DNA of 64,000 nt from positions 25,058 to 89,057 of the IMG/VR virus record IMGVR_UViG_3300027969_000074. The stretch is one strand, 5' to 3'. Source of the stretch: a virus. The notes below the pieces were generated by a model. It worked only from the letters and a program-made list of their open reading frames with translations, did no database searches and had not been told where the DNA came from. Of this stretch, positions 1 through 64,000 are shown one piece after another. The first letter of the stretch is position 1. Every line of letters starts with the position of its first letter. The translations under genes and the position numbers were made by a program.

Positions 1-80
1 TCCATTTGAGGTTCTTCGATAGCTACGGTAGCTTCGTCCATTACTAGTTCATCAGTAATTAATTCGTGTTGATTTTCCAT
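1..80 (-). CDS. Unidentified protein, N-terminal fragment (cut by window edge)
   Basis: An ATG at position 80 on the minus strand opens a frame that reads MENQHELITDELVMDEAT and runs off the window after 26 codons. The visible part is acidic and has no recognisable domain. The leader (TTTTATATAAA before the ATG) has no Shine-Dalgarno and matches the A/T-rich start context used by neighbouring genes. It lies 51 bases downstream of the Nudix gene on the same strand, so it is probably the next gene of that operon. No function can be suggested. Confidence 0.55.
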   Translation of the reverse strand, partial: MENQHELITDELVMDEATVAIEEPQM

Positions 81-131
81 TTTATATAAAATTTGTTGTT
101 TAGCTATTTTACTAAAAATGGTGAAGGAGTT

Positions 132-599
132 TTAGGAAATTCTATCTAAAATTATTAATTGTGCTCTAGATACCTTTGAATAGGCGTCTTTAACATCAAT
201 AAAGCCGGCCCAGTCTATTTCTTCTGGCTGTAATTGACTCTTTGGAATAGTCAATCCATCTAGTCCAATTTCAGAAAGCTCTGAGATTCTACAAATAAAA
301 TAATGAAGTGAGTTTTTATAGTCGCCGGCCTTATCAAAAACCTGAACAGTTTCAACAGCCGGCTCTAATTTATCAGGTGAGAGCCTAATTCCAGTTTCTT
401 CAAGAAGTTCTCTAAGCGCAGCATCAAGAATTTCTTCTCCAACTTCAATTTTGCCTTTTGGAATTCCCATAATTGGTTTGGTCCAACTGCCATTGGTTGG
501 ATGAACTAGTAGAATCTTTTTTTGATAAAGAATAGCTACACCAGCCGCATCTGAATATTTCTTTTTTTCTGCCAAGAAATTAGAAAATGTTTTAATCAT
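132..599 (-). CDS. Nudix hydrolase with an internal-protein-like N-terminus
   Basis: This 155-residue protein contains a complete Nudix box at residues 49-71: Gly49, five residues, Glu55, seven residues, then R63-E-L-L-E-E-T-G-I71. The box binds divalent metal and hydrolyses a nucleoside diphosphate linked to another group; likely substrates are a nucleotide, a dinucleoside polyphosphate or a capped RNA end, but the sequence does not decide. Length is normal for a stand-alone Nudix enzyme. The start overlaps the end of the bS21 gene by 8 bases, so the two are probably translationally coupled. Residues 1-11 (MIKTFSNFLAE) precede the fold and resemble the capsid-targeting peptides of T4 internal proteins; that is inference. 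The enzyme family call is secure, the substrate unknown. Confidence 0.9.
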   Translation of the reverse strand: MIKTFSNFLAEKKKYSDAAGVAILYQKKILLVHPTNGSWTKPIMGIPKGKIEVGEEILDAALRELLEETGIRLSPDKLEPAVETVQVFDKAGDYKNSLHYFICRISELSEIGLDGLTIPKSQLQPEEIDWAGFIDVKDAYSKVSRAQLIILDRIS

Positions 600-777
600 T
601 GTTTAGAGATTGACGGTATTCCGCATTACGAATCTCTTCTCTACGTTTTATACTTGGTTTTATAAATTCCTTTCGTGAACGTAATTGCTTCACCGTACCA
701 GTTTTTTCAAATTTGCGTTTTAAAACTTTAAGAGCCCTGTCTAAAGTTCCATTTTCTTTTACATTTATAATTAGCAT
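592..777 (-). CDS. rpsU: Phage-encoded ribosomal protein bS21
   Basis: The 61-residue product matches bS21 along its whole length: a short N-terminal strand (LIINVKEN), the helix LDRALKVLKRKFEKTG, the basic segment VKQLRSRKEFIKPS, and the C-terminal KRREEIRNAEYRQSL. In bacteria bS21 sits on the 30S platform beside the 3' end of 16S rRNA and takes part in initiation. In Bacteroidota it is part of the pocket reported to sequester the anti-Shine-Dalgarno. A phage copy could replace or compete with the host protein and bias initiation toward phage mRNAs; that is inference. The ATG at 777 is preceded by AGTATAATAGTCCC, with no Shine-Dalgarno. The gene follows an unidentified virion-type gene by 7 bases and overlaps the Nudix gene. 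Confidence 0.93.
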   Translation of the reverse strand: MLIINVKENGTLDRALKVLKRKFEKTGTVKQLRSRKEFIKPSIKRREEIRNAEYRQSLNND

Positions 778-784
778 GGGACTA

Positions 785-1783
785 TTATACTAAAGATGTT
801 TTAATTGCAGCTAAACTAGCAGTGTATGAGGCTATGTCAAAGCGGTATTCCGCAAGCATATCTGCACTGTGCTGATTTCCTCTAACTCCAATGCACCATT
901 GAGCAAATTTTGCTTTATCAGTTACCGAAATATTGTTGGTTGCGCCGCTGCTTTTCAGGGTATAAAATATCCCGCCAGATGAAGCTCCGGCAATTGCATC
1001 ATACATTCGTTGCAACTGGCCTATTGTATATTTTGGGGAAATTAACATGTAAAGTCCATGAATTGCCTTTTCATCAGTCTGGCTGATTATTGATTCTTGA
1101 GTCTTTAAATTAATTACTTGAAGTATCATATTAACTTGAGCATCAGTTGCGGCAGATCCTGCAATTTTATTAACCTTTCCAATTGCATCGATTTGGGTTG
1201 GGCGATCACCTCCACTTAACGGATTTATCCATGGTGTAAAAATGTCTCCATCTCCGACTAAACATGGGCTAGTTGCATAATCGCCAATTCTACCATAAAA
1301 TCCACCCAATGCTTTACACTTATTGATTTGAGCATTAACCCAATCCATGTGAGCTTTATCCCAAGTCTTTCCAAATTTTTCAATAGATACGGTAATTAGT
1401 GCAGCAATAAATTCATTCATCTTACCCTTTGGGTCGTATGTTGAAAGCTTTTCAATATTAACCATTTGACCGGTTGCGGCAACTGCTGCACCGTCTACTG
1501 AAAGATCAACTTTACCGTTTGTAATTTTCCAATTAACTGTAACCATATCAGCACCATTATCGTGTTTAACCATTACCTTTCCGGTAGGTTGGTCAGCTTC
1601 ATGGCCAGCAACAACCGCAGTTTGAACTTGATTCCATTGAGCTGCATATGTGCCTCCGGCCTTTCCGCTTTTTATTTGCTCAAGGGCTTTGGTTGGATTA
1701 GCATCTGCTTCTAAAATTGCAGACTCGTTGATTTTATTATAGGTTGATAGCTCTAAGCCTCTCGCGTAATTTAAAATATTCAT
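785..1783 (-). CDS. Unidentified protein, probable virion or internal head protein
   Basis: This 332-residue protein has no motif I recognise. It is soluble and mixed alpha/beta in appearance, with no membrane segment or signal peptide. Near the N-terminus residues AILE/ADA fit the (L/I)-x-E/(A,G,S) rule for cleavage by T4-type prohead proteases, a property it shares with the next two genes upstream. It lies 7 bases upstream of the bS21 gene and 15 bases downstream of the following gene, in one operon on the minus strand. The leader AAAATAAAATCTATTT is A/T-rich without a Shine-Dalgarno. The head-protein idea rests on position and the cleavage motif only. Confidence 0.7.
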   Translation of the reverse strand: MNILNYARGLELSTYNKINESAILEADANPTKALEQIKSGKAGGTYAAQWNQVQTAVVAGHEADQPTGKVMVKHDNGADMVTVNWKITNGKVDLSVDGAAVAATGQMVNIEKLSTYDPKGKMNEFIAALITVSIEKFGKTWDKAHMDWVNAQINKCKALGGFYGRIGDYATSPCLVGDGDIFTPWINPLSGGDRPTQIDAIGKVNKIAGSAATDAQVNMILQVINLKTQESIISQTDEKAIHGLYMLISPKYTIGQLQRMYDAIAGASSGGIFYTLKSSGATNNISVTDKAKFAQWCIGVRGNQHSADMLAEYRFDIASYTASLAAIKTSLV

Positions 1784-1798
1784 AAATAGATTTTATTT

Positions 1799-2911
1799 TT
1801 AAAATGTTAAGTTGCCCTTTTTAGTGGTTACCGTGGTTGCAGGTGCAACTTTATTTGTAGCTACTGAATTTGCAGTTTTTGCTTGATTAGCAGCTGGCGC
1901 TTTAACTGCAGCAGGCGCTTTAACTGCAGCAATTTGTTCAGGAGTTACATTCTTTAGGGCTGCATCTAATTTAGCAGCTATTTCTGGAGTAATTTCAGTA
2001 ATTGGAGTATTTGGAGTACCAACTAAAATTGCAATTGCTTTAGCTGTTCCACTTCCGTATTTACCAATAGCTCCGCCCTTATCATTAATTGCTTTGGCTG
2101 CTTCGGCATTTCCACTAGCAATAATTTTTTTCTGTAGATCTTGAATTTTTTGGTCAAAAGTTTGGGTTGCTTTTAATCCAGCTGAGGTGTTAGCCGTAGC
2201 GCTAGTTGAACTTGGCGTGGTTGTTGAACCTGGAGTTGTAGAGCTAGTTGAACTTGGAGTTGTAGCAGTTGTTGAACCCGGTACGGTTGCCACATTCGCT
2301 GAGCTAGTCTGTGCAGCATTTTTTTCAACATATGATGGGCTAACTAAATTTGATTCTATAGGTTTTCCATTTTTACCTAGCGCCATTATTCTTTTATTAT
2401 CATTAATAACTCTTAAATTAGGCAAATCTGTTTTATTCCAAGCAGCAAGTTCAACCGCTGAGCCTTCAACTGCAACACTTGCTCTATGTGGAACTTTTGT
2501 AACATCGTATGCAACCCACATTCCGCCAGATCCTTCGATTTGATCTGTCGCGTAAGGTAAAAAGGCAACCTGTGCTTTAAAAACAGTTTGTCCAATTAAA
2601 TTAGTTTTATTTTGAACGCCTAAATCAATAATAGCCAATAAATTATGATTTGGGATTTTAATTCCATCTTTAGTTTCATCAGCTGGGGCATTCCACCAAT
2701 TTTTAAAATCTGGGTCTTGGGCCAGTTCACGTAATATTGTATTAGATGGATTGGCTTCGTCAACTGATCCTTCTTTTCCACTACGTAATACTATATCCCA
2801 TCTTTTTAACTCGCCAGCCTCTGGTTTAGCAGTAGAAATCTTTGTAACTTCACGAGCTTCATCAATTACTGACGGTTTTTTAAATTCTTCAAATGTTTTA
2901 ACAAGGGTCAT
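1799..2911 (-). CDS. Unidentified protein with Ser/Thr/Pro linker, probable virion protein
   Basis: The 370-residue product has three parts. Residues 1-200 look folded, starting MTLVKTFEEFKKPSVIDEAREV. Residues about 200-245 are a low-complexity Thr/Ser/Pro linker. A helical Ala-rich C-terminal part follows and ends in a Lys/Val/Ala tail. The N-terminus resembles T4 capsid-targeting peptides (aromatic-x-x-Phe near residue 10), and VIDE/A is a candidate prohead-protease site. The gene starts about 20 bases downstream of an ATAAATAA promoter-like motif (2932-2939), so it probably begins the transcript that continues through bS21 and Nudix. No enzymatic motif was seen. The Ser/Thr linker could be a target of the glycosyltransferases encoded in the window, but nothing shows this directly. 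Confidence 0.7.
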   Translation of the reverse strand: MTLVKTFEEFKKPSVIDEAREVTKISTAKPEAGELKRWDIVLRSGKEGSVDEANPSNTILRELAQDPDFKNWWNAPADETKDGIKIPNHNLLAIIDLGVQNKTNLIGQTVFKAQVAFLPYATDQIEGSGGMWVAYDVTKVPHRASVAVEGSAVELAAWNKTDLPNLRVINDNKRIMALGKNGKPIESNLVSPSYVEKNAAQTSSANVATVPGSTTATTPSSTSSTTPGSTTTPSSTSATANTSAGLKATQTFDQKIQDLQKKIIASGNAEAAKAINDKGGAIGKYGSGTAKAIAILVGTPNTPITEITPEIAAKLDAALKNVTPEQIAAVKAPAAVKAPAANQAKTANSVATNKVAPATTVTTKKGNLTF

Positions 2912-2931
2912 TTGTGTTTACTTATTTTTAG

Positions 2932-2939
2932 TTATTTAT
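2932..2939 (-). promoter_or_regulatory. ATAAATAA late-promoter-like motif
   Basis: The minus strand reads AATAAATAACT about 20 bases before the ATG at 2911. It is one of about ten intergenic copies of the same octamer, each a short distance upstream of a gene. It resembles the T4 late-promoter box TATAAATA. Function is inferred. Confidence 0.45.
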
Positions 2940-5314
2940 TATGCAAAATTAAAAGTTTTAGTCCTAAATAAACCTTCATTAGTTGATTTACTTTGAGTCA
3001 ATTTTAATTCAGGAGGATTTGCATTTTTTATTGATTCAATTGCGATTTTTTCAGCAGCGTCTGCTTCTTCTTGAGTAACAGTACCGTCCTTAACTAATTG
3101 TTGCAAACTATCATGTACTCTTGAAGTATCTTCCATATTTAAACTAACCATACCTGTTTCAAAATCAAATACATCAGCAAAGGCTGCTCTAGTTGGAAGA
3201 TCTTGAGAATTTAGTGCATGTTGAGCATCAATTGAATCGTCTAATCCCATTGATCTTAAAATTTGTTTAGTATATTCAGTACTTTTCTTTTCAAACTCGG
3301 CTGCGGCTTTTGGATCATTTGCCATATTCGCAGTACCTCCAAGTAGAGCAGTTGAACCTGGGAAATTAGCACAATGGGCGCCGACCGTTGCTTTAACTAC
3401 GTCAGTTATTAAATTACAATCGGTTTTACCAGCCTTGGCGGTTGCAGTCTTTACGATCTCATCGTTTTTCTTAATTACTGCTTCTACTTCAGAAGAAGCG
3501 GCGGTTTTTTCTGGATTAATAAATTCAGCTTGAGCGGAAGCCGCTTGATTTGCAGCTGCATTATTTGCATCTACTGTAGAATCTCCAGTAGATACTGAAT
3601 CCTCTTCATTTAGAGCTGGCGATAATGCCGAACCTGCCAACTTAGTCGCTGAACTAGTTGCCATTTGCTTAATACACTCCAGGCTTCCATAGCGCTGGTA
3701 TGCAAGTCTTGAAATAAAATTAAGTAGCCTTTTTAGAAATATTCCTCTAGTTGCAAGCGCGCCGCCTGCTTTAGTTAGTTTAGCTAATACATAAACAGTA
3801 TCATCAAAGTTTTTAACACCTTGAATAAAAATTTCAGGTTTTGTTGCCCATGGAGTAAATGCTCTAACCTCAGCTTTTGATAAATTTTTAGCAACCGCTG
3901 GATCAGTCAGCATTGTTTTAAATACTTTGCGAATATCATCAGCCTTTGCGTCTTTTGCAAGTTGAGTAATATATTCGCCACTAGGTTTCCATCCATACTT
4001 ATTTGCAAAATATTCTGCTAATTTTGGATCCTTTTTAACAATTTGATCAATTGCATCAACTGATGCGCCAATTAATTCATTTTCAACCTTTGCCGCTTTT
4101 GCTACTTGTTGTAGAGATTCAGGTTGACCTGCAATTGAGGCCATGAATTTTTTATCTTGTTCAACAGCCTTTAGTAAATCAGCTGAATACCCTCCTTCTT
4201 TTGCATAAGCCGTAATTACAGCTGGATCAAAATCTTTATAGGCAGTTGAATTAAGAATAGCCTTTCCTTGTGGACTAGTTGCAGCATATTCAACTCCCTT
4301 TTTAGAAACTACGGTATCTGCTAATTTATCAGCGCCTTTTGCAATTTCCTTTTTAGTAGTTTCTTCACCTAACAACTTCGCAGCCGTTTCAAAATTACGA
4401 CCAAATATCTTAAGTTGAGCTTCAAGTCCAAGTCTTTCAAATGCCTGTACAGCTTTTACTCCGTATTTTCCAACAATTGGAACTAAATTAAATACTGTTT
4501 TTATAAAATTAGTAACAAATTTAAGTACGCCAACTGCAACTGTTCCAAAAAAGTTAGCAACTCCTTTAAGTAACGAAGCAATTATTCCAGAAATACTCTT
4601 ATCGCCTAGCGTTCTAATTCCGTTCTTTAGTGCAAGAACTGCTGGCCCAACTTCAGTTGCCGAACTTCCAGTCCTGCATAGAATTTTGGTTAATTTTTCA
4701 AGTAGACCAAGAACCGGCTTAGGTAAAAATTTAATAGTTTTTAAGAAATTTGAAGTTTTAGTAACATCGATTGCTGCGATTACGCTAAGTATCATTGATA
4801 CATATTCGCCCTTATATAAAGAAATGATAGCTGATAAGATATTTGCAACTACATCAATTGGAAATCCAGCCCAAGTAAATGGAACAATTCCAATTACATC
4901 TAGTACTAATCTTAGAATATTTAGACCCATTTCGGTTGGATCCGGATCCGCAACTAGGGCTTTTACAAAGTTCATAACTGAACTCATTACGCCTTCGTTA
5001 ATTAATTGGACAGTATGTAGGTATGATTCATTAAGTCGAAGCTTAATTGTATCGTATCCCTGTCTAACCAAAAAGTCCTCCTTTTTGATAATATCGTTAA
5101 TATCTTCAAAATTTTCAAGTAAAAAAACTTGATGCTCAAAGATTTCTTCTTCTGAATGGTTAGGCGTTCTAGGTTTACTTAATTTGCTAAAGTCAACTGC
5201 ATCTAGGGCAGTCCAAAAAGACTCAGGAATACTCTCAAAATATTGAATCAGTTTTTCATTAACTGGTTCAGCTCCGTGATTAAAGTACTGGTCTGCTGAA
5301 ATTACATATCTCAT
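2939..5314 (-). CDS. Large unidentified protein with hydrophobic helical core, probable ejected/internal virion protein
   Basis: This 791-residue protein has an acidic helical N-terminal region (1-110). A long hydrophobic stretch at about 125-290 follows, with several glycine-containing segments that could insert in membranes (for example LVLDVIGIVPFTWAGF and IISLYKGEY). The C-terminal half is Lys/Ala-rich and helical. The hydrophobic block resembles the membrane-active regions of polymorphic toxins and of phage internal proteins that enter the host with DNA, but no toxin catalytic domain was seen. QLINE/GVM near residue 109 fits a T4-type prohead-protease site. An ATAAATAA-type motif lies 24-31 bases upstream. 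It could also be a tape-measure-like or scaffold-associated protein. The virion role is inference. Confidence 0.65.
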   Translation of the reverse strand: MRYVISADQYFNHGAEPVNEKLIQYFESIPESFWTALDAVDFSKLSKPRTPNHSEEEIFEHQVFLLENFEDINDIIKKEDFLVRQGYDTIKLRLNESYLHTVQLINEGVMSSVMNFVKALVADPDPTEMGLNILRLVLDVIGIVPFTWAGFPIDVVANILSAIISLYKGEYVSMILSVIAAIDVTKTSNFLKTIKFLPKPVLGLLEKLTKILCRTGSSATEVGPAVLALKNGIRTLGDKSISGIIASLLKGVANFFGTVAVGVLKFVTNFIKTVFNLVPIVGKYGVKAVQAFERLGLEAQLKIFGRNFETAAKLLGEETTKKEIAKGADKLADTVVSKKGVEYAATSPQGKAILNSTAYKDFDPAVITAYAKEGGYSADLLKAVEQDKKFMASIAGQPESLQQVAKAAKVENELIGASVDAIDQIVKKDPKLAEYFANKYGWKPSGEYITQLAKDAKADDIRKVFKTMLTDPAVAKNLSKAEVRAFTPWATKPEIFIQGVKNFDDTVYVLAKLTKAGGALATRGIFLKRLLNFISRLAYQRYGSLECIKQMATSSATKLAGSALSPALNEEDSVSTGDSTVDANNAAANQAASAQAEFINPEKTAASSEVEAVIKKNDEIVKTATAKAGKTDCNLITDVVKATVGAHCANFPGSTALLGGTANMANDPKAAAEFEKKSTEYTKQILRSMGLDDSIDAQHALNSQDLPTRAAFADVFDFETGMVSLNMEDTSRVHDSLQQLVKDGTVTQEEADAAEKIAIESIKNANPPELKLTQSKSTNEGLFRTKTFNFA

Positions 5315-5337
5315 TAGGTAGTAATGGTAATTTCTTA

Positions 5338-5345
5338 TTATTTAT
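5338..5345 (-). promoter_or_regulatory. ATAAATAA late-promoter-like motif
   Basis: The minus strand reads CGAATAAATAATAAG 24-31 bases before the ATG at 5314. Same octamer as at 2932 and elsewhere. It lies just after the stop codon of the upstream glycosyltransferase gene, as expected for the start of a new transcription unit. Confidence 0.4.
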
Positions 5346-5360
5346 TCGAGTGATCGGGTA

Positions 5361-6425
5361 TTAAAGTGAATCCGCAATCTGGCGTAATATTTTAAAATAG
5401 TCACCAGTTGAACAATCTGATAGAAATTTACAAATCTCAAAGAAATCATCAACTGTATCAAACGACATGGCTGGATGAAATCTTGGATCTTTATACGAAA
5501 CTGGAATTGTTCCAAATATAACAGATTCATAAACTCTAGCTGGAATGAACTTTTCTTTTAGATAGAGATCTTTGCTTACATTTATTGAAACTTGAGACAT
5601 TTGCATGTCTACCCAGATTGCTTCACGATTTCCTCTTGGGCAAAGAGCAACCCGGTTCATTGTATCAATCCAGCTTTCTAGCGTTGAGGTACTCTTTGCC
5701 GCAACTGTCATATTAAATGAACTTCCATCAAATTTACAGGTACTATCAATTGCAGAAATAATGTCATTAATTATTGGATTCTTGGAATGACCTTCTTTGT
5801 AATTATCAAATGATAGGTTTCCATAATATATTAAATGATTTAAAACTTTATTTGCATGGGCTTGGTGTACGTCTAAACATGCATTCATAAAGCCTTTACT
5901 ACAACCTGGAATTGTAATTGATGGAATCTCTATAGAAATGCCTAATTCATTTAATTTAACAAGAAACGCATGTGATAATGAAAGATCTGTATCTAATATA
6001 ACAATATCTGCTGCTTCATAACCTGACTCTAGCGCAATATAGATAATGGTTTCAAAATAAGCTGCATCCTTTAATTTCTTTTCAAGTGTGGAAAGATTAC
6101 GGAATCGAGCTTTTAAAAATAATTTTGAATATTCTTTATTTTTAATAGCCTCAAATACTGTGGATTGATGTAATCTATAGTTATCAATTAATTTATCTGC
6201 AAATTGATTAAATACTTTGCCCAATTGATCGTCTGGGAAGCTAGGTCGACTTGCGAGATTAACCATTCCAGTATCTAAATAATTTACAAAATCAAATTTA
6301 TCAATTTCATATTGATTAGCCAATTCATCTAATAAACCTAATTGATAAAATGTGTGTCCTGGAATATTTTCATTAAATATTCCTAGTTCGCCAAAATATG
6401 CATAGAGTGCTTTTTTCTTTTCCAT
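5361..6425 (-). CDS. Glycosyltransferase-like protein (GT-B type C-terminal domain)
   Basis: The 354-residue protein carries, near residues 290-325, the motif KFIPARVYESVIFGTIPV, which matches the nucleotide-sugar-binding segment (R-x-x-E-x-x-x-x-G-x-x-P-V) of GT-B-fold and exostosin-like glycosyltransferases. The final helix (DDFFEICKFLSD) fits the usual cap of that domain. The N-terminal half has alternating strands and helices and includes VILDTD. Donor and acceptor cannot be read from the sequence. It overlaps the upstream DNA-glycosylase gene by 43 bases and precedes the 791-aa virion gene. Together with the FkbM methyltransferase two genes away it suggests a glycan-modifying set separate from the cluster at 27-35 kb. 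Confidence 0.7.
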   Translation of the reverse strand: MEKKKALYAYFGELGIFNENIPGHTFYQLGLLDELANQYEIDKFDFVNYLDTGMVNLASRPSFPDDQLGKVFNQFADKLIDNYRLHQSTVFEAIKNKEYSKLFLKARFRNLSTLEKKLKDAAYFETIIYIALESGYEAADIVILDTDLSLSHAFLVKLNELGISIEIPSITIPGCSKGFMNACLDVHQAHANKVLNHLIYYGNLSFDNYKEGHSKNPIINDIISAIDSTCKFDGSSFNMTVAAKSTSTLESWIDTMNRVALCPRGNREAIWVDMQMSQVSINVSKDLYLKEKFIPARVYESVIFGTIPVSYKDPRFHPAMSFDTVDDFFEICKFLSDCSTGDYFKILRQIADSL

Positions 6426-6802
6426 AATACGTATTTTACTAGAACTCCGTCATTTGGTTCTATGTCAAGTCTATTATTGTAAAAAATATCCCAAGAATCT
6501 GCAGCATATTGACCAATTCCATATAGTTCCCTAGGATGTTTCCAATCGCGATCAATCCATTCAGTGCTAAATCGGATTAATGATTTGGCTCGACGATTAT
6601 AAAAACCAAGTGGACGAAGTAGTTCTGCTAATTCTTGAGGATCTGCCTGCGACATCATTGCCGCCGTTGGATACTTATCGAAGAGTTCAGATCTAATTCC
6701 GTCCACTTGTACTCGTCTAGTACAATTTAAGAGAATGCAACAAACTTGAGATTTCCATGGGTCACCATGATAAATCTCTTGAAGTAATTCAAATGGGCTC
6801 AT
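6383..6802 (-). CDS. HhH-GPD DNA glycosylase, MBD4-like
   Basis: The 139-residue protein is a minimal helix-hairpin-helix DNA glycosylase. The hairpin is at about 93-103 (LYGIGQYAADS), followed by the conserved catalytic aspartate region EPNDGVLVKYV, with Asp118 as the likely catalytic residue. The blocks DPWKSQVCCILLNCT, LLRPLGFYNRRAKSLIRFS and W-K-x-P-x-E-L closely follow, from memory, the glycosylase domain of vertebrate MBD4 (thymine/uracil opposite guanine). No Cys cluster for a 4Fe-4S centre is present, unlike Nth and MutY, which agrees with the MBD4 branch. A role in removing deaminated bases, or in excising a modified base, is inferred. It abuts the FkbM gene and overlaps the glycosyltransferase gene. 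Confidence 0.85.
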   Translation of the reverse strand: MSPFELLQEIYHGDPWKSQVCCILLNCTRRVQVDGIRSELFDKYPTAAMMSQADPQELAELLRPLGFYNRRAKSLIRFSTEWIDRDWKHPRELYGIGQYAADSWDIFYNNRLDIEPNDGVLVKYVLWKRKKHSMHILAN

Positions 6803-7615
6803 TTACACATTTTTAAAGCCGGCAAAATGAGTAATAAAATGCTTTCCATTTATTGTACGTGGATTAACAAATAATTGCCCAAAGTTTGCTCTAAAAATAT
6901 CAAGGATTTCAGTAAATTTAGCTGAGCGATTTTCCAATAACCAACTATAATGAAAATGGTATTCAACAATAAAAAGTCTGATTTGATCTAGGCTTTCTTG
7001 GTTTAGTGCCTTAATCATATCGTATTCTAATCCTTCAATGTCCATCTTGATGGCTGTGATACCCTTTTCTTTAATAATAGTGTTTATATTCTCAGCAGGT
7101 ACAGTCGTAACCTGACGACCTCTAATGTGATGCACACTGTGCTTTCCAGAGTCTTGAGATAGGTAAAATTCTACTTCAGACGAATCGTCTGCAACAATTG
7201 CCTTTTCAATAATTTCACAACGATCTTGAACGCCATTCATTTGAACATTTTGTTCTAGGAACTCCACGTTATTATGGAAAGGTTCATATGAATAGACTTT
7301 CTTTACTTTTGGAAATTGAGTTAGTAAACGAGTTGCAAAAATACCAATATGGCCTCCTGCGTCTAACCAAGTATCTTCATGATTTAGATCTTCAAGATTT
7401 AATGGACCTCCATTTTGCGCATAGTGCGGTATGAATAGAGGTTTAAAATATTCACCACCCGTAGGTTTAGTTGAAATATTTTGTGATACATTAAATTTGA
7501 TCTCTTCCTCAGACCTAACCAAAAATTGATAATCGTGATATTTGGTTTTCTTTTCAAAAACCTGAAGGGTTCCATTTTGTCGAGCCTCTTCAATCGAGCA
7601 TAATACGTCTGCCAT
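6803..7615 (-). CDS. FkbM-family SAM-dependent methyltransferase
   Basis: The 270-residue protein has the class I methyltransferase fold signature. Motif I is LDAGGHIGIFA at about 84-94, an acidic residue in YSYEPFHNN (about 108-116) binds the SAM ribose, and the FkbM-specific block is KMDIEGLEYDM at about 190-200. FkbM enzymes O-methylate sugars or polyketides. Here, beside a glycosyltransferase, the likely acceptor is a glycan hydroxyl on a phage or host surface; the acceptor is inference. Residues 1-60 form an extra N-terminal segment. It ends one base before the DNA-glycosylase gene. Family assignment is strong. Confidence 0.9.
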   Translation of the reverse strand: MADVLCSIEEARQNGTLQVFEKKTKYHDYQFLVRSEEEIKFNVSQNISTKPTGGEYFKPLFIPHYAQNGGPLNLEDLNHEDTWLDAGGHIGIFATRLLTQFPKVKKVYSYEPFHNNVEFLEQNVQMNGVQDRCEIIEKAIVADDSSEVEFYLSQDSGKHSVHHIRGRQVTTVPAENINTIIKEKGITAIKMDIEGLEYDMIKALNQESLDQIRLFIVEYHFHYSWLLENRSAKFTEILDIFRANFGQLFVNPRTINGKHFITHFAGFKNV

Positions 7616-7650
7616 TTATAAATGTTTATTTAGACTAATTATACTACAGT

Positions 7651-7956
7651 TTATAAGCTTTGGTCTACGTTAACGTCTTTTTGTTTAATTAAAAGTTCGT
7701 CTGGATTTTCAGGATTAGGGCCAGCAGTTTGATAATTGTCATATCGACTAGGCTCAGCCTTTTCAATCTCATCAGATTTGACTGATTGGACTTTATTATC
7801 AGAGCCCATAATCTTATAAGTTTTAGTAATAGGATCAACTCCAATAATTTTGGCAGTATGACCTGATTTTAACATGACCTCTTGGCCAGTTATGTATTTA
7901 GAAGAAGTAGCTGAAACTAAAGTAATATCTTCCGACTCACTTAAGCTTTTTTTTTG
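7651..7956 (-). CDS. Small downstream domain, probably expressed by -1 frameshift from the 512-aa gene
   Basis: A reading frame in the -1 frame relative to the upstream 512-aa gene is open from about 7962 to the stop at 7651. The only ATG (7875) would give 74 residues, but the frame before it already encodes sensible protein (SLSESEDITLVSATSSK, then YITGQEVMLKSGHTAKIIGV). The ATG therefore falls inside a continuous small beta-rich, KOW/SH3-like segment. No ATG, GTG or TTG start exists upstream in this frame. The simplest reading is that this is a C-terminal extension of about 98 residues reached by slipping at the A9 run. Independent translation from the ATG at 7875, or a one-base sequencing error in the homopolymer, would be alternatives. 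Confidence 0.6.
   Translation of the reverse strand, partial: QKKSLSESEDITLVSATSSKYITGQEVMLKSGHTAKIIGVDPITKTYKIMGSDNKVQSVKSDEIEKAEPSRYDNYQTAGPNPENPDELLIKQKDVNVDQSL
7941..7955 (-). promoter_or_regulatory. Candidate -1 ribosomal frameshift site (A9 run)
   Basis: On the minus strand the end of the 512-aa gene reads TCC AAA AAA AAA GCT TAA. A slip of one base backward on the A run (T9 on the plus strand at 7947-7955) avoids the stop and enters the open frame of the downstream domain. A AAA AAA is a known slippery heptamer. No strong downstream stem-loop or upstream Shine-Dalgarno stimulator was obvious. Confidence 0.5.
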
Positions 7957-9479
7957 GATTGATCAACTACAATATACTGACTTTTAAGAGCATTTACGTT
8001 TTTCTCGATAGATACTTTAAGTTCAGTTAATTTTTCTTGATATTCAGCAGTAAGGCTAGAGTCAGATAGAGCTTCTTCAATTTGAGAAATAGATGCTTCT
8101 AATTTAGCAAGATTTTCTTCAATTGTTTTCTTTTCAATATCAAATGCTTTAATATTAGCGTCTCTCTCTTCTAATTCAATTGAGTACATTTCGCTAATAT
8201 CGTATTTAAAGTTCTCCATAACATAGCTATGGAAAGTTAAACCTTTCATTTTCTTAACAATTCTGGTTTCTCCAAGTTTTTCAAATACAAAAATATCTTC
8301 ACCTAAGTTAAGAACAATTGAATCTCTTCCAAGTCTTTCATTAATAATGGTTTTTCCAAACTCAAGATTAACAACTAGATCTAAATTATTAAACAATTTA
8401 GAAAGAGCATTACGGGTTTCAATTGTTTCCATTAAGAAAATCTCAGACAATTTAATATTGTTAATATTTTCAATAATTGAGTTATTGATTTTTAAATTTA
8501 GAGTACCGTTTTCATTAATACCAAATGATACGGTTAAATTTCTACATTTAGCCACTAGTTCAGTGCTGTGTTCTTTAAAATTTAAAGTTGCAAAAGCTTC
8601 ACAAGTTTCAAAAAACTCTGGAAATTCTTTAACTTCTTCAGCTGCCATTTGAGATGGATCTGAATCTTCAGATACTTTGATAAATTTGTTATCAACAAAA
8701 ACGATTGCATCGCTTTCGCTAATTTTATAGAATGGTGCAATAATTGGTTTTACTTGTGAATCACTATTGCCAATTCCTAAATTAAAGCCGCCAGTAGTTT
8801 TTGACTCTAACATGCTAATTTTGTTAATCAATTGATTAACTACCGGCAATTGAGAGTGTGAACGCAATTTCATTTTTAATGAATCAGCAGTTTCAATATT
8901 TTCAAGTAGAGCCTCTTCTAGTAAAGCACATGCGTCCTTATAAAGAATTGCACCAGTAACTCGCATTTCATAAATTGAGTTTAAGATTTCAAGTTTTACC
9001 GAATTAGTATTTACGTATTCAATAAGAGATTCTAAAATAGTTGAAACTGTCTTATCATAAGAGAATTTAGATAACCCATTAAAAAAGAAGGTTAGTGCTC
9101 TATATTCTGGCATTGATGCAACTGCTTCTTCTAGTCGAGCAACTGTGTGTTTAACTACAGGATCTGCATAAATTTCGCTTTCCTTTAAAGCTTTAAGTTT
9201 TAAAGAAAGACCTGCTTCGCTAGCCATATTTTGAAGACGCTTAGTTGGTTTGTCCGCCATCTTTTTGAATTTAGCAACTACTTCTTTAAGATTTTCGTTT
9301 ACTAGTTCATTAGCAAATTGCTCTAATGTGTTTAGAGAATTTTCTAAAATTTGATCAGGAGAAACTCCCAAAAGTAATGAGTTATTAATTGATTCTAATA
9401 CGACCTTTGCGGCGATATTAGAGCTTATGCTCGAATTATTTTTGAGCTCGTTAGTTAGTTCTTGTATGAGACCGTTCAT
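7941..9479 (-). CDS. Unidentified 512-aa protein with C-terminal coiled coil, probable virion structural protein
   Basis: The protein is largely helical at the N-terminus (1-230). It has a beta-rich middle (about 240-430, including the paired segments SDAIVFVDNKFIKVS and EDIFVFEKLGETRIV) and a long heptad coiled coil at about 440-500 before ending in SKKKA. No enzymatic motif is visible. It ends in the A9 slippery run and may be extended by about 98 residues through a -1 frameshift. It is the first gene of a new transcript: three ATAAATAA-type motifs lie within 80 bases upstream. The location among morphogenesis genes suggests a virion or assembly role, but I do not recognise the family. Confidence 0.7.
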   Translation of the reverse strand: MNGLIQELTNELKNNSSISSNIAAKVVLESINNSLLLGVSPDQILENSLNTLEQFANELVNENLKEVVAKFKKMADKPTKRLQNMASEAGLSLKLKALKESEIYADPVVKHTVARLEEAVASMPEYRALTFFFNGLSKFSYDKTVSTILESLIEYVNTNSVKLEILNSIYEMRVTGAILYKDACALLEEALLENIETADSLKMKLRSHSQLPVVNQLINKISMLESKTTGGFNLGIGNSDSQVKPIIAPFYKISESDAIVFVDNKFIKVSEDSDPSQMAAEEVKEFPEFFETCEAFATLNFKEHSTELVAKCRNLTVSFGINENGTLNLKINNSIIENINNIKLSEIFLMETIETRNALSKLFNNLDLVVNLEFGKTIINERLGRDSIVLNLGEDIFVFEKLGETRIVKKMKGLTFHSYVMENFKYDISEMYSIELEERDANIKAFDIEKKTIEENLAKLEASISQIEEALSDSSLTAEYQEKLTELKVSIEKNVNALKSQYIVVDQSKKKA

Positions 9480-9499
9480 TGAAACGTTTGTCTTTTTTA

Positions 9500-9556
9500 T
9501 TATTTATCAGCTTTTGTTGCTAAATTTATTTATCTGGTACTTGTACAGTTATTTAT
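9500..9556 (-). promoter_or_regulatory. Cluster of three ATAAATAA late-promoter-like motifs
   Basis: Three copies of the octamer occur on the minus strand at 9500-9507, 9526-9533 and 9549-9556, spaced 26 and 23 bases apart. The first and third share the longer form GATAAATAA. They lie 20-77 bases upstream of the ATG at 9479, in the 124-base gap between two structural genes. This is the densest occurrence in the window and may be a strong or stacked late promoter. Confidence 0.45.
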
Positions 9557-9603
9557 CTTAACTCGGTTTAATTTAATGAAATTTACGAATATCGGTTGAT
9601 ACT

Positions 9604-11547
9604 TTATATACCAGCTATCAGATTTATATTTTGAACGCGGTCCTCTCGCATTGGGCTATCAGCTGCTATTTTTATACCGGACGCCAATCGTGCTCTTAAA
9701 TTATCATTTTCAGATATTAAGGTTTGAATGGTTGTATTTAAACCAGCAATTGTTATTGCTGGATCATTAAGTAGTGCATTTTTTGCAGCCTCTGTAGCTT
9801 TTAAAATATTTGCATAGTCGCTAGATGGTAACCATTTACCAGTATATAAAAGAGTTTCGGTACCATCTTCTGCAATTAATGATATATACATCATTTGGTC
9901 AGTTAGGTCCAAAATCTTTCTAGCTTGATCCTTAGGTATTCTAAATGCAATTTGACCTTGGCTAGGGTTTTCAAATGCTGGGTCAACTAATGACGAATAT
10001 GAATATTTTGCATCTGACCCGAAATTAAGGACAAACTTTGAATTATTATTTAGATTAGCTGGAGTTTGAGTGCCTGGGTTCAAAACGTTCTCTTCATATA
10101 CCCCAATCTTTATAAAATTATCAGTTGGGTCTATTGGTATAATTAATTCGCCTTGTCCATAAATTAATTCAGCTGAACCGTCGGTTGCTCTTAATAGTGC
10201 ATTCTTTTGACTTATTCGGATATTTGCCTGTTTATAAAAAGTTGGAACGGCTACTTGCACAGGTCTATCAATATAGGTAATAGTACCTGGTGCAGCGCCG
10301 GCTGCCGCTACTGGTGCTAATTTTTTACCAGTAAATAAGTTAGTAATATCAATACTTTTTTGAACAATTTTGTTGTATACCTTTAATGATTGGGGAGCTT
10401 CAGCTAATTGAAGTTTTGCCAAGTGTTTACCGTACTTATTAGGATTAAACAAGCTCATAGAGCCAGTTCGAATAACTTGATCTCCAGTATTTTTATTTAA
10501 GAGCCTAAGAGTATAGTCAATTGACATGGATACGGCAAAGCCGGCTTCTTTTAAAATAGGCCTATAACTTAAAGGTACATCAAAATTCTCTTCTTGATAT
10601 ACTAGAAAATTACCAGAAGGTACTACATTACCGCCAATTTGCTCGTATACTTGAAGTTGGTGTACAAAGATCCAATCATTTCCTGAACCTTGAGAATCGA
10701 GAGTTGAAATTAATTGATCCGGAAATGCTCCATTCCATGTTGCAAAAAATTCAATATAGTCGCCGTCTGTTGCTTCTTGAATAACTGCGCCTAAACTATC
10801 AAATTCGTTAGTTTGAGGAACTGAACCTTCAAAATAAGAAACAACTCGATATAAATTATAAATTTCGCCGTTATCTGCATAATACGGTTCATAACTTACT
10901 TCAGCTAGAGATACGGTAATTGGAGAACCTGCAATTAAACCAGTTCCTTCAGTTACAACCGATTCAAATGAATCTATTCCGAATTGAGCGAAGTCAGCAT
11001 CTAGATAGGCAGAGTTTGGAACTTTAATATCAACATACTTATCATAAATAGTATTTGCTAAAAATAGAGGTCTAGTGTTGAAGGTTAAAAGCTCTTGATA
11101 TGATTCGGCATTAATTAAAACATTTGCTGTTTGGAGTTGTTTTAAATTATTTAGTTTTACTCTTGCGCCAACTACAATATTTTCAACCTCTGTAAAATTA
11201 AATCCAGAAGCAAAATGGAATCGCATAGTGTCCATAACTAGCGCACTTGATAAACTTGGAGATACGCTAGATTCTATAATATTTGGATCGTATGCAGTAT
11301 ATATTGGATTTGATGTTAGGTCAACTTTAACAAATCTAGATTCTCCAATTGGTACAACACTTGAACCTCTAGCATTTTTAGTAGCTGCTGCATCTGCATC
11401 TGTATTATAAATCTGATAGAGATCTACATTATTATTCTTAACAAAATAGTAATCAGAATTAACGATATTAGGAGAAGGATCCCCAAGCGGAGTCATCATA
11501 AACTCTAATATGCAATAGTCAGATAGGGTTACAAATCTAGAAGTCAT
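9604..11547 (-). CDS. Unidentified 647-aa virion structural protein
   Basis: This protein is beta-rich throughout, with no signal peptide or membrane segment, and has the composition of a phage baseplate or neck component. The N-terminus (SDYCILEFMMTPLGDP) begins with strands, residues 60-360 carry many short aromatic strands, and the last 40 residues form a helix (LNTTIQTLISENDNLRARLA) that could oligomerise as a coiled coil. No catalytic motif was found. It is the second-last gene before the promoter cluster at 9.5 kb and follows a membrane protein gene with a 12-base gap. Baseplate membership is inferred from neighbours only. Confidence 0.7.
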   Translation of the reverse strand: MTSRFVTLSDYCILEFMMTPLGDPSPNIVNSDYYFVKNNNVDLYQIYNTDADAAATKNARGSSVVPIGESRFVKVDLTSNPIYTAYDPNIIESSVSPSLSSALVMDTMRFHFASGFNFTEVENIVVGARVKLNNLKQLQTANVLINAESYQELLTFNTRPLFLANTIYDKYVDIKVPNSAYLDADFAQFGIDSFESVVTEGTGLIAGSPITVSLAEVSYEPYYADNGEIYNLYRVVSYFEGSVPQTNEFDSLGAVIQEATDGDYIEFFATWNGAFPDQLISTLDSQGSGNDWIFVHQLQVYEQIGGNVVPSGNFLVYQEENFDVPLSYRPILKEAGFAVSMSIDYTLRLLNKNTGDQVIRTGSMSLFNPNKYGKHLAKLQLAEAPQSLKVYNKIVQKSIDITNLFTGKKLAPVAAAGAAPGTITYIDRPVQVAVPTFYKQANIRISQKNALLRATDGSAELIYGQGELIIPIDPTDNFIKIGVYEENVLNPGTQTPANLNNNSKFVLNFGSDAKYSYSSLVDPAFENPSQGQIAFRIPKDQARKILDLTDQMMYISLIAEDGTETLLYTGKWLPSSDYANILKATEAAKNALLNDPAITIAGLNTTIQTLISENDNLRARLASGIKIAADSPMREDRVQNINLIAGI

Positions 11548-11559
11548 TGTTTTTAATTG

Positions 11560-12192
11560 TTATTTCTTTAGCTTAATTTTCCAGTAAATACTTCCTTGAA
11601 TTGAGAGTGTTTTACTAGCAGAGTAGCCAACTCCTATGCTGTATATTTTATCACTTTTTGTTTTTAATAATATTGATGGGCCAATAAAATTAACTACATT
11701 TATTTTATCAAAACCTCCACTCAAACCAATATATACTTGATTTTTAGGAAGTTCTTTAACTATTACAGTTTCCTTAATTTTGATTTTATTTACTTGGGCC
11801 TTCCACATTCTTCCCAATACTGAATTTTGAGAAACGGTATCATTAACTATAATGTAGCCTAATGAATCTGCTAACCGTAATGTATCAATATAAACCTTTT
11901 TTGAATAGTAGTCATTAAGCACGGCAATCGTATCAATTGATAGAGGAAGTTTAATGTATACGGGTTTTTCATGGTAAATATCTTTACCCTTTTTATAAAC
12001 TATTGTATCCTTTGGTATGTATACAGTATCAATTGTATGCTTAAGTAATTCGTATTTTTTACCATCCACTTTAATTATATCTACTGATTTAACCCCAGTA
12101 CCATCACATGCTCTCATTAATATAATAATGATAATTAATACAATTATCGCTAATGTTTTAAAGTCAAGCTTAAGTAAGTTCCTAATGTTCAT
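11560..12192 (-). CDS. Membrane-anchored periplasmic-type protein, unknown function
   Basis: The 210-residue protein has one strong membrane segment at residues 13-29 (LAIIVLIIIIILMRACD). A hydrophilic region rich in Thr-Val-Tyr and Ile-Pro-Lys-Asp repeats follows (DTVYIPKDTIVYKKG). The C-terminus consists of alternating aromatic beta strands (YIGLSGGFD to IYWKIKLKK), as in short outer-membrane-like barrels. Cys at the membrane edge (RAC) is not a good lipobox. Proteins with this layout are frequent in Bacteroidota phages. A role in the envelope during infection or lysis (spanin-like) is possible but not supported by any diagnostic motif. It overlaps the small coiled-coil gene upstream by 11 bases. 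Confidence 0.65.
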   Translation of the reverse strand: MNIRNLLKLDFKTLAIIVLIIIIILMRACDGTGVKSVDIIKVDGKKYELLKHTIDTVYIPKDTIVYKKGKDIYHEKPVYIKLPLSIDTIAVLNDYYSKKVYIDTLRLADSLGYIIVNDTVSQNSVLGRMWKAQVNKIKIKETVIVKELPKNQVYIGLSGGFDKINVVNFIGPSILLKTKSDKIYSIGVGYSASKTLSIQGSIYWKIKLKK

Positions 12193-12412
12193 TCAAGTTC
12201 AGCATAATTTTATAATAATCAGGGGCTTTGCCAGTTTCCTCTACTATTTTATCTATTAGGGCTTTCTCCTTTAGTCGGTTAGAGTCTAGTGCATGTATTA
12301 ACTCGTTCTTTCTAACCTCTAATAGATTTGCCATTTTCTCTAATTCAGATAAGCCGGCATTTATTTTATCGTATTCAGTTACGATTTCTTTTATTTCAGT
12401 TAAATATTCCAT
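12182..12412 (-). CDS. Small coiled-coil protein
   Basis: The 76-residue protein is almost entirely helical, with heptad-like spacing of Leu/Ile (YLTEIKEIVTEYDKI, LSELEKMANLLEVRK). It overlaps the end of the Ser/Thr-rich gene by one base and the start of the membrane-protein gene by 11 bases, so it is tightly coupled to both. No family is recognised. It may be an adaptor or a partner of the membrane protein. Confidence 0.6.
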   Translation of the reverse strand: MEYLTEIKEIVTEYDKINAGLSELEKMANLLEVRKNELIHALDSNRLKEKALIDKIVEETGKAPDYYKIMLNLNEH

Positions 12413-13569
12413 TATTGATATTCAAGTTTTACTTTGATTTTGCCAGACATAAGAGCCGCATAAATTCCCTGTATATAAAAATCGCTACTTTGTGGAGATT
12501 GAGCTAAGTTCTTGGGTTGAGAAATTTGTTCCGGTTGGTTGGTTTGTCCAGCCATTTGATTAATTACAGTCTTTGAACTTTGATCAATTTTAGTACCTTC
12601 ATTAGTAACTGAGCTTGATGAACTTGTTTGGGGATTCATCGAGGTAACTGATGAACTTAGGTTATTTACCGCAGCTGGTAAATCTTTTGATAGTTTACCT
12701 ACACTATTTTCTAATGTTTTATCAGGTTCCAATAATTTCTTTACACTCGCTGATTCAACTAACTTATTTGATTTTACATTAACTGAATTCTTGGTATTAG
12801 TTTCAGTAGTTGTAGTTTTATCAGTGATTGTATTTTTTTCAGAAGTGGAAGGTATTCCCAGTAAAGTATTTAGCATTGACTCATTTATCTTGGTCTGCTC
12901 ATCTTCTTTAGTTGAGGTTGATTGATTATCTACTGTCGATTTAAGGATATTTGAAATCTTAGAATTAATTGATTCCTTTATTTTATTTACCGAAGTTAAA
13001 ATCTTTGAGTTCTGATTAATTGCAGGTATTTCATCTTTGCTTACTGAGTTGGGTACACCCATCAGAGTCTCAAGCATTTTACTGGTAGAATCAGATACAG
13101 AAGTTGAGCTAGCGGTCTTTTCTAAAATAGAGTCCTTTAACACCTTTGTTAAATTTACTATATTATTTGAATTATCAGCCGACTCTGATTTAGCATTAGT
13201 AATATTGTTAGTAATTGCAGTATTTGTAATTGACGCAGGTTGCCCAGGTATTTGGATAGCTGGAGCAATTGCTGAGTCTGTAACTTTTCCAGTAGTTGCA
13301 GCAATTGAGCTAAGGGGTTGAGGCGAGGTTAATTTAGGCTCATCTACTGGTTTTAGAGAAGGCTGTTCAATTTGAGTTGATTTAATTACTGGTTCAACTT
13401 GATAGTCAGTAGCCTTTCTTAATACTTCAGCATTTAACGTAATTTCACTAATTGGTATTCTTAGCTTATCGTTCTTAGAAAGAGCAGCTATTTCCAAAAC
13501 AAAACCATTACTAACTGCATTGGATGCAGAATCAGTACCAGAATAGTCAATATCTTTGTAGTTTTCCAA
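12412..13569 (-). CDS. Ser/Thr/Asn-rich low-complexity protein, unknown
   Basis: The 385-residue product begins at a TTG (13569); no ATG lies near the start. Residues 1-50 look folded (GFVLEIAALSKNDKLRIPISEITLNAE). Residues about 70-350 are low complexity, rich in Ser, Thr, Asn, Lys and Gln, with recurring phrases such as ESMLNTLLGIPS and KMLETLMGVPN. The C-terminal 25 residues (SDFYIQGIYAALMSGKIKV) look ordered again. This is an extended spacer between two small domains. It could be a tail-length or linker protein, or another glycosylation substrate. An ATAAATAA motif sits about 20 bases upstream (13588-13595). Confidence 0.6.
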   Translation of the reverse strand: MENYKDIDYSGTDSASNAVSNGFVLEIAALSKNDKLRIPISEITLNAEVLRKATDYQVEPVIKSTQIEQPSLKPVDEPKLTSPQPLSSIAATTGKVTDSAIAPAIQIPGQPASITNTAITNNITNAKSESADNSNNIVNLTKVLKDSILEKTASSTSVSDSTSKMLETLMGVPNSVSKDEIPAINQNSKILTSVNKIKESINSKISNILKSTVDNQSTSTKEDEQTKINESMLNTLLGIPSTSEKNTITDKTTTTETNTKNSVNVKSNKLVESASVKKLLEPDKTLENSVGKLSKDLPAAVNNLSSSVTSMNPQTSSSSSVTNEGTKIDQSSKTVINQMAGQTNQPEQISQPKNLAQSPQSSDFYIQGIYAALMSGKIKVKLEYQ

Positions 13570-13587
13570 AATAATTAATCCTTTTGG

Positions 13588-13595
13588 TTATTTAT
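13588..13595 (-). promoter_or_regulatory. ATAAATAA late-promoter-like motif
   Basis: The minus strand reads TTAATAAATAACC 19-26 bases before the TTG start at 13569, in a 50-base gap. Same octamer as upstream of other operons. Confidence 0.4.
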
Positions 13596-13619
13596 TAAAA
13601 AAAGAAGGACTTGAGAGAG

Positions 13620-13790
13620 TTAATCATCAAGTCCAGTCTGAATTTCAAAAGTTTGCTGGTTATTTTCACCAGATTCATTTACTAAAAATTTAACGTAACT
13701 TAAATATTCATATAATGGTAATGAATAAAGTTCGTTGATCGATTGGTTCAGCTTCACGGCCAAGAGACGGTTAGTCTCAAATAAGTTCAT
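13620..13790 (-). CDS. Small tail/baseplate assembly protein (gp51-like position)
   Basis: I choose the ATG at 13790, giving 56 residues (MNLFETNRLLAVKLNQSI...), because it overlaps the upstream hub gene by only 14 bases. A longer version from 13871 would overlap by 95. The product is helical with the core ELYSLPLYEYLSYVKFLVN, a Leu/Pro/Tyr pattern seen in small chaperones downstream of gp26-type hub genes (T4 gp51). The next gene starts 51 bases further on behind its own promoter-like motif. The chaperone role is inference from position and size. Confidence 0.5.
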   Translation of the reverse strand: MNLFETNRLLAVKLNQSINELYSLPLYEYLSYVKFLVNESGENNQQTFEIQTGLDD

Positions 13791-14805
13791 TAAGTCTACC
13801 TGAAATAAGGAAAAGATCTTTGATCGTGAAGCTGTCTGACGAAAAAATTGAACTGGATAATATTGATCCACATTTAGGGCAGACAGTAGTTAGGGCACTT
13901 TCTCTTGAACCTTGCATTAGTTCAGCAAACTTAGTAACAAATGTAAATTTGTTAAGGTGCCAGCCAAAGGTTTCAGATTGAATTGATGCATATTCAGGTT
14001 GACCAAATTTAGACCAATCCTGTACAAGATAAGGCGCAATTTTAATAAATGACTTATCGATTGTTTTACCCTGGGCTTTAGCTTCAGAAATTCGTTTACG
14101 AAGTCTTTCAATTACACCAAGGGTTGGCATATACAAATAAAAAGTCTCATTTAATTTTGGAGAAACTACTTCAAAACAGCGATATTGCGCAGAATACCAT
14201 TGGTTAATTTCTTCAGGCATTTCAAATAACTGTAACATAGTACTCTTAACTTTAACATCATCTGACCAACCGCCGTCTTCAGAACAGGTTTGAGTACACT
14301 CCATTTTTGTGGAAAGTTCATTTTGTCCTTCAGGAAAAGTAATTTCATGGATTATAAAAATAATATAGAGACGATCGACTTCAACAATATCTCTCCAAGT
14401 TAACCAAGATTGACCACCTTTAATTTTAAATCTGGTACACTTTTCAATAATAAAATTTAATTTATCATCAATGTCCAATACGTCAGACTCATCAATAGTA
14501 GACCATTGTCTGATTTCAGAAACAGTTGCTGCTCTAATTGTTAATTCTGAACCGTCTGCATAGAACATACCCTTCGATGGCAAATTCTCTAATGGAATAT
14601 TTTTCCAATAATTATCGTTTGCGCCAGAAACAGTTGAAATAGGTTGAAGTGAAATTGCTTGACCTAAACTGTTTATTGAAGAACCTGGTTCAACTGGTTT
14701 AGAATTGATTTGTCCATTTGTATTTTTGCCGTACTTTGCATCTTCCTTTTCTAAAAAGGCCAATGCTTCATCCTCCACAATCGGAGTGTTAGTGTCTTCT
14801 GCCAT
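13777..14805 (-). CDS. Baseplate hub protein, T4 gp26-like
   Basis: The 342-residue protein has a disordered N-terminus (1-65), then NIPLENLPSKGMFYADGSELTIRAATVSEIRQW. That block (Leu-Pro-Ser-Lys-Gly followed by a short hairpin) is typical of T4-type baseplate hub proteins of the gp26 family. The helical domain includes ILYIIFIIHEITFPEG-like strands and a Cys pair (ECTQTC). A CPKCG near the C-terminus completes a likely zinc site. It is longer than T4 gp26 (about 208 aa), mainly through the N-terminal tail. A small gp51-like gene follows with overlap, matching a common hub-plus-chaperone order. The family call is from memory, without a profile search. Confidence 0.55.
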   Translation of the reverse strand: MAEDTNTPIVEDEALAFLEKEDAKYGKNTNGQINSKPVEPGSSINSLGQAISLQPISTVSGANDNYWKNIPLENLPSKGMFYADGSELTIRAATVSEIRQWSTIDESDVLDIDDKLNFIIEKCTRFKIKGGQSWLTWRDIVEVDRLYIIFIIHEITFPEGQNELSTKMECTQTCSEDGGWSDDVKVKSTMLQLFEMPEEINQWYSAQYRCFEVVSPKLNETFYLYMPTLGVIERLRKRISEAKAQGKTIDKSFIKIAPYLVQDWSKFGQPEYASIQSETFGWHLNKFTFVTKFAELMQGSRESALTTVCPKCGSILSSSIFSSDSFTIKDLFLISGRLNELI

Positions 14806-14825
14806 TAAATACTTTGTTTATTAAA

Positions 14826-15278
14826 TTATATCAAAAACTCTAGAAAGGTTTTTGCTAGATGTGAATTGGACTCATTCAGTTTAGATAGAGTCTCTGGATA
14901 AACCTCAACTAATTTCATTGAATTAGTATCTCTAATGAAAGCCCTAATTGTTTTGTGCTTAGTATCGATTTTAAAACTATCGAATTTTCCAATAATACTA
15001 TCTGGATTACCTTTGGCATTTTTAAAGGTTGAGTTAACAACTACTCCTCCAATGCGTGAACCTTTTTTAAATAAGTTATTAAGCTTCTTTATTTCTTGGT
15101 CAAAATCATCAACTTCAATTTGTTGAGGTAATGATAGATCGGATAGAGGTAATAGATGAACTGATATACCGTTTGTAAAACCGCTACGATTTGACACAAA
15201 GCTAAAGTCACCTCTTCCGTAAAAAGGCAGGCCTTTCATTGCTTGTTGTCTTTGACCGAAGGTTAATACTGGTACCAT
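14826..15278 (-). CDS. Unidentified 150-aa protein, probable baseplate/tail component
   Basis: The product starts MVPVLTFGQRQQAMKGLPFYGRG and has a beta-rich core (IGGVVVNSTFKN, KTIRAFIRDTNSMKLVEVYP) with a helical C-terminus (LNESNSHLAKTFLEFL). No motif identifies it. The start codon overlaps the stop of the upstream 110-aa gene (TAATG), which implies translational coupling, and the hub gene follows 20 bases later. Virion assignment is by neighbourhood. Confidence 0.6.
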   Translation of the reverse strand: MVPVLTFGQRQQAMKGLPFYGRGDFSFVSNRSGFTNGISVHLLPLSDLSLPQQIEVDDFDQEIKKLNNLFKKGSRIGGVVVNSTFKNAKGNPDSIIGKFDSFKIDTKHKTIRAFIRDTNSMKLVEVYPETLSKLNESNSHLAKTFLEFLI

Positions 15279-15610
15279 TATCTGCTAAAAGTAGAAGGAA
15301 TTGCAAGTAGTACTACTGTAACTCCACTATCGACTGTTATTTTTGAAATTACTGAATAGAATGTATCACCGGCATTAAGTCTAATATCTACTCCATCTCC
15401 AGTTATTCCCTGGGCCGCAGTTTTTACATTTACCGAAATTGCTGAACTGCCTGGATTATGAATTCCAAAAAATGTATCAGTATAATAGCCTACTCCAGTA
15501 TCTAAATCAGTAATATTTCTAGAACTTTGATTAACAAAGACTGGCGTATAATCAGTTCCATTATCTGCATCTGTGTGGGTTTTTAAAATTTTAGCAATAG
15601 TATTATTCAT
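15278..15610 (-). CDS. Small beta-rich virion protein, unknown
   Basis: The 110-residue product is predicted to be an all-beta domain (FFGIHNPGSSAISVNVKTAAQG, then GDTFYSVISKITVDSG and VVLLAIPS), resembling small decoration or adaptor domains. The phrase ITDLDTG also occurs in the 228-aa protein at 34914-35600, suggesting a shared small-domain family in this phage. It is coupled to the downstream gene by a TAATG overlap. Function unknown. Confidence 0.6.
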   Translation of the reverse strand: MNNTIAKILKTHTDADNGTDYTPVFVNQSSRNITDLDTGVGYYTDTFFGIHNPGSSAISVNVKTAAQGITGDGVDIRLNAGDTFYSVISKITVDSGVTVVLLAIPSTFSR

Positions 15611-15625
15611 TTGGTTTTAATATTT

Positions 15626-16345
15626 TTAGCAAGCACAATTGTTTGGATCGTTATTGCTTTTTACATAGACTATTAAACCTGATACCTTAATACTGAAATT
15701 AGGATTAGGATTAGTTATCTCTATCTTATTTATTAGGTTATTTGCGTTAAGTGTCTCAGGGTTACTGAAATGAGAAAAGAATTGAGAAACCGGTAAAGTA
15801 ATATCGCTGATTGCGCCATTATTAAAAGCTCCTAATAATATGTTACTTGACATGTTTGCTGGAAGAACAGTTTCTCCCATTTTATCAGTCTTTGGATACT
15901 CGATATACAATAGACAGCCTCGGCTATAGGTTTTATCGTTTGTTAAAATATAATATTCTGGAGATAAATTGGTACCAGCATGAGGAATACGCTCGGTGTT
16001 TAACCCAAATGGATAGTCTAGGTCAACTGAAATAAAATCGCCTGGATGAGCTGGGTCTGGATCCCCTGGAATAACTGAGCTAATTTGATTCCCTAAATCA
16101 TTATCAAACACTGATAAAGTATCGCCTGCGCAAACTTCAAAGTTAATTACTTGATAACTATCAACTGGATAAAGAAAGTCCTTTAGATTACATAAGCTTG
16201 CTTCAGACTGCCCTTTATTGTAGATATTAAAACATTTGTCTAATAACTTTAAGACCTTTTTAGTTGGGTCACCTGCACATAGATTCGCAAAAGAATTATT
16301 AAATCTTTTTGCAATTGGATCATCTTGAAAATTAATATAGGCCAT
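15626..16345 (-). CDS. Unidentified 239-aa virion protein
   Basis: The N-terminus is helical (DDPIAKRFNNSFANLCAGD, LLDKCFNIYNKGQSE). The rest is beta-rich and contains LYIEYPKTDKMGETVLPANM and a final strand pair ending in Cys-Ala-Cys. It carries several cysteines (NLCAGD, KCFNIY, EVCAGD, RGCLLY), unusual among its neighbours, and could bind metal or form disulfides in the mature virion. No family recognised. It sits in the tail-gene operon, 15 bases from each neighbour. Confidence 0.6.
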   Translation of the reverse strand: MAYINFQDDPIAKRFNNSFANLCAGDPTKKVLKLLDKCFNIYNKGQSEASLCNLKDFLYPVDSYQVINFEVCAGDTLSVFDNDLGNQISSVIPGDPDPAHPGDFISVDLDYPFGLNTERIPHAGTNLSPEYYILTNDKTYSRGCLLYIEYPKTDKMGETVLPANMSSNILLGAFNNGAISDITLPVSQFFSHFSNPETLNANNLINKIEITNPNPNFSIKVSGLIVYVKSNNDPNNCAC

Positions 16346-16360
16346 TCATAGTAGACTTTT

Positions 16361-17134
16361 TTAAGGACGATCGTTAAACATTATTTTACCAGAACCTGGA
16401 TTACTCCCTCTAGCTAATTCTTTGTCTATTTTTCGTTCTCTTTGTATATTATTATCTACCTTAGGTTCTTCCGCAATTTCTTGAACATCAACTGCAGTTT
16501 TAGAAACCTCATTTAGGTCAGGTTCATTAATTTCAGCTGGTTTAACATCCGGCATTTCAATACTGATTTTAGAAAGATATGACGGTTCAGCTGGTTGAGT
16601 AGTAGTTTCAACCGGCTGTTCAGCTATAATAGCTGGAGTTTCTTTAGCTACTTGAGTAACGGCATCAGTAATTTGAGGATTAACAATCTCACCTACTTTA
16701 TTATCAGGTTTAATATAGTCAACTAATGATTTAATAAATCCAAGTGCAACAATTGGTAAAATTGCGCCGCTTACAATAGACAGAACTCGTTTTTGATAAA
16801 TTAGCTCTTCCTCAACTAGTCCAAATAATTCTATCCAACCTTGGAAATTGGTTAAATGAACGTATGCGTAATACATATTTCCCATTGCCTGCATTGCAGT
16901 CAATAGTATGAAAAGTCCCCAAACAATACCCTTATTCATTTTATCAAGGGTAATAATTGAGGCAAGTGACGCTGCTGCTCCAACCTCAAATGCAATTGCT
17001 AGACTTATTGCTAGCCACTTAGGATTAGACATGCTAAAGAAATCAATAACGTGAATTGTTGAAATTATTGAAACTAGCAAGTATAACGTAACAAACGTAC
17101 CTATTATAAAATAACTAACTGCCTTCTTGCTCAT
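16361..17134 (-). CDS. Multi-pass membrane protein with long acidic cytoplasmic tail
   Basis: The 257-residue protein has about four membrane helices: about 7-30 (YFIIGTFVTLYLLVSIISTI), 41-62 (WLAISLAIAFEVGAAASLAS), 68-88 (GIVWGLFILLTAMQAMGNMY) and 117-137 (LSIVSGAILPIVALGFIKSL). A soluble tail of about 115 residues rich in Glu, Pro and Thr follows, ending RGSNPGSGKIMFNDRP. It overlaps the next membrane gene upstream by one base. Three small membrane proteins in a row suggest an envelope function such as holin, superinfection exclusion or a host-membrane anchor; the sequence does not choose between these. Confidence 0.65.
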   Translation of the reverse strand: MSKKAVSYFIIGTFVTLYLLVSIISTIHVIDFFSMSNPKWLAISLAIAFEVGAAASLASIITLDKMNKGIVWGLFILLTAMQAMGNMYYAYVHLTNFQGWIELFGLVEEELIYQKRVLSIVSGAILPIVALGFIKSLVDYIKPDNKVGEIVNPQITDAVTQVAKETPAIIAEQPVETTTQPAEPSYLSKISIEMPDVKPAEINEPDLNEVSKTAVDVQEIAEEPKVDNNIQRERKIDKELARGSNPGSGKIMFNDRP

Positions 17135-17424
17135 TATTTAGCAGATTCTAATTTTTTAATTTCTGAATCAATTTCAGATTGACGATTAACATCAAGGATT
17201 TTACGATCAGTCGATTGGATCATGCGTTTTTCAGCTTTTAATCCTTCAATTTCGAGGTACTTATTAAGCTCTTTAGTAGTACAAATTGAATCTAGTTGAG
17301 AATTTGTAATTTTTTCCTGTTTTTCAATTTTAGAAAGTCTACTGGAATTATTACATTGTTGAACAAACACTATTAGCATAAATGCCAATATAAATTTTTC
17401 AAAATGAAGTTTAATAAAATTCAT
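17134..17424 (-). CDS. Small membrane-anchored coiled-coil protein
   Basis: The 96-residue protein has an N-terminal hydrophobic segment (about 10-24, KFILAFMLIVFVQQC). A charged coiled coil follows (LSKIEKQEKITNSQLDS, YLEIEGLKAEKRM, SEIDSEIKKLES). The Cys at the membrane border could be lipidated, although the preceding VQQ is not a standard lipobox. Size and layout would suit an inner spanin, but no outer spanin partner is evident. A promoter-like motif lies 21-28 bases upstream. Confidence 0.55.
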   Translation of the reverse strand: MNFIKLHFEKFILAFMLIVFVQQCNNSSRLSKIEKQEKITNSQLDSICTTKELNKYLEIEGLKAEKRMIQSTDRKILDVNRQSEIDSEIKKLESAK

Positions 17425-17444
17425 GGTTAAAATATCTTTTTTGG

Positions 17445-17452
17445 TTATTTAT
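17445..17452 (-). promoter_or_regulatory. ATAAATAA late-promoter-like motif
   Basis: The minus strand reads GTAAATAAATAACCAAAA 21-28 bases before the ATG at 17424 and directly after the stop codon of the next gene. Same octamer as in other operon leaders. Confidence 0.4.
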
Positions 17453-17959
17453 TTACTTGGTAGTTAGTTTATTTGTTATCCACAGTTGCACATCAGCATT
17501 ATTGTGATAAACCCATAGCCCGGTGCTAATTGCATAATATAAAGCAGCACCAAACACGATAACTCTAAAGAAATCTGATCTTTCTGAGAAAACTTTACAC
17601 TTTACCCAAACTAAATAGGCATAATAATCAGCAGATTTAATCCGTTTGGTTGAAATATCAACTATTTCAGTAAGATTTAGGTCTGCAAATTTATTTTGAA
17701 ATTTAGCAACTGAGTCAAATACTCTACTTTTTTCAAGATCAATTAAATCGCCAGTTGCCAATAGGGTTTCTGGCTCCAAGTTAATAACATAATATACACG
17801 CTTGAGTAAATCAGCTCTCATTTTAAAGCCTTTAATAAAACCTGACTCTTCCAGCTCAGTTATTTTCTTTCTATAAAAAAGATAATTGCTGATGTCTTTT
17901 GCAATTAATTTAGCTGACCTAAATGCATCAACTGGGTTTAAATAGTTAAGTAGTTTCAT
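17453..17959 (-). CDS. Unidentified 168-aa protein with C-terminal membrane segment
   Basis: The product is helical and basic for residues 1-125, then has one hydrophobic segment at about 130-150 (FFRVIVFGAALYYAISTGLWVY) and a short hydrophilic tail. This suggests a tail-anchored membrane protein facing the cytoplasm. It follows the sigma-factor gene by 2 bases, so the two are co-transcribed. A link to sigma control (for example an anti-sigma function) is possible, but no anti-sigma motif was seen. Confidence 0.55.
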   Translation of the reverse strand: MKLLNYLNPVDAFRSAKLIAKDISNYLFYRKKITELEESGFIKGFKMRADLLKRVYYVINLEPETLLATGDLIDLEKSRVFDSVAKFQNKFADLNLTEIVDISTKRIKSADYYAYLVWVKCKVFSERSDFFRVIVFGAALYYAISTGLWVYHNNADVQLWITNKLTTK

Positions 17960-17961
17960 AA

Positions 17962-18588
17962 TTAAAAATATTCTTCGAGTTTATCGACCATGTGTGGGTT
18001 TTTAGTTAACACAGCCTCTTTTAACATTTTACGAGCTTTTCTGATTTTGGTTTTAACCGTATTCAAATTCATTTCGTATTTCTCAGCAATCTCATTACCT
18101 CGCATATGATGCAATTCCTTATCAATTAATATTGATTTTTCAATACATTCAGGCAAAGCATTAATTTCAAATCTAGTCATATTATATAAATCATCGAAGT
18201 ACACTTCTTTTTCAAAAGTATAGGCTGAATCATCTAATATATTTAAAGGTTTTGTTAAATTATCTAGGCTTGTTGCATATTGTTGTTTTAATTTATGCTG
18301 ATGAAGTAGTGCTTCATTTTTTGCAATTGTGTAAATCCAGGTCGTAAATCGATAGTTATCGCTATAAGACGCAATTCCTTTAAATATTTTAAAAAGGGTG
18401 TTGTGTAACACCTCATCAGTTTCATCCGAATCATTAAAAAATTTCCAAATAAAATATTTTAACTTTGGATACATAATTGAGGCTAGTCGGTTCCGATCTT
18501 TTTCTGTGTATTTACCTGACTTAATAATTTCAGCCAGGCTTTGCATTTCGTCGTTTAATTGCTTATTCAGTAGATCGTATGCGCTCAT
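17962..18588 (-). CDS. RNA polymerase sigma factor, sigma-70 family (ECF-like)
   Basis: The 208-residue protein has the two domains of a minimal ECF-type sigma. Region 2 is at about 25-105 (YPKLKYFIWKFFNDSDETDEVLHNTLFKI; then RFTTWIYTIAKNEALLHQHK, the -10 recognition and melting part). Region 4 is at about 140-195 (LPECIEKSILIDKEL, then the helix-turn-helix EIAEKYEMNLNTVKTKIRKARKMLKE). It should direct host RNA polymerase to phage promoters. The recurrent ATAAATAA motif found upstream of operons in this window is the obvious candidate target, comparable with T4 gp55 and the TATAAATA late box. That pairing is inference. The gene is 9 bases downstream of the PhoH gene. Confidence 0.85.
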   Translation of the reverse strand: MSAYDLLNKQLNDEMQSLAEIIKSGKYTEKDRNRLASIMYPKLKYFIWKFFNDSDETDEVLHNTLFKIFKGIASYSDNYRFTTWIYTIAKNEALLHQHKLKQQYATSLDNLTKPLNILDDSAYTFEKEVYFDDLYNMTRFEINALPECIEKSILIDKELHHMRGNEIAEKYEMNLNTVKTKIRKARKMLKEAVLTKNPHMVDKLEEYF

Positions 18589-18597
18589 TTAATTAGT

Positions 18598-19320
18598 TTA
18601 GTTGGTGTATTTATTGGGGTTTGCAGATTTCCATTTATCATATCTTTCGGTTATCTGAATTAGTATTTTATTTCTCACAATATCTTCGTCTTTAAATGTA
18701 TGCACACTTAACCCATTGATTCCGCTAAGCAATTCAATAAAATCAGGTAAAGCTACTTTACTCTTTGCTATATCATATTGGCTTACGTCTCCACATATTA
18801 ATACCTTAGAATCTTTACCCATCCTAGTAATGAATAGCATTAACTGTTTAAAATCAGCATTTTGAGCTTCATCTAAAATCATTAAACAATTATCAAATGT
18901 TGCACCTCTCATATAGGCAAGAGGCCTAAATTCAATAATTCCAGTTGCTTCTAACCAACCAACATTATTAGGATCATTTAATAATTTTACCAAATTAGAT
19001 CGATAACTTTCCATAAATGGATCAATTTTATCCTTTATTTCTCCCGGCAAGAATCCAAGCTTCTCTCCAGACTCCTGAATTGGTTTAGATAAGATAATTT
19101 TTTTAATTTTTCCACCTAGGTAAAGTTTGAGTGCAGCTAAGCATGCAGTAAAAGTTTTACTTGTACCTGCTGGTCCATAACACAAAGTGATGTCACTAGA
19201 CATGATCTTTTGTAAATAATCGGACTGCGAAGGTTTTAAATTAATTTGCCTTAACTCTTTTTCAGTTAATTCAGGTTTAAACGATTGAGCCTTTCTTTTT
19301 GATTGTAGTTTTTCAGCCAT
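18598..19320 (-). CDS. phoH: PhoH-like P-loop ATPase
   Basis: I start the gene at the ATG at 19320 (240 residues), because it overlaps the previous gene by only 8 bases and begins directly with PhoH-type sequence. The frame remains open upstream but there overlaps that gene. Walker A is CYGPAGTSKTFTA (about 47-59), Walker B is CLMILDEAQNAD (about 145-156), and LICGDVSQYD (about 174-183) is the sensor segment; all are typical of the PhoH family (RNA-helicase-like ATPases, common in marine and freshwater myoviruses). In-cell function is not settled. It sits between terminase and sigma genes in a tightly packed operon. Confidence 0.9.
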   Translation of the reverse strand: MAEKLQSKRKAQSFKPELTEKELRQINLKPSQSDYLQKIMSSDITLCYGPAGTSKTFTACLAALKLYLGGKIKKIILSKPIQESGEKLGFLPGEIKDKIDPFMESYRSNLVKLLNDPNNVGWLEATGIIEFRPLAYMRGATFDNCLMILDEAQNADFKQLMLFITRMGKDSKVLICGDVSQYDIAKSKVALPDFIELLSGINGLSVHTFKDEDIVRNKILIQITERYDKWKSANPNKYTN

Positions 19321-19618
19321 TAGATTTAGTGATTCTTTTTTTTGTTTTAATATTAATCTTATCCAATAATTTTTGACATTTTGAACAAGATTCGTAATCT
19401 TCAATTTGCTTGTAAAATGCAAGTGCTTTAGTCAAGCAGTCCGGCCAATCTTTACGGTCAGCAATAACGTCTAATTCTTCATCGACGATTTTCAGTTTTT
19501 TAATATAGATATGGGCCCTCTTTTCAGAAAAGGCTAACTCTATTTGGGCAACTACTATATCAAAAATTTGTTTTTTGTTAGTGCCATAGTCGAATTTTAA
19601 AAAATCATCATGTTTCAT
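19313..19618 (-). CDS. Small hypothetical protein between terminase and PhoH
   Basis: With the ATG at 19618 the product is 101 residues (MKHDDFLKFDYGTNKKQIF...). This start overlaps the terminase stop by 11 bases; an in-frame ATG upstream would overlap by about 47. The protein is helical and charged, has a CSKCQKLLDK motif (a single CxxC, too little for a clear zinc site), and ends in a basic tail (KTKKRITKSNG). No family is recognised. It overlaps both neighbours, implying coupled translation. Confidence 0.6.
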   Translation of the reverse strand: MKHDDFLKFDYGTNKKQIFDIVVAQIELAFSEKRAHIYIKKLKIVDEELDVIADRKDWPDCLTKALAFYKQIEDYESCSKCQKLLDKINIKTKKRITKSNG

Positions 19619-21578
19619 AGCCTGACTTTGAATTATTTCCGTAGAATGCATCACGCGTTCTTTTTATTTGGTCTATTGTCATTTCATCAAATACATTAAC
19701 CATTTTGCCAGGTTTTTTAACCTCAGCCGTTGTATTTAATTCTCTTAAGGCTGAGTGATCGTAACCTGAAGAATTTCCAAGATAAGCTTCGCCTAAATAT
19801 AATGAATATACTTTTGACAAATAATCTTTAGGTAGTCTATCAAGTTCGTCATTTACTAATTCCCAAAAGTTTGGTGATTCAAAGAATGCTGCCGTTTCAA
19901 CACACGTAATTGCTAAATCGTCATTGCCACTTTGACTTCGGTAATTACCATTGCTGGATCGGCCAAATGCACCAAGCTCATGAACTGTTTTATGTTCATT
20001 TGGTAAAATTTTATTTACTGCAGCTAGATATTTAAAGCGCTCACAATATTTAGTCTTATTTGTCTCTGTCATCTTTAACCCAGGTTTCCAATTTATTGAA
20101 GTGGTTGTGTGCTTTGAGTGAATTACTTGACCTGGCCAAAAATCCTCGTTTTGTGTTAGCTTATCCATTACCCATTCGCCTTTATGGTTAAGCTCAATTA
20201 AAAGTTTAACTTTTTCAGGATTAAAGATATTATACAACAAATGTTCTAAAGTATTACAATATTCGTTAATATCTTTTTTGTTTGACCTAAAAGTTGCAAC
20301 TTGCACCAGCGTAAAAATATCACCTTCATTTTTAATAAAGTCTTTTACTTGATCTAGCATTTTTAACGGAAGTGCTGCTAACTTAAAGATATTAATTACT
20401 GAATAATCTCTACCCAATCCGTCAGCCGTGTCAATTGCAAAAATATAGTTATTACCATCGTTTTTAATATCGTCTGGTGTTAATTTGGCAAGGTTTGGGT
20501 GAACGGTAAAGCCGTCTAATAGTACTAAATGCTCTGGGCTTTGAGCCCATTCTGGGGTGATATATGATGTGCGTAAATTAAATATTTTCTTAAGATCCTT
20601 TGATGGTAATAGCAACTTATCTGATGAAAAGAATTGTAGCCCATATTCCTGATTAAAGTCTTCTTCTGATCCTAAGTTTGCAATGGTTGCCTGCTTCCAT
20701 TCATCATCTCTACCTGGAACTTGCCACCAATCTACTCGTAACGGAACGTATGTATTATTACCGTTCATTGCATCCATGTAAATATCATAGAATCGGTTCA
20801 TACCATTTGGTGTTGAAGTTATTATAATCTTTGAATTGGATGAGGCTGAAATTGTAGGATAAATTGCTCGATAAAAGAAATCAAGATAGGATGGGTTAAT
20901 ATGAGCAAACTCATCAATGTAGAGTACGTGAATTGTAAAACCAATACCTGTATTTTTAGTGGTAGTACGACCAATTAATCGGCAACCATTGTCAAATTTC
21001 ATTGACATTACATTATTTGAAATACAGCCAGGTTTTAGGAAGAACGGTAGATTTTCAAGTACTGATTTAATTTTATCTAGAACCTCTTTAGTGGTTGATG
21101 CAATATTTGCTACAGCCAATACGTTTTTATCAGTATGGAATATTAAGTACCAGGCAATAAATACGCCAGACATTACGGTCTTTCCAATTTGACGACTTGC
21201 CATTAAGCAATTAAATCGATTATTCTTAAATGATCGGATAATTTCTTCTTGATAGTCACGTAAGATGATTTGCTCAATACCTTGCTCCTGCATTACTTGA
21301 GCATATTTACCGGCAAAGTAAACTGGGTCGGCTTTACATTTTCGGATTTCTTCAAGCTCTTCTGGAGTATATTCAAATACAATATTTGCCTTTTTCCAAA
21401 CTGGATCATTATCTTTAAATGGGGAATTTTTGATTGTTTTAATATCAATCACGCCATTTTCAAAATCATCAAGTAACTGTTGTACCTTAACGGTTGTCCA
21501 AATCGCACTATTTTCCTGGTCAAGGTCGGAAAGCTTCATCTGAGTTCTACTTCCGCTATTTGCTATAAAATCTTTCAT
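19608..21578 (-). CDS. terL: Large terminase subunit (T4 gp17-like)
   Basis: The 656-residue protein is the packaging motor ATPase and headful nuclease. ATPase motifs: adenine-binding RDYQEEIIRSF (about 107-117), Walker A ASRQIGKT (127-134), Walker B VLYIDEFA (218-225) and coupling motif TSTPNG (254-259). Nuclease motifs: first aspartate in FAIDTADGLGRDYSV (Asp383), a Glu in LLIELNHKGEW (about 462), and the late acidic pair in SGNDDLAI. Length and order match T4 gp17. It overlaps the upstream small-terminase-like gene by 4 bases and is followed by PhoH and sigma genes. Confidence 0.95.
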   Translation of the reverse strand: MKDFIANSGSRTQMKLSDLDQENSAIWTTVKVQQLLDDFENGVIDIKTIKNSPFKDNDPVWKKANIVFEYTPEELEEIRKCKADPVYFAGKYAQVMQEQGIEQIILRDYQEEIIRSFKNNRFNCLMASRQIGKTVMSGVFIAWYLIFHTDKNVLAVANIASTTKEVLDKIKSVLENLPFFLKPGCISNNVMSMKFDNGCRLIGRTTTKNTGIGFTIHVLYIDEFAHINPSYLDFFYRAIYPTISASSNSKIIITSTPNGMNRFYDIYMDAMNGNNTYVPLRVDWWQVPGRDDEWKQATIANLGSEEDFNQEYGLQFFSSDKLLLPSKDLKKIFNLRTSYITPEWAQSPEHLVLLDGFTVHPNLAKLTPDDIKNDGNNYIFAIDTADGLGRDYSVINIFKLAALPLKMLDQVKDFIKNEGDIFTLVQVATFRSNKKDINEYCNTLEHLLYNIFNPEKVKLLIELNHKGEWVMDKLTQNEDFWPGQVIHSKHTTTSINWKPGLKMTETNKTKYCERFKYLAAVNKILPNEHKTVHELGAFGRSSNGNYRSQSGNDDLAITCVETAAFFESPNFWELVNDELDRLPKDYLSKVYSLYLGEAYLGNSSGYDHSALRELNTTAEVKKPGKMVNVFDEMTIDQIKRTRDAFYGNNSKSGYET

Positions 21579-22321
21579 ATTAATGAATTGACGTCATCCA
21601 TATAGTCGATATCGCTATCTTCCGTAATAATAACATTGGATACTCCACGTTCTATCATAACTTCAGCCTTTCGACCTGGGTGAGTTAAGTGCCTAGAGTC
21701 AGAAGTATCTTCTTCTATTTCAAGGGCGTCAATTTCTTTTATTAAATTTTTAGTTCCAGCCGTGATGTAGTAATCGCTTGAGCTTTGAGGTATTGCTCTT
21801 GCTTGAGGTCCGGCTCCGCCTGAATCTTTTTGAGCTATATCTTGATTTACCTTTTTATAAGTATCCTCTAGGAATAGCATGTAATTTGCTTGAGTTTTTA
21901 CAACAGCTGTTAATTTATCCTGAAGTTGTCCAAATACTTCAAATAATCTAGGATGAGTATTTCCTTGATTAATTTCTTCAGTTATTTTTTCAATTGCCAT
22001 GCGGATGGTTTTTAACTGAAAGAATATATTTTGAATACTTGAATTATCAAGCATCTGTTTTTGTTTAATGTATTCGTGCTGGTCTAATACACCAAGATCT
22101 ACATAGAACGATAGAAGAGAGTCAGTAATATTTTTAGCCTGCCTTTCAAAGACTGAGTTCATTTCAATAAAATCTAATGGTGGAGCGGCTGCAATTTCAG
22201 CAAGCTGCTCATCAATATTATTGTCTTCCTGATTAGGTCCACCGGAATAGGTGCTTAATAGTGATTCAAGCTCTCCCTTAATTTGAGCCTTTTTTTCCTT
22301 TGAGAATACTGGTCCAGCCAT
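21575..22321 (-). CDS. Probable small terminase subunit (gp16-like)
   Basis: The 248-residue protein has an acidic, partly disordered N-terminus (1-55) and a central helical hairpin/coiled coil (LDQHEYIKQKQMLDN ... IRMAIEKITEE). The helical segment PRLFEVFGQLQDKLTAVVKTQ resembles the oligomerisation helix of T4-type gp16 proteins. The C-terminal tail is acidic (EDSDIDYMDDVNSLI). It directly precedes and overlaps the large terminase, the expected place for the small subunit. No DNA-binding motif is visible, as is common in this family. The call relies on position plus the central helices. Confidence 0.6.
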   Translation of the reverse strand: MAGPVFSKEKKAQIKGELESLLSTYSGGPNQEDNNIDEQLAEIAAAPPLDFIEMNSVFERQAKNITDSLLSFYVDLGVLDQHEYIKQKQMLDNSSIQNIFFQLKTIRMAIEKITEEINQGNTHPRLFEVFGQLQDKLTAVVKTQANYMLFLEDTYKKVNQDIAQKDSGGAGPQARAIPQSSSDYYITAGTKNLIKEIDALEIEEDTSDSRHLTHPGRKAEVMIERGVSNVIITEDSDIDYMDDVNSLI

Positions 22322-22324
22322 ACA

Positions 22325-22570
22325 TTAGTTTAGTCGATTTTCATTCTTATCTAGCGCAGGATTTGCGAATATTTTAATTTGTTTAACTGCTTCGATATGC
22401 TCGTAAATGTAAGCTTCAATATATGCAATAAACGAATCTAATATCGGGTTTGCTCCAAACATTTGATTTGAAAGGACTCGTTTCATTAAGTTATCTTTAT
22501 ACATATAACCCAGATGAAGACGTCGGTCTTTTCTATTATACACCTTTTGGTACAGAGAGTTTCTTATCAT
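22325..22570 (-). CDS. Small hypothetical protein
   Basis: The 81-residue product is basic at the N-terminus (NSLYQKVYNRKDRRLHLGYMYKDN) and helical at the C-terminus (SFIAYIEAYIYEHIEAVKQIKI). It overlaps the end of the gp6-like gene by 4 bases and lies 3 bases before the small terminase gene. Its place at the end of the baseplate-wedge gene suggests a neck or baseplate accessory, but there is no family match I recognise. Confidence 0.6.
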   Translation of the reverse strand: MIRNSLYQKVYNRKDRRLHLGYMYKDNLMKRVLSNQMFGANPILDSFIAYIEAYIYEHIEAVKQIKIFANPALDKNENRLN

Positions 22571-24261
22571 ATAATTCCAATATTTTTACGGGCTACCTGT
22601 GCTTTAATTGAAATATTTAGTGCGCCTAGTGCAGATTCAGATAAACCTTCTGCATACTTATTACCTTGAGAATCAGTCCAACCTCCACGTACTACTGGAA
22701 ACTCGTCTAGTCCAATAATAATATCATTAAAATCATCTAGTCCAATCAGTTTATCAGTTGCTGGATTTGCAGTTTTATTAAGTTCGTCAAGCTCACTAAT
22801 CATATTAATACTAACTGAGTCAACTCCGTTAATTGCTTCAACTACTGCAATTAAATCACTCTTTGGAACACGATCTTGTCTTTTCAATTTAATAAAGTAT
22901 TTACCTAGAGCGTCGGCAATATCTGACTTAACAATATCTTGAGAAACATCATCAAACGCAATAATACTTAAATTAATTACGTATTTTGTAATTTTTGGAT
23001 CAAGTATTTTTAGGTCAGTTGAAATCATTTTTGTTCCAGATTTTTCAACGTATTTCATTAACTCATTCTTTTGAAAATCAGTTAACTTAAAATTACTAAC
23101 CGGTAGATTAAAATAGTCGGTTCCATTTTTAAACATTTGAGTAACATCCGGAACCAAAAAAAGATTAATCATTCGTGAATCCAAAATATTACCATTTGCA
23201 TCTTGGTCTAAAAATACTTTAATGGTTGAAAACATTTGCATTTTTTGTAATAAGACTTCATAATTATCTAAGTTAACTAGCGCAAAACTTTTTGATGCAC
23301 GTGGTGCAATTAATCGAGTTAAGGCAGGATCTTCTGGATCTACTCCAAAATTTGGAGCACTTATTGTTACAATTGTAAAATAATCGCTCATTATAATCTC
23401 TTCTCCAATTGGAGAAAATCCAGTATCAACAAATGAAAATGATACTTGCGAGTTATTCTCAACTTTAACATTACCTGAAGAGCCGTCAGTATTTAAGTAT
23501 TCAACAACAATAGTTGAACCGGTTGTTGGAATTTTACCAAATGATCCATTACCAAAATAGATGTCCAATCCATTTGTTATACCAGTTTTTGCAATAAATC
23601 CTTTTGCTCCTCTTGGAATATCTAATAGTGATTCGTATTTGGTCCATTTCTCTCCGTTAACATACACGTTAACGATAAAATTATCAATATAAAAATTATT
23701 CGGCGCTCCCATTTGATAACTTTCAAATGCAATGCCCTTTGCGGTAAAGGTTTGGGATTCAATTTGACCTTGTCGAACACTAAAAATTGCAGTAGTTTCA
23801 GTACCACTTAGCGCAAGTCTTACTTCTTCTTGAGTAAGTTCAATTGCATAGGTAAGTCCATTATTTTCACAACGAACTCTAAATAGGTTATTAAGCACAA
23901 CTTTAGTGGCAGGTGGGGTAATATTGGGTTTTCTAACAATTCGGATTTGACCGGTTGCACCAATTGCTCTACTTGGGTTATGGCCAGCAAGAGTAGCTAG
24001 CGAATAGATTGACGAAACTCGACTTGCTTCATTTATATTTAGTTCAGTAATTGAGTCTTCAATATAATAAAAAATAAGTTGACTTAAGTTTTCTACAACA
24101 ATTAATAGCTGGCCAAATGGAGAAGCTGCAGTAAATACAGAACGACTCTGTTTAAACTTTGTTTGTAAGAACTGTATAGTTTCGCTAAGAATATCTCTAA
24201 CTCGTATATTTAAACTAGTAAAGAGCCTTAGACTGGTATTTTGTTTAGTAAGGTTTGCCAT
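22567..24261 (-). CDS. Baseplate wedge protein, T4 gp6 / baseplate-J-like
   Basis: The 564-residue protein opens with a helical domain (FTSLNIRVRDILSETIQFLQ; SPFGQLLIVVENLSQLIFYYIEDSI) typical of gp6/baseplate-J proteins. A beta domain follows with the ring of short strands (IYFGNGSFGKIPTTGSTIVVEYLNTDG), and then a C-terminal alpha/beta region with KLKRQDRVPKSDLIAVVEAINGVDSV, the characteristic end of gpJ-like folds where residues choose between coil and wedge contacts. gp6 homodimers build the baseplate inner ring that holds the wedges together. A GATAAATAAC motif lies 23-30 bases upstream. Assignment to the gp6 class is strong by pattern, without a profile search. Confidence 0.75.
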   Translation of the reverse strand: MANLTKQNTSLRLFTSLNIRVRDILSETIQFLQTKFKQSRSVFTAASPFGQLLIVVENLSQLIFYYIEDSITELNINEASRVSSIYSLATLAGHNPSRAIGATGQIRIVRKPNITPPATKVVLNNLFRVRCENNGLTYAIELTQEEVRLALSGTETTAIFSVRQGQIESQTFTAKGIAFESYQMGAPNNFYIDNFIVNVYVNGEKWTKYESLLDIPRGAKGFIAKTGITNGLDIYFGNGSFGKIPTTGSTIVVEYLNTDGSSGNVKVENNSQVSFSFVDTGFSPIGEEIIMSDYFTIVTISAPNFGVDPEDPALTRLIAPRASKSFALVNLDNYEVLLQKMQMFSTIKVFLDQDANGNILDSRMINLFLVPDVTQMFKNGTDYFNLPVSNFKLTDFQKNELMKYVEKSGTKMISTDLKILDPKITKYVINLSIIAFDDVSQDIVKSDIADALGKYFIKLKRQDRVPKSDLIAVVEAINGVDSVSINMISELDELNKTANPATDKLIGLDDFNDIIIGLDEFPVVRGGWTDSQGNKYAEGLSESALGALNISIKAQVARKNIGII

Positions 24262-24283
24262 TTAAGGAGTAGCTTCTTTTAGG

Positions 24284-24291
24284 TTATTTAT
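24284..24291 (-). promoter_or_regulatory. ATAAATAA late-promoter-like motif for the terminase/baseplate operon
   Basis: The minus strand reads GCTGATAAATAACCT 23-30 bases before the ATG at 24261. It shares the longer consensus TGATAAATAAC with the copies at 9500 and 62305. Transcription in the opposite direction (tmRNA) starts about 70 bases away, so this gap is a divergent promoter region. Confidence 0.45.
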
Positions 24292-24326
24292 CAGCAGAGT
24301 AAAACGTTTATGAAAGAGACCACCTG

Positions 24327-24346
24327 TATAAATAATTAGGTATAAT
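24327..24346 (+). promoter_or_regulatory. Promoter candidates for tmRNA
   Basis: Upstream of the tmRNA the plus strand carries an exact TATAAATA (24327-24334), the T4 late-promoter sequence, and an exact TATAAT (24341-24346) 12 bases before the first G of the RNA. No good -35 box precedes the TATAAT. The TATAAT is the better placed for initiation at 24358 if the mature end is close to the start. Both are predictions from pattern. Confidence 0.45.
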
Positions 24347-24357
24347 AACTATTATAT

Positions 24358-24721
24358 GGGGATAACCGGTTTTGACAGAAATTATCGGTTACGCTTGCAC
24401 GCCGAGGATGATGCTAAGACTCGTTAAAATGTATTACAAACAATAAGTGGCAACACTACTTTCTGGAGCCTAGTTAACCAAGGCGTTAACACTCCTGTTA
24501 CTGAAGAGCTTTTAGCTGCATAAGTAACCAAGCGGCAACTGCTTGACTAACCAAAGTTGCAAAACCAGCATGGCGTAGCGGCCAAGTCGAACCGTTACCG
24601 ACTTTAGCTTTAAGTCGTTAAAGAATAAGATATTTCGTCCAATTAGAAAAATGGACTAAGCGTGTAAATGAAAGTTTAATTAGAGGTTTTTTGGACGGCG
24701 GTTCGATTCCGCCTATCTCCA
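24358..24721 (+). ncRNA. ssrA: Phage-encoded tmRNA (ssrA)
   Basis: The 5' end GGGGATA pairs with TATCTCC at 24714-24720 (seven pairs, one G-U), forming the tRNA-like acceptor stem. The T-arm is GGCGG TTCGATT CCGCC. Conserved tmRNA blocks are present: TTGCACGCCGAGGATGATGC near the 5' end and GGACTAAGCGTGTAAATG before the T-arm. The tag frame is open from GGC at 24449 (nucleotide 92, matching E. coli where the resume codon is at about 90) to TAA at 24521-24523, giving 24 residues starting GNTTFWSLV and ending TEELLAA. CCA is not encoded directly after the discriminator A (sequence continues CACCA). The RNA would rescue stalled ribosomes and tag nascent proteins for proteolysis. Identification is firm; the tag start is inferred. 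Confidence 0.93.
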
Positions 24722-24727
24722 CACCAC

Positions 24728-24760
24728 AAAAGGTATCCAGCATTGGGTACCTTTTTTATT
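24728..24760 (+). terminator. Intrinsic terminator after tmRNA
   Basis: AAAAGGTATCC (24728-24738) pairs with GGGTACCTTTT (24745-24755) around the loop AGCATT, with one T-G wobble, and is followed by a T-rich tract. It begins 6 bases after the tmRNA discriminator base and is the clearest rho-independent terminator in the window. Confidence 0.85.
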
Positions 24761-24781
24761 TTCTAAGAGTTGAGTCTGGGC

Positions 24782-24789
24782 ATAAATAA
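24782..24789 (+). promoter_or_regulatory. ATAAATAA late-promoter-like motif (plus strand)
   Basis: The plus strand reads GCATAAATAAATAAACC, ending a few bases before the ATG at 24799. It is the plus-strand counterpart of the motif found before minus-strand operons and follows directly on the tmRNA terminator, as expected for a new transcription unit. Confidence 0.45.
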
Positions 24790-24798
24790 ATAAACCAG

Positions 24799-25554
24799 AT
24801 GAAAACATTAAACACCGACGATATTTTTCTAAGAAATTTAACAATTGCCTTGCTCGATTTGTTAAACGGAGAAATGGAGATTACTATTGCACGAAATGAT
24901 CATAATGAAACTTTTAAGGTTCCGTTTCTTTATAATTATGGAACAGATGAAGGCTTCTTAAAGGATTTTTATATTGGACTGCCTGATAATTGTCGCATTC
25001 CAGCAGCAGAAGGAACCTATGATATTATTCCAAGAGGAATTGTAACTCTTTCAAGCTTCCAAGTTAAACCGTCTGATATTACAAATAGGTTTGTTAGGGG
25101 TAGTTTTACTGAACCTGAACGAGGAGAAAACGATCAAAATATCCTAACTGGATATTCAGCTCAGCTATTTTCTTTTCCAATGTCAATTAAATTTGATGTT
25201 AAAATTATTTGCGATAACTTAAATAAAGCATTTAAGATTGCTGAAAATATGTTACATATTTTTTATGCAAACCGTGTAATGTATTTTCAATATCACGGAG
25301 TAAGAATTCCTGCGCAATTTCATTTTCCAGATAATCCAACAACCGATAAGACTTATAAGTTTACAATGCTTGATAATAATAAACTAAACGTTACTCTATC
25401 AGTTGACGTTGAAACATACTTACCGAGTTTTGAGCATACCTCTAAACGTAAAAGTTCAAATGTTATTGAAAGATTTGAAGTTAATCGTAAAGGTCCAAGT
25501 GGTGATAAATTAACTAAAACTGAATGGGTTGATCAAAACAGTCCAAATACTTAA
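24799..25554 (+). CDS. Probable tail sheath stabiliser / tail completion protein (T4 gp15-like)
   Basis: The 251-residue protein includes RGIVTLSSFQVKPSDITNRFVRG, where early strands lead into LFSFPMSIKFDVKIICDNLNKAFKIAENMLHIF, and then a paired-strand region ending NVTLSVDVETYLPSF. The pattern of an aliphatic strand, an amphipathic helix (LNKAFKIAENML) and a second strand set resembles the T4 gp15 family, whose hexamer caps the tail sheath and tube below the neck. The tail from about 215 is charged and probably disordered. It is the first plus-strand gene after the tmRNA. Alternative: another neck or baseplate protein with the same ring fold. Confidence 0.5.
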   Translation: MKTLNTDDIFLRNLTIALLDLLNGEMEITIARNDHNETFKVPFLYNYGTDEGFLKDFYIGLPDNCRIPAAEGTYDIIPRGIVTLSSFQVKPSDITNRFVRGSFTEPERGENDQNILTGYSAQLFSFPMSIKFDVKIICDNLNKAFKIAENMLHIFYANRVMYFQYHGVRIPAQFHFPDNPTTDKTYKFTMLDNNKLNVTLSVDVETYLPSFEHTSKRKSSNVIERFEVNRKGPSGDKLTKTEWVDQNSPNT

Positions 25555-25574
25555 TAAAATAATAAAATAAACAA

Positions 25575-27017
25575 ATGTCAACCTCAAAATCATTTGCATA
25601 CAATACAGGTTCTCCAATTGCTGGAACAGATCAAGTTGGAGATCTAGCAATTAGCGTAGACGACCAAGATTATACAACTTCACCAGGTGGAGTTCAATGG
25701 TGGCAAGGTCCAGATCAGGACTTGGGTTACGTTATTGCCTATTCGCAGCCTAATGATTTACATCCAACACCAGTAGCTGACTATCTCTATTTAGACCCAA
25801 CTCGTTTAGGTAATAGCGCAGGTTTAAGTAACAGTAATCAAACCGTCCAACAACTATTTGGATACGTACAATCAACATTAGGAACTAAATTAATTGGGGC
25901 TAATGACCAAGTAATGTTTAGCGTTCTAGTTAGTTTATTAGCGCCTGCAACTCTCCCAGATAGTCACTATATTGGTATTGGTACTGCAAATATGAATTAT
26001 AATGGTGTTACCCCAACCCCTTACGGTGCATTCCCAGGTAATGATGATCAAAGTATAGGTTATCGTAGTGATGGAACCATTTGGTACAATGGAAACATCG
26101 TTAATGGAGTATCATTATCCGCTTGGACAACTGGAGATATAATTGATATTGTTATTAATAATAACGTAAATGGGATGTGGGTGAGAGTTAATGGTGGTTA
26201 TTGGAATAATGACATTAGCTCTGATCCAGAAACTAATGCTAATGGTATTGAAATTATTAACAGTCCGTTTTATCCAGTATTATGTCCAGGCTACGAAGGC
26301 ACAATGACAGTACAAAATAGTGCAGCATATGGAACGCCTAGAAATTGTAAACTATTAGGTGATGAAACTGCTGCAGTTGGATTTAAGAGATCAACCTCAC
26401 TAACTGAAGCCAGTTTTATTGAAGTTGCAAATAGCGTAAGCGGCCAAGTTTTTATAAGCGGTAATGCTGCAAGTACGTGGTTAACTGATAATGGTTATTG
26501 GAATAATTGGTCAAGTTTCGGTAGTTCAGGATTTCAATGGATGACAATTAATTCGGTTACATCAACCTCTGCGACAGGCATAGGCCAAAATAATATTACA
26601 ATTGCAGTTAGTCAAAGCGGTGGTGGTATGGGAATAACGAATGGTATGTTTGCAGCAACAACTTTTCCTGAACAATATGGTGTACCGCTTAGTGGTAATC
26701 AAATTTTAAATCAATTTGCTGGAACTTTTACTGCAGTGTTTAGTCAACCTGTTCTAAACCCATTGGTTGCATTTGCAAGTGTAGGTCAACCTGGTGTACA
26801 GGTACCGGTTCAAGTATCAGCGCCATTTACTCCAATTTTTTCACAGGGTATAACCTTTCAAAATGCAGTTAATGGAACTCAATACACTCAATTTATTGGA
26901 GAAGAGGGATATACAATTATTCGAATAGACGGTACTGTAAGCATTGTAAGTTTTGTCTATACTGCGTCAGAATACTATTGTAATGTTTGTTTTGGATTTG
27001 TTGATCAAAATGCATAA
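25575..27017 (+). CDS. Virion protein with SPRY/lectin-like domain, probable adhesin or decoration
   Basis: In this 480-residue protein, residues about 130-240 (HYIGIGTANMNYNG; DDQSIGYRSDGTIWYNG; WTTGDIIDIVINN; GMWVRVNGGYW) match the strand order of SPRY/B30.2-type beta sandwiches, including the signature GYRSDG and the later W-x-x-GD-x-I-x-x-x-x-N. The N-terminal 125 residues and the C-terminal 240 are beta-rich. Such domains bind protein or sugar ligands and appear in phage tail fibres and capsid decorations. It converges with the next gene across only 10 bases, with no terminator. Exposure on the virion is inferred. Confidence 0.6.
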   Translation: MSTSKSFAYNTGSPIAGTDQVGDLAISVDDQDYTTSPGGVQWWQGPDQDLGYVIAYSQPNDLHPTPVADYLYLDPTRLGNSAGLSNSNQTVQQLFGYVQSTLGTKLIGANDQVMFSVLVSLLAPATLPDSHYIGIGTANMNYNGVTPTPYGAFPGNDDQSIGYRSDGTIWYNGNIVNGVSLSAWTTGDIIDIVINNNVNGMWVRVNGGYWNNDISSDPETNANGIEIINSPFYPVLCPGYEGTMTVQNSAAYGTPRNCKLLGDETAAVGFKRSTSLTEASFIEVANSVSGQVFISGNAASTWLTDNGYWNNWSSFGSSGFQWMTINSVTSTSATGIGQNNITIAVSQSGGGMGITNGMFAATTFPEQYGVPLSGNQILNQFAGTFTAVFSQPVLNPLVAFASVGQPGVQVPVQVSAPFTPIFSQGITFQNAVNGTQYTQFIGEEGYTIIRIDGTVSIVSFVYTASEYYCNVCFGFVDQNA

Positions 27018-27027
27018 CCTTGCATAA

Positions 27028-27645
27028 TTAATCAAAGTCTAATTCCAAGTCAAAATTATAATATTGGAAAGTGGCAGTGAATGTTGTAAACTGCGGAGTT
27101 ATTGATGAATATGATAGATTCATTTCACTTAATGACTTTAGCATTGGTCTATTAAAAACAATAGATGAAACTGCATAGCCTTCATTATTTAAGAGAGTTA
27201 ATCTGATTGGATGAAAAAACGGATGATTTGCATTTGCAATTGGATTTACGGATAATGCTTGGCCTAATGAATTATTGCCAAGATTGTCTGGATTAACATT
27301 TGCCGGTTCTAAATAATTTAAGGCATTATCTAAAAATATAAAATAGTTTAGATATGCATCAGTTAACTTAAAGGTTAATTTAAGTTCTCTCGTAAATTGA
27401 TCAGCTATTGGTTTTGCACTCTGCAATTCTTGAATCTTGCCAAGTGTTCGGGTCTGAGTTGGCAAAGTTGAAGAAAATCCTGGAAAATTCACAGTTTGTA
27501 TAGTTGATGCCATAAAATCAGATAATGACTTATATGGCAATAATAGACTTCTATAATATTTGTTGTACTTTTGTTGCACAACACCATTAAAGAAGTCCAT
27601 TGGTAGGTTTATTAAAAATGAATTTTGTCTAGCGTTTAATATCAT
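27028..27645 (-). CDS. Probable tail tube-type protein (gp19/gp54 class)
   Basis: The 205-residue protein begins SFLINLPMDFF. It contains the block SLSDFMASTIQTVNFPGFS, which resembles the early part of T4-type tube proteins, and ends SITPQFTTFTATFQYYNFDLELD, a strand-turn-strand typical of tail-tube and tube-initiator folds. Its size (tube proteins are about 160-200 aa) fits. It could be the tube itself or a baseplate tube-initiator ring. Its start lies 10 bases from the stop of the large glycosyltransferase gene. Confidence 0.5.
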   Translation of the reverse strand: MILNARQNSFLINLPMDFFNGVVQQKYNKYYRSLLLPYKSLSDFMASTIQTVNFPGFSSTLPTQTRTLGKIQELQSAKPIADQFTRELKLTFKLTDAYLNYFIFLDNALNYLEPANVNPDNLGNNSLGQALSVNPIANANHPFFHPIRLTLLNNEGYAVSSIVFNRPMLKSLSEMNLSYSSITPQFTTFTATFQYYNFDLELDFD

Positions 27646-27655
27646 ATAGAATTAT

Positions 27656-30430
27656 CTATATTAGAATTGTCTTTAACTTTTCAATTACCTGATCAGCAGT
27701 GATTAATTTTGAACATTCAAATTGACGAGGTGTACCTTTTTGATCTGGGCACCAATTCCAATCACCAGCATTAAGCCTTAATCGGTTTGCGCAACCTGAA
27801 CAAGCTCCAGTAGGTGCAGCTAATTTAATAATACCGCCATCTGGTTCATTATAGGGTTCAGTAAAACCGGAAATTTGAATACTTGGAGTATTTGTTGCCC
27901 AAGCTAACCAAGTCAATCCACTGCTGATTCCAATAAAAGCAGCGCATTCAGTTAATTCAGTAATTACTCGGTCAATTGTACCTGCTTCAAATTTAGAGGC
28001 TCCAACCGGATTACGATTTCCCATATAACCATCTTCTTCTCTAGATAAAATTACAGGTTCATAACAATTTGCAATTAACCAATCTGTAACTTCTTGCCAG
28101 CCGGTTGGATTATTCCAGTATTTGGCTTGAGCAGTACTATGAATTCCGAGGCCTACTTTTTTCTTAACTACTGGACCAGTTGGGTGATTTATTAGAGGTT
28201 TAATCTCTTTATAGTCTAATCCTAAAATATCGGTTGCAGTTCTTTGCAATGGACCTAATTTAAAATCTCTAGGATTTTTTTCACGGTCAATATTATCTCC
28301 ATTATGGAACCAACCAAGTCGGTACATTGCATGTAAATTAGTTACCATTTGGCCAGGTTCAATGAATTCAATATTCGGATAAGTATCTTTAAATAGTTGA
28401 TTCCAAAAAGTTGAACAGATCATAATACAATCGTGCTTCTTTCTAAATTCTTCAACATATGGAAACCATGCTAAGGTATCACCTAGTGCTTTTGACTCTA
28501 ATGGAATATAGACACGTTTACCTTTTAGGTCAGTATTAAATATTATTACAGGATTTCCACTTTGGTCCTTAACTTTAATTTTCCAATCTTTAAAATATTT
28601 GATTGAGCTTTTTGCCCAAGTTCCGCCGCTTAATTTTGTTGAATAAACTAATTTGTCAGTTTCATTATCAATAAACTCTACCTGATATTTCATTGGGCTT
28701 GTAGTTTTCAATTCAACAAATGGACCGTCTACTAAATTATGATTTACCGTAGGCAGTGGCTGAACTCCATCAATTGTTACATGATTCATTTTTGCAAAAG
28801 TTTGGAAATCCTCGCTTAAGAATTGAGTGAACGCACATTTACCTAAATAATTAACAGTTACTGTATAGCCTTTACGATATTCGCCTAATTTAATAAGTAG
28901 AAAGTCTCCCTTTTTAAGAGTCGTAAATTGTACAGTTCCATTGTATTTAATTTCAAGTAGGTAATCTTTGGTTGCAGGTTCATCATGAAATCCTGAAACA
29001 AGTTGCACATATAAATTATTAAAATCGTCTGCTGCTGTATAAATTTGAAATTTAGCGTCATCTCTTAGGATACCGTCTCTATTCCAAACGGCTTGAGTAT
29101 TTAATTCATTTGAATTTGCAATATAATTAGTTAACCAAATGTCCTTTGCGTGTTTTTCTAAATAGTGCAGGAATACTCTTTCTAACTGCCAACCGTTTGG
29201 GCGACCCATGAAATATTCCTTTTTTGTCTTTACTTCATTTATAATATTTAGAGCAACCTCAGTTTTAATTGAGAAAATAAAGGTTGCCATAAATTTAGCT
29301 AGGTGAGTATCCTTTGCTGAACCTGAGTGGTATTCATAAATTACTGCATCATGCTGGTGAGCTCTTTCCAAAAAAGCTTGGCGATATTGAAAAGTATCAA
29401 GCAGATTATCGTATTCCATAAAGTGAATCATCTTCTTTCCTAGATACTTACAGAAATTAAATGCATGAGTCATTGATCTCCAAATTGCATAATCATGATG
29501 ATATTCCATTTGATTATCTACTCTAGTTTTTCCAAATGTGCACCATCTTCCGCTACCAACTGCATATTCTCCAAATTCAGAATTTAATAGCAATGGATTT
29601 TCTTTATCGTATATGTAATAGTCAACTAATTTCTGAATTTCAGGTTTGATTGCATAATGTGAAACTAATAAAATCGGAATTCCTGAAAATTCTCTAAGCT
29701 TTTTAATACATTCAATTAAGTCTGATTCTTTTTCTGGAGTATTTGGCCAAGTGTCAACAACAAAAATATCATCCGGATATTCATTCGGTCTGATTATTGA
29801 AGGTCTGTTATCCGCTGAATATTTTATATCATTTGCAATTCCACCTTTAACCCCAAAGAAGTAAATATCTGAATGTATATTTTGCATGTCTGGATTTTGC
29901 CATTCATGATTATAGCTACCATATGAACCGTATTCAAATATTCCATCTGGAAAAGCGGTTTCAAATCCATTAATTTTTAAAAAATCGTCAGCTTCAAGAT
30001 TTTTATAATAATCAGCCCATTCGCTTGATTGTTGGATTAATAGAGGAGCATCCATTTCTCCACGTCTTCTAGTTCCATGTTCAGGACGTTGACCTGATGC
30101 ACAAGTAAAAATAAACATTCCACCTGGCTTTAACATACGAATTATATTTTGAATAGTAGTTTCATAATATAGATCATGTTCAAATACTTCAGTTGAAATA
30201 ATTACATCAAAATAGTCAGATGGCGCATCATATAGATTGCCTGGGGCTATTACATCAACATTAGCACCATCGCCAACATCTAATCCAATATAGTTACAAT
30301 TATCAAATAGAAAACGGTTATTTCCATTAATGTCAAGCGATCCAATATCTAATACTTTTTTATTTTGGAAGTATTTTGGAAAATTTAATTTGATCTTTTT
30401 ACAAAAATCTTGCTGTTCTTTATGTGCCAT
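27656..30430 (-). CDS. Three-part methyltransferase / glycosyltransferase with autotransporter-heptosyltransferase-like C-terminus
   Basis: In this 924-residue protein, residues about 1-200 are a class I SAM methyltransferase (KVLDIGSLDINGNNRF; FDVIISTEVFEHD; MLKPGGMFIFTCASG). Residues about 210-480 are a glycosyltransferase-like region (FVVDTWPNTPEKESDLIE; KMIHFMEYDNLLD). Residues about 660-924 resemble GT9 heptosyltransferases: KRVYIPLESKALGDTLAWFP, ICSTFWNQLF, GIHSTAQAKYW, GISSGLTWLAWA. They end in a Cys cluster Cys877-x2-Cys880-x13-Cys894-x11-Cys906. That combination matches, from memory, the bacterial autotransporter O-heptosyltransferases (TibC/Aah), whose Cys cluster binds iron and which glycosylate Ser on repeat adhesins. 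Substrate is inferred. Confidence 0.75.
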   Translation of the reverse strand: MAHKEQQDFCKKIKLNFPKYFQNKKVLDIGSLDINGNNRFLFDNCNYIGLDVGDGANVDVIAPGNLYDAPSDYFDVIISTEVFEHDLYYETTIQNIIRMLKPGGMFIFTCASGQRPEHGTRRRGEMDAPLLIQQSSEWADYYKNLEADDFLKINGFETAFPDGIFEYGSYGSYNHEWQNPDMQNIHSDIYFFGVKGGIANDIKYSADNRPSIIRPNEYPDDIFVVDTWPNTPEKESDLIECIKKLREFSGIPILLVSHYAIKPEIQKLVDYYIYDKENPLLLNSEFGEYAVGSGRWCTFGKTRVDNQMEYHHDYAIWRSMTHAFNFCKYLGKKMIHFMEYDNLLDTFQYRQAFLERAHQHDAVIYEYHSGSAKDTHLAKFMATFIFSIKTEVALNIINEVKTKKEYFMGRPNGWQLERVFLHYLEKHAKDIWLTNYIANSNELNTQAVWNRDGILRDDAKFQIYTAADDFNNLYVQLVSGFHDEPATKDYLLEIKYNGTVQFTTLKKGDFLLIKLGEYRKGYTVTVNYLGKCAFTQFLSEDFQTFAKMNHVTIDGVQPLPTVNHNLVDGPFVELKTTSPMKYQVEFIDNETDKLVYSTKLSGGTWAKSSIKYFKDWKIKVKDQSGNPVIIFNTDLKGKRVYIPLESKALGDTLAWFPYVEEFRKKHDCIMICSTFWNQLFKDTYPNIEFIEPGQMVTNLHAMYRLGWFHNGDNIDREKNPRDFKLGPLQRTATDILGLDYKEIKPLINHPTGPVVKKKVGLGIHSTAQAKYWNNPTGWQEVTDWLIANCYEPVILSREEDGYMGNRNPVGASKFEAGTIDRVITELTECAAFIGISSGLTWLAWATNTPSIQISGFTEPYNEPDGGIIKLAAPTGACSGCANRLRLNAGDWNWCPDQKGTPRQFECSKLITADQVIEKLKTILI

Positions 30431-30433
30431 TTA

Positions 30434-31066
30434 TTATAATTTATTTTTTAAAAACTCGTATACACTAATTAAGTTTAAGTAGAGGCCACGTTCATTGTTA
30501 AATTTATTGTACTCATAGTATGGATTGTCAAAATCGCAACATTCTTGAAAACCGTGTTTAATAATACCAACGCCCCAATCTGTATCAATTGTAAAAATTT
30601 CAAGATCTGGTCTGGTTGCTCGATACTTATATATTGCTTTCCAAACGGTTCCATTCCAATTACCTTCAGCTGGAGTAGAGTGATCGTAAAAATCTTCCCG
30701 AGCATGATGAATTGTTGGTGGATTACAGTCGTGTAAAACAATATAGCCATTTGGACTAAGATGAGCTAGCGAATTTTCAATATCTCGTTCAACTTGGTCA
30801 GATTCATGCAGGCCATCAATAAAAATAATATCCCATTTATAATTAGGGTCTAAATTTAATTCAGAATCTCTTAATGACCTAAAGAATTGGTCAGATGTCT
30901 GTTTATAGTCGATTTGAGCATCAACTTCAAAACATGGATCAACTGAATGTTTTGTATTAATATTAATTAAGTTAAAGCAGTCATTAGGTTCTCTAACTCC
31001 AATTTCTAAATATTTGGTAAACCCATTTTTTAGAATTAATTCATTTATTATATCGTATCTTTGCAT
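30434..31066 (-). CDS. Class I SAM-dependent methyltransferase (Methyltransf_24-like)
   Basis: I place the start at the ATG at 31066 (210 residues, MQRYDIINELILKNG), 7 bases after the upstream stop. A longer version from 31126 would overlap by 53. Motif I is KYLEIGVREPNDCF, followed by a ribose-binding region, DIIFIDGLHESDQVERDI (catalytic/metal-binding Asp-Gly-x-His) and YIVLHDCNPP. The D-G-x-H and HDC pattern is shared with sugar O-methyltransferases of the macrocin/cephalosporin-hydroxylase type. It lies between two other transferase genes, so the substrate is probably a glycan. Confidence 0.85.
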   Translation of the reverse strand: MQRYDIINELILKNGFTKYLEIGVREPNDCFNLININTKHSVDPCFEVDAQIDYKQTSDQFFRSLRDSELNLDPNYKWDIIFIDGLHESDQVERDIENSLAHLSPNGYIVLHDCNPPTIHHAREDFYDHSTPAEGNWNGTVWKAIYKYRATRPDLEIFTIDTDWGVGIIKHGFQECCDFDNPYYEYNKFNNERGLYLNLISVYEFLKNKL

Positions 31067-31073
31067 AGTTAAT

Positions 31074-31769
31074 TTATATTTTTCCAGTAACCGTATGAAA
31101 TATTTGTGGCTTTTTTCGTTTTTCAATTACTATCATACTATCGTAGTAATGAATCCCGTGGATATTATCTCCCGAATAGGTTTTAGGTATAGCTGATGAA
31201 TATGATGCATGTAAATAGTCTATGAAATTTTTAGAATATTCAATGAAGGTATTTCCTTTATAACTTCCACCATATTCTCCAGGCCAATATGAGGTATGCA
31301 CATCTTCGCATAAATAGACACCATTGTCATTTAAAAATGGAAACATTTCTTCGTAAGTAATTACTTGTTGATTCATAGTATGACCTCCATCATCTATTAT
31401 AATATCAAATTTTGGACAAGTATCCTTTATGGTTTTCCAAAAATTACGGTCTTCTTGAGATCCAATAATTATGTTAATTTGATCATCTTCATACTCTTTA
31501 CATTTTTCAAGAATATCAATTCCATAAATCTTGCAGTTTTTACCAAAATAGTCTTTCCACATTTGTAAAGAGCCGCCATTATCAATTCCAATCTCAAGGA
31601 TATTTACTGAAGTATCTCTAAATTTACTAAAGTGAGCCTCATAGATTTCTAAATAGTGAAACCATTTATGAATTTTTCGTTTTTCATTGTTTATAAAGTA
31701 ACTCTCTAAATAGTTTTTTGGACTAATTGAGTTAAGTATTTCAGGGTCTCGCTTAAAGTTCGTTATCAT
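31074..31769 (-). CDS. SAM-dependent methyltransferase (macrocin O-methyltransferase-like)
   Basis: In this 231-residue protein, motif I is NILEIGIDNGGSLQMW, the ribose-binding acidic residue is in IYGIDILEKC, and FDIIIDDGGHTMNQQ (Asp-Asp-Gly-Gly-His) is followed by GVYLCEDVHTSYW. This pattern is typical of the macrocin O-methyltransferase/cephalosporin-hydroxylase superfamily, which methylates sugar hydroxyls and binds a metal through the D-D-x-G-H segment. It ends 7 bases before the next methyltransferase gene, and its start is 9 bases from the end of the 936-aa transferase. Acceptor unknown. Confidence 0.85.
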   Translation of the reverse strand: MITNFKRDPEILNSISPKNYLESYFINNEKRKIHKWFHYLEIYEAHFSKFRDTSVNILEIGIDNGGSLQMWKDYFGKNCKIYGIDILEKCKEYEDDQINIIIGSQEDRNFWKTIKDTCPKFDIIIDDGGHTMNQQVITYEEMFPFLNDNGVYLCEDVHTSYWPGEYGGSYKGNTFIEYSKNFIDYLHASYSSAIPKTYSGDNIHGIHYYDSMIVIEKRKKPQIFHTVTGKI

Positions 31770-31778
31770 ACCGTTTAG

Positions 31779-34589
31779 TTATTTCCAAAAATAAATTAAT
31801 TGTAGTGCATTGTTTGGGCCGCAAAATAATAGGTAGGAATTAAAACCTAATCGGTTAAATCTGCCAATGAATTCATTGCGTAGCTCATCATTAAAATTAA
31901 GGTGCTCATGATGATATTCAACTGCAACATTTCGGATCTTAGATAAGTTAGCATCACTGATACCCTTTAGTGCAATAATTTCAGAACCTTCAATATCAAC
32001 CTTTAAGAAGTCAATTCGGTCAATTAGCCCGTTATCTAAAATGTAGTCTAATGTGTATAGATTAACATCGTATTGAGTAAGAGTTGGATCTTTTTGATGC
32101 CATAGGTTAGAGCCGCCTAAGTGAGAACTTTCAGTTAAGGTTAGGGTTCCTAATTGATCTCCAATTGCTGCATTAAATAGGACTGCATTTGCTGGAGCAT
32201 TTTGTTTTAGGATCTCAAAATATCTACGGTCAGGTTCAAAGGTTACAATTTTACTTGCTCCCATATGATATGCATAACGAGTAAAAATTCCAATATTTCC
32301 ACCAAGATCAACAACAACATCGCCAGGTTGAATTTTAACAACTGGATTTTCTGAGCGGTGTGGATGTTCGTAATCAGTTAGGTTATAAATTTCATGATAA
32401 ATTGCATAATCCCATCCGTATTTATAGGCAATATCCATTGTACCACCTTCTACTTTTTTGATTGAACCTAAATTTTTAATTTCGTCCTTAGCAACAAAGA
32501 AATATTCAGTATCATGGAAATTTTGGTCTCTTTGAGCTTTAATATGGTCAATCATAATTTGAGCAAAGCCTAGATTTTTATTGCCATGAAAGTACAGAAT
32601 TTGATCTTTATTCTTTGGGATAAACTGCCAACCGTATACTTTTCCAAAATTCTTAGGGCCTTGATCTCTCCAAAAAGAAATAAAGTGTTCCATTGCTTTG
32701 CCAGTTGTTCCAAGTAAATCACCGTCCCATTCAGAAACATCAAAATTTGAAATTGGTAAGAACTTATTATAGCTGTATTTGCACCTTAGATAATTATCAA
32801 TACCTTCATCATTCCATTGCAGTAAACTTGGATAGTCAGCAAGATCAGTTTCTTTATATACATTTAAGATTTCATTAAACCACCATTCGCAATTTCGATT
32901 GTATAAGTACATGCAAATATGGGCTTTAGTCGCAAGACGATTAACACCTTTGGCTTTGCATAAATTTTCATTAAATAGCTGCTGGCCTCTTGATCCGTCC
33001 GGTTTTGTATAATATCCAATAAAATCTTCTTGTACATGAATATCCGCTAATGGATAATTCTCAATATTTGCAAAATGATCTGCTAATTTATCAATTGTAT
33101 GGTTTGCAATAATATCACCGTCTAGCCAGACAAAATTTTCAAAACTTTCGTTAAATGCTGCAAGACACGCATATTGCTTCCAATACCATTTATCATAGTT
33201 TGAATAGTAAGGAATTGTTAATTTTCGGGCAATTACATTTGGCAAATAGTCAAATGGAACATCACAATCAATTCCATAAACAATAAGTTTACGATTTGAG
33301 AATTCCAATAGAGATTCAGCTAATTTCTGAATGATCGGCATATAGGCCAGGTTACCGCAGGTCACCCATGCAAAGTCAGTTGAGTATTCATTTATCTCAG
33401 GTTGAATGAGGTCCTGGATGTGATCTTGTGCGATTTTTGCTGCATTTTCCCAAGTGAATTGGGTTCTGATTTGTTTTGATTCCATTAGCGCGGATTTTTT
33501 ATAAATTTCATAATTATCATAAACTTCTCTAAGCCTAAGTTTAAGGTCTTCGAAGTTTGGCTCAACAAAATTACCTGGAGCATTTGGATTCCAGGATTCG
33601 TCATTTGCAACACCTGCTGGAACTTCTCCATGAGTTGCTACCGGTAAACCTTTACCTGCGGCAAATTCAAGTTGAGCTCCCCAATCAGAATAGATTGATG
33701 GGGTGCCGCATGCCATTGCCTCAATTAATGGAAGATTCCAACCTTCACTACGAGCACAAGAAACAAATACATCAGCAGTTTGTAATAGGTTGACGTATTC
33801 TGCTTTGCTTAAATGATTAAGTATCTTAATACCTTTATGTACTAAGCTAAATTTGACAAGACGCTCTTGAGTATTTAGACAGCCATCATTTGCAAATGGA
33901 TTTTCAACATTTAAGATAAGTTCAACATTTTCATCTTCGGAAAAGGTATCAATGAATGCTTTTATAATCTCTTTAGTAGATTTGCGGTATTCCCAACGCC
34001 CAACTACCACAAATTTGAATGGGCGACCTTCCGGAAATGAGGTCTCTTGCGAAATGGGTTTAAACATTTGGGTATCAACTCCCTCAGGCACAACCTTTAC
34101 TTTATCGGCTCTGATACCTTGAGCAACGGTGCACTCTTTTTGCCAGCTGCTTGGAACCCAAACCTGATCAAATGTTTTTAGTTTATTAAAAAAATCTTCC
34201 GGATATTTAGTAGTTTCCCAAACATTATAGGCAATTTTTGGGCCATCATACTTATCACCAAAATATTTATGATTAACATCGTTTAGGACGATATGGATAT
34301 CAGTTTCTCCAGGATTTTGATAATTTCGGTATAGCGGAAACTCCTGTGAACCGTTTGGGGTCTGTAGAGTTTGCTGAGTTAGGATTGTTTTTAATTCAGT
34401 ATCAATATAGTACTCATCATTATGAGGTTCATCATTATTATAACCTTGCCAGGTTGAACCTACTGTCCAATTTCTGGCATCAACTCTTAAGTCTTCTAGA
34501 GAATTTAGGGCTTTAAAGAAATTTCTAGAATGACAGTTGTATCCAGTTTCCCCAATAATTGAGGTGTGCGCTTTAATTTTAATCGACAT
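31779..34589 (-). CDS. Three-domain GT4 glycosyltransferase - nucleotide-sugar transferase - FkbM methyltransferase fusion
   Basis: In this 936-residue fusion, residues about 1-390 form a GT4-type glycosyltransferase: KIAYNVWETTKYPEDFF, WVPSSWQKE, VVGRWEYRKSTKEIIKAF and the donor-binding CARSEGWNLPLIEAMACGTPSIY. Residues about 400-660 look like a GT-A-type sugar transferase with a DxD-like motif (FVWLDGDIIANH). Residues about 740-936 are FkbM: VVDLGGNIGIFTRYAY, FEPDRRYFEIL, FLKVDIEGSEI. The fusion implies successive addition of two sugars and their O-methylation by one polypeptide. A 12-bp hairpin lies 5 bases upstream of the start codon. Confidence 0.85.
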   Translation of the reverse strand: MSIKIKAHTSIIGETGYNCHSRNFFKALNSLEDLRVDARNWTVGSTWQGYNNDEPHNDEYYIDTELKTILTQQTLQTPNGSQEFPLYRNYQNPGETDIHIVLNDVNHKYFGDKYDGPKIAYNVWETTKYPEDFFNKLKTFDQVWVPSSWQKECTVAQGIRADKVKVVPEGVDTQMFKPISQETSFPEGRPFKFVVVGRWEYRKSTKEIIKAFIDTFSEDENVELILNVENPFANDGCLNTQERLVKFSLVHKGIKILNHLSKAEYVNLLQTADVFVSCARSEGWNLPLIEAMACGTPSIYSDWGAQLEFAAGKGLPVATHGEVPAGVANDESWNPNAPGNFVEPNFEDLKLRLREVYDNYEIYKKSALMESKQIRTQFTWENAAKIAQDHIQDLIQPEINEYSTDFAWVTCGNLAYMPIIQKLAESLLEFSNRKLIVYGIDCDVPFDYLPNVIARKLTIPYYSNYDKWYWKQYACLAAFNESFENFVWLDGDIIANHTIDKLADHFANIENYPLADIHVQEDFIGYYTKPDGSRGQQLFNENLCKAKGVNRLATKAHICMYLYNRNCEWWFNEILNVYKETDLADYPSLLQWNDEGIDNYLRCKYSYNKFLPISNFDVSEWDGDLLGTTGKAMEHFISFWRDQGPKNFGKVYGWQFIPKNKDQILYFHGNKNLGFAQIMIDHIKAQRDQNFHDTEYFFVAKDEIKNLGSIKKVEGGTMDIAYKYGWDYAIYHEIYNLTDYEHPHRSENPVVKIQPGDVVVDLGGNIGIFTRYAYHMGASKIVTFEPDRRYFEILKQNAPANAVLFNAAIGDQLGTLTLTESSHLGGSNLWHQKDPTLTQYDVNLYTLDYILDNGLIDRIDFLKVDIEGSEIIALKGISDANLSKIRNVAVEYHHEHLNFNDELRNEFIGRFNRLGFNSYLLFCGPNNALQLIYFWK

Positions 34590-34594
34590 GCCGT

Positions 34595-34630
34595 TTGCTA
34601 AACTTTTTATTTTATACTAAAGTTTAGCAA
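34595..34630 (-). promoter_or_regulatory. Perfect 12-bp hairpin before the 936-aa transferase gene
   Basis: TTGCTAAACTTT (34595-34606) and AAAGTTTAGCAA (34619-34630) form a perfect inverted repeat with a 12-base loop. On the minus-strand transcript it ends 5 bases before the start codon and is followed by ACGGC, not a U-tract, so it is not a standard terminator. It may control translation or protect an RNA end. Confidence 0.55.
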
Positions 34631-34654
34631 TAAGGTTATGTAATCTTAAAAAAA

Positions 34655-34894
34655 TTATGCAGCAGTTAAGCCAAGTGCAGTTAAGACTTTAGTCACAATG
34701 ACTGAGTCATTTGTACCCCAATCAGATATATCAGTTAATCTAACTGAGCCATTGCAAATGACGGCATTACCGCTATCCATTAATTGATAAATCACAGAAA
34801 CTGAGGTTGAACCCAATTCATAGGTTAAGGGTATAAATTTAATACTGGTTGCAGTTTTACCAAGTACTGAATAGTTTTGAATATTTGTAGTCAT
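34655..34894 (-). CDS. Small beta-rich protein, possible virion accessory
   Basis: With the ATG at 34894 (chosen because it sits 5 bases after an ATAAATAA motif and avoids overlap) the product is 79 residues: MTTNIQNYSVLGKTATSIKF, a strand set ISVIYQLM-like, and VIVTKVLTALGLTAA. It has no motif. Its place just downstream of the fibre operon, on the same strand, suggests a small virion or fibre-assembly protein. Confidence 0.6.
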   Translation of the reverse strand: MTTNIQNYSVLGKTATSIKFIPLTYELGSTSVSVIYQLMDSGNAVICNGSVRLTDISDWGTNDSVIVTKVLTALGLTAA

Positions 34895-34898
34895 GATT

Positions 34899-34906
34899 TT
34901 ATTTAT
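34899..34906 (-). promoter_or_regulatory. ATAAATAA late-promoter-like motif
   Basis: The minus strand reads AAAATAAATAAAATC directly before the ATG at 34894, in the gap between the 228-aa and 79-aa genes. It is closer to the start codon than other copies, so it may act partly as an A-rich leader. Confidence 0.3.
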
Positions 34907-34913
34907 TTTTGTT

Positions 34914-35600
34914 TTAAGCAATATCGAGTGTAATATAATATCTTTGAAAAAATGGCAATCCACACGTAAAATCAGTTGGTGTACCTGGCATTAGCATTAC
35001 TCCTCCTCCTAATGATGCAATCGTGTAACCAGTATCAAGGTCTGTTATATCTACCCGATTTGCAAAGACTGGACCAGGTCCAAGATTCATTAGTGTAATT
35101 GTATGTATGAAGTTTGCGTTTGGACTGGTATGCTGATAATTATACATAGCGACTCCGCCGGTTAGGGTTTGGCCAGGGCCATTACCGAATACAGTACTCT
35201 GATATAGCGACGGACCTTGGATTCCATCGTCTAAAAATAATGACACCGATAAGTTAAAAGGCGAATTAATTGTGACTTCTCCGTCATAATAGTGCTCATC
35301 AGTCCAGTGTGAATAATTATAAAATTGATTAAATCCAATTGGGCCTGTGTAATTTGCTTGAGTCCAATAACTTAAGCCTTGTGGATCATTTCGGTTGATG
35401 TAATAATATCCAGTATATGTACCGCCACTTATCCTCCAATTAAAATCAGGAAGAGCCACTTGATTTGGGTAAACCTCAATCCCAGAACTGGGATTAACTC
35501 CACTTACTTGAGTGAACATTGCCATAATTGATCTTAGGTCGGAGGCCGGATCACTGATACTTATTTGTCCACTCGATGCTCCTACTATTGTGCTTGGCAT
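34914..35600 (-). CDS. Beta-rich virion protein downstream of the first giant fibre
   Basis: The 228-residue protein is rich in Tyr, Gly, Asn and short strands (GGTYTGYYYINRNDPQG; NLSVSLFLDDGIQG; HTITLMNLGPGPVF) and ends in a strand pair (RYYITLDIA), like a jelly-roll or lectin domain. The segment VDITDLDTG recurs in the 110-aa protein at 15278-15610. The gene starts 3 bases after the stop of the 2654-aa fibre and may be a fibre tip, decoration or chaperone. No family name can be given. Confidence 0.6.
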   Translation of the reverse strand: MPSTIVGASSGQISISDPASDLRSIMAMFTQVSGVNPSSGIEVYPNQVALPDFNWRISGGTYTGYYYINRNDPQGLSYWTQANYTGPIGFNQFYNYSHWTDEHYYDGEVTINSPFNLSVSLFLDDGIQGPSLYQSTVFGNGPGQTLTGGVAMYNYQHTSPNANFIHTITLMNLGPGPVFANRVDITDLDTGYTIASLGGGVMLMPGTPTDFTCGLPFFQRYYITLDIA

Positions 35601-35603
35601 TGA

Positions 35604-38600
35604 TTATAATAATTTTTTAATTTGATCCTTTAAGTCATCGATTTGGCGTTGCTGTTGCTTGATTGCCTCAATTAAGACTGATACTAGTGCTGGATAGGCA
35701 ACTGCCTTGGTACCATTCGCATTTTCAAATACAACTTCTGGGAATACTGTTTCCATTTCCTGTGCAATAACACCCGCATGAACCCGTGTAGTATCTTCTT
35801 GATCATTTCTGGTGAATGTAACGCCTCTCATTGATGTTACCTTATCTAGAGCACCAGTGATGGTCTTCACATTATCTTTAACTGATCGATCTGAATATGC
35901 AATAATATTAGCAGTTGCATAAATATCACCGGCTACTTCAAATTTATAAGTCGGTGAGGCTCCATTACCAAGTGATAGTCTGCCGTTTGTGGCATCATAG
36001 TGCGTATTTGTTGCAGCTAAGGTAGTTGATCCAGAATAGTAAGCTAATCTTCCAGTAGTACCTGAGGTAATAGTTCCAGTAGTACCGCCTGATGTACCGG
36101 AAGAACCGTTAGCTCCGCTTGTTCCACTTGAACCAGTTGCACCGCTTGTTCCTGAGGTTCCACTTGATCCATTAGCTCCAGTTGCACCGCTTGTTCCTGA
36201 GGTTCCACTTGATCCATTAGCTCCAGTTGCACCGCTTGTTCCTGAGGTTCCACTTGTGCCAGATGTACCACTTGTTCCAGATGTACCGCTTGTGCCAGAT
36301 GCACCAGAAACTCCACTTGTACCTGAAGTTCCAGTTGAACCAGAGGTACCGCTAGTTCCAGAAGAACCGTTAGCTCCACTTGTTCCAGAAGTACCACTTG
36401 AACCATTTGCTCCAGAAGTTCCTGATGTACCTGAAGAACCGTTAGCTCCATTTGCTCCTGACGTACCGCTAGTACCACTTGAACCGTTTGCTCCGTTTGC
36501 TCCTGAGGTTCCTGATGTACCGTTTGTTCCAGCTAATGCGACTAGCGACCAATATGCAGCATTTGTAGGTATATCACCAGGAGCTGCATTTGCTATACAG
36601 ATATAGGAGCTTCCGAAATAATAAACAACGTCATTTACTGAATATGTAGTAGCTGTGTATAGTCCTTTCCACGTAAAGCTTGTACCGCTTGTACCTGATG
36701 TACCTCTTGTACCAGAAGTTCCTGATGAGCCGTTAGCTCCACTTGAACCTGAAGTTCCTGATGAACCGGTATTACCTGAGCTTCCAGAAGTTCCTGAGCT
36801 ACCGTTTGATCCACTAGAACCTGAAGTTCCAGAGGTTCCACTTGAACCATTAGAACCTGAGCTTCCAGATGTACCTGAAGTTCCTGAGCTACCGTTTGAT
36901 CCACTAGAACCTGAAGTTCCAGAGGTTCCACTTGAACCATTAGAACCTGAGCTTCCAGATGTACCTGAAGTTCCTGATGTACCTCTTGTACCCGAAGTCC
37001 CAGATGATCCTGCAACACCAGCTGTCGATATATCAACAATAATATCAGTACCAGATGATGGTGTCCAAGGTGTACCTGAAACATAAGTTACTGGAAATTC
37101 CCAATAGATTCCATTATCTACTCCTACCCCAGTTGTTCTATAATATACAATTTGACCACCAATTCCACCATTTGTTTTAATTAGCGTGCCAACTCCAATT
37201 GATGGATAAACTCCACTATAGTTTGTTGAAGTTAATGAAACTTCTGCTATGTTTAATATAGTGGTTGCCGCATCTAAATTACCGTTATTACTATAAATTT
37301 TAGTACTTGCTAATGGTGTACCCCAATCCCAACCGTCACTGATTGCTGCTCCACTTGCTCCAGTTGAACCAGAAGTTCCTGAGCTACCACTTGTACCAGA
37401 TGTACCACTTGTTCCAGAGGTACCTCGTGTTCCAGAGGTTCCACTAGAACCGTTTGATCCGGAAGTGCCGCTTGTTCCAGAAGAACCATTAGACCCTGAA
37501 GAACCTGAAGTGCCGCTTGTTCCAGAAGATCCGTTTGAACCACTTGATCCAGAAGTACCAGAAGACCCATTTGAACCGGAAGACCCACTAGTTCCGCTTG
37601 AACCGTTTGAACCTGATGTACCAGCCGTACCTGAGCTACCATTCGATCCACTAGAACCTGAGGTTCCGCTTGTGCCTGATGAGCCGTTAGAACCTGATGT
37701 TCCTGAGCTTCCGTTAGAACCGCTTGAGCCTGAAGTACCACTAGTTCCGCTTGAACCGTTTGAACCTGAAGAGCCTGAAGTTCCAGAAGAACCGGTTAAT
37801 CCGCTTGAACCGGAAGTTCCAGAAGAACCGTTTGAACCTGAAGTTCCGCTTGATCCATTAGCTCCTGAAGTTCCAGATGTTCCGCTTGAACCATTTGATC
37901 CACTTGAACCCGAAGTTCCAGAAGAACCAGTATTACCCGAGCTTCCAGAAGTTCCTGATGTTCCAGAGCTACCGTTTGAACCTGAAGAACCACTTGTACC
38001 AGATGAACCATTTGATCCACTAGAACCTGACGTTCCACTAGTTCCTGAGCTTCCATTTGATCCAGAAGTTCCGCTTGAACCATTTGATCCACTTGAACCT
38101 GATGTTCCTGAAGAACCATTAGATCCGCTTGAACCTGAAGTTCCAGAAGTACCTGAGCTACCATTAGAACCGGAAGAACCTGAAGTTCCGCTTGTTCCTG
38201 ATGAGCCGTTAGAACCGCTTGAACCTGATGTACCAGAAGTTCCACTTGAACCGTTTGAACCTGAAGTACCAGATGTTCCAGAAGAACCATTTGATCCAGA
38301 AGAGCCGGAGGTTCCAGAAGAACCGCTTGATCCATTTGAACCTGAAGTTCCGCTTGTTCCTGAGCTTCCATTAGAACCGCTTGAACCAGAAGTACCAGAA
38401 GTTCCTGAAGAACCAGTATTACCTGAACTTCCAGAAGTACCGGAAGTTCCACTAGAACCGTTAGAACCTGAACTACCTGAAGTTCCAGAAGAACCGTTTG
38501 ATCCACTAGAACCTGAAGTACCACTTGTTCCAGATGAGCCATTAGAACCAGAGCTTCCGTTTGAGCCTGAAGAACCTGAAGTTCCAGAACTACCATTCGA

Positions 38601-41600
38601 TCCGCTTGTGCCTGAAGTTCCAGAAGAACCATTTGAGCCATTAGAACCTGATGTTCCGCTTGTTCCTGAGCTTCCAGTAGCGCCCGACGTACCAGAAGTA
38701 CCAGCAGATCCACTTGAACCAGAAGTTCCAGAAGTTCCTGAGCTACCATTCGAACCAGAAGTTCCGCTTGTTCCGGAAGTTCCAGAGCTTCCGCCAACTC
38801 CGCTTGTTCCAGAAGTACCAGAAGTACCTCGTGTACCTGAAGTACCAGATGTACCAGCTAACCCATTAGCATGCCAAGAAAATGTATATTGAAGCCCATT
38901 CGCAAATTGTCCTGAGCTTGCAATTGAAGTAAGTGAAAGATTATAGGTTAATGTGGCTCCTGCGCCAGAGGTTGAAACAGCAGATACTGTCCAAAGTCCT
39001 AATTTTGAAGTATTTCCAATCTCATATGCTTGTAAATAAACAGTTGCTCCTGAATTTACAGCAGTTTGTAATTGAGTTAGCCATGTTCCATATCCAAAAC
39101 TATTGTATGCAACATAGTTTAAGCTTATAGTTACAGCAGACATAACAGCACCACTAGTGGAATCAGTAAGAAATTGACCAGCGGAGGTTGTTCCTGGAGC
39201 TCCAGTACCGGCATATGTCCATCTACCTGAATTAGCTCCATCATTTCCATTAATACCAGATGTACCAGAAGTTCCCGAGCTACCATTTGAGCCAGAAGAA
39301 CCTGGCGTACCAGAAGTTCCCGAGCTACCATTTGAGCCACTTGAACCTGAAGTTCCAGAAGAACCATTAGAACCAGAAGTTCCAGAAGAACCAGTTAATC
39401 CGCTAGAACCTGACGTACCGCTTGTTCCTGAAGAACCGTTTGAGCCAGAGCTTCCTGAGGTTCCAGCCGTACCGGAGCTACCGTTTGACCCACTAGAACC
39501 TGAAGTTCCTGAGCTTCCATTTGAGCCAGAAGAACCATTTGAGCCGCTTGACCCTGAAGTTCCAGAAGTTCCACTAGAACCGTTTGAACCTGAAGTTCCA
39601 GAAGAACCAGTATTACCTGAGCTTCCGGATGTACCACTTGACCCATTTGAACCTGATGTTCCAGCTGTTCCAGAAGAACCATTTGAGCCTGAAGTACCGG
39701 CGGTTCCACTTGTTCCTGAAGAACCTGAGCTTCCAGAGGTGCCTGATGTTCCAGCAGACCCAGAAGAACCATTTGATCCAGAAGAACCAGAAGTACCAGA
39801 GCTTCCGTTTGATCCACTTGAACCACTAGTACCTGATGTACCGCTTGATCCGTTAGATCCACTTGAACCGTTTGAACCTGAAGTTCCAGAGCTTCCATTT
39901 GAGCCAGATGTACCAGAAGAACCGTTTGAGCCAGATGTTCCTGAGCTTCCATTAGAACCCGAAGTTCCTGAGCTTCCATTTGAGCCGGATATTCCTGAGG
40001 TACCAGACGATCCATTAGACCCGTTAGAACCTGATGTTCCAGAAGTACCACTTGAACCATTTGATCCTGAAGAACCAGAAGTACCTGAGCTACCATTTGA
40101 TCCACTAGAACCGGCTGTTCCAGAAGTACCTGAGCTACCATTTGATCCATTAGAACCAGAGGTTCCAGAAGAACCATTAGAACCAGACGTTCCGCTTGTT
40201 CCCGAAGAACCACTTGAACCTGAAGTTCCGCTTGTTCCTGAAGAACCACTAGATCCATTTGAACCAGAAGTACCTGATGTTCCAGAAGAACCATTTGATC
40301 CTGAAGTACCTGAGGTACCGCTTGAGCCGTTTGAACCTGAAGAACCTGATGTTCCGCTTGTTCCTGAGCTACCATTTGAACCACTTGAACCTGATGTACC
40401 AGAAGTTCCAGTTGATCCAGAGCTTCCAGAAGTTCCTGAAGTTCCACTTGATCCATTTGAACCTGAGGTGCCAGCCGTTCCTGAAGAACCGTTTGATCCG
40501 CTAGAACCAGACGTTCCGCTTGTTCCCGAGCTACCATTTGATCCGCTTGAGCCAGATGTGCCAGACGTACCGCTTGAACCATTTGATCCTGAAGAACCTG
40601 AAGTTCCTGAGCTACCATTTGAGCCACTTGAGCCGGAAGTTCCAGAAGAGCCGTTTGAACCTGAACTTCCAGAGGTACCTGCTGTACCTGAACTACCATT
40701 TGAACCGGAAGTTCCAGAAGTACCACTTGATCCATTTGAACCTGAAGTACCAGCTGTTCCAGAAGAACCATTTGATCCTGAAGAACCTGAAGTTCCTGAG
40801 CTACCGTTTGATCCACTTGAACCTGATGTACCAGAAGTTCCAGAAGAACCATTTGATCCTGAACTACCATTTGAACCTGATGTTCCGGATGTACCACTTG
40901 AGCCATTAGAACCAGAAGTTCCACTAGTTCCTGATGAACCATTTGAGCCTGAAGTACCTGAGGTACCGTTTGATCCACTAGAACCGGAAGTTCCAGAGCT
41001 TCCATTTGAGCCTGAAGAACCAGAAGTGCCTGATGTTCCTGAGCTACCGTTTGATCCGCTTGTTCCAGAAGAACCGTTTGAGCCATTAGAACCAGATGTT
41101 CCAGAAGTTCCAGATGAGCCATTAGAACCAGAAGTTCCAGCAGTTCCAGAAGAACCATTTGATCCACTTGAACCTGAAGTTCCAGAAGTTCCGCTTGATC
41201 CATTAGAACCTGAAGTTCCTGAGGTTCCATTAGAACCATTTGATCCACTTGAACCTGAAGTTCCAGAAGTTCCACTTGATCCATTTGAACCGGATGTACC
41301 ACTTGAGCCATTAGAACCACTTGAACCAGATGTTCCACTAGTTCCTGATGAACCATTTGAGCCTGAAGTACCGGATGTTCCTGAGCTACCGTTTGATCCA
41401 TTAGAACCTGATGTTCCACTTGTTCCAGAAGACCCTGATGTACCAGATGTTCCAGAAGTACCAGAGCTACCGTTTGATCCGTTTGAACCTGAAGAACCTG
41501 AGGTTCCACTTGTTCCAGAAGTACCAGAGCTACCATTTGATCCACTAGAACCTGAAGTACCAGCTGTTCCAGAAGAACCATTTGAACCTGAAGTACCCGC

Positions 41601-43568
41601 TGTTCCAGAAGAACCATTTGAACCTGAAGTACCAGAGGTTCCGCTTGTTCCAGAAGAACCATTAGAGCCAGAGCTTCCAGAAGTTCCAGAAGAACCGTTT
41701 GATCCACTAGAACCGGCAGTACCTGAAGTACCAGAGCTACCGTTTGATCCAGAAGTACCAGAGGTTCCACTTGTTCCAGAAGTACCAGAGCTACCGTTTG
41801 AGCCTGAGCTACCAGAGGTTCCACTTGTTCCAGAAGTACCAGAGCTTCCGTTTGATCCACTTGAACCTGAAGTTCCAGAAGTTCCGCTTGAACCGGTTGA
41901 ACCTGAAGTACCTGAGCTTCCATTAGAACCTGAAGTTCCTGAGCTACCACTTGAGCCGTTTGATCCGCTAGTTCCCGAAGACCCATTTGATCCATTAGAA
42001 CCAGAAGTTCCAGAAGAACCATTAGAACCTGATGTTCCACTTGTTCCAGAAGAACCATTAGATCCGCTTGATCCAGAAGTACCAGAGCTACCGTTTGAAC
42101 CTGATGTTCCACTTGTTCCAGAAGAACCACTTGAACCTGAAGTACCTGAACTTCCATTAGAACCTGATGTTCCTGAGCTTCCATTTGAACCTGAAGTTCC
42201 AGAAGAACCAGTTAATCCGCTTGAACCAGAAGTTCCAGAAGAACCGTTTGAACCTGAAGTTCCGCTTGATCCGTTTGAACCTGATGTTCCAGAAGTTCCG
42301 CTTGAACCTGAAGTTCCGTTTGATCCTGAAGTTCCGTTTGATCCGCTAGAACCGGAAGTACCTGAGCTACCATTTGAACCATTAGATCCAGAAGTACCAG
42401 ATGTTCCTGAGCTACCGCTTGTTCCGGAAGAGCCGTTTGAACCGGAAGTTCCAGAAGTACCAGTTGAACCGTTTGAGCCATTAGAACCGGAAGTACCTGA
42501 GCTACCATTTGAACCATTAGAACCTGAAGTACCAGAAGTTCCAGATGAGCCGTTAGAACCTGAAGTACCAGAAGTTCCAGATGAGCCGTTAGAACCTGAA
42601 GTACCCGAAGTACCTGAGGTTCCAGAAGAACCATTTGAACCCGAAGTACCTGAAGTTCCTGATGTACCAGTTGAGCCGCTAGAACCTGATGTTCCAGAGC
42701 TTCCGTTTGAGCCGGCTGTTCCAGAAGTACCCGAACTACCGTTTGATCCATTTGAACCTGATGTACCAGAAGTTCCAGTTGATCCAGAGCTTCCTGAGGT
42801 TCCGCTTGAGCCATTAGATCCATTTGAACCAGAGGTTCCAGAAGAACCTCCTGTTCCGGCTGTGCCGGAAGAACCTGAAGTTCCGCTTGTTCCAGAAGTA
42901 CCAGATGTTCCGCTTGATCCATTAGATCCAGAAGAACCAGAGGTACCTGAGCTTCCGTTTGATCCAGAAGAACCAGCGGTACCTGAGCTTCCGTTTGATC
43001 CAGAAGAGCCGCTTGTTCCAGATGTTCCGCTTGTTCCAGTTGAACCCGACGTTCCAGAAGTACCAGAGCTTCCGTTTGATCCGCTTGAACCTGAAGTACC
43101 AGTTGAACCTGAAGTTCCAGCTGTTCCAGATGAACCACTTGTACCTGATGTACCTGAGCTACCATTAGAACCTGAAGTACCAGAAGTTCCAGATGAGCCG
43201 TTAGAACCAGAAGTACCGGAAGTTCCAGCAGATCCACTAGTTCCTGAAGTACCACCAAGTATCCAGTTTGTACCGTTACTTTCTAATGATAAACTTCCAT
43301 ATTGAATTATAGATTTAGTAAGAGATCCGTCAATTGTTTGAGATGAAGTAGTTGCAACGGTTATTGTACCAGAACCTGAGTTTTTTACAATATAAGCTTT
43401 ACCTTTTATGCCTACTGCACTTGGAAGAGTGACTGTAAATGTTCCAGTTGTACACTCTATAAAATAATCATCAACTCCTATTGAATAAGTAGTACTTATC
43501 TGAGTTAAGGGTAGGGTTATTCCACCCAATGAAATTAGCCCTTTTCTGGTTATAAATTCTTTTGCCAT
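35604..43568 (-). CDS. Giant Gly-X-Y repeat fibre A with C-terminal S74 chaperone domain
   Basis: In this 2654-residue protein, residues 1-105 form a beta-rich head (TYSIGVDDYFIECTTGTFTVTLPS). Gly-X-Y triplets follow (GTS, GSS, GSN, GNG), broken by three folded islands: about 38860-39260, about 37010-37350 and about 36530-36695, the last a WKGLYTATTYSVNDVVYY carbohydrate-binding-like module. The C-terminus is a peptidase S74 intramolecular chaperone of 96 residues beginning SDRSVKDNV. Ser2559 and Lys2564 are the expected catalytic dyad, and the coiled end LIEAIKQQQRQIDDLKDQI follows. S74 domains trimerise fibres and then cut themselves off. The rest is therefore probably a trimeric, collagen-like tail fibre. 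It is read last among the giant genes. Confidence 0.85.
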   Translation of the reverse strand: MAKEFITRKGLISLGGITLPLTQISTTYSIGVDDYFIECTTGTFTVTLPSAVGIKGKAYIVKNSGSGTITVATTSSQTIDGSLTKSIIQYGSLSLESNGTNWILGGTSGTSGSAGTSGTSGSNGSSGTSGTSGSNGSSGTSGTSGSSGTAGTSGSTGTSGSSGSNGSSGTSGTSGSTGTSGTSGTSGSSGSNGSSGTAGSSGSNGSSGTSGSSGSNGSSGTSGTSGTSGTSGSSGTAGTGGSSGTSGSNGSNGSSGTSGSSGSTGTSGTSGSNGSNGSSGTSGTAGSNGSSGTSGSSGSTGTSGTSGTSGSNGSSGTSGTSGTSGSNGSSGTSGTSGSNGSSGTSGTSGSNGSNGSSGTSGSNGSNGSTGTSGTSGSNGSSGTSGSSGTSGTSGSNGSNGSSGTSGSSGSNGTSGSNGTSGSSGTSGTSGSNGSSGTSGSNGSSGTSGSSGLTGSSGTSGSNGSSGTSGSNGSSGTSGSSGSSGTSGTSGSNGSSGTSGSSGSNGSSGTSGTSGSNGSSGTSGSNGSNGSSGTSGSNGSSGSSGTSGSNGSSGTSGSTGSSGTSGTSGSSGSNGSSGTSGTSGTSGSSGSNGSSGTSGTSGTSGTSGSNGSSGTSGTAGSSGSNGSSGTSGSSGSNGSSGTSGTSGTSGSNGSSGTAGTSGSNGSSGTAGTSGSSGSNGSSGTSGTSGTSGSSGSNGSNGSSGTSGTSGTSGSSGTSGTSGSNGSNGSSGTSGTSGSNGSSGTSGTSGSSGSNGSSGTSGSNGSSGTSGTSGSSGSNGSNGTSGTSGSNGSSGTSGTSGSSGSNGSSGTAGTSGSNGSSGTSGTSGSNGSNGSSGTSGSNGSSGTSGTSGSSGSNGSSGTSGSSGSNGTSGTSGSNGSSGTSGTSGSNGSSGTSGTSGSNGSSGSNGSSGTSGTSGSSGSNGSSGTSGSSGSNGSSGTAGTSGSNGSSGTSGTSGSNGSSGTAGTSGSSGSNGSSGTSGSSGSNGSSGTSGSSGSNGSSGTSGTSGSSGSNGSSGTSGTSGSSGSNGSSGTAGTSGSNGSSGTSGTSGSSGSTGTSGTSGSSGSNGSSGTSGTSGSSGSNGSSGTSGTSGSNGSSGTSGTSGSNGSSGSSGTSGTSGSSGSSGTSGTSGSNGSSGTSGSNGSNGSSGTSGTAGSSGSNGSSGTSGSSGSNGSSGTSGTSGSNGSNGSSGTSGISGSNGSSGTSGSNGSSGTSGSNGSSGTSGSNGSSGTSGSNGSSGSNGSSGTSGTSGSSGSNGSSGTSGSSGSNGSSGSAGTSGTSGSSGSSGTSGTAGTSGSNGSSGTAGTSGSNGSSGTSGSSGNTGSSGTSGSNGSSGTSGTSGSSGSNGSSGSNGSSGTSGSSGSNGSSGTAGTSGSSGSNGSSGTSGTSGSSGLTGSSGTSGSNGSSGTSGSSGSNGSSGTSGTPGSSGSNGSSGTSGTSGINGNDGANSGRWTYAGTGAPGTTSAGQFLTDSTSGAVMSAVTISLNYVAYNSFGYGTWLTQLQTAVNSGATVYLQAYEIGNTSKLGLWTVSAVSTSGAGATLTYNLSLTSIASSGQFANGLQYTFSWHANGLAGTSGTSGTRGTSGTSGTSGVGGSSGTSGTSGTSGSNGSSGTSGTSGSSGSAGTSGTSGATGSSGTSGTSGSNGSNGSSGTSGTSGSNGSSGTSGSSGSNGSSGSNGSSGTSGTSGSSGSNGSSGTSGSSGSNGSSGTSGTSGSSGNTGSSGTSGTSGSSGSNGSSGTSGTSGSNGSSGSSGTSGSSGSNGSSGTSGTSGSNGSSGTSGTSGSSGSNGSSGTSGTSGSSGSNGSSGTSGTSGSSGSNGSSGTSGSSGSNGSSGTSGSNGSSGTSGTSGSSGSNGSSGTSGSSGSNGSSGTSGTSGSSGNTGSSGTSGSSGSNGSSGTSGTSGANGSSGTSGSNGSSGTSGSSGLTGSSGTSGSSGSNGSSGTSGTSGSSGSNGSSGTSGSNGSSGTSGTSGSSGSNGSSGTAGTSGSNGSSGTSGSSGSNGSSGTSGSSGSNGSSGTSGTSGSSGSNGSSGTSGTSGSNGSSGTSGTRGTSGTSGTSGTSGSSGTSGSTGASGAAISDGWDWGTPLASTKIYSNNGNLDAATTILNIAEVSLTSTNYSGVYPSIGVGTLIKTNGGIGGQIVYYRTTGVGVDNGIYWEFPVTYVSGTPWTPSSGTDIIVDISTAGVAGSSGTSGTRGTSGTSGTSGSSGSNGSSGTSGTSGSSGSNGSSGTSGTSGSSGSNGSSGTSGTSGSSGSNGSSGTSGSSGNTGSSGTSGSSGANGSSGTSGTRGTSGTSGTSFTWKGLYTATTYSVNDVVYYFGSSYICIANAAPGDIPTNAAYWSLVALAGTNGTSGTSGANGANGSSGTSGTSGANGANGSSGTSGTSGANGSSGTSGTSGANGSSGTSGTSGSTGTSGTSGVSGASGTSGTSGTSGTSGTSGTSGTSGATGANGSSGTSGTSGATGANGSSGTSGTSGATGSSGTSGANGSSGTSGGTTGTITSGTTGRLAYYSGSTTLAATNTHYDATNGRLSLGNGASPTYKFEVAGDIYATANIIAYSDRSVKDNVKTITGALDKVTSMRGVTFTRNDQEDTTRVHAGVIAQEMETVFPEVVFENANGTKAVAYPALVSVLIEAIKQQQRQIDDLKDQIKKLL
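35607..35894 (-). other. Peptidase S74 intramolecular chaperone domain of fibre A
   Basis: The final 96 residues start with the Ser-Asp-x-x-x-Lys cleavage/catalytic motif, continue with a mixed helical core (TRVHAGVIAQEMETVFPEVV, ALVSVLIEAIK) and end in a coiled coil. This is the standard self-cleaving chaperone of trimeric phage fibres. Confidence 0.85.
36066..43249 (-). repeat. Gly-X-Y coding repeat of fibre A (with three folded islands)
   Basis: Triplets of Gly followed by Thr/Ser/Asn/Ala dominate, most often GTSGTSGSSGSNGSS. The islands at about 38860-39260, 37010-37350 and 36530-36695 interrupt the run. Hydroxylatable or charged residues of animal collagen (Pro, Lys, Glu) are nearly absent here. 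Confidence 0.9.
36136..36977 (-). repeat. Tandem DNA duplications inside fibre A (45-bp and 90-bp periods)
   Basis: A 45-base unit beginning GTTGCACCGCTTG repeats at 36136, 36181 and (partly) 36226. A 90-base unit repeats without change at 36787-36876 and 36877-36966, with 11 further matching bases. Most other repeat DNA in the fibres is scrambled by synonymous codons, so these exact copies are recent duplications or unresolved assembly structures. Confidence 0.8.
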
Positions 43569-43573
43569 TTATT

Positions 43574-43603
43574 TTTTCTTTTTTCACCTCTCCAAAAGAA
43601 AAG
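43574..43603 (-). promoter_or_regulatory. Hairpin with Shine-Dalgarno-like loop before fibre A
   Basis: The minus-strand leader reads TTTTCTTTTGGAGAGGTGA followed by AAAAAGAAAA and then AAATAAATG. TTTTCTTTT can pair with AAAAGAAAA, placing GGAGAGGTGA in the loop. The purine-rich loop is the only Shine-Dalgarno-like sequence seen before a major gene in the window; its distance to the ATG (16 bases) is too long unless the stem shortens it. Prediction only. Confidence 0.4.
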
Positions 43604-43680
43604 TATGTTATTGACTCTATAGATATATATTCATTCTCAACTAGTCAAATATTTAGTCTGCATATTTTAGTTTTTAATTA

Positions 43681-46600
43681 TTAAAACATTATTCTACTTC
43701 CTACTTTAACTGTCCAAGTTCCTGAAGTTACTACTGCATTCAAGTAAACGTTTGTTCCGTCAGTTGATGTAGCAAATGATATACCTGCAGTTGAGCTTCC
43801 AATATCTGGAGTTGAATAGTCAGTATCTACAGTTGTTGCATTATCCCATGCGGCCATTACTGTACCAGCTCTTTTGCTAGTTCCATTAGAAACAAAGTAG
43901 TCAAATACTGCTGAATTTCCAGCCGATACTAAGATTGTAATTAGTACTCCACTTGCACTTACTGAACCTCCATTATATGAACTTATACCTAAACTTGTTC
44001 CATCAAATGTTAAGTTTGCTTCTGCATTTGCTTGGCCTGATGTACCAGTTGCAGTTAATACCCTGTTATCTGAATTATTTGTGATATTAGCAACTCCAGA
44101 AGTACCAGATGAACCGGCAGTTCCAGATGTACCAGTTGAACCTGATGTTCCAGCCGTTCCGCTTGTTCCAGAAGAACCGTTTGACCCTGAAGTTCCACTT
44201 GATCCATTTGAACCAGAGCTGCCCGATGTACCAGAAGTTCCCGAGCTACCATTTGAGCCAGAAGTTCCACTTGATCCATTTGAACCTGAACTACCGCTTG
44301 ATCCACTTGTTCCTGAAGTACCTGAAGTTCCGCTTGAGCCGTTTGAGCCGCTTGAACCTGAAGTACCTGAGGTTCCGCTTGACCCATTTGATCCTGAAGA
44401 ACCTGATGTTCCTGAGCTACCAGAAGTACCAGAGGTTCCACTAGAACCTGAAGTACCTGAGCTACCGTTTGATCCACTTGAACCTGATGTACCAGAAGTG
44501 CCATTAGAGCCAGACGTACCAGAGCTACCATTTGATCCACTTGAACCAGAGGTTCCGGAAGTACCAGAAGAGCCGTTAGATCCAGAAGTACCTGATGTTC
44601 CAGTTGATCCACTTGAACCAGAAGTTCCAGAAGTACCTGAGCTACCATTTGATCCACTTGTTCCTGAAGTTCCAGAAGAACCATTAGAGCCAGAAGTTCC
44701 TGACGTACCAGTTGAGCCGCTAGAACCTGATGTACCGCTTGTTCCTGAGGTTCCAGAAGAACCATTTGAACCTGAGGTTCCTGAAGAGCCGTTTGAACCA
44801 GAAGAACCTGAAGTACCTGAGCTACCATTTGATCCACTTGAACCAGATGTACCAGAAGTACCAGTTGAACCTGAAGTTCCAGAAGTTCCGCTTGATCCAG
44901 AAATACCGGCAACAAACATTTCTAAAAGAATATCATCACCGGCAGATGGAGTCCAAATTGAACCATATTCATAAACTACTGAGAAGTTCCAATATGCTCC
45001 AGCATCGGTAGGTATTGAAATAACTCGATAATATGTAAGATTAGTATGAGAAAGATCCTGTAATTGAATAAGTGTTCCAATACCAACTGCTGCAAATGGA
45101 ATTGCATAATTTGTACTACTTAATGATACTTCCGCAATACTTAAAGTATTAGTAGATGCATTAAATGCAGAGTTATTACTAGATATTTTAGTACTAGCTA
45201 ATGGTGTTCCAAAATCCCAACTATCATCAATTGCGGCTCCACTATATCCACTTGTTCCAGCAGAACCAGAAGTACCGCTTGAACCTGAACTACCTGAAGT
45301 ACCGCTTGAACCTGAACTACCTGAAGTACCATTTGAACCTGAAGTTCCAGATGTACCGCTTGAACCGGCTGTTCCTGAGCTGCCGGATGTTCCAGAAGAT
45401 CCATTAGACCCGTTTGATCCACTTGAACCTGAAGTACCAGAAGTTCCGCTTGAGCCTGAAGAACCGTTTGATCCGCTAGAGCCGGATGTTCCTGAGCTAC
45501 CGTTTGACCCGCTTGAACCAGAAGTTCCACTTGTTCCAGATGTACCGCTTGAGCCTGAAGTGCCCGATGTTCCAGAGCTACCATTTGAGCCTGAAGTTCC
45601 AGAGCTTCCGTTTGAGCCACTAGAACCAGATGTTCCAGAAGAACCACTTGTACCTGAGCTTCCGTTTGATCCACTAGAACCGCTTGTTCCTGAAGAACCG
45701 TTAGAACCTGAGCTTCCAGATGTACCAGAAGTTCCAGAGCTACCATTTGAACCTGAAGTTCCGCTTGTTCCTGAGGTACCACTTGAACCATTTGATCCAG
45801 ATGAACCAGAAGTACCACTTGAACCATTTGAGCCGCTTGAGCCAGATGTTCCTGAAGTTCCTGAGCTTCCATTTGACCCACTAGAACCTGAAGTTCCTGA
45901 GCTTCCGTTTGAGCCAGAAGAACCACTTGAACCAGAAGTTCCAGTTGATCCGCTTGAACCTGAAGTTCCGCTTGTACCGTTAGAACCAGAAGTACCTGAG
46001 CTACCTGAGCTTCCATTAGAACCTGAAGTTCCAGAAGTTCCACTTGAGCCATTAGAACCAGAAGTTCCGCTTGAACCGTTAGAACCAGAAGTACCAGAAG
46101 TTCCAGCAGTACCAGATGTTCCTGAGCTACCGCTTGTTCCGGAAGAGCCGTTTGAACCGGAAGTTCCAGAAGTACCACTTGAACCTGACGTACCTGATGT
46201 TCCAGATGAACCTGAAGTACCTGAAGTACCTGATGTTCCAGATGAACCTGAAGTTCCGCTTGAACCATTTGAACCTGAAGTTCCAGAAGTACCACTTGAA
46301 CCGCTAGAACCAGAAGTACCACTTGAACCGCTAGAACCAGATGTTCCACTTGAGCCGTTAGAACCAGAAGTACCAGCTGATCCGCTTGAACCTGAAGTTC
46401 CACTTGATCCTGAGGTACCGCTTGATCCGCTTGAGCCTGAAGTACCGCTTGAGCCAGATGTACCAGATGTACCGCTTGAGCCAGATGTACCAGAAGAGCC
46501 GTTTGAACCTGATGTACCAGAAGTTCCTGATGTACCAGATGTTCCTGATGTGCCATTAGATCCGTCTACTCCACTTATTCCACTTGTTCCTGATGTTCCA

Positions 46601-49600
46601 GTAGATCCGCTTGAACCGGAAGTTCCGCTTGTACCGGAAGTACCAGAAGTACCACGTGTTCCGGATGTACCGCTTGATCCGTTAGAACCTGATGTACCGG
46701 AAGTTCCACTAGAACCTGATGTACCAGAAGAACCATTTGAACCTGAAGTACCAGAGCTTCCATTAGATCCAGAAGAACCTGATGTACCGGAAGTTCCACT
46801 AGAACCTGAAGTTCCAGAAGAACCATTTGAACCTGAAGTTCCGCTTGAACCAGAAGAACCTGATGTTCCGCTTGTACCAGAAGAACCTGAGCTTCCGTTT
46901 GAGCCTGATGAACCTGACGTTCCTGAGCTGCCATTAGATCCTGAACTACCTGATGTACCAGAAGTTCCGCTAGAACCGTTTGAACCAGATGTTCCAGAAG
47001 TACCTGAAGTTCCTGAAGAACCACTTGTACCAGAAGTACCAGAGCTACCATTAGAACCTGAAGTTCCGCTTGATCCATTAGATCCCGATGTTCCTGAGCT
47101 ACCAGAAGTTCCAGAAGAACCAGTTGAACCAGATGTACCTGAAGATCCATTAGAGCCTGAAGTACCAGAGCTTCCATTTGAACCTGAGGTTCCGCTAGTT
47201 CCACTTGAACCATTTGAACCTGAAGTTCCTGAGCTTCCACTAGTTCCGCTTGAACCTGAAGTTCCAGAACTACCATTTGAACCTGAAGTACCGGATGTTC
47301 CAGAAGAACCGCTTGTTCCAGATGATCCATTTGAACCTGAAGTACCGGAAGTTCCACTTGTTCCATTTGAACCAGACGTACCTGATGTACCAGAGCTACC
47401 ATTTGAACCTGAGCTTCCTGAAGTACCAGAAGTTCCTGAACTACCATTAGATCCGCTTGTGCCTGAAGTACCACTAGAACCGTTTGAACCAGAAGTTCCG
47501 CTTGATCCTGAGGTACCGCTTGAGCCGCTTGAGCCTGAAGTACCTGATGTTCCAGATGTGCCACTTGATCCAGAAGTACCTGAACTACCAGAAGTTCCTG
47601 AGCTACCATTTGAACCAGAAGAACCTGAAGTTCCAGAAGATCCATTAGAACCTGAGCTTCCTGATGTTCCTGAGCTACCTGATGTACCGCTTGTTCCAGA
47701 AGTACCATCAGTTCCACTTGTTCCAGAGCTTCCAGAAGTACCTGACGTGCCGCTTGACCCTGAAGTTCCAGAACTACCATTTGAGCCGGAAGAACCTGAA
47801 GTTCCACTCGAGCCGTTTGAGCCTGAAGTTCCAGAAGTTCCACTTGTTCCAGATGTTCCTGAAGTACCGCTTGAGCCAGATGTTCCAGAAGATCCGCTTG
47901 AACCACTTGTTCCAGATGTACCAGAAGAGCCGTTTGATCCAGAAGAACCTGAAGTTCCACTAGAACCGCTCGTGCCTGAGCTACCGTTTGAGCCGGAAGT
48001 TCCGCTTGAACCGTTAGAACCTGAAGAACCTGAAGTACCAGAGCTTCCATTAGATCCAGAAGAACCTGATGTTCCAGCAGTGCCACTTGATCCAGAAGTA
48101 CCAGCAGTACCGCTTGTTCCTGAGCTTCCTGATGTACCAGAGCTTCCATTAGATCCAGAAGAACCTGATGTACCGCTTGAGCCTGAGCTACCGTTTGATC
48201 CACTCGATCCAGACGTTCCTGAAGAACCATTTGAGCCTGAGCTTCCTGATGTTCCACTTGTTCCTGACGTTCCAGAGCTACCGGTTGATCCACTCGATCC
48301 AGACGTTCCGGATGAGCCATTTGAACCAGATGTTCCTGAAGTACCAGAAGTTCCATCTGAACCTGAAGAACCTGAAGTTCCGCTTGAACCGTTAGAACCT
48401 GAACTACCTGACGTACCTGAAGTACCGCTTGTTCCTGAAGAACCATTTGAACCTGAGCTTCCAGAAGTTCCGCTTGAACCAGAAGAACCTGATGTACCGC
48501 TAGTTCCTGAGCTACCATTTGATCCGCTTGATCCAGAAGTACCTGACGTACCAGTTGAACCTGAACTACCTGAAGTTCCTGAGCTACCGTTTGAACCAGA
48601 AGAACCTGAAGTTCCAGAGCTTCCATTAGATCCTGAGGTACCGCTTGTTCCAGATGTACCAGTTGAACCTGATGTTCCAGAAGATCCGCTTGTTCCGCTT
48701 GATCCTGAGGTACCGCTTGTTCCAGTAGAACCGCTTGTACCAGAAGTACCGGCAGTACCTGATGTTCCTGAAGTACCGCTTGTTCCGCTTGAGCCATTTG
48801 AACCACTTGTGCCAGAAGTACCAGAGCTTCCATTTGATCCTGAGGTACCGCTTGTTCCAGTAGAACCGCTTGTACCCGCAGTTCCGCTTGAACCTGACGT
48901 ACCTGACGTTCCAGAAGATCCGGCTGTTCCGCTTGTTCCAGAAGAACCGTTTGAGCCGTTTGAACCTGAAGAACCAGAAGTTCCGCTTGTACCTGAAGTA
49001 CCTCTTGTTCCAGAAGTACCAGATGAACCTGATGTACCAGCAGTACCAGAAGTTCCGCTTGACCCTGAAGTACCGGATGTACCGCCTCCAACAATTAATG
49101 ATGCATTAAACCATGTTCCAGTTGATGTTCCAGCAATATTTTGACTTGTCGGATTTCCAGTAAACGCAGTTACTTCAATATAGTCAGTTGTTCCATTAAA
49201 ATATGCAATTGTATTAAGTGTTTGAAAATATGGAATAGTTGTATTTGCAATAGGGTTTTGAGCAATTGCTATTTGGGTAGTTCCATTTTTTCTTAATTGA
49301 ATATTAGTTTGGTTGTTGTTAATTGATCCTGCTTCCCATAATACTTGTGTATTAATAGTATAGTATCCTGAAACAGTAGGTTGGAATTTGTTAGTGCTCC
49401 ACCAATCTTGTGGATCAAAGTCATCAATTAATGCAACGACTGTATCACTTCCATAAAGGATAGTTTGAGCAGCTCCACTATTTGTTGCCTTAACCACATA
49501 ATTACTTTGACTTAGTAAACCACCACTTGTTCCAGAAGAACCAGCAGTTCCTGAAGTACCGGATGTTCCTGAAGTTCCGCTTGTTCCAGAAGTACCTGAA

Positions 49601-52600
49601 GTACCACTTGAACCATTAGAACCTGAAGTTCCGCTTGAACCATTAGAACCTGAAGTACCACTTGAACCACTTGAACCTGAAGTACCGGATGTACCTGAAG
49701 TACCGGATGTACCTGAAGTTCCACTTGAACCTGAAGTACCGGATGTTCCAGAGCTTCCAGAAGATCCGTTAGAGCCGGAAGTTCCAGAGGTTCCGCTTGA
49801 TCCTGAAGAACCATTAGAACCAGAGCTTCCAGAAGTTCCAGAAGATCCGTTAGAGCCGGAAGAACCTGATGTACCGCTAGTTCCAGTTGAACCCGATGTT
49901 CCAGCAGTTCCGCTTGTTCCAGATGAACCTGAAGAACCACTTGAACCAGATGTACCACTTGAGCCATTTGAACCAGAGGTTCCTGAAGTTCCAGAAGAAC
50001 CTGATGTACCGGAAGTTCCGGTTGATCCTGAACTTCCGCTTGTTCCAGATGTACCAGTTGAACCTGATGTTCCACTTGAACCAGAAGTACCTGAGGTTCC
50101 GCTAGATCCATTTGAGCCACTAGAACCTGATGTTCCAGCAGTTCCACTAGAGCCTGAAGTACCTGAGGTTCCACTAGTACCAGAGCTTCCATTAGATCCA
50201 CTTGAACCTGAAGTACCTGAGGTTCCGCTAGTTCCTGAGCTTCCAGATGTACCAGAAGTTCCAGAAGAACCTGACGTTCCTGAACTACCATTTGAGCCTG
50301 ATGTTCCACTTGTTCCAGAAGTACCTGAGCTACCACTTGTTCCAGAAGTTCCAGATGAGCCGTTAGAACCTGAAGTCCCGGATGTTCCAGATGTACCGTG
50401 TGTACCATTAACGCCGCTTATACCTGAACTGCCAGAAGTTCCAGATGAACCACTTGTACCTGAAGTTCCTGAGCTACCATTTGATCCTGAAGAACCTGAT
50501 GTTCCAGAAGAACCCGAAGTTCCGCTTGATCCTGATGTACCAGAAGTTCCAGATGTACCAGTTGATCCACTTGATCCTGAAGTTCCGCTTGAACCTGATG
50601 TACCACTTGATCCATTAGATCCAGATGAGCCTGACGTACCAGAAGTACCGCTAGATCCATTTGAGCCATTAGAACCTGAAGTACCGCTTGTTCCAGAAGA
50701 ACCATTTGAGCCTGAAGTACCAGAAGTCCCACTTGAACCAGAAGTTCCTGAACTTCCATTTGAACCTGATGTTCCAGAAGTTCCTGAGCTACCATTAGAG
50801 CCGGATGTGCCAGAGGTTCCTGACGTACCAGAGCTACCAGATGTACCAGAAGTTCCTGAGGTTCCAGAAGTTCCAACTGAACCTGAAGTACCTGAGCTAC
50901 CGTTTGAGCCTGAAGTACCAGATGATCCGTTAGAACCAGAAGTTCCTGATGTTCCTGAGCTTCCACTAGAACCTGAAGTACCTGACGTTCCGGAAGAGCC
51001 ATTTGAGCCGGAAGTTCCAGATGTACCGCTTGTTCCTGAAGTACCGGATGAACCGTTTGAACCGGACGTTCCTGATGTTCCGCTAGTTCCGCTAGTTCCG
51101 CTTGATCCATTAGATCCTGATGTACCAGAAGAACCACTTGTTCCAGATGTTCCGGAGCTACCGTTTGATCCACTAGTACCGGAAGTTCCAGTTGAACCGG
51201 AAGACCCGCTTGTACCTGAAGTTCCGCTTGACCCATTAGATCCTGAAGAACCTGAAGTTCCGCTTGTACCAGAGCTGCCGTTTGAGCCTGAGGTTCCACT
51301 TGATCCATTAGAACCCGAAGTTCCACTTGAACCATTTGAGCCTGACGTACCAGATGTTCCACTTGAACCATTTGAACCTGAGGTTCCGCTTGTTCCATTA
51401 GAACCAGAAGTTCCGCTTGTTCCAGAAGAACCGTTTGATCCTGATGTGCCGCTTGAGCCATTAGAACCAGAAGTTCCGCTAGTTCCAGATGTACCAGAGC
51501 TTCCATTTGAACCTGACGTACCAGAGCTACCGTTTGATCCAGAAGAACCAGATGTTCCGGAAGTACCCGAAGAGCCGTTAGATCCAGAAGTACCAGAGCT
51601 ACCATTTGATCCACTTGAACCTGATGTTCCAGAAGAACCATTAGAGCCGTTAGATCCAGAAGTACCAGATGTTCCAGAAGAACCTGAAGTTCCGCTTGTT
51701 CCAGAAGAACCACTAGAACCTGAAGTACCAGAAGAGCCGTTTGAACCTGAAGTTCCAGAGCTTCCATTTGAACCTGAAGTACCAGAAGTTCCGCTTGTTC
51801 CAGAAGTACCTGATGTACCGCTTGACCCACTAGAACCATCTGAGCCAGATGCTAAATTTGAATTATTATATAAAGAAAATAAATTATTTAAGGTAACTCC
51901 GTTTAATGTAGTAAAAGCTCCACCTACAAATATTAAATTATTCTTAAGTAAAATTGTATTGATTTGCGATCCACTTGGAGAACCTGGGCCTACTGAACTA
52001 CCTAAGGCTGCATAGAATCTAATATCTTCAGTACCGTCTGCAAATAATCTAACTAATTTACGGCGAGTACCTCCATTAAATGAATCAAAACCTCCACCTA
52101 CAATTATTCGTCCATCTGACTGAACCTTTATTGTAAATCCAAGTGATGTAAATGCTCCAGTAAAGCCGTTTCCTAATTTAGTATAGAAAGCAGTATCTTC
52201 AGTACCATCTGAATTTAATCGGATTAAACCATTTCGGGTATTTCCATTAAATGTGGTAAATCCGCCACCTACTAAAATTAAACCGTCTGCTTGGCAAGCA
52301 ATTGCCATTATATCAATTGCATTTGAACCAAGATTTGAATTAAATGCTGTATCTAATGTACCGTCTGAATTTAATTTAATTAATTCAGCAGAGGTTCCTA
52401 TTAATATAGAATTATCTGATTGAATAGTGATTGCATTAACTTGAGAAGCAATACCTGAACCTAAATTTGAATAGAATGAAGTATCTTCAGTACCATTTGA
52501 ATTTAATCTAACTAAACGGTTTCTGGTACTTCCATTAAACGAGGTAAAATCACCGCCTACTAAAATCTTTCCATCTGACTGTATTGCTGATTGAATAACT

Positions 52601-53259
52601 GTTCCATTAAATCCAGAACCTAAATTTGTATAGAATGAAGTATCTTCTGTACCGTCTGAATTTAATCTGATTAATCGGTTTCGGGTATTATTATTAAATG
52701 AGGTAAAATCACCGCCTATTATAAGATTCTCATCTGACTGAACACTAACTGTTTCAATATAGGTTCCAGCACTAAAGCCTGCACCTAAATTTGTGTAAAA
52801 CCTGGTATCTTCAGAACCGTCAATATTTAATCTAACTAAACTCTTTCGGGTACCACCCTTAAATGTTGTAAAATATCCACCAATAACAATTTTAGTATTT
52901 AATTGGTTTACAATTGTAATAACTTCACTATCATTAGATGTGTTGGTAAATGCAGTAACTAATGAAGAATTAAAAGACTCATTTGAAATACCATCAATTG
53001 CACTAGAACCTGAAGTACCAGCGGTTCCACTAGAACCAGATGTTCCGCTTGTTCCGGAGCTTCCGGCCGCTGACTCCCAGGCTGCACCAGTAAACCTATA
53101 GATATTATTATCTAATTTGTTATATAGGATAGAACCTTCTTTAGCTGATCCACTTGCATTGGCAATATCGGCAATTGTTGGAATTAGTAATCCTAGCCCT
53201 GGACTTGTACTACTATCGTTAAGTTCGACACCACCTGGCGAAGTTATTTTATATGACAT
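43681..53259 (-). CDS. Giant Gly-X-Y repeat fibre B with N-terminal seven-bladed propeller
   Basis: In this 3192-residue protein, after a short beta head (about 1-65), residues about 90-470 carry seven copies of a blade such as ILVGGDFTSFNGSTRNRLV followed by RLNSDGTEDTSFY. These are Delta-60-type repeats, expected to close into a beta-propeller. Long Gly-X-Y runs (GTS, GSS, GSN) follow, interrupted by a C1q/TNF-like island (about 49090-49530; FQPTVSGYYTINTQVLWEAG) and by an island at about 44905-45250 (IDDSWDFGTPLASTKI), paralogous to one in fibre A. The last 140 residues are a beta-rich tip (SAVFDYFVSNGTSKRAGTVM). It is probably a virion fibre with a propeller adhesin near its base. Its leader contains nested hairpins. 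Confidence 0.8.
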   Translation of the reverse strand: MSYKITSPGGVELNDSSTSPGLGLLIPTIADIANASGSAKEGSILYNKLDNNIYRFTGAAWESAAGSSGTSGTSGSSGTAGTSGSSAIDGISNESFNSSLVTAFTNTSNDSEVITIVNQLNTKIVIGGYFTTFKGGTRKSLVRLNIDGSEDTRFYTNLGAGFSAGTYIETVSVQSDENLIIGGDFTSFNNNTRNRLIRLNSDGTEDTSFYTNLGSGFNGTVIQSAIQSDGKILVGGDFTSFNGSTRNRLVRLNSNGTEDTSFYSNLGSGIASQVNAITIQSDNSILIGTSAELIKLNSDGTLDTAFNSNLGSNAIDIMAIACQADGLILVGGGFTTFNGNTRNGLIRLNSDGTEDTAFYTKLGNGFTGAFTSLGFTIKVQSDGRIIVGGGFDSFNGGTRRKLVRLFADGTEDIRFYAALGSSVGPGSPSGSQINTILLKNNLIFVGGAFTTLNGVTLNNLFSLYNNSNLASGSDGSSGSSGTSGTSGTSGTSGTSGSNGSSGTSGSNGSSGTSGSSGSSGTSGTSGSSGTSGTSGSNGSNGSSGTSGSSGSNGSSGTSGSNGSSGTSGTSGSSGSNGSSGTSGSNGSSGTSGTSGTSGSNGSSGTSGSNGSSGTSGTSGSNGTSGTSGSNGSSGTSGTSGSNGSSGTSGSNGSSGTSGSNGSSGTSGTSGSSGSNGSSGTSGTSGSSGSTGTSGTSGSNGSSGTSGTSGSSGTSGSNGSSGTSGTSGTSGTSGSNGSSGTSGTSGTSGTSGSNGSSGTSGTSGSSGSSGTSGTSGSNGSSGTSGSNGSSGTSGSVGTSGTSGTSGTSGSSGTSGTSGTSGSNGSSGTSGTSGSNGSSGTSGSSGTSGTSGSNGSSGTSGTSGSNGSNGSSGTSGTSGSSGSNGSSGTSGSSGTSGSSGSTGTSGTSGTSGSSGTSGSSGTSGSSGSNGSSGTSGTSGSSGTSGSSGISGVNGTHGTSGTSGTSGSNGSSGTSGTSGSSGTSGTSGTSGSNGSSGTSGSSGTSGTSGSSGTSGTSGTSGSSGSNGSSGTSGTSGTSGSSGTAGTSGSSGSNGSSGTSGTSGSSGTSGSTGTSGTSGSSGSTGTSGTSGSSGTSGTSGSNGSSGTSGSSGSSGSSGTSGTAGTSGSTGTSGTSGSSGSNGSSGTSGSSGSNGSSGSSGTSGTSGSNGSSGSSGTSGTSGSSGTSGTSGTSGTSGTSGSSGSSGTSGSNGSSGTSGSNGSSGTSGTSGTSGTSGTSGTSGTAGSSGTSGGLLSQSNYVVKATNSGAAQTILYGSDTVVALIDDFDPQDWWSTNKFQPTVSGYYTINTQVLWEAGSINNNQTNIQLRKNGTTQIAIAQNPIANTTIPYFQTLNTIAYFNGTTDYIEVTAFTGNPTSQNIAGTSTGTWFNASLIVGGGTSGTSGSSGTSGTAGTSGSSGTSGTRGTSGTSGTSGSSGSNGSNGSSGTSGTAGSSGTSGTSGSSGTAGTSGSTGTSGTSGSNGSSGTSGTSGSNGSSGTSGTSGTSGTAGTSGTSGSTGTSGTSGSSGTSGSSGTSGSTGTSGTSGTSGSNGSSGTSGSSGSNGSSGTSGSSGSTGTSGTSGSSGSNGSSGTSGTSGSSGSSGTSGSSGSNGSSGTSGTSGTSGSSGSNGSSGTSGSSGSDGTSGTSGTSGSNGSSGTSGSSGSTGSSGTSGTSGTSGSSGSNGSSGTSGSSGSNGSSGSSGTSGSSGSNGSSGTSGSSGTSGTAGTSGSSGTAGTSGSSGSNGSSGTSGSSGSNGSSGTSGSNGSSGTSGSSGTSGSSGSNGSSGTSGTSGSSGSSGTSGSSGTSGTSGTSGTSGTSGSNGSSGTSGSSGSNGSSGTSGSSGTSGTSGSSGTSGTDGTSGTSGTSGSSGTSGSSGSNGSSGTSGSSGSNGSSGTSGSSGTSGSSGTSGTSGTSGSSGSSGTSGSSGTSGSNGSSGTSGTSGSNGSSGTSGTSGSSGSNGSSGTSGTSGSNGTSGTSGTSGSNGSSGTSGSSGTSGTSGSNGSSGTSGSSGTSGSSGTSGSNGSSGTSGTSGSNGSSGTSGSNGSSGTSGSTGSSGTSGSSGTSGSNGSSGTSGSNGSSGTSGTSGSSGTSGTSGTSGSNGSSGTSGTSGSSGSNGSSGTSGSSGSNGSSGSSGTSGTSGSSGSSGTSGSNGSSGTSGSSGTSGTSGSSGSNGSSGTSGSNGSSGTSGSSGTSGTSGSNGSSGTSGTRGTSGTSGTSGTSGSSGSTGTSGTSGISGVDGSNGTSGTSGTSGTSGTSGSNGSSGTSGSSGTSGTSGSSGTSGSSGSSGTSGSSGTSGSSGSAGTSGSNGSSGTSGSSGSSGTSGSSGSSGTSGTSGSNGSSGTSGSSGTSGTSGTSGSSGTSGTSGSSGTSGTSGSNGSSGTSGSSGTSGTAGTSGTSGSNGSSGTSGSNGSSGTSGTSGSNGSSGSSGTSGSNGTSGTSGSSGSTGTSGSSGSSGSNGSSGTSGSSGSNGSSGTSGTSGSSGSNGSSGTSGSSGSNGSSGTSGTSGTSGSNGSSGTSGTSGSSGSNGSSGTSGSSGSNGSSGTSGSSGTSGSSGSNGSSGTSGSNGSSGTSGTSGSSGTSGTSGTSGSSGSNGSSGTSGSSGSNGSSGSSGTSGTSGSSGSNGSNGSSGTSGSSGTAGSSGTSGTSGSNGTSGSSGSSGTSGSSGSSGTSGSAGTSGYSGAAIDDSWDFGTPLASTKISSNNSAFNASTNTLSIAEVSLSSTNYAIPFAAVGIGTLIQLQDLSHTNLTYYRVISIPTDAGAYWNFSVVYEYGSIWTPSAGDDILLEMFVAGISGSSGTSGTSGSTGTSGTSGSSGSNGSSGTSGSSGSNGSSGTSGSNGSSGTSGTSGTSGSSGSTGTSGTSGSNGSSGTSGTSGSNGSSGTSGTSGSSGSTGTSGTSGSNGSSGTSGTSGSSGSNGSSGTSGSNGTSGTSGSSGSNGSSGTSGSSGTSGTSGSSGTSGSSGSNGSSGTSGTSGSSGSNGSSGTSGTSGTSGSSGSSGSNGSSGTSGSNGSSGTSGTSGSSGSNGSSGTSGSNGSSGTSGTAGTSGSTGTSGTAGSSGTSGVANITNNSDNRVLTATGTSGQANAEANLTFDGTSLGISSYNGGSVSASGVLITILVSAGNSAVFDYFVSNGTSKRAGTVMAAWDNATTVDTDYSTPDIGSSTAGISFATSTDGTNVYLNAVVTSGTWTVKVGSRIMF
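44085..51840 (-). repeat. Gly-X-Y coding repeat of fibre B (with two folded islands)
   Basis: Same triplet grammar as fibre A: GTS, GSS, GSN and rare GTA, GTR, GTD, GTH. Islands at about 49090-49530 and 44905-45250 separate the runs. The codons are shuffled between synonymous forms, so the DNA rarely repeats exactly for long. Confidence 0.9.
51850..52990 (-). other. Seven-bladed Delta-60 beta-propeller domain of fibre B
   Basis: Seven segments share the core I-x-V/I-G-G-x-F-T-x-F-N-x-x-T-R-x-x-L-x-R-L, followed by Asp-Gly-Thr-Glu-Asp-x-x-Phe. The fourth blade is shortened (ILIGTSAELIKLNSDGTLD). Seven copies are the usual number for a closed ring. Confidence 0.8.
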
Positions 53260-53338
53260 CTGGCCTAATTTCTTTTTTTTGAATAGACTAAATATTAGCC
53301 TATTTACTGATCAATATTATTTATTTAAGTTAGGCCAG
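53260..53338 (-). promoter_or_regulatory. Structured 5' leader of fibre B with promoter-like motif
   Basis: The minus-strand leader contains CTGGCCTAA (53330-53338) and TTAGGCCAG (53260-53268), a perfect 9-bp pair whose second arm touches the ATG. Nested inside is AATAGGCTAA (53295-53304) with TTAGTCTATT (53282-53291), 10 bp with one G-U and a 3-base loop. An ATAAATAA motif lies between them (53317-53324). The outer stem would hide the start codon. Confidence 0.6.
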
Positions 53339-53340
53339 TA

Positions 53341-56300
53341 TTATATTAGTCCATCACTAATTATTTCAACTCTAGCGGCTACGGCAATTGAATCACCTGC
53401 ATTATTTGCAATATTAATAATTAGAGCGCCGTGTGCAATTGTAAAAGTTGGAAGTGAAACCCAAAGCGCTGAATCTTGAGCAAGCGTAATTTCAGTAAAT
53501 CCAGTTCCAACAATTGAAATTGTTCCACTAACATTTTTAACAGCTCCACTATACATTCGATAATCAACCTCATGTGAATTAGCAACACTTCCAATTACAT
53601 AAATTTGAAGACCATAGATGCGGTTAGCTGTATTAAACTTAACTTCCTCAGATGGATAGGTAATGTATAAATTATCATTACCAAATGGAGGAATTGGATC
53701 AGCATATAAAATATTTGAATGAGACTGTTTTACTCCAGTTGCTCCATTTTGGTGGCGACTGTATACAGTTTCGTTTGGCATTTCAGCAACAGCACTAGAT
53801 CCAATTTGTAGCGCAGTTAATGTAGTATCTTCAAATATTCCAAATGTTGAATCAACTACACTTGTTCCACCTGCGCCAAATACAGTATATTGAGATTGAG
53901 TACCAGATACAGAAACCGAAGTTCCGCTTGTACCGGAAGTACCGCTTGTTCCAGAAGTACCATTTGAACCATTTCGGCCAGAGGTACCAGAGGTACCATC
54001 AGAACCAGATGTTCCAGTTAATCCGCTTGTTCCGCTTGAACCATTAGTTCCAGAGACTCCGTCAATACCTGATGTTCCAGATGAACCGTTAGAACCAGAA
54101 CTTCCACTTGTTCCAGTTGAACCTGAAGTACCAGAAGTACCAGTTGAACCAGAAGTTCCGCTTGTTCCAGAAGTTCCAGTTGAACCTGAAGTTCCAGAAG
54201 TTCCGCTTGAACCTGAAGTTCCAGAAGTTCCGCTTGAACCAGAAGTTCCAGAAGTACCCCTAGTTCCAGAAGTTCCAGAAGAACCGGCAGTTCCGCTTGT
54301 TCCAGTTGAACCTGACGTACCGCTTGAACCGTTTGTACCTGAGACTCCATCAATACCGGAAGTACCAGAGCTACCGTTTGAGCCAGAAGAACCGGAAGTA
54401 CCAGCTGAACCAGATGTTCCAGAAGTACCAGTTGAACCAGAAGTACCAGAAGTACCAGCTGAACCAGATGTTCCAGAAGTACCAGTTGAACCAGACGTAC
54501 CTGAAGTACCGCTTGTTCCGGAAGTTCCGCTTGTGCCAGAAGTACCAGAAGTTCCTGAAGTACCAGTTGAACCTGAAGTTCCGCTTGTTCCTGATGTACC
54601 AGTTGAACCTGAAGTTCCACTTGTTCCAGACGTACCAGATGTTCCGCTTGTTCCAGTTGAACCTGAAGTACCGGAAGTTCCTGAAGTACCACTTGTTCCT
54701 GAAGTTCCTGAGCTACCAGATGTTCCGGTTGAACCGGAAGTTCCGCTTGTTCCAGATGTTCCAGTTGAACCACTAGTTCCAGATGTTCCAGTTGAACCAC
54801 TAGTTCCAGATGTTCCAGTTGAACCAGAAGTACCACTTGTGCCTGACGTACCAGTTGATCCAGAAGTACCGCTTGTTCCAGAAGAACCTGAGGTACCAGT
54901 TGAACCTGAGGTACCTGAGCTACCGTTTGTTCCAGAGACTCCATCAATACCAGAAGTTCCGCTTGTGCCTGAAGTTCCGCTTGTGCCTGAAGTTCCAGTT
55001 GAACCCGAAGTTCCACTTGTGCCGGAAGTACCATTTGAACCTGAAGTTCCAGAAGTACCAGTTGAACCTGAAGTTCCACTTGTTCCTGAAGTACCAGTTG
55101 AACCCGAAGTACCAGATGTTCCAGAGGATCCGCTAGTTCCAGAAGTTCCAGTTGAACCTGATGTTCCAGACGTACCTGAAGTTCCGCTTGTACCTGAAGT
55201 ACCGTTTGATCCAGATTCGCCTGATGTACCAGAGCTACCGTCTGTTCCAGAAACTCCGTCTATACCGCTTGTTCCAGCAGTGCCGCTTGTACCGGAAGTA
55301 CCACTTGTGCCGGAAGTACCATTTGAACCTGAAGTTCCAGAAGTACCAGTTGAACCTGAAGTTCCACTTGTGCCTGAAGTTCCAGAAGTACCGCTTGTTC
55401 CTGATGTTCCAGCCGAACCTGATGTACCTGATGTACCAGAGGTTCCGCTTGTTCCAGAAGTACCAGAGGTTCCGCTTGTTCCAGAAGTACCAGAACTTCC
55501 GTTTGACCCGGAAGTACCACTAGTTCCACTAGAACCAGTTGCAGCAATTATGGCTAAGAAAATTTGATGATTATTTGCAAATTGTGGATTACCGCCAGAA
55601 CTAACTAGTGCAACTGGAACAGTCCAGTAATTAGAGGCTCCAGTAATTAAAGTAGTTGCTCCATTAATAACCCATACTTGATAATTTGCACTATTGTTTC
55701 GATCTTGAATTGTTAATTGTTGACCTACTTGTAATAGAGCTAAAAATATATCAATATCAGTTATTGGAGCATCGGTTAAATGATTTATGTTTATTTGTGT
55801 TGAATTAATTAAAGTTGCATTATTCCAAATAATATGACCATCTCCAGGATTACCGGATTGTGCATTAGTTTTAGCTTCATAATAGAATACACTAGTTGAA
55901 ACACCATTTGCGCCAGAAGTACCACTAGTTCCAGTAGAACCGGAAGTACCAGAGGTCCCATTAGATCCTATTCCACTTGTACCTGATGTACCGTTAGTGC
56001 CTGAAGTTCCTGATGAACCTGAGGTTCCTGAAGTACCGGTAGAACCTGAAGTTCCTGAGCTACCATCTGTTCCAGAGACTCCATCAATACCTGAAGTACC
56101 TGAAGTTCCGTCAGAACCGGCAGTTCCATCTATTCCTGAAGTACCTGATGTGCCAGAAGTTCCATCTGAACCGTTTGAACCGGAAGTTCCGCTTGTTCCA
56201 GAAGTACCGCTTGTGCCGGATGTTCCGTTTGAGCCTGATTCGCCAGAAGTACCTGAGCTACCGTCTGTGCCTGAGACTCCATCAATACCAGAAGTACCAG

Positions 56301-59300
56301 AGGTTCCGCTTGTTCCAGAAGTACCATCAGAACCAGTTGAACCCGAAGTTCCGCTTGTTCCAGAAGTTCCATCTGAACCGGAAGTTCCAGAAGTTCCATC
56401 TGATCCTGAAGTACCAGAAGTACCAGTTGAGCCTGACGTTCCGCTTGTTCCAGAAGTACCTGAAGTACCTGAAGTTCCGCTTGTTCCGTCTGAACCTGAA
56501 GTACCACTTGTGCCAGTTGAACCAGAGGTTCCACTAGTTCCAGTTGAACCTGAAGTTCCGCTTGAACCATCTGTTCCTGAGACTCCATCAATACCGGAAG
56601 TACCTGAAGTACCGCTTGTACCAGCCGTACCTGATGTACCGGTAGAACCTGACGTACCGCTTGAACCGTCTACACCGCTTAGGCCTGAACTACCAGAGGT
56701 TCCGCTTGTTCCGTCTATTCCAGAGGTTCCACTTGTTCCATCAGAACCATTTGTTCCGTCAATACCTGAAGTACCAGAAGTACCATCTGACCCACTTGTT
56801 CCTGATGTACCGTCTGAACCATTTGTTCCGTCTATACCTGAGGTTCCGCTTGTTCCTTCTGAGCCTGAAGTACCAGAGCTACCATCTGTTCCAGAGACTC
56901 CATCAATACCTGAAGTACCGCTTGTTCCAGAAGTTCCATCTGAACCATTTGTTCCATCAATACCTGAAGTACCTGATGTACCGTCTGAACCATTTGAACC
57001 CGAAGTTCCGCTTGTTCCTGAGGTTCCATTTGAACCTGATTCTCCAGAAGTACCTGAGCTACCGTCTGTTCCAGAGACTCCATCAATACCAGAAGTTCCA
57101 CTAGTTCCAGAGGTACCACTTGTTCCTGAAGTACCAGATGTGCCAGAAGTTCCATCTGACCCGCTTGTGCCTGAGGTTCCATCTGAACCTGAGGTACCGC
57201 TTGTGCCGGAAGTTCCGTCTGAACCTGAAGTACCGCTAGTTCCATCTGAACCTGAAGTTCCAGAAGTTCCATCTGACCCGCTTGTGCCGGAAGTTCCGTC
57301 TGAACCTGAAGTACCACTAGTTCCGTCTGAACCTGAAGTTCCAGAAGTACCAGTTGAACCTGAAGTACCAGAGCTACCATCTGTTCCTGAGACTCCATCA
57401 ATACCTGAAGTACCGCTTGTTCCAGAAGTTCCATCTGAACCATTTGATCCAGAAGTACCGCTTGTTCCAGAAGTTCCATCTGACCCATTTGAACCTGACG
57501 TGCCTGACGTACCGTCGGAACCGGCAGTACCAGAAGTACCGTTTGATCCAGATTCTCCAGAAGTACCAGAGCTACCATCTGTTCCTGAGACTCCATCAAT
57601 ACCGGAAGTTCCACTTGTTCCATCTGAACCAGTTGAACCAGAAGTTCCGCTTGAACCATCTACTCCGCTTAGTCCTGAGCTACCACTTGTTCCAGAAGAA
57701 CCGTCTGCTCCATTTGTTCCATCTATACCGCTTGTTCCAGAAGTTCCACTTGTTCCATCTGAACCGGAGGTTCCATCTGATCCGTTTGTTCCATCAATAC
57801 CTGAAGTTCCTGATGTTCCGTCTGACCCAGATGTACCACTTGTTCCAGTTGAACCTGACGTTCCTGAAGAACCATCTGTTCCTGATACTCCGTCTATTCC
57901 ACTTGTTCCAGAAGTTCCATCTGAACCTGAAGTACCAGAAGTTCCATCTGAACCAGAAGTTCCATCTGATCCGTTTGTTCCGTCTATTCCGCTTGTTCCT
58001 GAAGTTCCGCTTGTTCCATTTGATCCAGATTCTCCAGAAGTACCAGAGCTACCGTCTGTTCCAGAGACTCCATCAATACCTGAAGTTCCACTTGTACCAG
58101 AAGTACCGTCTGAACCAGTTGAACCGGAAGTTCCACTAGTTCCATCTGAACCAGAAGTTCCGCTAGTTCCATCTGACCCAGAAGTTCCGCTAGTTCCATC
58201 TGAACCTGATTCGCCTGAAGTTCCTGAGCTACCGTCTGTACCAGAAACTCCGTCAATACCTGAAGTTCCACTTGTTCCAGAAGTACCATCTGAACCATTT
58301 GTTCCATCGATTCCCGAAGTACCTGAGGTACCGTCTGATCCGCTTGTTCCATCAGATCCTAATATACTAAAACTAATTGTATATACTGCGGAGCTAGCGT
58401 AAGTGCCATTATTACCTAAACAATTATCAACGGTAAATACGTATGCCATACCAGGACCAACTGACATCATACTAGAAGAATCTATTACATAAATACCAAA
58501 ATTGGAATTATTACCTACTTCAGTTATTTGTATTATAAGTTTATAATGGTTAGTATTAACCCAATTTTTATAAAAGTCTAATAAATTTCCAGCAGGATTA
58601 AGACTATAATCAAGAGTGTTTATTGTTATTTGTGAAACTAGATTAACCGCGGTTGTATCTGTTGAAAATAGCTGTTGAAGCGTGTTTCCGGTTGAGTATT
58701 CCCATCTTAATGAAACTGCTCCGTCATTTCCAGTATAGCCGCTTGTTCCGTCTGATCCTGAAGTTCCAGAAGTTCCATCTGATCCTGAAGTACCGCTTGT
58801 TCCAGATGTACCGTCTGACCCGTTTGTTCCATCTATACCTGAAGTTCCGCTTGTACCGGAAGTACCGTCTGAACCATTTGTTCCATCTATACCTGAAGTA
58901 CCCGAAGTTCCTTCAGAACCTGAGGTTCCGCTTGAACCATCTGTTCCCGATACTCCTTCAATACCTGAGGTTCCGCTTGTTCCATCTGATCCGTTTGTTC
59001 CATCTATACCTGAGGTTCCGCTTGTACCGTCTGAACCTGAAGTTCCAGAAGTTCCATCTGAACCCGAAGTTCCGCTTGTTCCATTTGAACCTGATTCTCC
59101 AGAAGTACCAGAGCTACCATCTGTTCCAGAGACTCCATCAATACCTGAAGTTCCACTTGTGCCAGAAGTACCGTCTGAACCGTCTGTTCCGTCTATTCCG
59201 CTTGTTCCTGAAGTTCCATCTGAACCATTTGAACCAGAAGTTCCGCTTGTTCCTGAGGTTCCATTTGAACCTGATTCTCCAGAAGTACCAGAGCTACCAT

Positions 59301-60639
59301 CTGTTCCAGAGACTCCATCAATACCGGAAGTACCTGAAGTTCCAGAAGTACCGTCTGAACCATTTGTTCCGTCTATTCCAGAAGTACCGCTTGTTCCGTC
59401 TGATCCTGAAGTACCAGAAGTTCCATCTGATCCTGAAGTACCGCTTGTTCCAGATGTACCATCAGAACCGGAAGTACCGTCTGACCCAGTTGAACCAGAA
59501 GTTCCGCTTGAACCGTCTACTCCACTTAATCCTGAGCTACCGCTTGTTCCAGAAGAACCATCTGCCCCGTTAGTTCCATCAATACCCGAAGTACCGGAAG
59601 TACCGTCTGAACCTGAAGTACCTGAAGTTCCATCTGATCCAGATTCGCCTGATGTACCTGAGCTACCATCTGTTCCTGAGACTCCATCAATACCGGAAGT
59701 ACCGGAAGTACCGTCTGACCCGTTTGTTCCATCTATTCCACTTGTTCCTGAAGTACCGTCTGAACCAGAAGTTCCGCTTGTTCCAGAAGTTCCACTAGTA
59801 CCATTTGAACCAGATTCACCTGATGTACCTGAGCTACCGTCTGTTCCTGAGACTCCATCAATACCTGAAGTTCCACTTGTGCCAGAAGTACCGTCAGATC
59901 CAGTTAAACCTGAAGTTCCGCTTGTACCAGAAGTACCGCTTGTTCCAGAAGTACCACTAGTACCATTTGAACCTGATTCGCCAGAAGTTCCTGAGCTACC
60001 ATCTGTTCCTGATACTCCGTCTATTCCGCTTGTACCAGAAGTACCATCTGAACCGTCTGTTCCATCGATTCCACTTGTTCCGGAAGTTCCGTTTGAACCT
60101 GAAGTACCACTTGTTCCGGACGTTCCGCTTGTTCCATCTGAGCCAGATTCACCTGATGTACCTGAGCTACCATCTGTTCCTGAGACTCCATCAATACCGG
60201 AAGTACCGTCAGATCCGTTTGAACCGGAAGTTCCATTTGACCCTGATACTCCAGATGTTCCACTTGTTCCAGAAGAACCTGAAGTACCGGAAGTTCCATT
60301 TGACCCTGATACTCCAGATGTTCCACTTGTTCCGGAAGTACCGGAAGTTCCATTTGATCCTGAGGTACCGGCAGTTCCAGCTGATCCGCCTCCTGATGCA
60401 AATTCTACTAAATCTGTATCTAAAATTCCATCACGATACCAATATTTATGAGAGCTACCTCCAAAGATAAGGCGTACTTCCATTGATTGAAAACGGATGG
60501 CTGAAAGGATTGCGGTATTTGCTGCCGCTTTTGCCGCAGATTCATTTGCACCAGTGTATGGACCTGACCATGCATCTACTGGTACTGGGTTAACTGGTTG
60601 TATACCATACGGTAATTGTAATCCTGTGGTTAATGACAT
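53341..60639 (-). CDS. Giant Gly-X-Y repeat fibre C, Asp/Glu/Ile-rich variant
   Basis: In this 2432-residue protein, the first 85 residues (LQLPYGIQPVNPVPVDAWSG; EVRLIFGGSSHKYWYRDG) form a beta head. Triplet runs follow, with a larger module GIDGVSGTDGSSGTSGESGS repeated many times, so Asp, Glu, Ile and Val enter the X/Y positions, unlike fibres A and B. Folded islands lie at about 58360-58735 (EVGNNSNFGIYVID) and 55530-55910 (LLQVGQQLTIQDRNNSANYQ). The last 195 residues form a beta-rich tip (LYITYPSEEVKFNTANRIYGLQIYV). It follows the 542-aa fibre protein by 6 bases and precedes fibre B. Probably a second trimeric fibre or a coat of similar fold. Confidence 0.8.
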   Translation of the reverse strand: MSLTTGLQLPYGIQPVNPVPVDAWSGPYTGANESAAKAAANTAILSAIRFQSMEVRLIFGGSSHKYWYRDGILDTDLVEFASGGGSAGTAGTSGSNGTSGTSGTSGTSGVSGSNGTSGTSGSSGTSGTSGVSGSNGTSGSNGSDGTSGIDGVSGTDGSSGTSGESGSDGTSGTSGTSGTSGSNGTSGTSGIDGTDGSDGTSGTSGIDGVSGTDGSSGTSGESGSNGTSGTSGTSGTSGTSGTSGLTGSDGTSGTSGTSGIDGVSGTDGSSGTSGESGSNGTSGTSGTSGTSGSDGTSGTSGIDGTNGSDGTSGTSGIDGVSGTDGSSGTSGESGSDGTSGTSGSDGTSGTSGIDGTNGADGSSGTSGSSGLSGVDGSSGTSGSTGSDGTSGSDGTSGTSGTSGSDGTSGTSGSDGTSGTSGIDGTNGSDGTSGTSGTSGIDGVSGTDGSSGTSGESGSNGTSGTSGTSGSNGSDGTSGTSGIDGTDGSDGTSGTSGTSGIDGVSGTDGSSGTSGESGSNGTSGTSGSDGTSGTSGSDGTSGTSGIDGTNGSDGTSGTSGIEGVSGTDGSSGTSGSEGTSGTSGIDGTNGSDGTSGTSGTSGIDGTNGSDGTSGTSGTSGSDGTSGTSGSDGTSGYTGNDGAVSLRWEYSTGNTLQQLFSTDTTAVNLVSQITINTLDYSLNPAGNLLDFYKNWVNTNHYKLIIQITEVGNNSNFGIYVIDSSSMMSVGPGMAYVFTVDNCLGNNGTYASSAVYTISFSILGSDGTSGSDGTSGTSGIDGTNGSDGTSGTSGTSGIDGVSGTDGSSGTSGESGSDGTSGTSGSDGTSGTSGSDGTSGTSGSTGSDGTSGTSGTSGIDGVSGTDGSSGTSGESGSNGTSGTSGTSGIDGTNGSDGTSGSDGTSGTSGSDGTSGTSGIDGVSGTDGSSGTSGSTGTSGTSGSDGTSGTSGIDGTNGSDGTSGSDGTSGTSGTSGIDGTNGADGSSGTSGSSGLSGVDGSSGTSGSTGSDGTSGTSGIDGVSGTDGSSGTSGESGSNGTSGTAGSDGTSGTSGSNGSDGTSGTSGTSGSNGSDGTSGTSGTSGIDGVSGTDGSSGTSGSTGTSGTSGSDGTSGTSGSDGTSGTSGSDGTSGTSGSDGTSGTSGSDGTSGTSGTSGSDGTSGTSGSDGTSGTSGTSGTSGTSGTSGTSGIDGVSGTDGSSGTSGESGSNGTSGTSGTSGSNGSDGTSGTSGIDGTNGSDGTSGTSGTSGIDGVSGTDGSSGTSGSEGTSGTSGIDGTNGSDGTSGTSGSDGTSGTSGIDGTNGSDGTSGTSGIDGTSGTSGSSGLSGVDGSSGTSGSTGTSGTAGTSGTSGTSGIDGVSGTDGSSGTSGSTGTSGTSGSTGTSGTSGSDGTSGTSGTSGTSGTSGTSGSTGTSGTSGSDGTSGTSGSDGTSGTSGTSGSTGSDGTSGTSGTSGTSGIDGVSGTDGSSGTSGESGSNGTSGTSGTSGTSGTSGSNGSDGTSGTSGTSGIDGTAGSDGTSGTSGIDGVSGTDGSSGTSGSTGTSGTSGSSGTSGTNGTSGTSGIGSNGTSGTSGSTGTSGTSGANGVSTSVFYYEAKTNAQSGNPGDGHIIWNNATLINSTQININHLTDAPITDIDIFLALLQVGQQLTIQDRNNSANYQVWVINGATTLITGASNYWTVPVALVSSGGNPQFANNHQIFLAIIAATGSSGTSGTSGSNGSSGTSGTSGTSGTSGTSGTSGTSGTSGSAGTSGTSGTSGTSGTSGTSGSTGTSGTSGSNGTSGTSGTSGTSGTAGTSGIDGVSGTDGSSGTSGESGSNGTSGTSGTSGTSGTSGSTGTSGTSGSSGTSGTSGSTGTSGTSGTSGSTGTSGTSGSNGTSGTSGTSGSTGTSGTSGTSGTSGTSGIDGVSGTNGSSGTSGSTGTSGSSGTSGTSGSTGTSGTSGTSGSTGTSGTSGSTGTSGTSGSTGTSGTSGTSGSTGTSGSSGTSGTSGTSGTSGTSGSTGTSGTSGTSGTSGTSGSTGTSGTSGTSGSTGTSGTSGTSGTSGTSGTSGTSGTSGSTGTSGTSGSAGTSGTSGSTGTSGTSGSAGTSGSSGSNGSSGTSGIDGVSGTNGSSGTSGSTGTSGTAGSSGTSGTRGTSGTSGSSGTSGTSGSSGTSGTSGSTGTSGTSGTSGSTGTSGTSGSTGTSGSSGSNGSSGTSGIDGVSGTNGSSGTSGLTGTSGSDGTSGTSGRNGSNGTSGTSGTSGTSGTSVSVSGTQSQYTVFGAGGTSVVDSTFGIFEDTTLTALQIGSSAVAEMPNETVYSRHQNGATGVKQSHSNILYADPIPPFGNDNLYITYPSEEVKFNTANRIYGLQIYVIGSVANSHEVDYRMYSGAVKNVSGTISIVGTGFTEITLAQDSALWVSLPTFTIAHGALIINIANNAGDSIAVAARVEIISDGLI
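53930..60390 (-). repeat. Gly-X-Y coding repeat of fibre C (with two folded islands)
   Basis: Triplets GTS, GSD, GSN, GST plus the 20-residue module containing GIDGVSGTDGSSGTSGESGS, which recurs roughly every 40-90 residues. The acidic content distinguishes it from fibres A and B and gives the run a regular charge pattern. Confidence 0.9.
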
Positions 60640-60645
60640 ATTCTA

Positions 60646-62274
60646 TTATCTAGTTATTTGGTGTCGGTGCGATGTTCCATAAGGAGTCGCATTTGTCATG
60701 GTATAGTTACGATACGATACGTTAGTACCGTATGAGTCAACAACATTAAACGTTGATAAAACATAGTTTGCTGTAATATCTGCGTTTAATGCATCTAAGT
60801 CAACTACACTGCTTAAACTTAGTGTAGCTGGCATTGCTGCTGTAAAATTGATGTATGAAGTACCGGTTAATAAATTAAATGGATTACTTCCATCAGTAAA
60901 TATTCGGGTTCCTAGTGCTCTAATATCACTTGATGTTGTTGGAACTGCTGATGATGGTCCATAAAATATTAGATTTAAAAAACTAACTGTAGTATTTCCG
61001 CCAGTTACAAAACTCGATAAGTAAGTTTGATATGCATCAATTACTTTTACTCGATAATATATTGTAGTTGAAGCAAATAGTGCAGTATCATTATGGTTAG
61101 TTAATGTAATACTTGAAGTACCTGGACCAATTGAAACGGCTGATCCAATATCTACCCATGTACTATTATTTAATGAGTATTGTAGAGTATAACTAGATAA
61201 GGCACTGTTTACACTATTTCGGGTAATTGTTCCACTTAAATTAGTATTAATATTTCCCTTTTCTCTTTTGGTATTTGTTTCAGGTGAAGTACTTGAAACG
61301 GCTGCAACGGTTAATGAAATTGATGGTGCTGAATATGCAATTGGTGTAATATTTAAAGTAGCAGTTGCTGTTGCACCAGCTGAATCAGTTACAACATATC
61401 TGTAATTAAAGGCAGCTGTATTATAATTAGTATCAGTGAGTGAATGTGTATAGGTACTTGGTGTGGTGGTTGAAGTTGATAAAACTGTCCATGAACCTGC
61501 ACCGCCTCTTCGCCATTCAAGAGAAACACTAGTAACGGTTGCGCCTAAACTATTTATTGTATAACTAAAATTTAAAACATTACTAATTGCAGTTTGATTA
61601 AATGCAATTGACGTACTGGAAGTTAAGGCAACGGTTGGTGTAATTGGCTCAGCAATTGCTAAACTAATTACCTCAGCTGGAGTTTTTCCAGTTGCTGGAA
61701 TAGTATCGCCATTTACATAACGGCCAAAGGTTCTACCTCCAGTTAATGAAACTATTAAATCAGTTGGATAAGTATAGGTATCACCGCTAGTTCCAGAAGT
61801 ACCATGTGAACCGGCCTGACCAGAAGTACCCGAAGTACCATCTGAACCTGAAGAACCAGATTGACCGCTTGTACCAGAAGAACCGGCTTGGCCTGAAGTA
61901 CCCGAAGTACCATCTGAACCATCTTGACCAGAAGTACCAGAAGTACCATGCGAACCTGAAGAACCAGATTGACCGCTTGTACCGGAAGAACCGGCTTGGC
62001 CTGAAGTACCCGAAGTACCATCTGAACCAGAAGTACCTGAAGAAAATCCTAATGGGCTTGTTCCACTTGAACCTGATGTTCCAGAAGAACCAGTTGCGCC
62101 TGAAGTACCACTTGAACCAGAGGTACCGTTTGAGCCAGAACCACCGGATCCGGCACCAGGAGAATCACTATAATAAGCATTACCCGCAGAATCAACTACT
62201 AAAAACTTATTTAATGAATTATCTTGACTTAGGTTGCTGAGGTCAACCTGTTTTATTTTGAGTTTATTAGACAT
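60646..62274 (-). CDS. Shorter Gly-X-Y fibre-type protein with Ig-like C-terminal domains
   Basis: In this 542-residue protein, residues 1-40 (LKIKQVDLSNLSQDNSLNKFLVVDSAGNAYY) form a small attachment-type head. Residues about 41-165 are Gly-X-Y triplets with Gln, His and Asp (GQAGSSGTSG, GSHGTSG). The remainder consists of beta sandwich repeats (SVSLEWRRGGAGSWTVLST; YTLQYSLNNSTWVDIGS; TIYYRVKVIDAYQTYLSSF), resembling fibronectin/Ig-like modules, and ends in a beta-rich tip. It is the first gene of the fibre operon, behind an ATAAATAA motif 31-38 bases upstream, and may be the short partner that links the giant fibres to the baseplate. Role inferred. Confidence 0.75.
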   Translation of the reverse strand: MSNKLKIKQVDLSNLSQDNSLNKFLVVDSAGNAYYSDSPGAGSGGSGSNGTSGSSGTSGATGSSGTSGSSGTSPLGFSSGTSGSDGTSGTSGQAGSSGTSGQSGSSGSHGTSGTSGQDGSDGTSGTSGQAGSSGTSGQSGSSGSDGTSGTSGQAGSHGTSGTSGDTYTYPTDLIVSLTGGRTFGRYVNGDTIPATGKTPAEVISLAIAEPITPTVALTSSTSIAFNQTAISNVLNFSYTINSLGATVTSVSLEWRRGGAGSWTVLSTSTTTPSTYTHSLTDTNYNTAAFNYRYVVTDSAGATATATLNITPIAYSAPSISLTVAAVSSTSPETNTKREKGNINTNLSGTITRNSVNSALSSYTLQYSLNNSTWVDIGSAVSIGPGTSSITLTNHNDTALFASTTIYYRVKVIDAYQTYLSSFVTGGNTTVSFLNLIFYGPSSAVPTTSSDIRALGTRIFTDGSNPFNLLTGTSYINFTAAMPATLSLSSVVDLDALNADITANYVLSTFNVVDSYGTNVSYRNYTMTNATPYGTSHRHQITR

Positions 62275-62304
62275 TATACTGGACTTGCATTTTTCTACCT
62301 ACAG

Positions 62305-62312
62305 TTATTTAT
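62305..62312 (-). promoter_or_regulatory. ATAAATAA late-promoter-like motif of the fibre operon
   Basis: The minus strand reads ACTGATAAATAACTGTAGG 31-38 bases before the ATG at 62274, in a 70-base gap after the glycosyltransferase gene. It carries the full TGATAAATAAC consensus and would drive the 542-aa and giant fibre genes. Confidence 0.45.
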
Positions 62313-62344
62313 CAGTATACTGTATGCGATAAGGCATATCCGGT

Positions 62345-63298
62345 TTATCTATTTTCTTTTGCGTAAATTATTGCATCTACGTACTTAGAGGAAGCAGTAT
62401 TAGGTTTAATATTTGAAAGATCTGCATTAAACGGGCTTGATTCTCGATAATCTGCTTTATAAAAAAGATCAGGTTTTCTATCGTCAGTTACTCCAGCATT
62501 ATGCATAATTGGGCATCGATTATAATCCTCGATTGAGGAAGTTCCCCAACTAAAATTTAATTCAGGTGTAATTATCGTTTGTGCACCAATTTTCCATCCA
62601 CCCCAAAGAACTGCCCACATATCTGCACACCATTTTTGCACAGGGTTATAGGTTTTTAACTCTTCCGGCGTTAGGGTTTCGCGTTCTTGATTTTCGCGGT
62701 CTGCCATGTACTTATACATAGTTAATGAATCTGAAATTACCTCTTTCCAAAAGTCAGAAGTAACACCTTTCATTAAATATTGAGCACCGCCTGAACCTTC
62801 TTGATTTTTTTCTACAATTTCAGGAGAAATTTTTGTTAAACTACAAAGGTCAATGAATAAGTCTTCAGATTTACTTTTAATATAGTTTGCGCCGATATAA
62901 GAAACTGTATCACTTACATACCAATATAAATTATCATGCATTGAGTCAAAATCTGGAAGTTCCCTAAAGATAATATCTGAATCATGATAAAAAACAGTTT
63001 CACCACGTAATTCTGGATATTTTAGCCAGTGTTGTTCAAGAATATCTGGTCTAAGAATAGGAATGTATCCAAAATTTTGAGTTATTCTCTTTTTATAGAA
63101 AAAGAATCTAACCATTGGATATTTTTTAGCTAGGGCAAGGCCTTCTTGGCTAGGCTCGTCATTATATGCAAATAGAATTTCTATCCAATTTGGATTAATT
63201 CCATTTTTCATAAAATTATGAATTACAACCTCAACTTGCCAATGGAAGTATTGATGGTCAGGCTGGGCTGATATAAAAATAGTCTTCTTTGTTAACAT
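62345..63298 (-). CDS. GT-A-type glycosyltransferase, similar to peptidyl-serine/hydroxyproline glycosyltransferases
   Basis: The 317-residue protein begins KKTIFISAQPDHQYFHWQVEVVIHNFMK. It has PILRPDILEQHWLK and the nucleotide-sugar/metal motif TVFYHDSDIIFREL (Asp106-Ser-Asp108), then YWYVSDTVSYIGANY and WCADMWAVLWGGWKIG. From memory this follows plant peptidyl-serine galactosyltransferases and hydroxyproline arabinosyltransferases (GT95/GT96), in which a YFDWQ block opens the domain and a DxD binds the donor. There is no signal peptide, so it acts in the host cytoplasm. It lies immediately upstream of the fibre operon, suggesting that the Ser-rich fibres are its substrate. Confidence 0.65.
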   Translation of the reverse strand: MLTKKTIFISAQPDHQYFHWQVEVVIHNFMKNGINPNWIEILFAYNDEPSQEGLALAKKYPMVRFFFYKKRITQNFGYIPILRPDILEQHWLKYPELRGETVFYHDSDIIFRELPDFDSMHDNLYWYVSDTVSYIGANYIKSKSEDLFIDLCSLTKISPEIVEKNQEGSGGAQYLMKGVTSDFWKEVISDSLTMYKYMADRENQERETLTPEELKTYNPVQKWCADMWAVLWGGWKIGAQTIITPELNFSWGTSSIEDYNRCPIMHNAGVTDDRKPDLFYKADYRESSPFNADLSNIKPNTASSKYVDAIIYAKENR

Positions 63299-63337
63299 AC
63301 TAAATTATACTAAATAAATTAGCAGAGTTTAGGTAAA

Positions 63338-64000
63338 TTAACGTCTTGTTGTAGTTGTAGTAGTTTCACCAATTACGCAATTCCAAGTGGTTCGGTCAAA
63401 TGTACAACTTCCGTTAATAGTGGGAATATTAAGCTCTGGATTTGGTGTATAACTAGCTAAACATATATTATTAAGTGTAGTAAATGGTGCAATCTCCGCC
63501 ATTTGTGGATTACCATCACAATCTACATAATTAAAGTTATTTGGTGTAGGCATTGGATTTTCAATTGAGGTACACATACAAGGAATGGCAGTTGTTGTAG
63601 TTGTAGTAATTTCTCCAGCAGTCGTTGTACTAGTAGTTGCAGCCTCAGTGGTTGTAGTTGTTGTCGGAGCAGCAGTGGTTGTAGTTGTGGTAGTAGCAGG
63701 ATCAGCCGTTGTAGTTGTGGTAGTAGGGACCTCTCTAGTGGTTGTAGTCGTAGTTCCTCCAGCAACTCTATTCCAAGACCCAGATCCTCCATCGAATTCA
63801 TAAGTAAATATGCATCCATTATCTAAAGTAATTACTAATAGCTTATTAGTAGCTAATGCTGTTCCAGGTAAAAAATCTGGTAAAGTACCAGATGCAATAG
63901 TTGCACCAGCTTGAGTAATCGTATAACCAGTTCCAGTAAAACCGCTTAAGTTTATATCAAATGGGCCCGGTCCATCAATCACCGCTAAGAAGCTTGAACA
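63338..64000 (-). CDS. Thr-rich linker protein, virion-type (N-terminus beyond window edge)
   Basis: The frame is open to the window end and no clear start is present, so the N-terminus is missing. The visible 220 residues have a beta-rich front (FDINLSGFTGTGYTITQAGA; KLLVITLDNGCIFTYEFD). A mucin-like linker of Thr runs with short spacers (TTTTTTADPATTTTTTTAAP, and similar) follows. After it comes a Cys-containing domain (IPCMCTSIENPMP; NPQMAEIAPF; NGSCTFDRTTWNCVIG) with a second short Thr run at the end. Such linkers are common in phages of Bacteroidota. The Thr runs could be O-glycosylated; this is inferred. Its stop lies 39 bases before the glycosyltransferase start. Confidence 0.7.
   Translation of the reverse strand, partial: CSSFLAVIDGPGPFDINLSGFTGTGYTITQAGATIASGTLPDFLPGTALATNKLLVITLDNGCIFTYEFDGGSGSWNRVAGGTTTTTTREVPTTTTTTADPATTTTTTTAAPTTTTTTEAATTSTTTAGEITTTTTTAIPCMCTSIENPMPTPNNFNYVDCDGNPQMAEIAPFTTLNNICLASYTPNPELNIPTINGSCTFDRTTWNCVIGETTTTTTRR

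What the first reader, a model, noticed from the sequence alone, without database searches (positions are those of the whole stretch)
35604..62274. Four consecutive Gly-X-Y repeat proteins, three of them giant, occupy about 40% of the window
About 8,300 residues of near-pure Gly-Ser/Thr/Asn/Asp triplets across three genes is extreme even for phage fibres. The composition lacks Pro, so a normal collagen triple helix is doubtful. A polyglycine-II-like bundle or a sugar-stabilised helix is more plausible. The large coding cost suggests very long fibres or a capsule-like fringe.
Basis: partly seen in the sequence, partly recalled or inferred. Interest (0 to 1): 0.78.

Follow-up and report, generated by a model that had tools for sequence, protein, structure and literature searches.

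The report
Giant phage fibres with sugar-adding enzymes
A large freshwater virus of bacteria carries three enormous collagen-like fibre genes made almost only of glycine, serine and threonine, beside enzymes related to one that attaches sugars to serines of repetitive proteins, and the two recur together in many unrelated large phages, which suggests these fibres are built to be sugar-coated.

Summary
Four adjacent minus-strand genes encode Gly-X-Y proteins; the three giants (2654, 3192, 2432 aa) hold 2124 triplets, 77% of their length, with one proline. The fourth is only 21% triplets. Interrupting folded domains and folded ends make up the rest. Uninterrupted runs reach 428 triplets here and 1062 in relatives. 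Independent contigs repeat them, substitutions are mostly synonymous (dN/dS about 0.2), and indels are whole triplets, so they are real genes. The fibre-tip chaperone Peptidase_S74 and tail/baseplate neighbours mark them as modular tail-fibre shafts.

The new point is the flanks. Downstream lie a GT4-FkbM protein, methyltransferases and a C-terminal domain of the TibC/Aah protein O-heptosyltransferase family (NCBIfam TIGR04414 above cut-off; TibC crystal sequence E=9e-52; catalytic Asp and four iron-finger Cys kept). Upstream lies a GT-A-fold protein. Of 80 viral TibC-like loci, 59 (25 of 33 clusters) have Gly-X-Y tracts within 10 kb, against 1 of 105 control loci. A sister clade with homologous fibre caps but other shafts lacks the cassette. 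Best reading: extremely long fibres glycosylated on serine by phage-encoded enzymes. Glycosylation and helix type are inferred, not shown.

The parts
35604..43568 (-). Gly-X-Y giant 1 (P0001, 2654 aa, 701 triplets; uninterrupted run of 402 triplets at about 39231-42848)
35730..35894 (-). Peptidase_S74 (endosialidase-type intramolecular chaperone) domain at the C-terminal tip of P0001
   Evidence: PF13884 E=2.1e-16; tail-fibre PHROGs
36531..36677 (-). short folded interruption D3 in P0001 (49 aa)
37020..37343 (-). folded interruption domain D1 in P0001 (108 aa), shared with P0002 and relatives
   Evidence: model pLDDT 71, no PDB match
38865..39230 (-). folded interruption domain D11 in P0001 (122 aa)
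43681..53259 (-). Gly-X-Y giant 2 (P0002, 3192 aa, 784 triplets; uninterrupted run of 428 triplets at about 45232-49083)
51847..53001 (-). DUF5122 beta-propeller near the N-terminus of P0002
   Evidence: PF17164 E=6.2e-64
49084..49524 (-). folded interruption domain D13 in P0002 (147 aa), also in relative G018
44908..45231 (-). second copy of interruption domain D1, in P0002
53341..60639 (-). Gly-X-Y giant 3 (P0003, 2432 aa, 639 triplets, Asp at Y positions)
55537..55896 (-). folded interruption domain D6 in P0003
58360..58713 (-). folded interruption domain D32 in P0003
60646..62274 (-). short Gly-X-Y protein (P0004, 542 aa, 38 triplets) with a 376-aa C-terminal domain conserved in phages that lack Gly-X-Y shafts
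62345..63298 (-). phrog_4417 protein, inferred GT-A-fold glycosyltransferase (invariant H-D-S-D), upstream neighbour
   Evidence: pLDDT 94; WbbM 6u4b E=6.7e-07 and other GT-A enzymes
31779..34589 (-). 936-aa protein: GT4 glycosyltransferase domain plus C-terminal FkbM methyltransferase domain
   Evidence: PF00534 2.5e-13, PF05050 1.1e-16; TIGR01444 7.3e-25
31074..31769 (-). Methyltransf_24-type protein of the cassette
   Evidence: PF13578
30434..31126 (-). second Methyltransf_24-type protein of the cassette
   Evidence: PF13578 1.3e-09
27656..30430 (-). 924-aa protein: N-terminal methyltransferase, C-terminal TibC/Aah-family O-heptosyltransferase domain
27665..28735 (-). TibC/Aah (BAHT) domain with catalytic Asp and four iron-finger cysteines
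   Evidence: TIGR04414 265 bits against cut-off 200; PDB 4rap E=9e-52; motif kept in 80 of 80 viral homologues
34914..35600 (-). 228-aa protein of unknown function, 3 bp downstream of P0001, conserved between the fibre genes and the cassette in relatives

Best explanation
The four genes encode modular fibre proteins of a large tailed phage whose terminase relatives infect Bacteroidota. An N-terminal cap probably attaches to the virion, one or more very long proline-free Gly-X-Y shafts carry folded knob domains, and a C-terminal tip follows, in one case with an S74 chaperone that helps a trimer assemble. The adjacent phage genes form a glycosylation cassette: a TibC-like protein O-heptosyltransferase, a GT4-FkbM enzyme, two further methyltransferases and a GT-A-fold enzyme. 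During infection the cassette probably adds a sugar to serines of the shafts and extends and methylates it; about 2,480 X/Y serines are available in the three giants, most of them at Y. The sugars would make a shaft without proline stiff, soluble and protease resistant. Shaft length and tips change by recombination within the repeats. Shown: gene structure, selection on the repeats, modular architecture, enzyme family membership, genetic linkage. Inferred: presence in the virion, trimeric helix, serine modification, the sugar used, and the benefit.
For: S74 domain, tail-fibre PHROGs, baseplate/tail genes in the same cluster. TibC/Aah family: TIGR04414 265 bits, cut-off 200; TibC crystal sequence E=9e-52 with the residue mutated in 4rb4 (D110) and all four iron ligands aligned. 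TibC modifies serine, not threonine (PMC4358343). Linkage: 59 of 80 viral TibC-like loci, 25 of 33 clusters, have >=15 Gly-X-Y triplets within 10 kb, against 1 of 68 PhoH and 0 of 37 FkbM loci (Fisher 1.7e-19 by cluster). Reverse: 25 of 50 contigs picked only for the repeat DNA hold TIGR04414 above cut-off, 10 of 12 among those of 100 kb or more, against 1 of 15 Gly-X-Y-less records. It recurs in other lineages: Microcystis phage Mel-JY01 and a 735-kb phage, LR756501. Sister clade G011/G012/G016/G019 keeps fibre-cap relatives and gene order but has neither Gly-X-Y shafts nor the cassette. Glycosyltransferase fold on the upstream side. Repeats under purifying selection.
Against: No direct evidence of modification or of presence in virions. 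Characterised BAHTs act on beta-helix autotransporter repeats, not on Gly-X-Y. Eight of 33 clusters lack Gly-X-Y within 10 kb; two of these have it elsewhere on the contig, several are short contigs, but the G037 lineage (up to 176 kb) and LR756504 carry the enzyme without a detected Gly-X-Y tract. Half of the Gly-X-Y-selected contigs show no BAHT, mostly short ones. ADP-heptose genes occur in only some of these phages and not in this 89-kb contig, so the donor sugar is unproven. Control loci and the sister-clade comparison are not phylogenetically independent. phrog_4417 also occurs in huge phages without Gly-X-Y nearby.
Confidence: 0.7

Rival explanations
1. The cassette modifies the host surface (LPS, capsule or a host glycoprotein), for example to block superinfection, and sits beside the fibres only because both concern the host surface.
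For: LPS heptosyltransferase models match weakly (heptsyl_trn_I 20-32 bits); phage O-antigen modification is established biology (own knowledge). Some phages carry the enzyme without Gly-X-Y.
Against: The domain passes the equivalog cut-off of the protein O-heptosyltransferase family and scores far below the LPS families' cut-offs. Linkage to Ser/Thr-rich repeats recurs across 25 clusters, and the clade without such shafts lacks the cassette. In one locus lacking Gly-X-Y (L297) the enzyme sits beside a different Ser/Thr/Gly-rich protein.
Confidence: 0.15
2. The shaft is not a collagen triple helix but a polyglycine-II bundle or a glycosylated, largely disordered brush.
For: Gly-Ser-Ser and Gly-Thr-Ser triplets lack the imino acids that stabilise collagen; only one triplet of 2124 has Pro. 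Thr is at X, whereas bacterial collagens place it at Y (PMC8968730).
Against: The strict three-residue register and X/Y asymmetry fit an ordered helix. Some relatives mix GPT/GPA triplets with GTS/GSS in one protein (L238, 84 of 203 triplets with Pro), linking these shafts to ordinary phage collagens. Phage collagen EPclA forms a stable trimeric triple helix (PMC3368898).
Confidence: 0.35
3. The glycosyltransferases modify the phage's own DNA and have nothing to do with the fibres.
For: DNA glucosylation is a common role for phage glycosyltransferases (noted in PMC12619734).
Against: The TibC family is protein-specific and the cassette lies in the structural gene cluster beside the fibres in many lineages.
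Confidence: 0.05
4. The repeats are assembly artefacts or unexpressed satellite-like DNA.
For: Highly repetitive sequence in metagenomic contigs; near-identical strains differ by 72-198 bp indels that could be collapsed repeats.
Against: dN/dS about 0.2 and frame-preserving indels; the same arrays in many samples, with equal triplet totals over the same stretch in several contigs of the 271-kb phage; no frame breaks in runs of up to 1062 triplets.
Confidence: 0.02

Closest known systems
TibC/TibA and Aah/AIDA-I (bacterial autotransporter heptosyltransferase, BAHT) systems
   Same: Same enzyme family (TIGR04414) with catalytic Asp and four-Cys iron finger; the enzyme gene sits beside a long, Ser-rich repetitive surface protein
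   Different: Acceptor is a phage Gly-X-Y fibre rather than a beta-helix autotransporter; the domain is fused to methyltransferase or GT4 domains; donor and product untested
Phage and prophage collagen-like tail proteins (E. coli EPclA/EPclB)
   Same: Gly-X-Y shaft between folded caps; modular domains; trimeric tail-fibre role
   Different: EPclA recombinant protein is not glycosylated; those shafts are far shorter; here Pro is absent and Thr is at X
Bacillus BclA glycosylated collagen-like spore filaments
   Same: Ser/Thr-rich Gly-X-Y protein stabilised and decorated by O-linked sugars
   Different: BclA uses GPT triplets with Thr at Y and other glycosyltransferases (own knowledge; glycosylation noted)
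Mimivirus collagens with the bifunctional lysyl hydroxylase/glycosyltransferase
   Same: A virus encoding both collagen-like fibres and the enzyme that glycosylates them
   Different: Hydroxylysine glycosylation in a eukaryotic host; unrelated enzyme
Mycobacteriophage virion glycosylation by phage-encoded glycosyltransferases
   Same: Phage enzymes glycosylate virion proteins
   Different: Capsid and tail-tube C-termini rather than giant repeat shafts; no BAHT
Polyglycine-II phage adhesins (e.g. S16 gp38; from memory, not tested)
   Same: Glycine-rich repeats in a phage receptor-binding protein
   Different: Short bundles within one tip adhesin, not shafts of hundreds of triplets

Membership tests
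TibC/Aah protein O-heptosyltransferases (TIGR04414, BAHT) | Profile match above curated cut-off | tested here: met
   265 bits against cut-off 200, residues 566-922 of the 924-aa protein
TibC/Aah protein O-heptosyltransferases (TIGR04414, BAHT) | Catalytic Asp (TibC D110) and four iron-finger cysteines | tested here: met
   aligned; CxxC..C..C and GD motif in 80 of 80 viral homologues
TibC/Aah protein O-heptosyltransferases (TIGR04414, BAHT) | Heptose transfer to serine of the acceptor, dodecameric ring | not testable with these tools
   needs biochemistry
TibC/Aah protein O-heptosyltransferases (TIGR04414, BAHT) | Genetic partner is a Ser-rich repetitive protein | tested here: met
   Gly-X-Y tract within 10 kb in 25 of 33 clusters
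Collagen-like (Gly-X-Y) proteins | Long uninterrupted Gly-X-Y register | tested here: met
   runs of up to 428 triplets in the window
Collagen-like (Gly-X-Y) proteins | Imino acids (Pro/Hyp) at X/Y as in stable triple helices | tested here: not met
   1 Pro triplet in 2124
Collagen-like (Gly-X-Y) proteins | Triple-helical trimer | not testable with these tools
   needs CD, diffraction or cryo-EM
Phage tail fibres | Fibre-tip chaperone or tail-fibre homology | tested here: met
   Peptidase_S74 E=2.1e-16; tail-fibre PHROGs
Phage tail fibres | Present in virions | not testable with these tools
   uncultivated phage
Polyglycine-II structures | Packed PG-II helices in a solved or confidently predicted structure | not testable with these tools
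   only single-chain prediction available; shafts not modelled

The most novel reading that the evidence does not exclude
Many large phages carry a self-contained fibre-glycosylation system in which a TibC-type enzyme heptosylates serine at the Y position of proline-free collagen-like helices, so that sugars replace proline/hydroxyproline as the stabiliser and allow sugar-coated fibres approaching a micrometre in length.
Probability: 0.4. Interest if true: 0.88.

Novelty: new variant of a known kind. Interest (0 to 1): 0.74.

Why it matters
If right, it extends protein O-heptosylation from bacterial autotransporters to virus fibres and offers a test of a long-standing question: how a collagen-like helix can be stable without proline. 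It would also explain what recurrent phage GT4-FkbM-TibC gene clusters are for, and gives a marker (TIGR04414 plus Gly-Thr-Ser tracts) for sugar-coated phage fibres in metagenomes. Stable, secretable, proline-free fibres would interest biomaterials research. The runs (up to 1062 triplets in relatives) exceed those of animal fibrillar collagens (about 338 triplets, own knowledge).

Tried and rejected
1) Assembly artefact: rejected. 2) Long plus-strand ORFs (up to 1194 aa) opposite the repeats: artefacts, since one antisense frame of these codons has 0-1 stops. 3) Fold of interruption domain D1: model of pLDDT 71, no PDB match with E below 0.1; led nowhere. 4) phrog_4417 as a Gly-X-Y-specific partner: not exclusive, Gly-X-Y in 30 of 60 loci and absent near most distant homologues. 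5) A universal phage ADP-heptose pathway: not found; HldE-kinase-like genes (about 300 bits) in G021, G070, LR756501, G096 and G097, GmhA-like in a few, none in this contig. 6) Streptomyces and Rhodococcus phages with GT4 relatives: no long Gly-X-Y near those genes, so GT4 alone is not the marker. 7) X/Y asymmetry from pattern-selected loci was biased by the pattern, so it was recomputed on BAHT-selected and phrog_4417-selected loci. 9) No held paper links this enzyme family to phages or to collagen-like fibres; subscription journals and preprints are not covered.
Full report
OBSERVATION. The window is bases 25058-89057 of an 89,057-bp viral contig, whose end coincides with the window's end. 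Four consecutive minus-strand genes encode Gly-X-Y proteins. The three giants total 8278 aa, of which 6372 aa (2124 triplets) are strict Gly-X-Y; the fourth has 38 triplets in 542 aa. Triplets are overwhelmingly GTS, GSS and GSN (GTS, GSD and GID in the third giant). There is one proline triplet. Runs of 402 and 428 triplets are uninterrupted.

REALITY OF THE REPEATS. Third-position variation is high while Gly positions are fixed. Against a diverged homologue, P0003 repeats have dN/dS 0.21 and 50 of 53 indels are multiples of 9; another pair gives 0.19 and 71 of 73. Repeat alignment favours multiples of 9, so that part is supporting only. The arrays hold many more long exact repeats than synonymous shuffles, so they grow by tandem duplication and then drift synonymously. 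Near-identical strains differ by single 198-, 126- or 72-bp indels with at most one substitution, which is either real length polymorphism or collapsed assembly. Equal triplet totals over the same stretch in several contigs of a 271-kb relative argue that assembly is generally faithful.

ARCHITECTURE. Non-repeat segments fall into shared domain families. P0001 = D19-shaft-D11-shaft-D1-shaft-D3-shaft-D0, where D0 holds Peptidase_S74. P0002 = D2-propeller-shaft-D13-shaft-D1-shaft-D20. In three near-identical relatives a single 4.2-kaa protein joins the P0002 N-terminal end to the P0001 C-terminal end across 1034-1062 uninterrupted triplets, and G031 holds the D1-D20 end followed by a D19 start. 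The repeats therefore serve as recombination sites that fuse, split and re-tip fibres; the direction of change is unknown. If fully extended as a triple helix the shafts would be roughly 550-670 nm each (arithmetic only).

IDENTITY OF THE PHAGE. Terminase, baseplate and tail-tube genes are in the window. The best named terminase relatives are Sphingomonas phage PAU, Tenacibaculum phages and Flavobacterium phage MaF61, suggesting a Bacteroidota host, which is inferred. Close relatives come from many metagenome contigs.

THE FLANKING CASSETTE. Immediately downstream (35600 to 27656) lie a conserved small protein, a GT4-FkbM protein, two Methyltransf_24 proteins, and a 924-aa protein with an N-terminal methyltransferase and a C-terminal domain that passes the curated cut-off of NCBIfam TIGR04414, hepto_Aah_TibC. 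Its best solved relative is TibC (4rap, E=9e-52), with D110 (mutated in 4rb4) and the four iron-finger cysteines aligned (roles in PMC4358343). TibC heptosylates Ser but not Thr of repetitive autotransporter passengers. Upstream, phrog_4417 (no annotated function) folds with pLDDT 94 into a GT-A glycosyltransferase fold with an invariant H-D-S-D motif.

LINKAGE TEST. I searched viral contigs with the TibC-like domain: 233 stretches, 80 loci kept. Fifty-nine of 80, or 25 of 33 clusters at 85% identity, contain a Gly-X-Y protein of at least 15 triplets within 10 kb, always dominated by Ser/Thr triplets except in a Pro-mixed lineage. Control loci around PhoH (1 of 68) and another FkbM gene (0 of 37) rarely do. 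Reciprocally, among 50 contigs chosen only because they hold the repeat DNA, 25 encode TIGR04414 above cut-off, 10 of 12 among contigs of at least 100 kb, versus 1 of 15 Gly-X-Y-less records. Fisher values are; contigs and controls are not independent lineages, so they are indicative. The pair also occurs in Microcystis phage Mel-JY01, where the enzyme gene starts 1.7 kb after a Gly-X-Y gene whose GenBank CDS calls lie on the wrong strand, and in the 735-kb phage LR756501.

NATURAL EXPERIMENT. Sister phages with about 69% terminase identity keep the order of homologous fibre caps (D10, D9, D0 relatives), but their shafts are not Gly-X-Y and they have no TIGR04414, GT4-FkbM or phrog_4417 homologue there. 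Shaft type and cassette thus change together. This is one evolutionary contrast.

REGISTER. In loci chosen without regard to the repeat, Thr, Ile and Val sit at X, and Ser (mainly), Asn and Asp at Y. Bacterial collagens instead put Pro at X and Thr at Y (PMC8968730). An ordered three-residue helix is therefore likely, with serine in the position where threonine is glycosylated in BclA-type collagens (own knowledge). A lineage mixing GPT with GTS/GSS (L238) connects these shafts to normal phage collagens.

EXCEPTIONS. The G037 lineage and LR756504 have the enzyme without detected Gly-X-Y; many Gly-X-Y contigs lack it, mostly short ones. Donor-sugar genes are patchy, so ADP-heptose would usually come from the host, or the donor may differ.

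VERDICT. Real, selected, giant, modular phage fibres with a dedicated protein-glycosylation cassette: a new variant of phage collagen-like fibres combined with a BAHT enzyme. Presence in virions, serine modification and helix type remain to be shown.

Noticed in passing
window 24358-24722 (+): A complete tmRNA gene inside the phage, on the opposite strand to most genes, with predicted tag GNTTFWSLVNQGVNTPVTEELLAA.
   Followed up: no
window 36256-60470, plus strand: Long plus-strand ORFs (475, 1188, 1194, 801 aa and others) opposite the repeats come from the codon pattern, since one antisense frame is nearly stop-free.
   Followed up: yes
L205 (Microcystis phage Mel-JY01, PP395634.1) 1-3052: GenBank CDS calls at 1-651 and 739-2298 lie antisense to a 1016-aa Gly-X-Y gene that is cut by the record start; the pattern hits are on the plus strand.
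   Followed up: partly
window 63338-63982 (-): Protein with long poly-Thr linkers, cut by the contig end.
   Followed up: no
L215 (LR756501.1) 12895-34288: The 735-kb phage genome encodes three large Gly-X-Y proteins (2816, 2372 and 1664 aa; 775, 121 and 275 triplets) in one cluster, far from its TibC-like gene.
   Followed up: partly
G021:45339-46292, G070:43710-44648, LR756501:209213-210175: HldE-kinase-like genes (TIGR02198, about 306-319 bits, below the curated cut-off of 345) in phages with TibC-like enzymes, hinting that some make their own heptose donor.
   Followed up: partly
L217 (Streptomyces phage Beuffert) 3974-7311 and L219 (Sollertia) 12705-15786: tRNA-Thr genes sit beside phage glycosyltransferase genes (three tRNA-Thr in Beuffert), possibly serving a Thr-rich product.
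   Followed up: no
L297 11146-13344: A TibC-like locus lacking Gly-X-Y has a different Gly/Ser/Thr-rich protein directly beside the enzyme, a possible alternative acceptor.
   Followed up: no
window 6803-7615 and 5361-6425 (-): A separate FkbM methyltransferase and an unknown neighbour are retained in the clade without Gly-X-Y shafts, so they are not part of the fibre cassette.
   Followed up: partly
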